From IMG/VR virus record IMGVR_UViG_3300009149_000154, positions 1 through 33,013 of that record: a DNA stretch of 33,013 nt; one strand, written 5' to 3'. This document shows, one piece after another, positions 1 through 33,013 of this stretch (position 1 is the stretch's first letter; the number at the start of each line of letters is the position of its first letter). Under the pieces are notes generated by a model. The model was not told where the DNA came from. It saw nothing but the letters and a program-made list of their open reading frames with translations, and searched no databases. The position numbers were made by a program, and so were the translations under genes. This DNA is from a virus.

Positions 1-696
1 CATACAAAGAGTTATCAAGTTCCAAGGATTGTTGTTCTTTTTGTCATAGTCTATATGATGAACATCAGGAAGTCTTCCATTATTACTTCCATTTCCTCCA
101 CAGAGTTGACAAGTGTAAAAGTCTCTGGAATGGATCTTCATTTTCAGAACAGCATCGAACTCAATACCATATTCTTCAAAGGAAAGACCTCCTTTCCATG
201 CTGGATTGAGTTCTCCAACAAACCGTCCTTTTAGAGTTTCAGATATTCGCTTTCGCCGTTCTATTGGACATGGAATACCTTTATTGGGAGACACCTGCCC
301 TTTGTGACCTTCAGAGTTTTTCCTTCTATGCTCATCTGATTGCTTCTTGCCCACCAATCCTGCTGATATACGTTGGCAGGTTTCAGCTGATCTATGTCGG
401 CCCTTTTGAAAAGCAGAAACAAGCATTTTGCCATGTTCGGAGAGATGTTTACCTATATGAGAATCAGACATCTGTTTCAGAGTCTCTTCAGAAAAACAAC
501 CATGTATCCCCTTATTCCAAGGCACATTACCCATCAGGCTAGTACTAATCTTAGTTCTGGTCTCAAGAGAACAATGTTGGCCTTTGTTCCAGGGAATCTT
601 ACCAAACATGGGATTGTTCTCCCCACTGACATCTGCATGGTTCTTAGACACCTTCCTCTTAGTCTCTTCTGAGAGATGTTTGCCTTTTGTAGGCAT
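1..696 (-). CDS. HNH homing endonuclease with NUMOD3 repeats (partial, runs off window)
   Basis: The frame is open from ATG at 696 to the window edge (232 codons seen, no stop). The first 150 residues carry several copies of the NUMOD3 DNA-binding motif of intron-type endonucleases: PWNKG, then an SxET or SxE helix start, then KxS, as in IPWNKG, VPWNKG and SPNKG. A linker GELNPAWKGG leads into an HNH nuclease domain with a CQLCGG zinc knuckle, VHHIDYDKKNNN and NLITLC; the final His/Asn part lies beyond the edge. AAGGA lies about nine bases before the start. It begins 13 bases after the baseplate spike gene, so it looks free-standing, although an intron location cannot be excluded without the left flank. 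Such enzymes cut intron- or gene-less alleles and spread by recombination. Identity as an HNH/NUMOD3 protein is confident; its target is unknown. Confidence 0.88.
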   Translation of the reverse strand, partial: MPTKGKHLSEETKRKVSKNHADVSGENNPMFGKIPWNKGQHCSLETRTKISTSLMGNVPWNKGIHGCFSEETLKQMSDSHIGKHLSEHGKMLVSAFQKGRHRSAETCQRISAGLVGKKQSDEHRRKNSEGHKGQVSPNKGIPCPIERRKRISETLKGRFVGELNPAWKGGLSFEEYGIEFDAVLKMKIHSRDFYTCQLCGGNGSNNGRLPDVHHIDYDKKNNNPWNLITLCM

Positions 697-708
697 TTAT
701 TTCATTCC

Positions 709-1749
709 TTAATTATGGTCAATCCTTGGAGCCTGATCCCGTATTGAAACACCAACTACTCGTGTATCACTCACACCAATTTGTTCTATCCGACTTACTC
801 CGATTATAGCAAGTTCATTTATCCCAATGGAAATGTCTTTATTCATCTTGATCTCTTCAGTCTTTGAGGCCATAACAATTTGTTGTATTCCTGGAAGAAC
901 CGTCAACTTTGGACCTGCACCTCCTGCAAGTACAACTTCTTTCACACTGCCCTCAATTGTTTGAAGCTTATCTCCTGCTACCTCAACGCTTAGGCTTCCT
1001 CCAACCTTTGTTGTCCGATTGCCATCAACCACAAGATTCATGTTGCCTTTTACATGGGTATCATGATCCCCTACAACAACAGTATAGAGGTTGCCCATGA
1101 TTCTCATGGTAGTGTTGCCGTCCTTGTCTATTTCAATATATGTTCCTTTAGGATGATAAACATGGATACGTTCCTCGCCAGGTGTATCATCAAACTCAAC
1201 TATCATACCTCGTGTGGTCTTCATAACCCTGTTGTTGGGATACTCTGCTTTATATGGAGAGGACGGCTCTTGGATAGTCAAAGCCGATGGAATAGGTGCT
1301 GTCTGGGCTGTGTCATCCCCTTTAGGAGACTTTGTTGATGCATCTTCTTTACCTGCATCCCCTCCTTGTGCAAGTTTAGGAACTTCATTTCCAATTACTT
1401 TTACATACTTTGATGTCTTTGTGGGTTTTGCCCAAACTGTCCCAACCCAAATGGGGAAATTGATATTTCCTTGCTCAAATTCTACCCAGACTTGAGAGCC
1501 AATATCTGGAACCCAAAAGGTTCCCAAGTCTGGATTTCCCCCTGCTGGTAAAGATGGCCATATCCAATCTGTTATGTTAGTTGGACAAAGTTCTTGATTT
1601 CCAAGGACTGCATTAACCTCAACCTTAATTCTGCCCAATTTAGCTGGATCAAGATTGTCAACCACGAGTCCCCTGTATTTTCCATAGTATTTATCCTCAT
1701 AGCGATTCCTAAAATCTGGAGAGACAAGGTCTTCATATCCAACTACCAT
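709..1749 (-). CDS. Baseplate spike protein, gpV/gp5-like with OB-fold and beta-helix tail
   Basis: This 346-aa protein probably forms the trimeric membrane-piercing spike at the tail tip. Residues about 20-115 look like the gp5/gpV OB-fold: YRGLVVDNLDPAKLGRIKVEV, then WIWPSLPAGG, then DIGSQVWVEFEQGN and PIWVGTVW. A low-complexity linker rich in K, D and A follows (about 125-165). The rest is a regular beta-rich repeat (TTMRIMGN, THVKGNMN, TTKVGGSLS, LQTIEGSV) expected of a triple-stranded beta-helix, as in VgrG and gp5. It lies directly after the gpD-like hub gene, the usual hub-spike pairing. The start at 1749 is four bases past the hub stop. No lysozyme domain is present. Confidence 0.85.
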   Translation of the reverse strand: MVVGYEDLVSPDFRNRYEDKYYGKYRGLVVDNLDPAKLGRIKVEVNAVLGNQELCPTNITDWIWPSLPAGGNPDLGTFWVPDIGSQVWVEFEQGNINFPIWVGTVWAKPTKTSKYVKVIGNEVPKLAQGGDAGKEDASTKSPKGDDTAQTAPIPSALTIQEPSSPYKAEYPNNRVMKTTRGMIVEFDDTPGEERIHVYHPKGTYIEIDKDGNTTMRIMGNLYTVVVGDHDTHVKGNMNLVVDGNRTTKVGGSLSVEVAGDKLQTIEGSVKEVVLAGGAGPKLTVLPGIQQIVMASKTEEIKMNKDISIGINELAIIGVSRIEQIGVSDTRVVGVSIRDQAPRIDHN

Positions 1750-1753
1750 CTTA

Positions 1754-2995
1754 TTATGGTCCTACTCCACTTCCTAACCATTCTGTATCCCGTGGTTTCA
1801 GAGGGTCAGTTGGTCCCTTCCCAGAGTCCTTTTCCCTACTCTGTCGAGGTTTTGTTTGGATCTCTTGTCCTGTTCCCTGCCTTATCAACCCTAGCTTACA
1901 TAGATAGCCTCTTCCGTCTATCGTATGTGTGGCACTTCGAATATACCAATTTCCCCTAAACTTATCTCCAAGGGCATCTCCATCTATTGTGATCATCGCG
2001 TCTGAAATCAGATATGGAATACCAATACAATCTACATTAGCCCTAACATACTTTGATTCTGTCTCAGCCCGCTTGGCATCAGCTAGAAATTTGCTCTGAT
2101 ACTCATTGTCATCTGGAGAAGCATGGGCAGCTCCAGTTATCTCTCTAGGGTTTTTTGGATTTTTAACCCAGTCCTCAAAGGTGCCTTTCATATCTACATA
2201 GTGCGTTCCAATTGTATCAGTTGGAGATTCTCCATCTGATGCTTTCACATTGGTAGGATGCTTCTCCATCTTATTAAACCCAGGGGCCTCTGTCTCAACA
2301 TCCTCTCTGTCTGCTGTTTCTGATATAGAGTGGAATCTCTTGAGTTCCCCTCGGAGATCAGTAAAATACCGAAGAGTCATAATTGGGTGCCGTGCAAGAT
2401 TGGGCTTGTGGAGATGAAGCTCCTTGTCTCGTACAAAGAACAGACAACCATTTTGCTTGGCCAATTGAAGCAAATATCTTGCATCAGATATATTGCCTTG
2501 GTTCAATTGCTTGAAGATTTCAGGCAAAATCTCAACTTTGGCAACCAGATTATACTCATTTGCTATAAGCCCAGCTACAGTTGACACAGTTGCCTGTGGC
2601 CATGTCCTGCGTCTATGGTATACTAATAAAGCAGACAGGTCTTTGCAAGTAACTGTCATCTCTGGATCTTTTCCTGCAAAGTCATAATCTATACTGCCTA
2701 TTATGAACCTTCGTTCAGGAGACACAATCTCTCCTACATACCCCCAGACAACTTTAATTATATTTCCTTCTTGGAACCAATCAATATCAGTAAATTCGCC
2801 GTTTTGGTTAGTGATTACAAGTTTTAGTTGAGATTGCTTAGATTCTCCAGATGAATCTTCATAACTGAAAGATTTTATCTTTTCTGTAATCTCCTGTGGA
2901 AGAGGATCTCCTTTGATTTTAAGTGGAAATGGGAGAGGTCCTTTGTGAATCACAATCTCATAAAAGGGAGTAAAAAGTTCATATTTTGTAGTCAT
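1754..2995 (-). CDS. Baseplate hub protein, phage late control gene D (gpD/gp27/XkdQ) family
   Basis: This 413-aa protein is the likely tail hub that joins tube to spike. Features of the family are the N-terminal IKSFSYEDSSGESKQSQLKL, an early beta-barrel (NIIKVVWGYVGE, RRFIIGSIDYDF, MTVTCKDLSALL), then TVAGLIANEYNL and a QLAKQNGCLFFVRDKELHL stretch typical of the gpD core. The second tube-like domain follows (IPYLISDAMITIDGDALGDKFRGNW). The C-terminal 40 residues are charged and Pro/Lys-rich. The start at 2995 lies four bases after the stop of the short frame in the repeat element upstream, so translation may be coupled. No strong Shine-Dalgarno is visible before this ATG, which supports coupling. 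Confidence 0.85.
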   Translation of the reverse strand: MTTKYELFTPFYEIVIHKGPLPFPLKIKGDPLPQEITEKIKSFSYEDSSGESKQSQLKLVITNQNGEFTDIDWFQEGNIIKVVWGYVGEIVSPERRFIIGSIDYDFAGKDPEMTVTCKDLSALLVYHRRRTWPQATVSTVAGLIANEYNLVAKVEILPEIFKQLNQGNISDARYLLQLAKQNGCLFFVRDKELHLHKPNLARHPIMTLRYFTDLRGELKRFHSISETADREDVETEAPGFNKMEKHPTNVKASDGESPTDTIGTHYVDMKGTFEDWVKNPKNPREITGAAHASPDDNEYQSKFLADAKRAETESKYVRANVDCIGIPYLISDAMITIDGDALGDKFRGNWYIRSATHTIDGRGYLCKLGLIRQGTGQEIQTKPRQSREKDSGKGPTDPLKPRDTEWLGSGVGP

Positions 2996-2998
2996 TGG

Positions 2999-3136
2999 CT
3001 AAAAACTCTCTAGGATCAACAGAGAGATGTTCTCTCTATTATGAAGGGAAACTAAACAACTACCTACTAGAGGATTGAAACTTGTCCATAAGATATCAGG
3101 AGAAAAGGTCATTAGAGCATTAGGCTTAGCTATCAT
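2999..3136 (-). CDS. Small ORF containing repeat element copy 1 (45 aa, uncertain gene)
   Basis: The frame starts at ATG 3136, directly after the TAA of the LysM-type gene, with a strong GGAGGGGAG Shine-Dalgarno upstream. It ends three bases before the hub start. An internal ATG lies at 3112. Most of the peptide comes from the repeat element, including FNPLVGSCLVSLHNREN. Context (ribosome site, tight spacing) favours translation, perhaps only to couple hub expression. Against a protein function, eight of the ten base differences between copies 1 and 2 change an amino acid. The product is not recognised. Confidence 0.4.
   Translation of the reverse strand: MIAKPNALMTFSPDILWTSFNPLVGSCLVSLHNRENISLLILESF
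3002..3113 (-). repeat. Repeat element copy 1 (112 bp)
   Basis: It matches copy 2 (20864-20975) without gaps over 112 bp, with 10 mismatches by hand count. Its part 3011-3080 aligns without gaps to copy 3 (29771-29840). The 35-bp core 3046-3080 is identical to copy 3. On the minus strand, 3021-3037 forms a perfect 7-bp hairpin, AGAGAGA-ACA-TCTCTCT. The element lies in the leader of the hub gene. Confidence 0.9.
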
Positions 3137-3448
3137 TTACTCCCCTCCTCCTAGAATGCGACTAAGCCGTCCAAAAGAAGGAATACGTAAAACTTTGAGA
3201 GCCTCCACAGGTTCTATCTGATTGATAGCATAAAGATTGTTCCATAGAGCTATTACCCACAAGAGCCGCACATCCCCATAGTACTTATAGGCTAATACAT
3301 CTAACCGATCTCCCAATTCAGTAACAATAATCTGGTCATCACTCTTCTGACTTGTGTCTGGATAATTGATATTTTGGAAGACTATGATACCAGATTCATC
3401 CAAAGTAGTAGGAGTATCAAAAAATCTTGTCCTAGACACATCAGCCAT
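3137..3448 (-). CDS. LysM/gpX-like tail protein
   Basis: This 103-aa protein resembles the small LysM-type tail proteins (P2 gpX, C-terminus of XkdP) found beside the hub gene. The core is GDRLDVLAYKYYGDVRLLWVIALWNNL, followed by EPVEALKVLRIPS, matching the LysM pattern of DTLxxIAxxxYG, LWxxIAxAN and xxLxPGxxLxIP. It is thought to bind or chaperone hub assembly. It starts at 3448 after a GAGGG motif and two bases past the upstream stop. It pairs with the CIS-tube protein upstream; in many phages the two are one fused protein. Confidence 0.78.
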   Translation of the reverse strand: MADVSRTRFFDTPTTLDESGIIVFQNINYPDTSQKSDDQIIVTELGDRLDVLAYKYYGDVRLLWVIALWNNLYAINQIEPVEALKVLRIPSFGRLSRILGGGE

Positions 3449-3450
3449 AT

Positions 3451-3951
3451 CTATGACCCTCTCACAGTCTTGTAATCCACTGACTCTGATCTATATTCTT
3501 CTAGTATGATTCTCACATCTGCTCTCAAGGGTTGCAAGGTTTTAGGGTCAAAGAGGTCTTTGGACAGAACCTCAACAGATTTGACCAAACATTCAACAGA
3601 CAAATAGTCCCCGTATTGAAACCGGATCCTGTGGGGGGCATGCTTCCTGGTAGTCTCTGAGTGTTCTGGATAGAGCAAACTTTGGAACCACAGAATCTTT
3701 TCATGAACTTCCTCCCGTCTATCATATTCCCCATACCAGAGGTTGATCAGGAGGGAGATAGTCCGTTTGCCTCCTGATACATATTGATACCTAGGATGAG
3801 ACATGCCTGGGATTGTAATCTCTGCATAGTTTGTGGATTTGGTATCTGAAATTTGCTCTGGGTTAATAGTAAATATGAGATTCTTGTTGTTAACTACATC
3901 AACAATCATCCCTCTGAGGGGAGCTGGAACTTCATTTGACAATCCAGCCAT
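3451..3951 (-). CDS. Contractile-injection-system tube-initiator/hub-adaptor protein (CIS_tube-like)
   Basis: This 166-aa protein has the hallmarks of the CIS_tube/XkdP N-terminal family: an early LIFTINPEQISDTKSTNY segment, an IPGMSHPRYQYVSGGKRTI segment and a LLINLWYGE strand. A later RIRFQYGDYLSVECLVKSVEV strand pair and a C-terminal ADVRIILEEYR complete the tube-like fold. Proteins of this family (Afp7 type) sit between hub and tube and are usually fused or adjacent to LysM, as here. It follows the tape measure gene by nine bases. Assignment rests on pattern recognition and on position. Confidence 0.72.
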   Translation of the reverse strand: MAGLSNEVPAPLRGMIVDVVNNKNLIFTINPEQISDTKSTNYAEITIPGMSHPRYQYVSGGKRTISLLINLWYGEYDRREEVHEKILWFQSLLYPEHSETTRKHAPHRIRFQYGDYLSVECLVKSVEVLSKDLFDPKTLQPLRADVRIILEEYRSESVDYKTVRGS

Positions 3952-3960
3952 TATATTTTC

Positions 3961-6900
3961 CTACCAATTGTTATGAGATCTATCCCTATCTTTGACCAGC
4001 TCTTCCACAATTGTTGCTGCTATCTCCCTTCTATCAAGATATACCTTAATATTGTTAATTACTGGAGCAGACTCTTGAGGAGGAACATGAACATGAATCT
4101 CTGGAGCTGCTTGAACTGTTGGTCTCTCAAGTAGTCCTCTCCAATCAATCCCCATCTCCTTGCCTGGTCCTCCGGTAGGCATTTCTTCTAGGTAGTCTTG
4201 CTCCAGAGACTCTTCAATTCCTGGAGAGGTCTCCCATTCCGGAAGGCCCATCATCCCAAATAGCTCCTCATCCCAATCCAGAGGACTCTCTATTGTCCTC
4301 CCAGGTCTAGGAGGCTTGGGAGGACCAAGAAGATTCTGGAGTCTGAAAAGGAGTATTGCCTCTGGTTTGTTGAAAACTTCTGGTATGGGAACCACTTCTG
4401 GCTTAATCTCAGTAAGACGTATAAGTTCAGAGACTCCTTGGAGGATCCCCCCTATCAAAACCTGATACCCTGATGGAACAAGGACATTATAGACAGCTTT
4501 TGCCAAAGCCTCTCGTGCTTCTTCTGGTAGGAAAGGCTCTAGAGGTTTTAATGGTTTTACATCCTTCTCCCTACGTGTCCAAGATAAAATCAATTTAGGA
4601 GGAAATTGAGGGGCCATAGGTTTGTATAATTTATCTCCCAAAGTATCCAGATATGCTTGGAGATCCCCTATCACAGCACCAACCCATTCCTTTTTCTCAG
4701 GGTGAATAGTTTGATACTTGTCTAGAATATCCAGCATCTTCATATAAGCCTCTGCTGGAGTCTCTGGAGTTGGGATAATGCCTTCTGGAACTACTGTTTC
4801 CCCCTCATGTCCTACAAGCATTCCTGTCTTTACAATTTCGGCTCCCTTTTGAGCCCTTGGTATTATTGCTGCAGAGGGCAATGGGGCAATCTCGGCTGGG
4901 GAAACAACCCCAGTAAGTCCAACTGCTGTAGGAACAGGTGCCTTTCCTCCCCAGAGCCAAGAGATTTTATCCCATAACCAATAGAACTTATTAGCAACCC
5001 ATTCAATAGGATCTTTTACAAGATTTTTCACTGTGCTCATTAGTTTTGTAAAGAGATTTGATATGTAGTCATAAGCATCTTTGAAGGGACTGGTCAACAA
5101 ATCCCATATAGATGACACAGAGTCTGAAATCACAGTTGGGAACCAGTCCCAGAGCTTTTCTGCCCCAAACTTGATAAGTTCCCAAGCTTTGTTGGCAAAA
5201 ATGGCTACAATCTCAAATGGTACCATAAGTATCTTCGCAAACTGTTCACTATTTGCATCCGACCCATTTACAAGCCAATCCCAACCTGCTTTGATCAGTT
5301 CCCATGTCCATTTAGCAACTGCATAAACTGCTCGGAAAGGTAGTGCAAGAGTGTTCCAAAGGAGATTACCAACAGGTTTCAAGGCATTCCAAAGCCAAAT
5401 AGCCCCGGCTTTGATCTTGTCCCAAGCCCATGATGCAGCCTCTACAAGCCCTGTCCATACATCACCAAAGAAATGAAAAGAGAAAATAGCCTTCAGACCT
5501 CCCCACACATCTGATGCTCTGTCAGCAATCCAACCAAAGAAGGCTCCGAACCATTTCTTTGCAAACTCCCAGTGTCTGATGAGAAGCAGAGGTATTGCTA
5601 AAAATGGTAGAAACACAGATAGGAGAACCACTGACACAGTTGACAAACTCTTTACAAAATTAACTATCTTGTCCTTGATCCCCATAAGTCCATCAATCAT
5701 CCAGTTCCATGCATCCTTGAAGGCCATTTTAACCATATCCCAGTGCTTGACCAGCATATAGATCTCCACCCCAAGACCAACAATTGCAAGAGCAACAAGA
5801 CCAATCCACCCAAGAGTAGCAAGGGATACTCCTCCTACAACAGATGAAAGGGTTCCCATTGCACCAGATACCCCTCCTATGGCAAACTTGGTCAAGCCAA
5901 TAGTAATTAGGACTGTTTTTACAAGTGCACTCACCATTAACATAGACCCGAATAATGCTACATAGACTCCTAAATACTTGCCTAATCGTCGAAACTTCTC
6001 TACATCGATTTCTTGAGTTTTTGCAGACACAAGACCAAGCTTAACTGCTAACCATTCAACTTTGTCAACAACCCACCCTACAGTTCTGTCCATCTGCCCA
6101 AAAACTTGGAAAACAAGCTCAAAGAAGCCTTTGAAACCTTCACCCACACCATATAAAAACATACCAACTCGGTAAAGTCCTCGTGCAATTCCCCTTGTAG
6201 TTTCATAGAGTCCCATACCTTTTAATGTCTTTTTCAGATTCTTAAATCTCAAAGCTGCCTCCCCCTCAAACTCAGCCAAAGAAGCCCTTACATGGGTAAT
6301 AAGCATCAAGACCATCTCAATAACAGGAGATATCTTCTTTCCCCATTCATCTACAATTGTCCTGATTCCTCCAAAGTTCCTATCCCAAGCCAATTTGAGC
6401 AAATATATTGCCCCCACAAGTAAGAAAATTGGCCCCAAGAATTTTAGAAGAGTTCCTCCCACCAAGGCAGCTGCTCCATTTGCTGCAAATAGACTAACAA
6501 CAAGTCCTTTGAGTTTCCAACTCCAGAGAGCTGTAACAGTTATGGCTAAACCAACAACTGTTATAAGGCTTAGAACTCCATAGACTGTATAGCCTAAGAC
6601 CTTTTGGAGAACAGGAAATTTTGTTATAAGTATTACAAGTGCTTGACTAACAGCTTCGAGAGGTTTGAGAAATAATTCCAGTATAACAATACCTTCCTTA
6701 CCAATCGCAACTCTAAATACCTGCAAAATTGCTTGAAGACGTTTCTTAAGATAAGCAAATGTGCCAGCCATTATCAAGAATGCCCGATTCATAGATCCAG
6801 CAGAATGCTTCATAACATACAGATCTTCACTAAGTTTCTTAAGCATACCTACCAGGATAAATCCACCAACACCAGCCCTGATATTTGGAACAATTGACCG

Positions 6901-7842
6901 CATTAAGGACATAGTTACCTCTTCACCTTGCTCTGATAGCAATTTGAAGCCTTTAACTAAATCCCCAACCTGAAAAGCGGCAAATACTGCCCCGCCACCA
7001 AGTTCTTTTAGTTTCTTAGCTGCTGCTCCAGTAGGAGCTGCTACAGATAACAACAACTGTCTCAAAGCTGTTGTTGCTTCCTCAGTACTTAGACCTCCCT
7101 TAGTCAAAGCAGTAAAAGTCGCACCAAGTTGTTCCATAGAGACATTGGCAGCACGTGCTGGGGCCATAACTCGGCCAAAACAATAGGCAAGTTCTGACAT
7201 GGTAGTGATACCACGCTTGACAATTGCGAAGAGAATATCATAAATGTGCCCTAGATCCTGGACCTCCATCTTATATGCAAACATAGCATGCATACCAAGC
7301 CTTGCTGTATCAGCTACAGTAGTTACTCCTGCCACAGCAGCCTTTGAAGCCAATGCAAGAGCTCCTATGGCTTCTGTCTCCGGTACAGTAGCAGAAATAA
7401 TATCATAGGCTGCCTTTGTTGCTACACCACTCAACATCCCATACTTGGCTGTCAGAGCAAGAATCTCATTACCCATAGGTTCCATCTGTTCCCTGGTCTT
7501 GCCTAATAATGTTCCTATCTCAGCCATTTGCCTCTCAAAGTCTTGAGCAGCCTTGCTGGTCTTGAACAAAATTATAGCCAACAGACTTGCTGCAACTCCA
7601 GCAGCTATCAGACCCACTTTCAATTGGAACATACTAGCAGCAGCAACATTGACAGCAGTTGCGGTAGCAGCAGCTTGTTCTCCTACAGCAGCTGTTGCAC
7701 CTTGAACAGTAGCAGCTGCAACAGCAGTTGCTTCAGATTGCTCTTGGAGATGAACCATTGACCGAGTCACCCGGGTGGACATTTGAGAAAATTGATCTTT
7801 GAGTTGGAGTAGGATTCCAATTCCAAAAATGTTGCGAAACAT
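3961..7842 (-). CDS. Tail tape measure protein (TP901 core type), 1293 aa
   Basis: It sets tail length and is released into the host envelope on infection. The N-terminus (to about residue 100) is Ala/Thr/Val-rich with a membrane-like segment (GLIAAGVAASLLAIILF). Residues about 105-340 are the TP901 tape-measure core: FERQMAEIGTLLG, then MSELAYCFGRVMAPARAANVSMEQLGATFTAL in part, and LSTEEATTALRQLL. Several long hydrophobic segments follow (about 400-490 and 640-720). A tryptophan-rich stretch near 790-980 has repeated W-x-W-x-LIKAGWDWL-like units. The C-terminal 300 residues are Pro/Glu-rich. At about 150 aa of tail per 18-20 nm, this would suggest a tail well over 150 nm, as an inference. 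No peptidoglycan hydrolase domain was seen. Confidence 0.92.
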   Translation of the reverse strand: MFRNIFGIGILLQLKDQFSQMSTRVTRSMVHLQEQSEATAVAAATVQGATAAVGEQAAATATAVNVAAASMFQLKVGLIAAGVAASLLAIILFKTSKAAQDFERQMAEIGTLLGKTREQMEPMGNEILALTAKYGMLSGVATKAAYDIISATVPETEAIGALALASKAAVAGVTTVADTARLGMHAMFAYKMEVQDLGHIYDILFAIVKRGITTMSELAYCFGRVMAPARAANVSMEQLGATFTALTKGGLSTEEATTALRQLLLSVAAPTGAAAKKLKELGGGAVFAAFQVGDLVKGFKLLSEQGEEVTMSLMRSIVPNIRAGVGGFILVGMLKKLSEDLYVMKHSAGSMNRAFLIMAGTFAYLKKRLQAILQVFRVAIGKEGIVILELFLKPLEAVSQALVILITKFPVLQKVLGYTVYGVLSLITVVGLAITVTALWSWKLKGLVVSLFAANGAAALVGGTLLKFLGPIFLLVGAIYLLKLAWDRNFGGIRTIVDEWGKKISPVIEMVLMLITHVRASLAEFEGEAALRFKNLKKTLKGMGLYETTRGIARGLYRVGMFLYGVGEGFKGFFELVFQVFGQMDRTVGWVVDKVEWLAVKLGLVSAKTQEIDVEKFRRLGKYLGVYVALFGSMLMVSALVKTVLITIGLTKFAIGGVSGAMGTLSSVVGGVSLATLGWIGLVALAIVGLGVEIYMLVKHWDMVKMAFKDAWNWMIDGLMGIKDKIVNFVKSLSTVSVVLLSVFLPFLAIPLLLIRHWEFAKKWFGAFFGWIADRASDVWGGLKAIFSFHFFGDVWTGLVEAASWAWDKIKAGAIWLWNALKPVGNLLWNTLALPFRAVYAVAKWTWELIKAGWDWLVNGSDANSEQFAKILMVPFEIVAIFANKAWELIKFGAEKLWDWFPTVISDSVSSIWDLLTSPFKDAYDYISNLFTKLMSTVKNLVKDPIEWVANKFYWLWDKISWLWGGKAPVPTAVGLTGVVSPAEIAPLPSAAIIPRAQKGAEIVKTGMLVGHEGETVVPEGIIPTPETPAEAYMKMLDILDKYQTIHPEKKEWVGAVIGDLQAYLDTLGDKLYKPMAPQFPPKLILSWTRREKDVKPLKPLEPFLPEEAREALAKAVYNVLVPSGYQVLIGGILQGVSELIRLTEIKPEVVPIPEVFNKPEAILLFRLQNLLGPPKPPRPGRTIESPLDWDEELFGMMGLPEWETSPGIEESLEQDYLEEMPTGGPGKEMGIDWRGLLERPTVQAAPEIHVHVPPQESAPVINNIKVYLDRREIAATIVEELVKDRDRSHNNW

Positions 7843-7848
7843 TTTAGA

Positions 7849-8783
7849 TTACTTCCTCTTCTTCGCGGAGGCATTCATTTTCTTCAAATGCTCAATGAGC
7901 CGTTCGACAAACCATTTCCGTTCTAAAACTGGCAAATCCATAACTTCAGAGAAACCCCATTTGATCTCTGAGACTGAAAGGGCAAATACATCTTCTCGTA
8001 TACTATCTCTGTATCTTTGGAGATCTTCTACATTACCTCCCCGCCCATCTCCTTCACCAACTCCGGGAAGAAAAAACTTGGAAGTGCCTCTACTGGCAAT
8101 CTACCTGAAGAGGATCCACAGTCCGGGCAAGCAACTGCTTCCATAGCATCATCAGTAAGGAACCGTCCGCCGGTAAGTTTGGAAACTTCTTGACGAATAG
8201 CTTGGGTATCCTTAGTAGGCCAATTCCCGACCTCTTGGATGCTAGGATGGTATTCAGGACCAAACTCTTCTTTCTCTGAATCCCACTTCCGGACAGATAC
8301 AATCCATCTGAATAGAATCTTCAAAAGGTCTGGACGTTTGCGCCTAGGAAACAACATCCTTTCATCTTTGCCTGTCAAAAATTGAATTTTGACCTCGTGG
8401 CCTGACTCTGGAAGTGTCAAAGAGAATCCTGAAGGATCCTCATACTTGCGGGTCTCAAAATCTGTCTCCAAATCAAGGCACACTTGATAAGTCTCTCGGC
8501 AATTCCGATTGCTACAAATTACTCGAGTCTCAAAATCTTTGCCCAAAGATAGCACTCTGATAGCATGCATCAAGGCAATCCTGTCCCCACCCAAAAGTCC
8601 TTCCACATCCTTCTCCGTAGGCTTCTCTCCATCTAGTTCCTTAAGACAGGACAGTAGGAACTTAGATTGAAAAGTTCCATCTCGGATAAGGGATTCGCTG
8701 GTCAATATGGACTCTGAACGTCCAGTCATACCAACTATGGCTGCTGTCTTTCCACTCGGCAATTCTACTGTTTTCTCTTGCAT
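7849..8783 (-). CDS. Tail assembly chaperone, -1 frameshift product (311 aa predicted)
   Basis: The gene between tube and tape measure has a second open frame in -1 phase after its zero-frame stop. Slipping at T TTT TTC (8076-8070) joins residues 1-238 of the zero-frame protein to a 73-aa extension. The extension starts LPGVGEGDGRGG (a glycine linker), continues with a helical, charged domain (VEDLQRYRDSIRED, EIKWGFSEVMDL, ERKWFVERLIEHL) and ends at TAA 7851-7849, seven bases before the tape measure start. The extension has no start codon or ribosome site of its own at its beginning. This is the G/GT arrangement known from lambda and many other phages, where the long form binds the tape measure and the short form binds tube subunits. 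Confidence 0.82.
8028..8783 (-). CDS. Tail assembly chaperone, zero-frame product; zinc-binding gp26-like baseplate/tail protein
   Basis: The start chosen is ATG 8783, with GGAG ten bases upstream. A longer frame exists to 8852 but would read back into the terminator hairpin. The 251-aa protein contains GDRIALMHAIRVLSLGKDFE followed by a four-cysteine site, C90-x4-C95 and C219-x2-C222, a pattern I associate with the T4 gp26-like baseplate family of phage proteins. Its place between tube and tape measure, and the -1 frameshift, argue that it acts as the tail chaperone. Near the end, SFFFPELVKEMGGEVM covers the slippery site and the terminal segment of the short form. Confidence 0.75.
   Translation of the reverse strand: MQEKTVELPSGKTAAIVGMTGRSESILTSESLIRDGTFQSKFLLSCLKELDGEKPTEKDVEGLLGGDRIALMHAIRVLSLGKDFETRVICSNRNCRETYQVCLDLETDFETRKYEDPSGFSLTLPESGHEVKIQFLTGKDERMLFPRRKRPDLLKILFRWIVSVRKWDSEKEEFGPEYHPSIQEVGNWPTKDTQAIRQEVSKLTGGRFLTDDAMEAVACPDCGSSSGRLPVEALPSFFFPELVKEMGGEVM
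8070..8076 (-). promoter_or_regulatory. Slippery heptamer T TTT TTC for -1 programmed frameshift
   Basis: In the zero frame the codons read AGT TTT TTC, giving the X XXY YYZ heptamer T_TTT_TTC. The shift lets the ribosome enter the -1 frame that stays open to 7849. Downstream, TCCCG can pair imperfectly with CGGGGA about 20 bases later, a possible but weak stimulatory stem. Confidence 0.82.
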
Positions 8784-8813
8784 TTCTCTTGTCTCCTTTT
8801 CCATCTTCATGTT

Positions 8814-8850
8814 CAAAAAGAATGGGGAGGGAGGGCAATCCTCCCTCCTC
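8814..8850 (-). terminator. Rho-independent-type terminator after second tube gene
   Basis: On the minus strand, GGAGGGAGG (8848-8840) and CCTCCCTCC (8834-8826) form a perfect 9-bp G/C-rich stem with a five-base loop. CCATTCTTTTTG follows. The T-run starts a few bases after the stem, so termination may be partial, which would let some transcripts reach the chaperone and tape measure genes. Confidence 0.7.
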
Positions 8851-8872
8851 AATACACCAGACTACTTAACTC

Positions 8873-9574
8873 TTAGAAGCTTACACCACCACTAATACCA
8901 CCACTAATACCACCACTAATACCACCTCCGATGTTGAAGCTGAACCCAGATCCACCCATTGTGAAGTACTGATAGGCCAAAGTCATCTTGTGAATGATAT
9001 TGGCACCTCCTTCACCACTAAGGTCGCCAAGAGCAGCACTCCGGATGAAACAACCGCACAAAGTGTACACCCTAACTGGATTCATATGGTTACCCAGAAC
9101 CATAATGTCAACATCTCGGAGGACAAAAGGAACTCTTCCTTGATAACCCCCTCCACCACCACCACCAAGCCCTGCTCCTGCACTGAAACCTGCTCCAGCA
9201 CTGAAGCTTGCTCCTGCACTAAATCCTCCTGCACTGAAGCTTGCTCCTGCACTAAAGCCTGCTCCAGCACTAAAGCCTGCTCCAGCACTAAACCCAGACC
9301 CAGACCCAATTTGGTGTATCTCGCTCAGCCACTGTTCAACTGGCTGCTCTGATCCATCTCCTAAGACTCCCTTCTCCAACTCAACATCTCTGAATCTGAT
9401 TCGGCCAGGAGCCTTTTGTGGACACAATGACCCAGCTGGGTTGAAAGTAACAACTTGGACCTCAAATTCAGGCAACGTGGCCTTTTGAAAGAGGGCTGCC
9501 TCAAATCCTTGAATTCTGACCAAGAATCTGTGAGTCTGCGCCAAATACTCCGGCTCAGTTCGCACAAGAGCCAA
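8873..9574 (-). CDS. Tail tube protein paralogue 2 with Gly/Ala/Ser/Phe repeat insertion
   Basis: This 233-aa protein is a close paralogue of the 156-aa tube protein just upstream. They share TEPEYLAQTHRF, GFEAALFQ, LPEFEVQ, QKAPGRI, GDGSEQPVE and LSGEGG-ANII. It differs by an insertion at residues about 90-144 built of FSAGAG, FSAGAS and FSAGG units ending in a run of glycines, placed in a surface loop between QWLSEIHQ and QGRVP. It also has a C-terminal GGISGGISGGISGG tail. The start is TTG 9574, chosen because AAGGAG lies six bases upstream and the next residues align with the paralogue. It may form a minority ring, the tube end or a decorated part of the tube. A terminator follows the gene. 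Confidence 0.85.
   Translation of the reverse strand: MALVRTEPEYLAQTHRFLVRIQGFEAALFQKATLPEFEVQVVTFNPAGSLCPQKAPGRIRFRDVELEKGVLGDGSEQPVEQWLSEIHQIGSGSGFSAGAGFSAGAGFSAGASFSAGGFSAGASFSAGAGFSAGAGLGGGGGGGYQGRVPFVLRDVDIMVLGNHMNPVRVYTLCGCFIRSAALGDLSGEGGANIIHKMTLAYQYFTMGGSGFSFNIGGGISGGISGGISGGVSF
8880..8927 (-). repeat. 12-bp tandem repeat encoding GGIS units
   Basis: The plus-strand unit ACCACCACTAAT occurs three times in perfect tandem, with a degenerate fourth copy. It encodes the Gly-Gly-Ile-Ser tail of the second tube protein. The length is a multiple of three, so copy-number change would keep the frame. Confidence 0.85.
9170..9292 (-). repeat. 18-bp-based tandem repeat encoding FSAGAG units
   Basis: Units of about 18 bp (plus strand GCTCCTGCACTGAAACCT and variants) repeat about seven times, with one 15-bp unit near 9222-9236. 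They encode the FSAGAG/FSAGAS insertion of the second tube protein. All units keep the frame, so slippage would only change loop length. Confidence 0.85.
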
Positions 9575-9589
9575 ATCTATCTCCTTCTG

Positions 9590-10060
9590 TTACTCTACCG
9601 AAAAGTACTGGTAAGCCAGTGTTACGCTGTTGATGATGTTCTCTCCTCCCTCACCACTCAATGCCCCAAGGGTCGCACTCTTCACAAAGCACCCATGCAG
9701 AGTGTAAGTCTTGACAACACCCATCAAATTGTTCAAGACCATGACATTGATGTCTTTCAAAACATCAGGTACTTTCCCTTGTGTCCCATTTGCTGCCTGA
9801 ATGATCTTCTCCAGCCAATCCTCAACTGGCTGCTCTGATCCATCACCCATAATGCCCTTCTCCAGCACAACATCACTATATGTGATTCGGCCAGGAGCCT
9901 TCTGAGCAAAGACCGATCCTCCTGGATTGAAGTTGACCTCTTGGACCTCAAATTCAGGCAAATTAGCTGTCTGGAAGAGAGCGGCCTCGAATCCATCAAC
10001 CTCTACACGAAATCGATGAGTCTGTGCCAAATACTCAGGCTCTGTTCGTGTATACGCCAT
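9590..10060 (-). CDS. Major tail tube protein
   Basis: This 156-aa protein follows the sheath gene and has the compact size of phage T4 gp19-like tube proteins (PF06841 type). It opens TEPEYLAQTHRFRVEVDGFEAAL in part, then LPEFEVQEVNFNPGG, a GRITYSDVVLEKGI strand pair and KTYTLHGCFVKSA, and ends TLAYQYFSVE. This resembles the family pattern in which an early x-F-x-V-x-IDG strand is followed by a x-V-T-L-K-RG strand. GGAGGAG lies seven bases before ATG 10060. It is probably the main subunit, since the neighbouring copy carries insertions. Confidence 0.88.
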   Translation of the reverse strand: MAYTRTEPEYLAQTHRFRVEVDGFEAALFQTANLPEFEVQEVNFNPGGSVFAQKAPGRITYSDVVLEKGIMGDGSEQPVEDWLEKIIQAANGTQGKVPDVLKDINVMVLNNLMGVVKTYTLHGCFVKSATLGALSGEGGENIINSVTLAYQYFSVE

Positions 10061-10077
10061 TGTTTTCTCCTCCAGTT

Positions 10078-11622
10078 TTAGCTTGTTCTGAGAATCTCAC
10101 TAAATGAGACTCCCGTCTGAGTGATAACAATCTGCACGTAGATAAACTCCGCAGCCTTCGTAGGCTGAAGAATTATCCGCACGTGTAGCTCGTTCCTGTC
10201 AATTGTATCAGATGTGTTAACTTCCTTGTCGCACTTGACTTCAAATGCAACCAAACCTCTCTCATTCTGGATAATCCGCATGACTGGTGAAATCATACGT
10301 ACCACAGAACGCCACAGAATCTCATCATTGAGCTCAAACAACACCTGGTACATGGTTCGGCGAATGCCTCTCTCCACATATATGAGAAGCCGCCTGACAT
10401 TCAAACGATCCAATGCACTCGGAGTCGTTTTGAGTGTCTTTTGTCCCCAAATCGCTGAGCCCAAAGACCCTAGTGAAACCAATGGGTTGATTGAAGAGTT
10501 GTAGAGCAGATCTCTGCCTCCAGTCTCTTGACCCAATGGATACTCGAAGTTGTGAATGCCTGTGATGTTACCTCTCTGCAAACCAGCAGGAGCAAACCAG
10601 GATTTTGAATGAGTATCAGTATAAGCATACGATGCAAATACATCACCCATTGGAGGTATAACTTTGTAACCTCCATTGATACTATCCCGGATTTCAAGCC
10701 AAGGATAATACAAGACTGCATAGGAACTGTTCCACGCTGCATGCGTGTAGTCCCCAGTCTCTCCCTTCCTATAGGCTACTGCCTGCAAAGGAGTCAAACC
10801 ACTTGGAGTTTCACATACAAAGAAGCAATCTTGCCTGCTTTCTGCATATGCTATTCCTCCTGCCACAACATCCACAGATGTTACTCCTGGACAGCCTAAG
10901 AAATTGACTTCAGGAATTGGGTCTAAAGCGTTAAAGCCCGTCTTGGACGAGCTTGACCCAATGTAATCAGTGTCTGCGATGGTGGTACCATCAGAACCTC
11001 CTGACAAACTAGACAGAGATATCACAGCAGGTCTGTTGTCTGGAGCTGCGTTTGTACTATCAAGATCAGTTAAGATCACATACATTGAATTGTTGTTGAC
11101 CTTCTTGACTGCGTAGTCCTCGTTAGTTGAACGCATAGACATACCCTGATAACACTCAACCAGAGTACCTGCCAAATAAATCTTCATGTCAAATTGGTTC
11201 GTACTGTCCAGACCACTATTCTCTATTGTAACCTGGAGACCATCTGTAGCTCCATTTGCCCATGCTCCTTCAGAGGATGCCTCAACCGTAAGAGTATCCT
11301 CTGCCAAGCGATCCACAAGGGTCGCAGAAGCTTTTGTGGCTGTAAGAGTTGTCTTGTCATCTATATCTGTATAGTGAGCAACTCTCACAACAAAGAGTGG
11401 ACATCCTCCGTCCAAAGCTCTCCTAGCAGCATCAGGCATGTAGCTAGAACTGATTACCCCTCCAAAAGTCCTGTAAAACTGTTCCCAGGAAGTCAGCAAC
11501 GTTGGGGAATTGATGGGGCCTTTCTCTGTAACTCCAATCATAGCCCCAAATGTTGTTGGAACTGCACCGACATAGTAGCTTAGATCAAGCGTCTGAATCT
11601 CGACGCCTGGACTTAATAGCAT
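10078..11622 (-). CDS. Contractile tail sheath protein
   Basis: At 514 aa it has the length of a myovirus sheath. The N-terminus is diagnostic: LLSPGVEIQTLDLS, then GVTEKGPINSPTLLTSWEQF, RTFGG and YMPDAARRALDGGCPLFVVRVA. The C-terminal domain has PAGLQRGNITGI, LNVRRLLIYVERGIRRTM, and ending strands HVRIILQPTKAAEFIYVQI, which form the handshake and sheath-tube contacts. AGGAGGT lies eight bases before ATG 11622. The sheath is followed directly by the tube gene, the standard order. Confidence 0.95.
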   Translation of the reverse strand: MLLSPGVEIQTLDLSYYVGAVPTTFGAMIGVTEKGPINSPTLLTSWEQFYRTFGGVISSSYMPDAARRALDGGCPLFVVRVAHYTDIDDKTTLTATKASATLVDRLAEDTLTVEASSEGAWANGATDGLQVTIENSGLDSTNQFDMKIYLAGTLVECYQGMSMRSTNEDYAVKKVNNNSMYVILTDLDSTNAAPDNRPAVISLSSLSGGSDGTTIADTDYIGSSSSKTGFNALDPIPEVNFLGCPGVTSVDVVAGGIAYAESRQDCFFVCETPSGLTPLQAVAYRKGETGDYTHAAWNSSYAVLYYPWLEIRDSINGGYKVIPPMGDVFASYAYTDTHSKSWFAPAGLQRGNITGIHNFEYPLGQETGGRDLLYNSSINPLVSLGSLGSAIWGQKTLKTTPSALDRLNVRRLLIYVERGIRRTMYQVLFELNDEILWRSVVRMISPVMRIIQNERGLVAFEVKCDKEVNTSDTIDRNELHVRIILQPTKAAEFIYVQIVITQTGVSFSEILRTS

Positions 11623-11623
11623 C

Positions 11624-12076
11624 CTATACCACCTCCTCTGTTATTCGTATCTTGTTTTGTTTTGACAACCTAGTCATCTCTTGAGAGAGCTGGCTAGGTG
11701 GTATTCTTACTGAGTCCCTTCCATATAGATGGAGAGTCCCACCACCATTTTTGTGCAAAACCCAAGGTTGATTACACAAATTTCGGATAACTATGACCTT
11801 CTTAACCAATTTGGCTGCAGGGAGCCGAGTGGGTTTTGATGGAATAATTACCGCTTTTGGCGGAAGGGGTTTTACCACTTCTTTCTTTGGTGGAATAATC
11901 ACCACTTCCTTTGGAGATAGTTTTTCCTCATCCTTCTTTATCAGTGGAATCTCCATCTTCTTTGGAGAGAATACTTCCACATTCTTTGAGGAAGTGTCCT
12001 TGAGCTCTGGGGACTTAGGCAGAGGCTCCAACTGTTTCTTCCGCCTTACTACCAATGTTTCTTCCTCCCATACCAT
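11624..12076 (-). CDS. Pro/Lys-rich protein of unknown function, next to sheath
   Basis: This 150-aa protein has a low-complexity N-terminal half full of PPK, PKK and KEVV units, so it is probably extended and basic. The C-terminal 60 residues look folded: KKVIVIRNLCNQPWVLH, NGGGTLHLYGRDSVRIPPSQL and KIRITEE. It starts at ATG 12076 with GAGG eight bases upstream and overlaps the end of the glycosyltransferase gene by 62 bases in another frame. It ends just before the sheath start. The folded part resembles small beta-sandwich phage proteins, but I do not recognise the family. A role in neck or sheath assembly, or as a glycosyltransferase partner, is only a guess from position. Confidence 0.7.
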   Translation of the reverse strand: MVWEEETLVVRRKKQLEPLPKSPELKDTSSKNVEVFSPKKMEIPLIKKDEEKLSPKEVVIIPPKKEVVKPLPPKAVIIPSKPTRLPAAKLVKKVIVIRNLCNQPWVLHKNGGGTLHLYGRDSVRIPPSQLSQEMTRLSKQNKIRITEEVV

Positions 12077-13256
12077 AAGACTTAACCTCTTTGAACCAAT
12101 GTTCTTTTACATCGTCAGAAGACGCATCTATACCCAACATTGCAACTGCATGAGCAAACACTGCTGCCGGTTTGATCTCTGACAAGCAGGGAGTAGCTCT
12201 TAGAGGCAACTGATTCTTGATGGCAAGTTCTTTGGCTTTCCGACAAGGATCATGTCCATGTTGGAAACAAGGCATATAAGGACAAAAATCCCTATTTGGC
12301 TCCATAGCCATACATTTGGGATACGACCTTACTCTGGCCATTGCAGGGAATGGACCATAGAATGCCAACGATGGAATACCTAATGCAGCCGCAAAGTGAA
12401 CAAATGCTGAATCTGGACAGATCAACAAATCACTACGTTGGATCAATGCTATTGTAGTCTTTATATCAATTAACCCACAGAGATTGTGGATTTTCCTAAA
12501 ATGTTTCATATCAATGGAACAATCTCCCTGTTTACCCACCAACAAGACCCTAACATTTGGGAAAGCAGAGAGGCTGACAGCCACATTCAAAGTGTAATCC
12601 AGAGGATATGTTCTCACAAGACTAGATGCTCTAACCTGAATTACTATTGTCTGGACTCCATTTATCTCCATCCGATCTTTCCTGGCCAAGTGCTGGATAA
12701 CCCGGCAAGCCTTCTTGTTATTGTCTTCAGATACCTTGTACATAGGAATCATTTCGGATTCTTCCAGAGGCACTCCAGACAGTTCCGCAAATACCTCTAT
12801 ACCAGTCTTCTCTGGGTCTTGAGACCTCTCGATTGTTCCCTCAAAATGGAGATGAAAATCATGTTCATCTAACTCATCCTCAGACAATGGAACATGATAT
12901 ATCTTGTCTATGTATCCTTGTTGCTTAAATGCTAGACCAAAAAATGGGGAACAAGCCAAGTCTATTTTAGCAGTTGGATATATCCTCTTGATTTTATCCA
13001 TGATAGGAGACAACATCAAGATGTCCCCAAACCCCCCAGTTCGCATAAACAAAAGGCTCTTATCAGAGAGGTCTGTTCCAATTCCAGGGTATTGCCGGTA
13101 GGAATCCCATTTTTTCACCTCAAATTGGAACCCTGGATTCCTTGCCTTTGCCCGCATGCAATCTATGTCTATAGAGTCACTAAAGAGGTAGAAAATGTCC
13201 GGTCTAAGCTTGCTACCCTTGCGGGGATCACTGTCTGGGAACCGTGCTAATTTCAT
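12015..13256 (-). CDS. Glycosyltransferase family 9 (heptosyltransferase-like)
   Basis: This 413-aa protein has the two-Rossmann GT-B layout of the ADP-heptose:LPS heptosyltransferase family. Residues 74-100 hold GGFGDILMLSPIMDKIKRIY, equal to the GDxxxxxPxxxxLKxxxP motif of WaaC/WaaF. Residues about 259-302 hold the donor-site signature LIQRSDLLICPDSAFVHFAA followed by ALGIPSLAFYGPF, matching the family's ADLxIxxDSGPxHLAAALGxPxxALFGP. A Cys/His-rich stretch follows (DFCPYMPCFQHGHDPC). The start at 13256 has GGAG seven bases upstream. It sits between connector and sheath genes, unusual for an LPS-type enzyme. With the heptose kinase gene at 22483-23547 it suggests sugar transfer to a virion protein, to DNA or to host LPS. 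The acceptor cannot be read from sequence. Confidence 0.85.
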   Translation of the reverse strand: MKLARFPDSDPRKGSKLRPDIFYLFSDSIDIDCMRAKARNPGFQFEVKKWDSYRQYPGIGTDLSDKSLLFMRTGGFGDILMLSPIMDKIKRIYPTAKIDLACSPFFGLAFKQQGYIDKIYHVPLSEDELDEHDFHLHFEGTIERSQDPEKTGIEVFAELSGVPLEESEMIPMYKVSEDNNKKACRVIQHLARKDRMEINGVQTIVIQVRASSLVRTYPLDYTLNVAVSLSAFPNVRVLLVGKQGDCSIDMKHFRKIHNLCGLIDIKTTIALIQRSDLLICPDSAFVHFAAALGIPSLAFYGPFPAMARVRSYPKCMAMEPNRDFCPYMPCFQHGHDPCRKAKELAIKNQLPLRATPCLSEIKPAAVFAHAVAMLGIDASSDDVKEHWFKEVKSYGMGGRNIGSKAEETVGASA

Positions 13257-13271
13257 GTTATGTCTCCATCT

Positions 13272-13841
13272 CTACTCAGATACAATCTCATATTGCTCTA
13301 CCATGTCTCCAGTCTCTATGTCTGTTCCAAGCCACAATTCCACAAATATGGATGAAAGTATTTTCTTGGTTACATCAGTTCCAAAAACTGGTATCTGGAA
13401 AACACTGACTGTTCCTTTCACACAATGTAAATCGGTCAAGCCTACTGAACTTATATCTGTAAAATCTCGGGCTTTCCATTCATAGGTATGGCCGGCTGGA
13501 GATTCAAAGGTACATCCGTCTAATTCAGCAGCATATATTGATTCTAATGTTTGGAACAATTCAGAATGTTGTCCAAAAACAAGAACAAGGGAAGTCTCTA
13601 TGGAAAAAAACCGGGGCCAAGTGCCCAACAGAGCTGTGGTACTGTCAGTACTGCGGATGAAAAAGTGTCCCGGTTTTACAGTTTTTGGGTCTTCCTTGAA
13701 GAACACATCTGATATAATTCCGGCTGGAGGTGTAGATATTTCTGCTATCTTATTCGATCTCGTGAACTGTGTATTAAGACCTAGGATAGTGTCCAAATTT
13801 CTCTTGTGCCCTCGAAGAGCATCTTCAAGCCGGTATGTCAT
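13272..13841 (-). CDS. Tail-completion/neck protein, unrecognised family
   Basis: This 189-aa protein lies after the gpS/gp10-like connector and before sheath, where tail terminator or neck proteins are usual. The start taken is ATG 13841 (MTYRLEDALRGHK), one base after the upstream stop TAG; a longer TTG start would overlap. It contains FFIRSTDSTTALLG, LVLVFGQHSELFQTLESIYAAE and a beta-rich C-terminus KGTVSVFQIPVFG. No catalytic motif is apparent. The tail-terminator role is inferred from position only. Confidence 0.7.
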   Translation of the reverse strand: MTYRLEDALRGHKRNLDTILGLNTQFTRSNKIAEISTPPAGIISDVFFKEDPKTVKPGHFFIRSTDSTTALLGTWPRFFSIETSLVLVFGQHSELFQTLESIYAAELDGCTFESPAGHTYEWKARDFTDISSVGLTDLHCVKGTVSVFQIPVFGTDVTKKILSSIFVELWLGTDIETGDMVEQYEIVSE

Positions 13842-13842
13842 A

Positions 13843-14469
13843 CTACCCACTCGCTCCCAATTCTTTAGAGAGACCAGACATAAATACTACAGGAGCTCGA
13901 TCCTTCCATTGATCAAACACCGGCTTAATGAAAGGCCTCGGAGGCACTACCAACTCTGTAGTCTCTTTCCTCAAGAATAATCCATGAGCTGCCAGGTACT
14001 TTCTCATCTTGTCAGTCACTTTAATAGTAAAACCATTCTCCTGTAGGGTCGCGATGTTAACCAAATCTATTTGATCCCCTCCAGCTTTCCCCTTGTAAGT
14101 TCCCCTGAGGATCCCAATAAAAGTTGCAAAACCCATTGGCCGAATGGTAACATTTCCTACTAGATCTCCCTGATCAATCAAGGGTCTAGAGCTACCCTTC
14201 ATAGCAATTGTGAAAGGGTGATTGGGAGCAAATGCTTTACCCCCGGGAGCAGAATCTCTGATACCTGTAACAATATCTGAACGGATCTGCTGGGCTACTA
14301 CCAGGCTCGATACTTGGATATTATGGCTAACAGTTTTGTTGAAATTTCTGAAAAAATTAGCAACTCCTGGCCAATTTCCAAGAAGTTGAGACCCTTTGGC
14401 AATTCCTCCCCTAACAGCCTTTGAAGGTCTCCTAACAAATCTCCTCTGTCCGGCTTTTCCTACCGCCAT
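13843..14469 (-). CDS. Head-tail connector / tail completion protein (gpS, HK97 gp10-like)
   Basis: The 208-aa protein shows the features of the virion-morphogenesis (Mu gpG/P2 gpS, HK97 gp10) group: a basic N-terminus, a helical VSHNIQVSSLVVAQQIRSDI segment, PLIDQGDLVGNVTIRP, and a late VVPPRPFIKPVFDQW. The motif of L-x-D-x-G-x-L followed by PPRPFI is typical of these proteins, which complete the neck or tail end. It follows its neighbour upstream by two bases and precedes the next start by one base, so the genes are translated as a block. Confidence 0.75.
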   Translation of the reverse strand: MAVGKAGQRRFVRRPSKAVRGGIAKGSQLLGNWPGVANFFRNFNKTVSHNIQVSSLVVAQQIRSDIVTGIRDSAPGGKAFAPNHPFTIAMKGSSRPLIDQGDLVGNVTIRPMGFATFIGILRGTYKGKAGGDQIDLVNIATLQENGFTIKVTDKMRKYLAAHGLFLRKETTELVVPPRPFIKPVFDQWKDRAPVVFMSGLSKELGASG

Positions 14470-14471
14470 AA

Positions 14472-14849
14472 CTATTGCTTTCTCTCTTTTTCTATGAAGC
14501 AGAAGACCAAATGATTACTACCCGAATACGTACCTCTGTGGGCAACTTCAATCACAGTGTAGGCATCCTCTCTGCCCGTGATCGATACTATCTGATCACC
14601 CTTACTCAACTCTATCTCAGCTGTCTCTAAATCTACTGCCCGAAAGACAATGTGTCCTTCTCCTACTGGATTATCTCCCCCAGGAGAAGGTTGGAACTTA
14701 TCTTCTGAGGCCATACGCACTTGACCTTGGACTTCAATTGTTTCTCCATATACAGGCTCTGCATCTCCAAAGTCATCATCAGAGACAGATTCCTCTCTAT
14801 CTAAGATTTGGATACCTATTGTAACAGGATGTATCAATCTAGGTCTCAC
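14472..14849 (-). CDS. Head-closure (stopper)-like connector protein
   Basis: This 125-aa protein is the size of a head-closure protein (SPP1 gp16, HK97 gp7 type). It has the all-beta look of that fold: IGIQILDREES, ETIEVQGQVRMASEDKF, GHIVFRAVDLETAEI, KGDQIVSITGREDAYTVIEV. It starts with GTG 14849, overlapping the stop of the adaptor gene by four bases (GTGA), a common coupling arrangement. It lies between adaptor and gp10-like genes, the standard connector order. Family assignment is from position and fold pattern. Confidence 0.65.
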   Translation of the reverse strand: MRPRLIHPVTIGIQILDREESVSDDDFGDAEPVYGETIEVQGQVRMASEDKFQPSPGGDNPVGEGHIVFRAVDLETAEIELSKGDQIVSITGREDAYTVIEVAHRGTYSGSNHLVFCFIEKERKQ

Positions 14850-15577
14850 GCTGGAATCTCTTCATATTCAGCTTCTTGCCAAGTTTCTCTGTATCGGGGA
14901 CGGAACTCCATACTCCACCAATCCGTTCCAATTCTCTTGTCAACAACGCTCATTGAGATTGGACGGTATTGGAACATGTTGATTATTTTGTCTATATCAT
15001 AATCCCCAGTAAACTGCTCATCTCCTCCTTGTAAGGGACTCAGACGATAGGAATGCCCATCTGTCGTCTCACTAAGAATCCGCCATCTCTTTTTATCTTC
15101 TTGAGCATCCTGGTCAGAGAGCATAGCCAAATCGCGGATAACAATCCGCTTGCAAACCTCTTGGATTAAAAGAGGAGTTGCATAAGTTGTACTATCAGCC
15201 ATTTCGATGAAACCAAAAAATCCCGTGAGAGTAACATTTCGGTCCCCATCCCCAAATCGTCCCTCTTTGTAACGAATATAGGGATTGAACCGACAATCAC
15301 AGGGCCAAGTTTCAGAGGGAATATCAAAATCAGATACTGTCTTGGAGACTTCATCAATCGTAACAGCATCCAAAGATAGAATTGGAACAGAAAGATAGAG
15401 TTCAGACTGTCCTGTCCCATCGATAGTGATGGTACCTTCTCTAGCATCAAAAAATCTTCCTGTCCATTGCTCTATTTTAGCTTGGGCCAGTAGTATTCTT
15501 GAAGCTATCCGGGAGTTGGAGGCTGTTTCAACCGTTACTCCTTCTGCCCTGATATCATCGACAGTTATGTATGTCAT
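14846..15577 (-). CDS. Head-tail adaptor protein (gp6/gp15-like)
   Basis: The N-terminal 75 residues match the gp6-type adaptor: TVDDIRAEGV, then NSRIASRILLAQAKIEQWTG, FDAREGTITIDGTGQSELYL and SVPILSLDAVTID. This is the pattern of a helical bundle starting at a surface-binding segment (RFF) and followed by G-T-x-x-x-x-L-P-x-P-I/L-xxxx-V-x-ID. The protein is 243 aa, longer than the roughly 100-aa forms, because of a C-terminal region ending in acidic residues. It sits after the capsid block and its terminator, first in the connector series. It should bind beneath the portal. Confidence 0.8.
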   Translation of the reverse strand: MTYITVDDIRAEGVTVETASNSRIASRILLAQAKIEQWTGRFFDAREGTITIDGTGQSELYLSVPILSLDAVTIDEVSKTVSDFDIPSETWPCDCRFNPYIRYKEGRFGDGDRNVTLTGFFGFIEMADSTTYATPLLIQEVCKRIVIRDLAMLSDQDAQEDKKRWRILSETTDGHSYRLSPLQGGDEQFTGDYDIDKIINMFQYRPISMSVVDKRIGTDWWSMEFRPRYRETWQEAEYEEIPA

Positions 15578-15602
15578 ACTTGTCTATTCCCATTCATCTA
15601 AA

Positions 15603-15645
15603 ACAAAAAGAGGGAGGAAGGTACTCCACAACCTCCTCCCTCCCA
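15603..15645 (-). terminator. Rho-independent terminator after capsid/decoration genes
   Basis: On the minus strand, GAGGGAGGAGG (15642-15632) pairs with CCTTCCTCCCTC (15621-15610) with one bulged base and a ten-base loop. TTTTTGTTTT follows at once. It lies in the largest gap within the structural block, after the decoration-like gene, so it should cap the abundant capsid transcript while part of it reads through to the connectors. Confidence 0.85.
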
Positions 15646-15675
15646 CGTCATTCTTACTAGCTCTCCCTTACTGAC

Positions 15676-16320
15676 TTAGGCGTTGTCCTGATTGTACCAA
15701 ATCACAAGAAGTACACCATTTGCAGTACCAACAGATACTTGGATACCCTCTCTAGCCGCTGCTCCTGTATAGGTAGCTGCCGTAAGGCCTAATGTTGCAC
15801 AAGCATCATGAGTTCCTGCAGCAAGGGTCAAAGATGAGGCTGCCCCCTCTGTGGCAGAGGAAATCTTCAGATAATGATCATCAGTTTCCTCACACTCCAC
15901 ACTATCTCCAGACATCCCATCCTCAATGTCATCACAGACCTGTAGAACTGTTCTTGCTGTCCCAGCTGTCAACGTGATTGAAGTCACAGTCTCTTCATCT
16001 GTTGTCACATTAATCTGATCGTTGGCCCCCGCAGTAATCGCGAAAGGTCCAGCCACATTTCCTGTGTGAGTGGCTTTGGTCTTTGCCGCCGTGATAATCG
16101 TTGTGTTGGCAGTCACATCTGAGTAGCTTGCTGTCGTATCTTGCATATACATAACAAACTTGATTGTATCCTCAGTCGCGATGTCAGCCAACGCTATATC
16201 AGTATCAGCAGCTGCTCCTGATACAAGGTTTATAGACCAACCTTGAATCTCATCCAGGAATTTGATCAGACCCCCAGCTCCAGGTATGTAACCTGCCAGA
16301 CTGGTTTCTAAAAGGGTCAT
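15676..16320 (-). CDS. Probable capsid decoration or head-fibre protein
   Basis: This 214-aa protein is Ala/Thr/Ser-rich and lies right after the capsid genes. The middle has repeated beta motifs, with ITAGANDQINVTTDEETVTS followed by ITLTAGTARTVLQVCDDIED, and then HYLKISSATEGAASSLTLAAG. This pattern (x-I-x-x-G-x-N-D-x-I-x-V, then TAxxVxxxINxxxxG) is common in phage surface and flagellin-like modules. AGGAGG lies eight bases before ATG 16320, and a strong terminator follows. The N-terminal 50 residues may be the capsid-binding arm. It could instead be a minor head protein; no enzyme motif is visible. Confidence 0.6.
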   Translation of the reverse strand: MTLLETSLAGYIPGAGGLIKFLDEIQGWSINLVSGAAADTDIALADIATEDTIKFVMYMQDTTASYSDVTANTTIITAAKTKATHTGNVAGPFAITAGANDQINVTTDEETVTSITLTAGTARTVLQVCDDIEDGMSGDSVECEETDDHYLKISSATEGAASSLTLAAGTHDACATLGLTAATYTGAAAREGIQVSVGTANGVLLVIWYNQDNA

Positions 16321-16332
16321 ATGTCATTCCTC

Positions 16333-16608
16333 CTATTTACTGTGCCTATTTACTGTAGTAACCTTTTCTGTCGTTGGGGCTTCAACCTCTTCATCTTCAG
16401 AAACCTCTTCTACAATCAGCTTGAATGCTGACTGTCTTTGCATATAAGCAATGTCCCTGGCAGAGTGAACCCTCACAATAGATCCCTTAGTCATAGTCTT
16501 CTCAGAACCACTCTTGTCCTTAAGAGATAACGGAGCCTTAGGATCCATGCTTGTGAAGCTTGCAGCCACCAACTCAAATGCTACTACCATTAGCTCTTCT
16601 TTACCCAC
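16333..16608 (-). CDS. Small protein between capsid and decoration genes, unknown function
   Basis: The 91-aa protein starts with GTG 16608, supported by AGGAG five bases upstream; an internal ATG at codon 7 has no ribosome site. It contains a beta-rich core (SIVRVHSARDIAYMQ, FKLIVEEVSED) and an acidic then Thr-rich tail. Proteins of this size with a K/R-x-V-x-V-x-x-A motif beside the capsid gene are often head-stabilising or decoration proteins. The repeated AGTAAATAGG near its stop also supplies the ribosome site of the next gene. I do not recognise a family. Confidence 0.6.
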   Translation of the reverse strand: MGKEELMVVAFELVAASFTSMDPKAPLSLKDKSGSEKTMTKGSIVRVHSARDIAYMQRQSAFKLIVEEVSEDEEVEAPTTEKVTTVNRHSK

Positions 16609-16627
16609 AATGTCTCCTCTCTATCCA

Positions 16628-17656
16628 TTACCACGCGAACGTGGGAAGTCCTAGATTATACGCATAGACACACGCGTCTGTTTCCTGGATTACAAAGTCC
16701 AGCTTCCAGAACACAGTAATCAAAAACGTATCATCCTCTTGGCGGTATTTCCTGGCAGCTCTCATCCCATACTCAGTACAAACTGTCAAGTTCTTGGGAT
16801 TTGTCAAGAATACCGACGTTTTGTTTGATCCTTCCCCAATATCTGTGGGGATACCTGGGCAAATGATCTGAGGCACACCAAATGGAGGAACAGATCCTCT
16901 AGATGTCGCTGCTCTGTCACCCAGAGCAGTTGCAGGAACACCAGAATAGACATTACTCAATTGTGCCATCCAACTGATGTCAAGTATATCTGGCATCAGC
17001 CAGTTCAAAAGGGGATCAGAAGCCCACTTCCAGGGCATCAATGACCGTAGCTTCGGGAACATCCCCGCAGCAAATGTCTTACCTGCACAATCCAGAGAAT
17101 GTGCTGAGGCTTTGGCTTGCTTCATAAAGCCATCTCGGCCTCTAATCAGCTCAGCAGTGATTGTCCCATCATCAGTATACGTGGTATCTCCCTGCATTGC
17201 TGCCTGGGCAATATCATTCCCAATCTGGGTTGAGAATGCATCAAAGATGACCTTCTCAAAATTGGGTACCCCAGAGGCCTTGGCAGCTTGAATGTCCTCA
17301 TACGTGATAATCCAATCTGACCTAGCCTTTCTGCACGTGATTGGCACATGTGTCGTTGTAGGGACCACTGGCCTCAGTGTATTATCCCCTTCATCTACAA
17401 AGCGTGTTACAGGTGTCCCAAGACTAATCTTGGGAATCTGTGTTTGACCAACAGCTACTGCCCGCATCCTAATCTTGGTAAGCCACTGGTTCTGCGCTTT
17501 AACATTGTTAATCAAGGCATCCACCTGGACTGGAGACATAAAACCTCCTGCCCCTCCTGTTGCCAGGTCAGTAGTGGACATTACCCCTTCAGCTTTGGTA
17601 ATGCCTACCTTGTCAAATGCTCTTTCAAGAGCATTCAAAACACTCTGATCTATCAT
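16628..17656 (-). CDS. Major capsid protein (HK97-fold, Mu/PBSX-type)
   Basis: At 342 aa, following the protease gene and in the usual place, this is the capsid protein. Supporting segments include GGAGGFMSPVQVDALINNVKAQN, KIRMRAVAVGQTQIPKISLG, then a THVPITCRKARSDWIITYEDIQAA strand and helix, IGNDIAQAAMQGD, and the late region KNLTVCTEYGMRAARKYRQEDDTFL with the ending KLDFVIQETDACVYAYN, all typical of the N-arm, P-domain and E-loop organisation of this group. GGAGGGG precedes ATG 17656 by seven bases. The first 35 residues may be a cleaved delta-like region, which is inferred from the neighbouring protease. Confidence 0.88.
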   Translation of the reverse strand: MIDQSVLNALERAFDKVGITKAEGVMSTTDLATGGAGGFMSPVQVDALINNVKAQNQWLTKIRMRAVAVGQTQIPKISLGTPVTRFVDEGDNTLRPVVPTTTHVPITCRKARSDWIITYEDIQAAKASGVPNFEKVIFDAFSTQIGNDIAQAAMQGDTTYTDDGTITAELIRGRDGFMKQAKASAHSLDCAGKTFAAGMFPKLRSLMPWKWASDPLLNWLMPDILDISWMAQLSNVYSGVPATALGDRAATSRGSVPPFGVPQIICPGIPTDIGEGSNKTSVFLTNPKNLTVCTEYGMRAARKYRQEDDTFLITVFWKLDFVIQETDACVYAYNLGLPTFAW

Positions 17657-17671
17657 CTTGTTTTCCCCTCC

Positions 17672-19630
17672 TTACATCTTGGTAGAGAAATCAAAGGCTG
17701 TGCCAGCCATGACTCTATCGTCAGTCTTGACTACCTTGTCCTTCTCTTCCACGATAGTTTGAGAGTCTAGAGACTTCTTGACTCCCTTTAGGGCTTCGAG
17801 CCGATCCAGCCGTTTCTCTGACTGGTCTCGGTAATCGATAAACGCCTTGGCAGTCTTTGTCACTGCATCCTCGATGCCCGCAAGGGTATTAATGGCCGTA
17901 TCTAACTTATCATCAGATTTGGCCTCATCTTCTGGAGCACCTTTCTCCTTTGAAGCATCTTTGGTCTCAGACCCCTCCAACACCTTCATCAGGGCATCCA
18001 GCTTCTCCTGGAGAGGAGATACCTTGTCCGCAATGAGCTTGCTCACCACGTCCATGGTTAGCGGAGTAGCTACCTGATCCTCTGCTTTCGCCTCGTCTGT
18101 TTTTGTTTCAACCATACTTTCCTTTTCCTCCTTTTTAGCTGTTGCGCTATCAAGGACTGATGTGAGTCTCGCCACAACATCTTGTAGTTTGGTCAGATTT
18201 ATAGCTGACAGAACCTTGCCTGCCTTCTGAACCTGATCTAACCCTGACAGCATGTCGAGATCCAAAATCGTCATACAATGGGTCTTAAACTCATCAATGA
18301 TATCTCCAATGCGCTTCTTAGCAGGAGCCAATGGTTTCTCAGGCTCTCCTCCCGGCTCAGCTGCCATTCTCTCTTTAGCAAGGGTATCCCGAATGGAATA
18401 CACAAGTGTGCTGGATAGAACAGACAGAATGTCTGAAGCAATCCATGGGGCATCCATGCCTACCGCATCAGCGAATTCACCTTTCTCCTTCCGGAACCGA
18501 GACATCATCTTGCTAATCCAACTCCCTGCTGATGGACTATTAGTATCAGACTCGGTCCTTGGGATTCCAGACATTTTGGCCATTCCTGTCAAAATATCAG
18601 TTATCCCCTCTGTATTGTCTGTATCAAATACCTCATCTGGGAGATCAATCCCCAGAATCTTAGATGCCTTCTCAATGCCTGCCATCTCCTCTCTAAGGTG
18701 GAGATACGTAGATTCACTCTTGAACTCTGGAACAGGCTTGTCAAACTTTTTGTAATAACGGGCAAGATGGTCATGAGCTCCTTTACGATCCTCAGCTTTC
18801 CAACCTGTCAAACCACCCCGGCCTCCATTGACAATAGCCATTGCTGCGCTAACAGCATGCCAGAAGACTTTCAGAGATCCATCCACCAACTTGGCTATTG
18901 GCAAACTGTATCCAGCCTTGACTTCAGCATTGTCTGGATTCCAAAGGATATGAACCTTCTTGTATCTAGCCCAATCCGGAGGGTCTCCTAGAATTTCATT
19001 TCCATCTGCCGCTGAGAATGACCAAGAAGCTGCCTCATTGTCATTGAGAGGTAGGTTCTGGAATGGAACAACTGACTTCTCAATGGGTTCAGGAGCTTTC
19101 TCTACAGACTCAGAACTTTCCTTAAGAACCATATCATCCTCTCCACTTTTGTGTGTAGCCCATCCTCCCACAGAATACCCCAGTACTTCTCCATCAAGGA
19201 TAGCTTTCCAAATTTTTTCATTGGTAACCTTTGTAACCAGCCACCAACCTCCTACTATCCCAAATACCCCATCTGCATCTATGAAGGATTCGACCGGATA
19301 ACCAACTCCATCAAATACCTCATGCTCACTACCTGTTCCTGTCCCTTTTTGTGAACGAAAAGCCAAGCGATTGAGAAAGGAATGGGCAGCCTTTTCCACT
19401 TCCAGAACACTTATTATATCCCCTTGCTTGTCAGTTTCATCTGGAACTAGACAATAACCATAGACAATCTTGTGGACATCATCTACCTTCTGGACTTTAC
19501 CAAAGCAGGTAAAACCATGCTGGTCAGGTCCATCCAGGCTCTTTCTGACTCTTAAGAATTTGGCCTTCGGGACAGCCGGATTGGCACAGAGTGTGACTTC
19601 CTCAACATCTAAGTCTGTAAGTATGGCCAT
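17672..19630 (-). CDS. XkdF-like prohead protease fused to scaffold region
   Basis: The 652-aa protein has three parts. Residues about 1-165 match the XkdF/Peptidase_S78_2 type: EVTLCANPAVPKAKFLRVRKS, VYGYCLVPDETDKQGDIIS, then VEKAAHSFL, GYPVESFIDAD and ILDGEVLGYSVGG. Residues about 215-305 carry WARYKKVHILWNP, HAVSAAMAIVNGGRGG and AHDHLARYYKKF, a module seen in phage proteases. The remaining half is charged and coiled-coil-like (SPLQEKLDALMKVLEG, DAVTKTAKAFIDYRDQSEKRLDRL), as in a scaffold. The fusion is known in this phage type: protease matures the head after scaffold-directed assembly. It starts at ATG 19630 and ends 15 bases before the capsid start. Confidence 0.82.
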   Translation of the reverse strand: MAILTDLDVEEVTLCANPAVPKAKFLRVRKSLDGPDQHGFTCFGKVQKVDDVHKIVYGYCLVPDETDKQGDIISVLEVEKAAHSFLNRLAFRSQKGTGTGSEHEVFDGVGYPVESFIDADGVFGIVGGWWLVTKVTNEKIWKAILDGEVLGYSVGGWATHKSGEDDMVLKESSESVEKAPEPIEKSVVPFQNLPLNDNEAASWSFSAADGNEILGDPPDWARYKKVHILWNPDNAEVKAGYSLPIAKLVDGSLKVFWHAVSAAMAIVNGGRGGLTGWKAEDRKGAHDHLARYYKKFDKPVPEFKSESTYLHLREEMAGIEKASKILGIDLPDEVFDTDNTEGITDILTGMAKMSGIPRTESDTNSPSAGSWISKMMSRFRKEKGEFADAVGMDAPWIASDILSVLSSTLVYSIRDTLAKERMAAEPGGEPEKPLAPAKKRIGDIIDEFKTHCMTILDLDMLSGLDQVQKAGKVLSAINLTKLQDVVARLTSVLDSATAKKEEKESMVETKTDEAKAEDQVATPLTMDVVSKLIADKVSPLQEKLDALMKVLEGSETKDASKEKGAPEDEAKSDDKLDTAINTLAGIEDAVTKTAKAFIDYRDQSEKRLDRLEALKGVKKSLDSQTIVEEKDKVVKTDDRVMAGTAFDFSTKM

Positions 19631-19631
19631 T

Positions 19632-19742
19632 TTACCTACGTTTCTCCATTAGTTCAGAGGCTACTATTGCATCATACACTAATAGATACTCAGAATGGTA
19701 GAACTCTTGAAGGAAAATTGTATGGGTAGGATTAGAAGAGGA
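19632..19742 (-). other. In-frame extension after amber stop of head protein gene
   Basis: Directly after the TAG that ends the Mu F-like gene, the same frame stays open for 36 codons and closes with TAA one base before the protease start. The peptide looks protein-like (IFLQEFYHSEYLLVYDAIVA, then ELMEKRR). No ATG begins it; GTG (19679) and ATG (19649) are internal and lack clear ribosome sites. It may be read by stop-codon readthrough, be a remnant of a longer C-terminus, or be a gene with a rare start. No other gene here suggests TAG recoding. Confidence 0.4.
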
Positions 19743-20840
19743 CTAAAAGACTCTTGGGGTATGGCCTTTATGCTTGTAAATGTTGTCTTGGGAGACAAGC
19801 ATCTTCTCTTGTGGAAACGCCTTGGAAAATTTACTGGCTACCAAGACACACCTACAGTTTCCATGTATGGGGGGACAATTAACACCAATATCAGACAGAG
19901 AAGTAGATTCCAATTCTACTACCTCCATATTGGCCTTCTGTATTTTTTCAGTTGATTTCTTGTAAATTAGTCCTTTTCCTGTGAACTCATTATTCTTCAT
20001 CTCTGGGTACACCCAAGGACTAGAGTATTTGAGATCCTCTGGATCTTTCAGAGACATTTCCTTTTCTACATGCTTGAGAGCAGTTGATACACTCCACTCC
20101 TGTCCGTCCAAACTTCCACATATAGGACACGTTCTCTCATCTCCCATGGCAATCCATCTGTATGTTGTACAACCTGCTTCTGAAAATGACCTAAGAGTGG
20201 AAACAGTCCTGGCTCTAACCAACATAGAGGAGGCTTGCACATTCCAGTATGGATAATCAGGGTTAAAATAATGTCCAAGTTTGTCCTCTATATTCTGGGC
20301 CAGTTCCTTCCTGCCTAAACCAGATGCCTTGGCATCTTCTCCAATAGCTCTCATCTTCTCAACAACGAGAGCCTGCTTATCCTTGGAAAGAAATGTGTTC
20401 TTAAACCAAAACTGGCTATTTTCATGTAAATACTCAATAGCTCCTTCATCTTGGAGTGTAAAGCTTGACACTATCTTAAGCTTTTCTGACCACAATTGTT
20501 TGGTTCTGATGTAAACATTCTTTAAGTCCTTCTGAACCTTCTTCCAGTCTTTGGAGGACATAGACAAAGCTATTGTGCCAAATGCTTTTTCCACAACTTT
20601 AGTAATCTTAGGATTGGCTAGTAGATCTTCAGGAGACTTGGACTCCATAACCATTGAAATAAATGCAGCCAGTTCTTCATCCCCAACTTTAGAGGCAGCT
20701 CCATGTAAAATAGTAGCCACTTTGATTTCAATACTCTGTAAATCTTCATTAGACAAAGGGTTTATGGCCTTGGACAATAACCATTCTCCCCCTATGGAGA
20801 AAAGGAGGCCATCAATGTCTTTGAGGAGTTTTTGGCTCAT
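19743..20840 (-). CDS. Mu F-like (SPP1 gp7) minor head protein
   Basis: The 365-aa protein carries the phage Mu F/gp7 signature in its second half: SSMLVRARTVSTLRSFSEAG, then YRWIAMGDERTCPICGSLDG and the closing INCPP-like GVNCPPIHGNCRC. The Cys pairs CPIC and CPP-x4-CRC are conserved zinc or structural residues in the family. The N-terminal half is helical and variable. The gene follows the portal, with repeat element copy 2 in between. GAGGGAG lies five to six bases before ATG 20840. Such proteins enter the procapsid and are needed for infectious particles; some are ejected. The stop is TAG, followed by an open in-frame extension. Confidence 0.88.
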   Translation of the reverse strand: MSQKLLKDIDGLLFSIGGEWLLSKAINPLSNEDLQSIEIKVATILHGAASKVGDEELAAFISMVMESKSPEDLLANPKITKVVEKAFGTIALSMSSKDWKKVQKDLKNVYIRTKQLWSEKLKIVSSFTLQDEGAIEYLHENSQFWFKNTFLSKDKQALVVEKMRAIGEDAKASGLGRKELAQNIEDKLGHYFNPDYPYWNVQASSMLVRARTVSTLRSFSEAGCTTYRWIAMGDERTCPICGSLDGQEWSVSTALKHVEKEMSLKDPEDLKYSSPWVYPEMKNNEFTGKGLIYKKSTEKIQKANMEVVELESTSLSDIGVNCPPIHGNCRCVLVASKFSKAFPQEKMLVSQDNIYKHKGHTPRVF

Positions 20841-20854
20841 TCTACTCCCTCAAC

Positions 20855-20974
20855 CTATCTTCTAAAACTCTCTAGGATCAACGGAGAGGAGTTTTCTCTA
20901 TTATGGAGGGAAACTAAACAACTACCAAATAGAGAATTGAAACTCCTCCATAAGATATCAGGAGAAAAGGTCAT
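20855..20974 (-). CDS. Small ORF containing repeat element copy 2 (39 aa, uncertain gene)
   Basis: ATG 20974 lies one base after the portal stop, and the last portal codons AGG AGG form its ribosome site. It ends 14 bases before the Mu F-like gene. The peptide, including FNSLFGSCLVSLHNREN, is wholly made by the repeat element. Translation is plausible from context. The excess of amino-acid-changing differences from copy 1 (8 of 10) argues against a conserved protein function. Confidence 0.4.
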   Translation of the reverse strand: MTFSPDILWRSFNSLFGSCLVSLHNRENSSPLILESFRR

Positions 20975-20975
20975 T
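20864..20975 (-). repeat. Repeat element copy 2 (112 bp)
   Basis: It matches copy 1 (3002-3113) over 112 bp with 10 mismatches and no gaps. The invariant 19-mer GGGAAACTAAACAACTACC (plus strand) is shared by all three copies. The perfect hairpin of copy 1 is weaker here. It lies in the leader of the Mu F-like gene. Confidence 0.9.
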
Positions 20976-22496
20976 CTACCTCCTATTCTCCTCCATCTCG
21001 TCAAAGATCACCCGATCTCTCAATACTACAACACCTTGGAGCAAGGCGTCCATTATGCTTTCTCTCGATTTTCCCACATTGAAAACTTTTGGAAAGCTTT
21101 CAATAGTCTCCTCAGTAGAAATTCCATAGTAGTATTTTCTGGCCTCTTCGACAGACATAATCCCGGAAGCAACAACTACAGACGCGGCCTGACTTTTGAG
21201 TTGTTCTATCTGAGCTAGGGTCTTTTCGTCTTCATGGCTGCCAGGTATGAGTTCAAGATAATAAGTTGTAAAGCCCATTGCCTCAAAAAGTGGTTCCAAG
21301 GCTGTTATAAACATGCGTTGAAGGGGCCTTATTGTCTTCAAATTGAAATTAAGGCTCTGCTGTTGACTATTGGCCTTGATCGCCTGCTCCCATATTCCTG
21401 CCTCAGAAGGGGGAACTCTCATAACAGCACAAGTCTCTTCTCGTGTCTGCTTGCGATAGAGAATAAATGACCCTTCTTTCATCTCTACAGCAACTGGCTC
21501 AAAATGAGCCTCCATATCCCCTGGCAAAGGAAGGATCAGTGTCCTGTGAGCCTGTCCTTGAAGTTTCTCTTCAAAGAACTTACGTATAATCTTCTTAACT
21601 TCCTCTGTAACCTTACCACCAGATATTGTCACAATATACTGAGGAACAGCATTGTTCTCAAAGAATTGAAGGTTGAACTTGGCTGCTGCAAAGTCTCCCA
21701 TCATCGAATACCAAGCAGAAAGGATTGGAGGTATACCATAGAAATCATCAAGAGGTGAATAAGCCTTGAAATGAATCAAAGAACTCACAAAGTCATCCCC
21801 AGGTTCAGGAGGCTTATTGTAAACAGTTTCCCCTCCAGCATTCACATAGTTTATTGGATAAGGAAATGCCCGAAAATACCTCCTTTTGTTAGAATCCGCA
21901 GAGGATCTCTGAACATACTTCTCTCTCTTCTTCCCTACCCGTATTCTTGGAGAAGGAACATGATATACACCATCATAGCCCTTAGGTGACTCTGTAATCT
22001 CAAGAAAGGCATTCCCTGTCGTCTCAAAGTCCATAAGGGCTTGTTTGAGCTCCGGGATCAGAGGGGTGTTTCCTACCCCTCTGCCAGAGATAAAGTCATC
22101 AAAACGTTTCTTTTCTTTTGGATTTTCAGACATCCCCTCTCGTTTCTTGAGAAGATAGCCCAAATCAAAGGTGTTTGTGACTTTAGCATCTATACAACTT
22201 CTCACCCATGGATTTCTCAGAATAGAAAGAGCTAAGTCTTCCATTGGAAACGGGGGAGTTACAAACTCAGAATAGTCCATAGATGTGAATCCATCTGGCA
22301 AAAGAGCTTTACTCTTGCTCTTCTGCATTTTTGCCCTCTTTTCAAGATCTACTGGGAATGGTCCCGCTCGATCTGGATTATCTTGAACTTCTAAGTCACC
22401 AGACTTCTTAAGATCATCTAAACTCCTCAATCTCCCTGTTTCTGTAAGGAGAAAAGCCTCACTTAGAACAGGAGTATCTTCATTATTTGCCATCAT
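20976..22496 (-). CDS. Portal protein (PBSX/HK97 family)
   Basis: The 506-aa protein is the dodecameric DNA gateway. Typical segments: LALSILRNPWVRSCIDAKV, GNAFLEITESPKGYDGVYHV, SSLIHFKAYSPLDDFYGIPP followed by ILSAWYSMMGDFAAAKFNLQFF, and ENNAVPQYIVTISGGKVTEE, then MRVPPSEAGIWEQ. The order P-S-P-x-R (sugar-like strand), H-F-x-x-x-S-P-x-x-x-x-Y-G-I-P and F-F-x-N-x-A-x-P is characteristic of PBSX-type portals. The gene overlaps the heptose kinase gene by 14 bases; GAGG lies about six bases before ATG 22496, and a second ATG follows at once. It ends in AGGAGG TAG, which also serves as the ribosome site of the next small frame. Confidence 0.93.
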   Translation of the reverse strand: MMANNEDTPVLSEAFLLTETGRLRSLDDLKKSGDLEVQDNPDRAGPFPVDLEKRAKMQKSKSKALLPDGFTSMDYSEFVTPPFPMEDLALSILRNPWVRSCIDAKVTNTFDLGYLLKKREGMSENPKEKKRFDDFISGRGVGNTPLIPELKQALMDFETTGNAFLEITESPKGYDGVYHVPSPRIRVGKKREKYVQRSSADSNKRRYFRAFPYPINYVNAGGETVYNKPPEPGDDFVSSLIHFKAYSPLDDFYGIPPILSAWYSMMGDFAAAKFNLQFFENNAVPQYIVTISGGKVTEEVKKIIRKFFEEKLQGQAHRTLILPLPGDMEAHFEPVAVEMKEGSFILYRKQTREETCAVMRVPPSEAGIWEQAIKANSQQQSLNFNLKTIRPLQRMFITALEPLFEAMGFTTYYLELIPGSHEDEKTLAQIEQLKSQAASVVVASGIMSVEEARKYYYGISTEETIESFPKVFNVGKSRESIMDALLQGVVVLRDRVIFDEMEENRR

Positions 22497-23547
22497 CTTT
22501 GTCCTCTATTGCTATTTCTGACTGCTCGTCTGTTGTATCTGTATGTTCCTCGTCCTGCTCTACATCATCAAACATCTCTTCTTGGATTTCTCTTTGTAAC
22601 ATTTCCATATCTGGGGCACAAGCTCCTACCTTACTTACAACTTGAGATGCTGCCAAATTTGCTATCTTTGCCATCTTCTGGTCAGAATACCCCAAAGCTT
22701 CAGTAATACTTGCTGCTACTATCACAGCATCTCCAGCACCAGTGACATCCCAAACTGGATACCTTGCTTCCACAGGTTCCCAGTAAGATTTGCCTTCTCC
22801 TATAACATAGATACCCTTTTTACCACAAGTAACCAGGATAGTTCCGATCCCCAAATCCTTCCTATATTGGGACAAATGATCAAAGAGGACATTGTCTGAA
22901 GACTCAATGGGATCTATTCCCATCCCCATACAAGCCTCGTAATGATTTGGGGTTAGAAGGTCAACTCCTTGATAGTGTTCATACCACTTGTGCTTAGGAT
23001 CCACGGAGACAATTGTGTCTTGTTCTTTATCCTGAGAAAGAATGCCTTTGATAAGGTCTGGAGAAACCACTCCTTTCCCATAATCTTCAATTATCACAAT
23101 GTCTGGAGACATCTTCATCATAGAAGAGACATAAGCTACCAACCTAGAGGAGAGGTCGGCTCCTATCCAATCGGTTTGTTCCTCATCGATCCGGAGGAGC
23201 TGTCCTCGTTCCACCATAATCCGTGTTTTGACTGTGGTCCACCGTCCTGGAACAAAGAACAAGCCCTGAGTATGAATACCTTGAGCAGACAAGAGATTTT
23301 GGAGTATCCAACCTGCCTTGTCAACTCCTACTATACCAGCAACATGAACATCTGCACCAAAGGCTCTAGCAACAACAGCAACATTAGCTGCTCCTCCTGG
23401 TCTGTAACGAATGCTTTTGGCCTTAAATATGGGGACAGGTGCCTCCTGTGAGAGCCTTGTTGAAATCCCGTCCGAATATCTATCTAACATCACATCTCCA
23501 ACGACCAAGATTTTCAGATTCTTAGCTCTCTCTAAGAAATTCAGCAT
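22483..23547 (-). CDS. hldE-like: PfkB-family kinase, HldE/RfaE kinase-domain-like
   Basis: The 354-aa protein (start ATG 23547, GAGGAG seven bases upstream) matches the kinase domain of HldE, which makes heptose-1,7-bisphosphate from D-glycero-beta-D-manno-heptose-7-phosphate. Evidence: GDVMLDRYSDG (17-27), RLSQEAPVPIF (31-41), YRPGGAANVAVVARAFGADV (48-67), TTVKTRIMVERGQLLRIDEE (104-123), YGKG, DPKHKWYEHYQGVDLLTPNH and the catalytic WDVTGAGD (266-273). The C-terminal nucleotidyltransferase domain of bifunctional HldE is absent; an acidic tail of about 35 residues replaces it. It lies between terminase and portal, an unusual place. Other PfkB sugar substrates remain possible, but the RxSQEAPVP signature favours heptose-7-phosphate. 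Confidence 0.88.
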   Translation of the reverse strand: MLNFLERAKNLKILVVGDVMLDRYSDGISTRLSQEAPVPIFKAKSIRYRPGGAANVAVVARAFGADVHVAGIVGVDKAGWILQNLLSAQGIHTQGLFFVPGRWTTVKTRIMVERGQLLRIDEEQTDWIGADLSSRLVAYVSSMMKMSPDIVIIEDYGKGVVSPDLIKGILSQDKEQDTIVSVDPKHKWYEHYQGVDLLTPNHYEACMGMGIDPIESSDNVLFDHLSQYRKDLGIGTILVTCGKKGIYVIGEGKSYWEPVEARYPVWDVTGAGDAVIVAASITEALGYSDQKMAKIANLAASQVVSKVGACAPDMEMLQREIQEEMFDDVEQDEEHTDTTDEQSEIAIEDKDDGK

Positions 23548-23575
23548 GTCTTGTCTCCTCAATCCTCTTCCACTT

Positions 23576-25270
23576 TCATGTATATGCCTCTTCCATCACA
23601 TTTGACCTGTACCTATCAAAAACGTAGCATGCAAGGGCGGCACCAAAAACTCTGTCATCAAATCCTCCCACACTCGCCATAGGAGTTCCTTGATCATTAT
23701 ACTGAAATATGGTCATCTCGTTTACAAGAGGCCGAGATCGAATAGTAATTGCTTGTTCATCCTCCACAAGTCTCTTTAGAGCAGCTAGGATCAGAGGCCG
23801 CGTCTCTACATTCGTAGGAAGTCCGGGCCGCCTCGTCTTCCTCTTAGTTCTTCGTTCTCTGCTCACATGGAAATAGACATTGGGGTATAAAAGATGATGA
23901 AGCAGATTGTCAATAACCACGTGTCCATGATTGTTACGCTCAGGAACTATTAAGGCATCATTATAGTATTCAGCCGCTATCTTGAGAATCTTGGCATATA
24001 TGTGTGGAGCCAAAAAGCAATGAATCTCCCCAGCCTGAATCCCGGTCGTAGCATCCAGAATAAAAGCTGCTGATGGATGTCCCTCAGACAAACCCTCTGC
24101 AACATCACTCCCAATGATATAATCATGGCCAGGTATGGGCTCCCCATAGATGAGGATCACATTTTCCATACGTCGAATAGGATCACGAGTCTTGGGCAGA
24201 ACCTTGAACTGAACATGACTCAAATCAAAGTATGGCCTACTTGTGGTCAAGAAGCAATCTTTAGGATCTTCTGGATATTCTTGGCAAAAAGCCTCCTCTG
24301 CTGTTGATGCTCTAGCCCCAGACACAACTTCTGAGGATTTCATTGAGGCAATCTTCCATCTCCGCCATGCTATCTGGTCCAAAGACAATTTGTGAACATC
24401 TACAAGAGTCTTCTCATGGGTTGAAAGATTATTCCAAGTAGGGATCATAGAATCTCTCATCCTGATTGTCCCAAGACCAAGATGTCCCCGAGCTTGGGCT
24501 ATATCTATCTTGTAATTGGGATCCATCCACCAAGGATAAAATTGGAGAGAGTAAACTCCTCTGTCCCCTAGACAATCCATACAAAAGTCGTAGAACCAAC
24601 CTGATGCGCCATTAGGTGTTGACTCAATCATGACCCACCCATTCTGGGGAACAGCTTCAATCAGAGCCTTGAACAAATCAGCCTGGTGGGGAATGAATGC
24701 TGCTTCTGTAATGTGAAGATTGTTGATCGTGTAGGATCGGCCCAAAGAACTTGAACCATATCTCTGAGTCCCTATTGCTCTTTGACCTTTTTGACCAGAA
24801 AACACAACATATTTAGAACCAGTATGGGCAAAACGTATCTCATGCCTGTTAGCTATTTCCAGTGGAAGCTTTACCTCTGTGCGTAGATTGTCATAGTATC
24901 TGGATATAATCTCAAAAAAGTTTACAACTGTCCCATCGTCTTGAGCAACAGAAACAGTCGTTACCTCTGAGGCACAATAGGTTCTCAAGAAAGTAGCTGC
25001 CGTAATGATTGTAGAAAAGCCTCCCTGACGATACTTAAGCAGACCGTCCCGACCAGCAAGACTCCTCAGCAATTCCTTCTGGACTTCATAGAGAGTAAGA
25101 GGAACAATCTTAGGGCGTTTATCCCGGATAATCAGATTACTCTCAATAGCCTGAATCAGAAGGTTTGCTCGCTCGGTAGGATTACTTGTCTCAGGATAGA
25201 CAGAGTTGACAAGTTTCTCATACTCATCAACTTTGAATGTTGATTTTACTTTCTTGACTCTGTTCATCAT
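23576..25270 (-). CDS. Terminase large subunit
   Basis: This 564-aa protein is the DNA-packaging motor. It has an ATPase domain with KYRQGGFST (79-87, Walker A of the terminase type), LHITEAAF (185-192, Walker B with catalytic Glu) and the coupling motif IESTPNG (215-221). The RNase H-like nuclease has IIGSDVAEG (D389), VPERNNHG (E444) and GGFDDRVFGAALA (D538/D539), so the three acidic positions are present. The start at 25270 is one of two adjacent ATGs, with an AAGG-like motif upstream. No clear small subunit is visible; the 95-aa gene just upstream is the only candidate by position. It is preceded by the hypermodification cassette. Confidence 0.95.
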   Translation of the reverse strand: MMNRVKKVKSTFKVDEYEKLVNSVYPETSNPTERANLLIQAIESNLIIRDKRPKIVPLTLYEVQKELLRSLAGRDGLLKYRQGGFSTIITAATFLRTYCASEVTTVSVAQDDGTVVNFFEIISRYYDNLRTEVKLPLEIANRHEIRFAHTGSKYVVFSGQKGQRAIGTQRYGSSSLGRSYTINNLHITEAAFIPHQADLFKALIEAVPQNGWVMIESTPNGASGWFYDFCMDCLGDRGVYSLQFYPWWMDPNYKIDIAQARGHLGLGTIRMRDSMIPTWNNLSTHEKTLVDVHKLSLDQIAWRRWKIASMKSSEVVSGARASTAEEAFCQEYPEDPKDCFLTTSRPYFDLSHVQFKVLPKTRDPIRRMENVILIYGEPIPGHDYIIGSDVAEGLSEGHPSAAFILDATTGIQAGEIHCFLAPHIYAKILKIAAEYYNDALIVPERNNHGHVVIDNLLHHLLYPNVYFHVSRERRTKRKTRRPGLPTNVETRPLILAALKRLVEDEQAITIRSRPLVNEMTIFQYNDQGTPMASVGGFDDRVFGAALACYVFDRYRSNVMEEAYT

Positions 25271-25294
25271 GTCATAGAATAGATACCTTTGGGG

Positions 25295-25582
25295 TCAATG
25301 CACCAATTCTGGAAGAAGGACATCTTCTTCAGACAACATCTTTTCTATATCTTCTGTTCTAACTGCCATACAACCCCCACTAGTGACTATTGCTGCTCCT
25401 GGTCCTGCCGTCAAAAGGTATTGCCACAGATGCCTTCGTCGATCCTCTGTCCAACTTGCTAGCTGTACAGGAACGAGACCAAAATCCTCCCACATACTTG
25501 CCAGATTACAACCTCCCTGGTTTATAACAGCATTCATCATGTCAGTATACCTTTCTTGGGCTGTAGAATTGATAGTCTTCAT
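25295..25582 (-). CDS. Small protein upstream of terminase, unknown function
   Basis: The 95-aa protein is acidic at its end and has a helical pattern (TAQERYTDMMNAVINQGG, RRRHLWQYLLTAGPG). It ends 24 bases before the terminase start and begins 16 bases after the zinc-ribbon gene. By position it could be the terminase small subunit, but it is short and shows no evident helix-turn-helix, so I leave the function open. Confidence 0.65.
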   Translation of the reverse strand: MKTINSTAQERYTDMMNAVINQGGCNLASMWEDFGLVPVQLASWTEDRRRHLWQYLLTAGPGAAIVTSGGCMAVRTEDIEKMLSEEDVLLPELVH

Positions 25583-25598
25583 CTATTCTAGTCCTATC

Positions 25599-25778
25599 TT
25601 AAGAATGTCCCAACTCTGAAACCTGTTCCTCCAACTTTGAGATTATATCATCTCTGGTTGCCACTTGTGCCTCAAGCTCAGCTATCTGATCTTGAAGAGT
25701 CTCTTCACAAGCTCCACAACAGATCTTCTCTCCGTCTCCTATTGGGTTATGGCAACTATCACATACAATCTTGATCAT
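25599..25778 (-). CDS. Small zinc-ribbon/coiled-coil protein (59 aa)
   Basis: The start codon overlaps the stop of the upstream gene (ATGA), implying coupled translation. Four cysteine-type ligands open the protein: C6-x2-C9 and C20/C21-x-C24, giving a CDSC...CCGAC zinc ribbon. A heptad-like coiled coil follows (LQDQIAELEAQVATRDDI and ISKLEEQVSEL). It is probably an oligomeric metal-binding adaptor. The partner is unknown; its tight linkage to the 220-aa gene suggests that they act together. Confidence 0.75.
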   Translation of the reverse strand: MIKIVCDSCHNPIGDGEKICCGACEETLQDQIAELEAQVATRDDIISKLEEQVSELGHS

Positions 25779-26437
25779 CTTTCATTCTCCTTTTCTTGTT
25801 GCATTTTTATCAAAACACTCTGCTGATAATGTTCTTTGGAAATAACTCCTGCAAGGAACAGCCTACCATCTTGAACCAATGGATCTAAGAGCTTAGAAAC
25901 CCAATCCACAGGGTCAAGGCCCATCGGAACAGATGAATCTACTAAAAGAAGGGAATTTGGAACCTTCCTCAGCAGTCGGCTCATAAATCTCTCCCAAGAA
26001 ATACTACTTGAGAAAACAGTCTGAACATTAATCTTAGCCAATTCATCTTCATACAATTTAAGCCGTTGTGGAGCATCTATAAGACGTTCTTTCAAGAAGC
26101 CCATATTGGGAACTGTACGTAGAGGATTCTGAGACCCATCATAGATGTCATCTATCAGAGATTGGAGCATTGCTTTTCTCTCATTGGCTTCCAACCAAGA
26201 TTTTTCATATTTCATCCCGGCTGAAATACTCCGTCCCATTGCTATCTTCACCATCAATTTCCACTTCCAATCCTTCTTCTGATTTCCCTCCTTCTCAGAC
26301 CGGACACTAATACCCACACTGAGTTGGTCAGTATAAGAAGGCACCTGATCAATGAACACACAGGCAAAGGGTCGATGTCCTCCACCCTTGATCCCAGTAA
26401 GAATATCATGAACCTTAGGATATGAATTAGTTGGCAT
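25775..26437 (-). CDS. Unknown 220-aa protein in putative DNA-modification cassette
   Basis: It overlaps the P-loop kinase gene by 11 bases and has GGAGGACAGG before ATG 26437. The N-terminal part is beta-rich (RPFACVFIDQVPSYTDQLSV, then GISVRSEKEG), the middle is a long basic helix (KKDWKWKLMVKIAMGR, EKSWLEANERKAML), and the C-terminal half has a Rossmann-like strand-turn SLLLVDSSVPMGLDP and GRLFLAGVISKEHYQ. I recognise no family or catalytic motif. Operon position suggests that it works with the kinase and TS-like protein, perhaps as a subunit or carrier step. Confidence 0.7.
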   Translation of the reverse strand: MPTNSYPKVHDILTGIKGGGHRPFACVFIDQVPSYTDQLSVGISVRSEKEGNQKKDWKWKLMVKIAMGRSISAGMKYEKSWLEANERKAMLQSLIDDIYDGSQNPLRTVPNMGFLKERLIDAPQRLKLYEDELAKINVQTVFSSSISWERFMSRLLRKVPNSLLLVDSSVPMGLDPVDWVSKLLDPLVQDGRLFLAGVISKEHYQQSVLIKMQQEKENER

Positions 26438-27155
26438 ATACCTGTCCTCCTCTTAAATCATGTGTTCCAAACTGGCCCTCGAACCAGTCTGCTACATCTT
26501 CCACACTCAAACGAGTAGTGTCCAATTCCAGCACTCTAATTCCTCTCTTCACAGATTTGTGGGCATTCACTTCAGCTGCATGCCTCTTGTTCTCCATGTT
26601 TCCTACAACAATTGGGGTAGTTGGCCTACCTGTTCTATTATGAATACGCTCCAAACAGACCTTTGGGCTAGCATAGAGATGAACTACAGTAACTTCCCTC
26701 TCAAGGCCTGAAAACACCTTAGACCTAACATCAATCCAATCCAAATGCCCCAGTAAACACCCTCCCATTAGAGCACCTTCCACAATCAAAGGTAATGGAA
26801 ATGGCCATAATATGTGAAGAACATATCTCACATCTTCCGTTGTAGCTAAAGTGTCTGCTCCTCCACAAACTCTGACATACTTTCCTACAATTGTAAATCT
26901 GTCTGGAACTACCAAGCCTAAAAGCCTTCTATGATCTCTCACATAGCAGATTGGCAAAGAGGTTTTGGCCTGTTCTGCTCTGTGTATCAATTCATACATT
27001 GCTGCTGTTTTACCTGATCCACTGGTTCCAATAACTATGATCAGAGGCAAAGGTTCTAAAGGGGGAGGAGTCTGCCTTTTGACAAATGCCAAAATCTTCT
27101 CCACATACCCCAAAGGTCTATCTATGTCCTTCAATCCCTTGATTGTGTTAGCCAT
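26427..27155 (-). CDS. P-loop kinase, 5-hydroxymethyl-dU DNA kinase-like
   Basis: The 242-aa protein has a Walker A motif GTSGSGKT (43-50), GKYVRVCGGADT (91-102), PLIVEGALMGG (122-132, a Walker B/lid region) and LYASPKVCLERIHNRTGRP, a nucleotide-kinase lid with Arg. The GKYxxxCGGxDT motif is the one I associate with the P-loop kinases that phosphorylate 5-hydroxymethyluracil in phage DNA before hypermodification, as in SPO1/M6-type systems. This link rests on my memory of the motif, not on a search. It lies downstream of the TS-like gene and overlaps the next gene, making an operon. An alternative is a generic nucleotide kinase of unknown substrate. Confidence 0.72.
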   Translation of the reverse strand: MANTIKGLKDIDRPLGYVEKILAFVKRQTPPPLEPLPLIIVIGTSGSGKTAAMYELIHRAEQAKTSLPICYVRDHRRLLGLVVPDRFTIVGKYVRVCGGADTLATTEDVRYVLHILWPFPLPLIVEGALMGGCLLGHLDWIDVRSKVFSGLEREVTVVHLYASPKVCLERIHNRTGRPTTPIVVGNMENKRHAAEVNAHKSVKRGIRVLELDTTRLSVEDVADWFEGQFGTHDLRGGQVYAN

Positions 27156-27168
27156 TGTTTATGCTTTC

Positions 27169-28482
27169 CTACTCCTTTGAAAACTCACTCATGGTTAAGA
27201 CCTCTGGACGAATAGGTATCAATTTCAGTGCCCCTGGCTTGTCCTTTACCCTCTTCAGATAGGCTACCAGAACTAAGTCCCTTACCTCTTGAGGCAACAC
27301 CTCGAGGACCTCGGCTGCCTCTTTGGGCCTATTGGTTCTCAAAAACCAATTCAATAAGAACCCTGCTGCTTGAGGCTGAAAGTATCCCACAATATCTCTC
27401 AGGGCCTTCAAATGAGGCTCAGATTTTTTACCCAGGTAGGCTCTAGATGTTTTTAGATTGGGATTGGAATACTCCTTTTCAGACTCCAGAATCTTCTCTG
27501 CATAGCACAACTCTGCAATCTTCATCACATTCACCCAATCAGCAAAATACTGGGTTTGAAGTTGACCTATCTTCTCATCTGCTTCTTCAAAAGCAGCCAA
27601 ACGGAGGTCTTGCTCAATACGTTCCTTGAGATCCCACTCTTCTCTAAAATCAAACAATTTCAAGGTCTTGGTATCTGGCTTCACAGAAGGGTATAGATCA
27701 GTTATGGGAGAATGTTCCTTCCAAAATTTGTAACGTGCCTCCCATTGAGCACGATCATGCCTGTAGAATATCTGGCGCAAAATGATAAAATAATACTCAG
27801 CCTTGCCTACCTGCTTCTTGAGATGGCCACCTAGCCAAGAACCCAACTCACAAGGCCGAAACATGTCTGTAATCCAATGTTGGTAGAACACATTGTGCCG
27901 CCAAAATGTCCGCACCTTGCCCAAACGACTTCCAAAGTTGTAATTCCAAACAAGGCCACAGGTAACTCTCTGGTGCTCTCTGTCAGAATAGGTTCCCATG
28001 TGCCAACGCCGCTTAGTATACTCCACCAAATCCTTCTTCCAGCGAAAGAGCATAATGCTAGCTTTGTCGGAACCAGGATCATGCTGAAGAAGATTGAGGA
28101 CATGGTGAAGTTGGCCCTCAGCATCTACTGCCCCAGTAATCTGAGGTTCTACAATTCCACTATCAAATACTTCCATTGGGTGGGGCTTGCCTGTGCAATC
28201 TTTGAATGCCCAGTCAATTACTCCACTTGCCTTGAAGTATCTAGCCCGTCTACTGTCATACCTCAAGTGTAGGCCACCAGGAGCAAGAGAACCTTCAACC
28301 AAATCACTTGTCTCTCTTAATATCCAAGCAAGATCATCAGATAAGTGTGGAAGGGGAACAACATAATTCTGGTGAGCATCTTTGATTGTTACAGCCACAT
28401 CTTCTCTGGAGCCATTTTCTAACAGTAGTCCCAAGAGTTGGACATAGGCGTCAAAGCCATTATCTGCTTCTAGGTGGATCAT
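27169..28482 (-). CDS. Thymidylate-synthase-like protein with long C-terminal extension
   Basis: The N-terminal 230 residues show the TS/dUMP- or dCMP-hydroxymethylase pattern, strongly diverged. L-N-LLQHDPGSDKASIM-x-FRWKKDL (129-152) equals the TS segment LKNDPDSRRxxxxxWNxxDL. VTCGLVWNYNF (173-183) offers C175 as the nucleophile. TFWRHNVFYQHW (192-203) fits the Q-R-S-x-D phosphate-binding segment, and CELGSWLGGHL the following helix. Typical TS proteins are near 264-316 aa; this one has 437 aa. Its last 200 residues are helical and charged, with TPR-like hairpins (KRIEQDLRLAAFEEADEKIG region). It may make 5-hydroxymethyl-dUMP or act on DNA bases directly. It starts at ATG 28482 with GGAGGAGAG upstream. 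Confidence 0.6.
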   Translation of the reverse strand: MIHLEADNGFDAYVQLLGLLLENGSREDVAVTIKDAHQNYVVPLPHLSDDLAWILRETSDLVEGSLAPGGLHLRYDSRRARYFKASGVIDWAFKDCTGKPHPMEVFDSGIVEPQITGAVDAEGQLHHVLNLLQHDPGSDKASIMLFRWKKDLVEYTKRRWHMGTYSDREHQRVTCGLVWNYNFGSRLGKVRTFWRHNVFYQHWITDMFRPCELGSWLGGHLKKQVGKAEYYFIILRQIFYRHDRAQWEARYKFWKEHSPITDLYPSVKPDTKTLKLFDFREEWDLKERIEQDLRLAAFEEADEKIGQLQTQYFADWVNVMKIAELCYAEKILESEKEYSNPNLKTSRAYLGKKSEPHLKALRDIVGYFQPQAAGFLLNWFLRTNRPKEAAEVLEVLPQEVRDLVLVAYLKRVKDKPGALKLIPIRPEVLTMSEFSKE

Positions 28483-28489
28483 TTGGTTT

Positions 28490-29740
28490 CTACTCTCCTC
28501 CTACATTCAAATGCAATTTCCTAATGTCTGGATACCTTAGTGCCTTGGCCTCCAACAGAGTATCATTGTGACAAGCTTGGGTGCCTTTTTCTTTACAATA
28601 CAAACAAGCTCCATAGCAACCTGGGAAAGGTTTGAAAGTATCCTCCAAATTCTCCCTGTAAAATACTGGGATAGCTCTTCCGTGGCACTGGTCTGCTGTA
28701 GTGTACTCAGGAAGCATACTATTTCCAGCTTTGCAAGGACCCTGAGTTGTATATTCATAGCATAGAGACATTGTGATCCCAAGATCTTTGGTTAGCCCCA
28801 TCATTCTATCAAAGAATTTCCTCCTAATTGCCTCTGATACAGTAAGAACCCCTCCAATTCTCTGAGTATACACCCTCTTGAACAGATCCACTCTTTCTTT
28901 TGGAAATCTCTTCCCCAATTTCTCTATAAACCATTTAGCATTGTCAGCAGTCAAACTCTCACAGAACTTGAAGATGATGTGCTGTAAACCTCTCTTAGAA
29001 GCATCTATAGCTACCTGAGCTACTTCATCCCAATTACTTATTCCAGGTATAATGGGATTACACTGGATAGATGTGTATACTCCCATCTTGCTAAGTGTGT
29101 GTATCTCCCTCATTAGGTCTTTATAGGAAGCCCCTCTGGGACACATAATTCTTATATCCTTTGGATCAGAGGTATTGATGGAAAATTGGGCATAACTGTA
29201 CTTATTGTGAGTCAATATAGACTTTGCCCAATCTGGCATTATCTGCCTTGTACAAAAGAGAATGGGCAACTCCACCTTGTCAAATACTTTTGCCAATCTC
29301 TCTGTTACATGGTATGTGGGTTCAAGTGCATGAAATGGTTCTGTGAAGGAAGAGATATATGCTGGAAAGGCCACATGCAATTTAGACAGCATTTTTTCAA
29401 CCTTCTCAGGGTAGGCTGGGTCAACAGTTGGAAGCCCTGTCCTCCTGTAACCTCTTGTTCCCCACTGAACATAACAAAATACACAATTGCCAGGACAAAA
29501 TCCTCCGTAAGGCTTAGTCAGCAAATGCTCTGTGTAACACGGTCTTGGTCTTTTGTTGGGAGAACTCTCATGTTTGCTTTTATACCATCCTTGAAGCACT
29601 GCTCCTTGATCTAACACTAAGTGAGGGAAAGGATCAAGAGTTACTGTGAATGCTTTGTCTTTGCCTCCTCTCAACATAGACAAGTTCCTAATCTCTGTTC
29701 TAGCCTGTGGGACACCTATTTTTGGCATTGTCTCTTTCAT
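28490..29740 (-). CDS. Radical SAM enzyme, spore-photoproduct-lyase-like (COG1533 type)
   Basis: The start is set at ATG 29740, with AGGAGG eleven bases upstream, giving 416 aa; the frame continues in-phase to 29869 through the repeat element. The [4Fe-4S] motif is GFCPGNCVFCYVQWG (C82-x3-C86-x2-C89), close to SplB-type enzymes. Then follow SSFTEPFHALEPTY, FCTRQIMPDW, FSINTSDPKDIRIMCPRGAS, and SIQCNPIIPG strands of the partial TIM barrel. A second Cys group near 374-393 (CYGACLYCKEKGTQAC) could bind an auxiliary cluster. It heads the putative hypermodification cassette, ahead of the TS-like and kinase genes. Repair of thymine lesions is the other possibility. Confidence 0.85.
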   Translation of the reverse strand: MKETMPKIGVPQARTEIRNLSMLRGGKDKAFTVTLDPFPHLVLDQGAVLQGWYKSKHESSPNKRPRPCYTEHLLTKPYGGFCPGNCVFCYVQWGTRGYRRTGLPTVDPAYPEKVEKMLSKLHVAFPAYISSFTEPFHALEPTYHVTERLAKVFDKVELPILFCTRQIMPDWAKSILTHNKYSYAQFSINTSDPKDIRIMCPRGASYKDLMREIHTLSKMGVYTSIQCNPIIPGISNWDEVAQVAIDASKRGLQHIIFKFCESLTADNAKWFIEKLGKRFPKERVDLFKRVYTQRIGGVLTVSEAIRRKFFDRMMGLTKDLGITMSLCYEYTTQGPCKAGNSMLPEYTTADQCHGRAIPVFYRENLEDTFKPFPGCYGACLYCKEKGTQACHNDTLLEAKALRYPDIRKLHLNVGGE

Positions 29741-29770
29741 ACTGTTGTCTGCCTCCTGTCTAATACTATA

Positions 29771-29840
29771 TAGGATCAACGAGGTCATGTTTTCTCTATC
29801 TCTTTGGGAAACTAAACAACTACCTACTAGAGGATTGAAA
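29771..29840 (-). repeat. Repeat element copy 3 (70 bp, partial)
   Basis: It aligns without gaps to 3011-3080. The 35-bp part 29806-29840 is identical to copy 1; the left flank is about two-thirds identical. The core supplies the last codons and stop of the 78-aa gene. On the minus strand, the same frame as in copies 1 and 2 is open and joins the radical SAM frame. Confidence 0.88.
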
Positions 29841-30056
29841 TCTAACAGGCCGTATTCCCAGAAAATCATCTACTCGTTTATCATCCATACGCTGAAGAAT
29901 CTGAGGTGTAAGACGAGCATCCATTTCTCGCATAACCCTACGAATAAGTGTATCTCCCTTCTTGGTTGACTTACTATGATCGACTAAATCCAAATGCTGA
30001 CCACACAACGTTCGAATTTCCTCGTCTGATAATCGTCCCATTGTTCCTACTGCCAT
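29820..30056 (-). CDS. Small helical protein, unknown function; C-terminus inside repeat element
   Basis: The 78-aa protein (MAVGTMGRLSDEEIRTL start) uses ATG 30056 with AGGAGG eight bases upstream. It is mainly helical and charged (LIRRVMREMDARLTPQILQR). The last seven residues, RFQSSSR-like, and the stop codon are encoded by the 35-bp repeat core, so the element seems to have replaced the natural end of the gene. No family recognised. Confidence 0.62.
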   Translation of the reverse strand: MAVGTMGRLSDEEIRTLCGQHLDLVDHSKSTKKGDTLIRRVMREMDARLTPQILQRMDDKRVDDFLGIRPVRFQSSSR

Positions 30057-30072
30057 TCCCAATTCCTCCTAT

Positions 30073-30161
30073 TTACAAAACCCAATCAAGAATAATAATA
30101 ACTATAACACCTACAATAAGAATTACAAAATCTAATACTAAAATACCGCCATCGCAGACAT
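30073..30161 (-). pseudogene. Decayed or frameshifted small membrane-peptide gene
   Basis: ATG 30161 has a perfect AGGAGG six bases upstream, yet its frame ends after six codons. The adjacent frame is open to TAA 30073 and encodes a strongly hydrophobic helix (GILVLDFVILIVGVIVIIIL) but has no start. A single-base change would join the two. The 3' end also repeats the sequence around the stop of the neighbouring 28-aa gene. Confidence 0.4.
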
Positions 30162-30171
30162 CTCTTTCCTC

Positions 30172-30258
30172 CTATTTACAAAACCAAATTGCATAAATAA
30201 TACAAGCCCAAAACACTGCCGAACATAACCCAATCAACAAAATTGAACGATTTGTCAT
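30172..30258 (-). CDS. 28-aa single-span membrane peptide
   Basis: ATG 30258 overlaps the TGA of the preceding gene (ATGA), so translation is probably coupled. After a short MTNRS start, the rest is one hydrophobic helix ending in WFCK. Function unknown. Its neighbours are also tiny membrane proteins. Confidence 0.55.
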   Translation of the reverse strand: MTNRSILLIGLCSAVFWACIIYAIWFCK

Positions 30259-30443
30259 AATATCCGCCTCTCCTTTGCCCTTTTTAGCTCTTCTTCAACC
30301 CTTTCCTTTTGAGCCAAGAAGTCTTTGCGCATCTCTCGAAAGGCGACATCTCTTTCCTCCAATGATTTTTTGACTGCCCGGAGAGTAGCAAGAGCCATGA
30401 CACAAACCACAAACAATAACACTAAAGTAGCAACATCCAACAA
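30255..30443 (-). CDS. Small membrane protein with TM helix and coiled coil (62 aa)
   Basis: The start is TTG 30443, chosen because GGAGG lies eight bases upstream and the ATG nearby leads to a non-protein-like frame. Residues 1-23 form a TM helix (LVLLFVVCVMALATL), followed by a charged amphipathic helix (KKSLEERDVAFREMRKDF and ERVEEELKRAKER). The layout is like spanin-type or phage-anchoring small proteins, but no lipoprotein partner is visible. It overlaps the next membrane peptide gene. Confidence 0.65.
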   Translation of the reverse strand: MLDVATLVLLFVVCVMALATLRAVKKSLEERDVAFREMRKDFLAQKERVEEELKRAKERRIL

Positions 30444-30446
30444 CTT

Positions 30447-31066
30447 TCATTCCTCCAGTCTTTTCTTGCCAATCTCACAACAGGATATAGAATTGTCTGT
30501 TCCAAGCCACTTCTTGTCTAATTCCTTTGCAGCTACTGCTGTAGTCCAACTCCCCATAAATGGATCAAGAATCATATTAGCTTTTGGAAAGAACTTCAAG
30601 AGTTCTACATACAATTTTACTGGATTCTCATTGATATGTTGCTTATTCCTCACTGGAACACATCCAATACAATTCCTGTAAATACGTCCTGGTCCCCAAA
30701 TCTTTTCTTTTGGGTCTCTGATAAATAAGAATATTGGTTCATACCTAAAGGCTGTCATTCCACACTTCTTGTCCCAAATCAATACAGTCCTTGGATTAAA
30801 ACGTTGGCAAATCTCAACAAGCCTCTGGGAGGAATTGAACATCAACATCCTGGGAGATACATTCATGGATGCACTTATGAAATCTTCCAACCATTCGTAG
30901 TAAGGCCACGGAACTTCTTTGTCTTGATAAGGAGGAGAAGTTAGTATCAGGTCAACAACTCCTCAGGAATCTCTGCCATGAAATCTATTGCATCTCCATG
31001 AACCACTTGGCAGGTTGCATCAAGATAGGAATTCAAGTCCTGCAGTTCAATTATTTTACTGGTCAT
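30447..31066 (-). pseudogene. DNA methyltransferase (N4/N6 type) interrupted by frameshift
   Basis: Reading starts at ATG 31066 (GGAAGG upstream) with MTSKIIELQDLNSYLDATCQ, continues to VVHGDAIDFMAEIPEE, then stops at TGA 30949-30947. The rest is in the -1 frame: VDLILTSPPYQDKEVPWPYY (catalytic TSPPY motif), FLFIRDPKE, then ILDPFMGSWTTAVAAKEL (SAM-binding motif). Motif order TSPPY before DPFxG is that of beta-group N6-adenine or N4-cytosine enzymes (PF01555). Normal enzymes have DPFMGSGTT; here a Trp replaces the second glycine. There is no slippery heptamer at the break (30947-30965), so the gene may be inactive, or the sequence may contain an error. Confidence 0.75.
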
Positions 31067-31087
31067 GGTTGCCTTCCACCTTCTGAA

Positions 31088-31579
31088 TTATCCTAACGTT
31101 TCTATTTTATGGTTAGAGATTCCCCCATATTGACATATCAGCAAATAACAGTTGGCACACAATACCCCACCTGATGTAGTGCGGCCACGTAGTTTATTCA
31201 TCTGGAGCCATACATCATCAGGCACGTGGAAATCACATTGCAATCTGCCACATAGGCCACAACGTGCCCCGTTTATGAACCAAGCATGTCGCCACGGAGT
31301 ATAAAATGCTAAGGTTCTAAGAATCGAGTGAACAACTTTTCGTATTTGCCATAACCTTGCAAAGTAAGAACGTTGGCATATCCACACGATTATCTTCTTG
31401 TCTTCTGGTGAACGTTTTAGCCAAGTTATATCATACTCAATCCGTTCCCAGAAGTTATCATACAAATCAAAATCCCTCAAATTGCACAGAGGAGTTTTCA
31501 ATCTTTTCATATAATTCATATTGGAAATACCACATATACTGTCATCGTCTGTATCATTCAAAGTAGTCTTGAAGGTCAT
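31088..31579 (-). CDS. Zinc-ribbon protein of unknown function (163 aa)
   Basis: The C-terminal half has CGLCGRLQCDF and LCANCYLL, giving a CxxC...CxxC metal site about 35 residues apart, as in single zinc-ribbon phage proteins. The N-terminal 60 residues are helical (FWERIEYDITWLKRSPEDKK). The start at 31579 lies inside the end of the upstream gene and lacks a clear ribosome site; internal Met codons at residues 21 and 24 are alternatives. Function unknown. Confidence 0.6.
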   Translation of the reverse strand: MTFKTTLNDTDDDSICGISNMNYMKRLKTPLCNLRDFDLYDNFWERIEYDITWLKRSPEDKKIIVWICQRSYFARLWQIRKVVHSILRTLAFYTPWRHAWFINGARCGLCGRLQCDFHVPDDVWLQMNKLRGRTTSGGVLCANCYLLICQYGGISNHKIETLG

Positions 31580-31853
31580 CAGGCAATACGATTACAGGAG
31601 CTTTCTTTAGGTTCATAGCCACGAGATAAACCTTGTGAACCTTTTCAATTTTCAAATGCCCAGACTCATCCCCATAACCAGGAATATATTGCCCTGTCTG
31701 GCGAGTTGTTTTCTGAACTATAAATCCTCGTTTCCGAGCATCAAGTTCGAATCTTTCCATAATTCGATATTGAACAGTTTGCGAGTGATATTCCACCCCA
31801 AATGTAACTACCGCCTTGACCCAAACACGCTGTCCTAACTGAAAGTCTGTCAT
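31554..31853 (-). CDS. Small beta-rich protein, unknown function
   Basis: The 99-aa protein starts at ATG 31853, where GGGGAG is five bases upstream. A strand pattern typical of an SH3-like barrel opens it (QLGQRVWVKAVVTFG, VQYRIMERFELDA, RGFIVQKTT). The end overlaps the next gene by 26 bases. No family recognised. Confidence 0.6.
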   Translation of the reverse strand: MTDFQLGQRVWVKAVVTFGVEYHSQTVQYRIMERFELDARKRGFIVQKTTRQTGQYIPGYGDESGHLKIEKVHKVYLVAMNLKKAPVIVLPDDLQDYFE

Positions 31854-32148
31854 AATTCTCCCCAAACTCTACCTTTTTAGCACATCGATTACAAGTATCT
31901 TGTGCATTATGATCGTCCATATCGTCTGGCCTGAACCAGTTGCCACATAAACAGCATTTGCGCCATCCATAGCCTCCTTCGGTTATCTCTACGGGGACGA
32001 CACGGAAGCCACTATCTCTCCAATATCGCCACGAATGCTTTGTGCCAGATATAACATCTTTGATTGCTTCTGAACGCGTACGGCTAATAGCGCTTAAGAA
32101 TAAACAACCGCTGGCACTCTTGATTGCCCAGCCTTGCTGCGTAGTCAT
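31741..32148 (-). CDS. Zinc-ribbon protein with long overlap into next gene
   Basis: The 135-aa frame has WRKCCLCGNWFRPDDMDDHN followed by TCNRC, a CxxC-x16-CxxC ribbon. The last 40 residues overlap the next gene by 113 bases in another frame and look less protein-like. An alternative is a stop soon after CNRCAKK: a shift at the A-run near 31876-31880 reaches TAG at once, directly before the ribosome site of the next gene. So the true protein may be about 95 aa. Confidence 0.55.
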   Translation of the reverse strand: MTTQQGWAIKSASGCLFLSAISRTRSEAIKDVISGTKHSWRYWRDSGFRVVPVEITEGGYGWRKCCLCGNWFRPDDMDDHNAQDTCNRCAKKVEFGENYDRLSVRTACLGQGGSYIWGGISLANCSISNYGKIRT

Positions 32149-32164
32149 TTTTTATTCTTCAGTC

Positions 32165-32368
32165 TTAAAATCTTGGATCAAAATACCCTGCTATCACTAC
32201 CGCATTTACAAAAGAGATTGACGCAACCAGTATATTCAATAATCCCAATAGGCTGTCCCTCGCAGTGGCATTAGTAAACATCTCAAGACGAAGACATGTC
32301 CACATACAAACACCTAACCCAACAATTGCTATGGCATAAACTACATTCAATACATGTATAGGGTCCAT
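32165..32368 (-). CDS. Two-helix small membrane protein (67 aa)
   Basis: ATG 32368 has GGAGG seven bases upstream. Two hydrophobic segments (VLNVVYAIAIVGLGVCMW and LLNILVASISFVNAVVIAGYF) are joined by a short charged loop. Small holin-like or membrane-anchoring proteins have this form, but no lysis gene is nearby, so function stays open. Confidence 0.6.
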   Translation of the reverse strand: MDPIHVLNVVYAIAIVGLGVCMWTCLRLEMFTNATARDSLLGLLNILVASISFVNAVVIAGYFDPRF

Positions 32369-32406
32369 CTTTGTTCCTCCATTTTACGTTGTTGTATATA
32401 ACTCTT

Positions 32407-32613
32407 TCACACTGCTTTGAAACCTTGTAACCAACTAATGGCATTATCCTGACCAGTGCATTCTGCAACGATAATCTTTTCTCCACCACCCTTTGGATAA
32501 CGAAAAATAGTGTATTGAGCATACCACTTATCCACAAACAGATTGCACTCTTTTGTCAGATCAAATAATTCTAGTGTTGACGTGAGCATAGCCAATACTT
32601 GTTGCTCATTCAT
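32407..32613 (-). CDS. Small hypothetical protein (68 aa)
   Basis: The start is ATG 32613 (MNEQQVLAML), with AAGGA five to six bases upstream; the frame is open further but without a ribosome site. The peptide has a helix then a strand-rich end (FVDKWYAQYTIFRY, EKIIVAECTG, AISWLQGF). No family recognised. Confidence 0.55.
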   Translation of the reverse strand: MNEQQVLAMLTSTLELFDLTKECNLFVDKWYAQYTIFRYPKGGGEKIIVAECTGQDNAISWLQGFKAV

Positions 32614-32696
32614 ATCTGTCCTTTGATAGTTAAGCCTACTCCCCGATACAGTCAATTTTCACTTCCCATTTCGGTCTCTATTGTAACTAACGTTTC

Positions 32697-32852
32697 TCAT
32701 GTTTCATTTCGGCGGGGGAAGTGCATCCTCCACATTGTCAATTTCCTCCATGTTCTTCTAATACATACAATGTTGGTTATCCTACATTCTCTAATTTGCT
32801 CTTTTAGATGCTTATTGAACCCAAGACCATTTGGTGGAGAATTATGATACAT
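32697..32852 (-). CDS. 51-aa ORF, possible decayed HNH endonuclease start
   Basis: The region from 32614 to 32890 has no strong gene. This frame begins NSPPNGLGFNKHLKEQIRE, which resembles the xxFxxxLKEQIRERDxxxC segment preceding the HNH zinc knuckle, then loses that pattern. Neighbouring frames hold broken Cys pairs, such as QCGGC. A dead HNH copy is plausible but unproven. I see no convincing promoter here. Confidence 0.3.
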   Translation of the reverse strand: MYHNSPPNGLGFNKHLKEQIRECRITNIVCIRRTWRKLTMWRMHFPRRNET

Positions 32853-32890
32853 TATGAGTGTGGTGTCGGTGATAGTGTACAGGTTGTTTT

Positions 32891-33013
32891 TGCGTGTCCT
32901 TTATGAGTGCGTGTCCTTTATGAGTGCGTGTCCTTTATGAGTGCGTGTCCTTTATGAGTGCGTGTCCTTTATGAGTGCGTGTCCTTTATGAGTGCGTGTC
33001 CTTTATGAGTGCG
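32891..33013. repeat. 17-bp tandem repeat at the window edge
   Basis: The unit GTGCGTGTCCTTTATGA is repeated seven times with no visible change and continues to the last base. A degenerate unit (TTATGAGTGTGGTGTC) lies at 32852-32867. It could be an origin iteron array, a regulatory array, or a place where assembly stopped because of the repeat. Confidence 0.95.

Follow-up and report, generated by a model that had tools for sequence, protein, structure and literature searches.

Results

Copies of the repeat in the window

The window, a stretch of viral DNA of 33,013 nucleotides (IMG/VR record IMGVR_UViG_3300009149_000154), raises the question of what a sequence that recurs in one orientation just ahead of genes is doing in a phage genome, and where it came from. 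The first-pass annotation had reported three same-orientation copies sharing an invariant 19-mer, and both statements hold. A search of the window with the first copy (c1) hits exactly three places, 3002-3113, 20864-20975 and 29762-29840, all on the minus strand, with identities to c1 of 91% for the second (c2) and 81% over 79 bp for the third (c3), and both the 19-mer GGTAGTTGTTTAGTTTCCC and the 35-bp core pattern occur three times, with none expected from shuffles. The core of c1 (TTTCAATCCTCTAGTAGGTAGTTGTTTAGTTTCCC, 3046-3080, minus strand) has 35 identical bases in common with that of c3 (29806-29840, minus strand), and the core of c2 (20908-20942, minus strand) differs at a few of the 35.

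In its full extent c1 covers 2999-3134 (minus strand), including a 21-bp left extension (3114-3134) that is common to a copy, g1, on a second contig, G1; the extended match pairs window 3002-3134 with G1 27619-27487 at 85.7% identity. Copy c2 occupies 20861-20975 (minus strand), with weaker similarity to a primase gene continuing to 20989. Copy c3 (29759-29840, minus strand) lacks the left arm and begins exactly at the core; it had previously been placed at 29771-29840, a correct call whose boundary really reaches about 29759-29762.

All three copies are sense to the window genes and lie 50-67 nt before minus-strand start codons. The neighbouring genes, all on the minus strand, were named from PHROG matches: a baseplate hub/tail protein gene (1754-2995), with its ATG at 2995, 3 nt past the right end of c1; a Mu F-like minor head protein gene downstream of c2 (19743-20840, start at 20840); a portal gene (20976-22496), with a stop codon that abuts the left end of c2; and a radical SAM/photolyase-like gene downstream of c3 (28490-29740, start at 29740). 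A small minus-strand ORF (29820-30056) takes its final codons (FQSSSR-stop) from the c3 core. When c1 is excised by eye, a Shine-Dalgarno sequence (AGGAGGGGAGTAAAT/CCAATG) comes to precede the hub ATG at a normal spacing.

Other genes of the window include one for a PfkB-type sugar kinase, placed between the terminase and portal genes (22483-23562), and, among the tail genes, one for a glycosyltransferase of family 9 (12015-13256), a pair for which DNA or virion glycosylation is a possible role.

A second contig and the phage genome

Beyond the window, the exact 19-mer matched only contig L004, which is the same phage (99.99% identity to window 19637-33013), and a scan with a 16-mer added one contig, L011/G1 (IMGVR_UViG_3300009149_003930, 36,061 bp). 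The other contigs among L007-L031 have only the bare 16-mer in common and were set aside as chance matches. G1 carries two close copies, with 83-85% identity, and one diverged copy. Copy g1 (G1 27508-27619) lies across a gene boundary, overlapping a small gene at its end and the following gene in its start region, and g2 (G1 33717-33818) is intergenic and lacks the right tail; both are antisense to their neighbours. As for the earlier proposal to look for the core elsewhere, the element is present on a second contig, outside the window and outside gene leaders. The accompanying description of the copies as lying before minus-strand gene starts is right for the hub, Mu F-like and radical SAM genes, but it does not extend beyond the window.

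L004 passes the right end of the window, runs through a 17-bp tandem repeat and enters sequence matching G1, its tail being 98% identical to the reversed right end of G1 over 890 bp. GC content is 43% in both the window and G1. The window encodes packaging, head and tail functions, and G1 encodes a DNA polymerase, primase, recombinase, helicase, ligase, thymidylate synthase, exonucleases and a gp32-like protein. Judging by this overlap and gene content, G1 carries the replication half of this phage or of one very close to it, and we infer that it forms, together with the window as structural half, one myovirus-like phage of at least about 69 kb, roughly 70 kb. Since the contigs come from different samples and are joined by this single 890-bp overlap, the one-phage claim holds at the level of a population. 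On this view a single uncultured phage of bacteria harbours at least five close copies of the repeat, together with one diverged relative, as one family.

In each half the genes are transcribed outward from the junction, the coding strand switching there. On the joined map six of six copies nevertheless point one way, in the direction of transcription of the window genes, so that they are sense to genes in the window and antisense on G1 (sign test, p about 0.03, for n=6 copies only).

The contig end itself (window 32891-33013) consists of a 17-bp tandem repeat, TGCGTGTCCTTTATGAG. Past the window end, L004 enters GC-rich repeats (CCGAAACGGAGTTTC) that are found on G1 as well, and GC skew flips here, which is why the junction region may be an origin or control region. 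At the opposite end, window 5-218 matches, at 73% identity, a section of a NUMOD3-HNH homing endonuclease gene of G1 (L034 1286-1840). G1 has an exact 50-nt direct repeat with 225-bp spacing (1821-1870 and 2046-2095), beginning in the homing-endonuclease stretch.

Relatives sought by DNA and by the portal, radical SAM and sheath proteins led back to the same phage only, and no exact match to the 19-mer occurs in 84,980 prokaryote species genomes. The repeat is best read as a lineage-specific dispersed DNA element.

Homology to the primase gene

Searching G1 with a profile of the five close copies (nhmmer) revealed the sixth, diverged copy at G1 19426-19564 (E 2e-5, 19.0 bits; the best score in 60 shuffled genomes was 13.4). 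It lies within a DnaG-type primase gene (G1 18854-19780), in the coding stretch between the zinc finger and the catalytic core, and encodes the linker RINEGPIPNSLRGTNHPPYPGAKSTHKITGENGILPP. Read on the plus strand, c2 is open without interruption and gives a primase-like linker, RINGEEFSLLWRETKQLPNRELKLLHKISGEKVILPP, in which 16 of 37 residues (43%) are identical to the primase linker (E 5e-6); the same frame contains stops in c1, g1 and g2. The homology to the phage's own primase linker is collinear, as in a fragment of that gene.

Linkers of similar length are found in thirty-odd related primases, which makes the primase a likelier source than target of the repeat and disfavours insertion of the element into the primase, where the linker has the normal length for the family. 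No element was found in 80 loci with related primases. The sequence comparisons suggest that a fragment of the primase gene is probably the source of the repeat, which would make the direction of derivation one from primase to repeats.

Conservation within the repeat

Conservation is uneven along the repeat. A core of 33 bp is the same in four of the five copies and the right arm drifts: the four full copies have 59 invariant columns out of 65 in left arm plus core, compared with 18 out of 44 for the right arm (Fisher p 2.5e-8). The constant part comprises a centre of about 34 bp, together with a 32-bp left arm in four copies, and to this centre, where constraint within the family is greatest, the primase copy is a poor match. 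Copies c1 and g1 are identical over 70 bases and then fall to about 61% identity.

The pattern does not resemble that of a translated leader peptide. Variable sites in the four full copies number 8, 12 and 10 at codon positions 1, 2 and 3, with no bias and no concentration at the third position. The first-pass annotation had noted that 8 of 10 changes between c1 and c2 alter residues, which a comparison of 112 bp by eye confirms (2 are silent), and had argued from this that selection does not seem to act on a peptide. We reach the same view, given the lack of codon-position bias and of any credible relative of the repeat peptide in either reading. A search of viral contigs and genomes with the primase-frame peptide led to this phage alone.

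Discussion

Our preferred reading, held tentatively and at rather less than even probability, is that the repeat is a cis-acting DNA site, most likely for transcription control, acting in the late direction. A function at the level of DNA is what we infer from the conservation pattern; transcription control is a guess, placed ahead of other roles because all copies point in the late direction, the antisense pair on G1 included. In such a scheme a piece of the primase gene of about 38 codons, covering the linker between zinc finger and core, would have been copied elsewhere in the phage genome; the copied pieces would have lost their coding function and then spread to gene boundaries, and the conserved centre would have been kept as a cis-acting DNA site, neither transposon nor leader peptide. 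The site might serve phage transcription as a late promoter or as a site for a regulator or antiterminator. Like the late promoters of T4-like phages, the copies are repeated non-coding sites before late genes in the late direction, but the repeat is far longer and has no conserved -10/-35. Across the copies there is no conserved promoter signature: some right arms contain sigma-70-like -10 hexamers, but their position shifts by 3 nt and c3 has none, and a scan for the promoter consensus gave a single 9/12 match, in c2. A bolder version, in which polar cis-acting sites made from non-catalytic primase sequence stand at module boundaries in both halves, serving late transcription and, through the copies in the early half, the antisense silencing of early genes, strikes us as improbable.

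The strongest competitor, which we hold possible although clearly less probable than a cis-acting site, is a non-autonomous or selfish element, either MITE-like or moved by the recombination or homing machinery of the phage, whose fragments were copied into gene boundaries and homogenized by gene conversion, the phage gaining nothing from them. The copies do sit at gene junctions, c1 and c3 look inserted, and extents vary, c3 lacking the left arm and g2 the right tail; the 70 bp of identity between c1 and g1 suggests recent copying, and the same phage encodes a NUMOD3-HNH homing endonuclease. However, conservation is highest in the centre and lowest at the ends, the parts that a transposase would require, and it is because the constraint falls on the centre that we prefer a cis-acting site, or conversion tracts, to a transposon; patchy gene conversion could yield an invariant centre without any function. 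The aligned copies show neither terminal inverted repeats nor the conserved termini of a MITE, and no transposase is encoded among the genes scanned, some small ORFs lying outside the scan. Checked by eye for target-site duplications, c2 has TAGAA and c3 TTAGA at both ends, overlapping element sequence, and c1, g1 and g2 have none that is clear. MITEs and short prokaryote repeats such as the Rickettsia palindromic elements likewise measure about 110-135 bp, are dispersed at gene boundaries and may have a relative within a coding gene, yet the phage repeat differs from MITEs in its central conservation, its single orientation and its want of terminal inverted repeats, and apparently derives from the primase instead of having been inserted into it.

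The uniform orientation across the genome would also suit a polar site for replication or recombination, for instance in single-strand priming or in recombination at module boundaries, with single-strand pairing of the arms perhaps of importance; this we regard as unlikely. The copies border functional gene blocks (packaging, head-tail, baseplate), c2 folds strongly (z -3.3), and one helix between the arms has three pairs changed on both sides and is 88.9% paired, compared with at most 66.7% when slid. Nevertheless, c1 and c3 fold no better than shuffles, and the covariation measures, drawn from five sequences only, were equalled by shuffles in 15 to 44 of 500 trials. The flip of GC skew at the junction counts against this reading as well: were replication to start at the junction, the copies would not share a single replichore strand. 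In lambdoid phages, module boundary (linker) sequences are similarly short direct repeats between gene blocks and, like the phage repeat, could promote module exchange, but the phage repeat recurs as one sequence inside a single genome, and no exchange-partner relatives are known. Helix support, weak as it is, and the sense placement of three of three window copies before start codons would also fit a leader RNA or RNA operator of the hub, Mu F and radical SAM genes, as first proposed. That proposal is weakened by g1 and g2, for every copy of a leader RNA should be sense to the gene that it regulates and these two are antisense to their genes, g1 overlapping a gene end; an Rfam search returned no family at threshold, and we now think the leader RNA improbable. 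Rfam matches to animal or snoRNA families had E near 1 and were discarded as chance; a tRNA-like T-loop (TTCAATC) was considered, and ARAGORN finds no tRNA.

Finally, a solitary CRISPR-repeat mimic of the Racr type, titrating host Cas proteins, appears very improbable, although the core is CRISPR-like to some degree. Its plus strand ends in GGATTGAAAC, as do many CRISPR repeats, early transcripts would read g1 and g2 in the crRNA sense, and the two top Rfam matches of the isolated core are CRISPR-DR10 and DR9. The likeness first noticed at the core end is real, the last 14 nt (TAGAGGATTGAAAC) being the end of a Thermus type I-B repeat, but the case for mimicry is weak: over its whole length that repeat, the best published match found, agrees with the core at 20 of 36 bases, and the Rfam scores (16.7 bits for DR10 and 15.9 for DR9) are below half of the cut-offs of 39 and 45. 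The published screen for Racr candidates (PMC10651486) used the SRUFinder rule, which asks for 90% identity or more to a known CRISPR repeat across 90% or more of its length; among the published repeats compared with the core, none at 90% identity was found. The phage repeat is like Racr and other solitary repeat units (Camara-Wilpert et al. 2023, PMC10651486) in being of CRISPR-repeat length, intergenic, phage-encoded and ending in ATTGAAAC, and unlike them in its five close copies, long conserved flank and primase ancestry. Conservation running 32 bp past the core, homology of the family to the primase gene and the absence of the 19-mer from the prokaryote genomes searched likewise speak against mimicry.

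If a cis-acting site is the right reading, a family of regulatory or recombination sites would have arisen from a fragment of a coding gene in a small phage genome, where each base is costly; if the repeat is merely selfish DNA, it would be an unusual case of phage gene-fragment repeats all the same. Repeats taken for gene leaders can also follow the orientation of the genome and not that of the genes.

Other repeated sequences in the genome

On its gene-sense strand the replication half carries 16-17 occurrences of a leader motif, GAGTAGGTTTAT, of which the structural half has none. The motif is often in tandem and often shortly ahead of start codons (examples on the minus strand of G1, L034/L035, are at 35100, 34513, 33700-33672, 26852, 26517, 19808 and 1153), and is a candidate early-gene signal. 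The idea that the repeat core contains the early motif (AGTAGGTTTA) was dropped because the core on G1 has it in the opposite orientation. Within the window, a direct repeat of 188 bp with 77% identity (9326-9513 and 9812-9999) is where tail-tube-like genes seem to be duplicated. A perfect 30-nt inverted repeat (AGAAGATTCTGGAGTCTGAAAAGGAGTATT), of a length not expected even once by chance, sits between the tape-measure gene and the ORF at 27169-28482, at window 4328-4357 and 27468-27497, and its second site is confirmed in L004.

Follow-up and report, generated by a model that had tools for sequence, protein, structure and literature searches.

The question raised by this locus is which protein would attach an amino acid to thymine in a phage cassette that the initial annotation had taken for a thymine hypermodification system with no recognisable amino acid:DNA transferase. 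The window, that is the whole stretch of DNA analysed, is an IMG/VR virus record of 33,013 bases, a fragment of the genome of a contractile-tailed phage in which genes for the sheath, tube, tape measure, baseplate hub, portal, protease and terminase are recognised; a second copy of the virus is present in contig L007 (99.99% identity across 13.4 kb). From the families of the encoded enzymes, we read the cassette as a known kind of system with a variant core, in which a thymidylate-synthase-like protein (TSl) would substitute for the amino acid:DNA transferase (ADDT, PF18724).

The cassette and its radical SAM and kinase genes

Five complete open reading frames run in one direction on the minus strand, from 29740 to 25599. 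They encode a radical SAM enzyme (28490-29740), TSl (437 aa, 27169-28482), a P-loop kinase (242 aa, 26427-27155), an orphan protein of 220 aa (25775-26437), whose gene begins before that of the kinase has ended, and a small zinc ribbon (59 aa, 25599-25778), whose gene likewise begins within the end of the preceding one and whose translation displays the motif CDSC...CCGAC and a coiled-coil-like tail. Because the genes either overlap (kinase/220-aa, 220-aa/zinc ribbon) or are separated by only 7-13 nt, we consider the five of them to form one operon. The five-gene arrangement described initially is real, as the reading frames are complete and co-directional and the matches of the radical SAM enzyme, the kinase and TSl are beyond chance. 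A small gene (25295-25582) lies between the zinc ribbon and the terminase large subunit (23576-25270, phrog_2). No relatives of the 220-aa protein were found in phages, Pfam, PHROGs or 44 neighbour families; its AlphaFold model has a pLDDT of 40.

The radical SAM enzyme, already recognised by its CxxxCxxC motif, carries this motif as CPGNCVFC (C125, C129 and C132, numbered from the start codon at 29869). It matches phrog_9252 (4.9e-90) and a profile of 43 relatives from which the window was excluded (1.9e-135), and shares 38% identity with a Pseudomonas phage M6 protein, gp53, annotated as 'DNA repair photolyase'. The further cysteines of the family (C111, C370, C395, C418, C422, C425, C433) are all in place, at positions conserved in 97-100% of the 43 relatives, and four of these seven are clustered near the C terminus; in total ten family cysteines are kept. 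The enzyme is a long-branched yet clear member of the M6 gp53 family, an assignment that we regard as firm at the level of sequence. This membership had been missed in the initial annotation, and it makes the chemistry of the cassette less open than was suggested there. We take the radical SAM enzyme of the M6 pathway to shift glycine on thymine from a nitrogen to a carbon linkage; the enzyme of the window is predicted to be an N-to-C amino-acid isomerase acting on modified thymine.

The kinase has a Walker A motif (GTSGSGKT) and GKYVRVCGGADT, and it keeps the glycines and the lysine of the P-loop together with the G-x-Y...G-G-x-D signature (G91, Y93, G99, D101) and the conserved residues E126, G127 and R174. 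Its placement in the family of hydroxymethyl-dU DNA kinases is upheld by a profile made from 45 related kinases with the window left out (1.8e-27), PF18748 itself giving no match up to an E of 1. Comparison with the kinase domain of Bacillus phage Goe26, which does match PF18748, gives 5e-11, and Goe26 and LysYB1 have the nearest related kinases, in a tree grouping without strong support (84/58). We assign the protein firmly, as far as sequence can predict, to the 5-hmdU DNA kinase family as a divergent member.

The DNA of phage M6 contains 5-(2-aminoethyl)-dU, and the M6 5-hmdU kinase has been described as acting on DNA (PMC6449724). The M6 neighbourhood has the order ADDT, PLP enzyme, radical SAM enzyme, kinase (PF18748), HMUDK_hel (PF18723) and thymidylate synthase (TS). 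With this 5-NedU cassette (gp51-gp58) the window shares the radical SAM and kinase families and the clustering of the genes; it differs in having TSl instead of ADDT (gp51) and in the absence of a PLP enzyme, HMUDK_hel and TS from the fragment, while the orphan 220-aa protein and the zinc ribbon are features of the window. Searches of the 33-kb record recovered no PLP enzyme and no other TS gene, nor HMUDK_hel, the helical partner of the kinase, which is also absent from records L011, L012, L013 and L045, every one of them a fragment. As the window is a fragment too, the rest of the genome may encode any of ADDT, a PLP enzyme and TS. Because of the families to which the radical SAM enzyme and the kinase belong, we identify the cassette as a predicted 5-hmdU-derived thymine hypermodification system of the M6 kind, in agreement with the general proposal made for it initially. 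The listing of SPO1 among the phages with hypermodified thymine, which accompanied that proposal, was wrong: SPO1 DNA carries plain hydroxymethyluracil.

Resemblance of TSl to thymidylate synthase and its distribution relative to ADDT

Searches with TSl against Pfam, PHROG, NCBIfam and PDB sequences returned no match of note, and neither the thymidylate synthase model PF00303 nor the corresponding NCBIfam model matched it. When compared with a profile of phage TSs, TSl gives a score of 37.1 in a collinear alignment that runs from residue 1 to about residue 201 (profile column 218), against values of at most 26.1 for 200 column shuffles and 19.6 for the reversed alignment. When 44 natural gene families of these loci are ranked, TS comes first after TSl itself (37.2), with ADDT second (27.7) and all the others at 19.4 or lower. 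Two observations speak against the match: an unrelated radical SAM profile scored 30.6 against TS in one comparison, though 22.3 in another, and the resemblance is modest, with an hhalign probability of 37-50% for an alignment that amounts to two effective sequences. The protein had been called TS-like initially, and the shuffles and the family ranking agree with that description at the level of profiles alone; we consider a relationship to TS probable on these comparisons. The AlphaFold model, derived from the same two sequences, has a pLDDT of 37.

The nucleophile C175 and R195 of TSl align to columns that are 100% conserved in TS, and both are invariant between the two lineages of TSl at 35% identity; W53, D60, G87, Q124, L132 and D151, at columns invariant or nearly invariant in TS, are kept as well. 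As to the differences, TSl scores below all family cut-offs, the arginine pair of the phosphate clamp (R130/R131) is replaced by D139/K140, the tyrosine of the GxYG motif of TS is replaced by T97, and the C-terminal half is unlike that of TSs and pyrimidine hydroxymethylases. At the position of the base-reading Asn of TS (N177-equivalent), TSl has D206, as located by the spacing R+11 found also in the TS of Goe26. An aspartate at this position is typical of cytosine-specific relatives of TS, and D206 may be a lead on the substrate, a uracil-type substrate not being an easy fit. We also considered whether the C-terminal half of TSl might be a shrunken ADDT, with the motif W-V-x-x-x-K-x-A to be compared with W-I-x-x-K-x-A-D of ADDT. 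ADDT is the second-best family, as stated above, but with broader ADDT profiles the score does not rise above shuffles; the proposal is unproven, and TSl has no significant sequence or profile similarity to PF18724.

A search of viral contigs, genome contigs and plasmids recovered relatives of TSl in a group of Bacillus phages (vB_BsuM-Goe26, SBSphiC and kin, and IMG/VR 2595698964) and in the second copy of the window virus only. Over 99% of its length TSl is 35% identical to residues 1-455 of Goe26_01440 (1e-72). In Goe26 and SBSphiC, as in the window, the TSl domain adjoins the kinase; it is there fused to a radical-SAM-like domain without the cluster cysteines, and the next gene (Goe26_01450) fuses the kinase to HMUDK_hel. 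Both genes are annotated as hypothetical proteins only, and no radical SAM enzyme of the M6 type, with its cluster cysteines, was found beside them. Since the Goe26 partner of TSl has no Fe-S cysteines, radical chemistry does not appear to be a constant companion of TSl. The Lysinibacillus phages LysYB1 and LysYB2 (M3_0048 to M3_0051) have the module layout of Goe26 and a related kinase, with an ADDT-like domain where TSl stands: in LysYB1, M3_0048 carries this domain (8.8e-5, short of the Pfam cut-off; 9.8e-7 when the whole record was searched) fused to the Cys-less radical-SAM-like domain, which shares 44% identity with its Goe26 counterpart.

Across 43 IMG/VR loci, the usual neighbours of the radical SAM gene are kinase, ADDT, PLP, hel and TS genes; ADDT is present in M6 and in all 11 of the M6-type IMG/VR records longer than 50 kb that were searched, and TSl in none of the 15 M6-type records searched, nor in LysYB1. 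Conversely, PF18724 is absent from all three records with TSl, namely Goe26, whose genome is complete (129,523 bases, circular), IMG/VR 2595698964 and the window, a fragment; this bears out the initial remark that no recognisable amino acid:DNA transferase is present here. These counts are not independent, and the exclusion amounts to two independent cases, since TSl is known from two lineages. In Goe26, TSl has the genomic position and the fusion partner that ADDT has in LysYB1, and within these records the two are mutually exclusive; the membership of the kinase and radical SAM families, the swap of TSl for ADDT and their complementary distribution are observed features of these loci. Goe26 also carries a separate PF00303 protein, so that TSl would not be needed there as a nucleotide-level synthase.

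Candidate pathway and competing readings of TSl

We give an even chance to the reading that the cassette hypermodifies thymine in the DNA of the phage itself after replication, with TSl acting in the stead of ADDT. 5-Hydroxymethyl-dU would enter the DNA through genes outside the fragment, and the kinase would phosphorylate its hydroxymethyl group in the DNA. Thymidylate synthase works by attack of its cysteine on C6 of the base, with formation of an exocyclic methylene at C5, and phosphorylated hydroxymethyl-dU in DNA would offer the leaving group for an intermediate of this kind: Cys175 of TSl would attack C6, the phosphate would leave, and an amino acid (glycine, if M6 is a guide) would add to the exocyclic methylene through its amino group, the step for which ADDT is otherwise used. 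In a last step the radical SAM enzyme would turn this N-linkage into a C-linkage, the reaction attributed to its M6 relative. The products of the last two genes of the operon, the 220-aa protein and the zinc ribbon, may be accessory, perhaps in place of the missing helical partner of the kinase. No PLP enzyme is encoded on the fragment, and the C-linked amino acid may therefore be the end product, unless the PLP gene lies elsewhere. The modified base would probably protect the phage from host nucleases.

TS and the pyrimidine hydroxymethylases are known to act on free mononucleotides. A protein such as TSl, in which the Cys and the Arg are kept and the mononucleotide clamp is lost, would fit an enzyme that acts on a base within DNA, and we hold a non-orthologous, TS-like amino acid:DNA transferase to be the likeliest reading of TSl, at about even odds. 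What TSl catalyses, which amino acid it uses and which base results are inferred from this comparison; with ADDT (PDB 8z2m, a glycinyltransferase, and 25qc) TSl would have in common the predicted step and the position in the cassette. If this is true, TSl is a relative of TS whose active site has been turned into a tool for decorating DNA, and amino-acylated thymine can be reached by two unrelated routes. We put at slightly less than an even bet that phages invented the attachment of amino acids to thymine twice, once with the helical ADDT and once with the TS-like TSl by way of an exocyclic methylene in DNA; TSl might then use some other nucleophile and yield an undescribed base. Goe26_01440 is a named, uncharacterised gene of a cultured Bacillus subtilis phage, and the idea is therefore directly testable.

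The initial annotation had TSl making or altering hydroxymethyl-dU. In its more explicit form the first of these readings makes TSl a nucleotide-level hydroxymethylase, producing 5-hydroxymethyl-dUMP or its cytosine counterpart, with an ordinary ADDT outside the fragment, and it accommodates the TS-like profile match, the aspartate at the N177 position and a window that has no other TS gene. It fits poorly with Goe26, where TSl coexists with the PF00303 protein, where the complete genome has no ADDT at all, and where the fusion partner of TSl is the domain joined to ADDT in LysYB1; the arginine pair that would bind the nucleotide phosphate is moreover D139/K140 in TSl. With a separate TS-family gene in Goe26, the place of the transferase occupied and the phosphate clamp lost, we regard this function as less likely than was first thought, and in its explicit form as quite unlikely.

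Two further readings were considered. TSl might be an extra sculpting enzyme that works after a normal transfer, the real transferase being either unrecognised, the 220-aa protein for instance, or off the fragment. The presence of an orphan protein in the same operon and the incompleteness of the record speak for such an arrangement, which we nevertheless hold unlikely, as Goe26 has nothing corresponding to the 220-aa protein, and the complete genome of that phage retains TSl, kinase and hel with no ADDT. Alternatively, TSl might be a non-catalytic protein derived from thymidylate synthase, with a DNA-binding or scaffold role; several TS-invariant residues are indeed changed, and the fusion partner in Goe26 has lost its own catalytic cysteines. 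The invariance of Cys175 and Arg195 across two lineages at 35% identity speaks against a loss of catalysis, and we regard this role as distinctly improbable.

Leader repeat and other features of the record

The cassette is preceded by the third copy of a 112-nt element (29762-29873, minus strand), which lies ahead of the radical SAM gene. The element occurs three times in the window (3002-3113, 20864-20975 and 29762-29873), the latter two being 91% and 66% identical to the first, and each copy is placed 7-24 nt upstream of a minus-strand gene start; the other two stand just upstream of genes of the structural module that start at 2995 and 20840. It is probably a shared leader or promoter, and the copy at 29762-29873 probably marks for the cassette where transcription or translation starts. 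The first start codon of the radical SAM reading frame is at 29869, and the start at 29740 gives a protein of 416 aa. We prefer the latter because it is preceded by a strong Shine-Dalgarno sequence (AGGAGG) and has the leader repeat upstream; this is also the start implied initially, and it agrees with the position of the repeat. On the plus strand the element contains ACTAAACAACTACC..TAGAG.ATTGAAA, which to us recalls some CRISPR repeats; a CRISPR-like reading is unconfirmed, as no Rfam family matched.

Some observations concern neighbouring genes and related loci. A second, distantly related radical SAM gene is found in three of the records (L011 6041-7282, L012 5371-6762, L013 8298-9662), near cassettes that have no HMUDK_hel and very divergent kinases, a further variant of the cassette. 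A DNA methyltransferase gene (30447-31067) encodes 147 aa in the window and 206 aa in L007 owing to a 1-nt difference, which is either a true frameshift or an assembly error. Between the terminase and portal genes there is a pfkB-type kinase (22483-23562), whose best NCBIfam match is heptose-7-phosphate kinase (rfaE domain I, 8.6e-80, below the cut-off), and the structural module includes a heptosyltransferase-like glycosyltransferase (12015-13256; PF01075, 7.8e-13); these two genes hint at sugar transfer by the phage. Within a tail-tube-like gene of 233 aa there are repeats in steps of 15-18 nt (9138-9311), and a 188-nt duplication (9326-9513 and 9812-9999) is common to this gene and its neighbour. 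The end of the contig (32891-33013) consists of a 17-bp tandem repeat, TGCGTGTCCTTTATGAG, at which the contig probably stopped.
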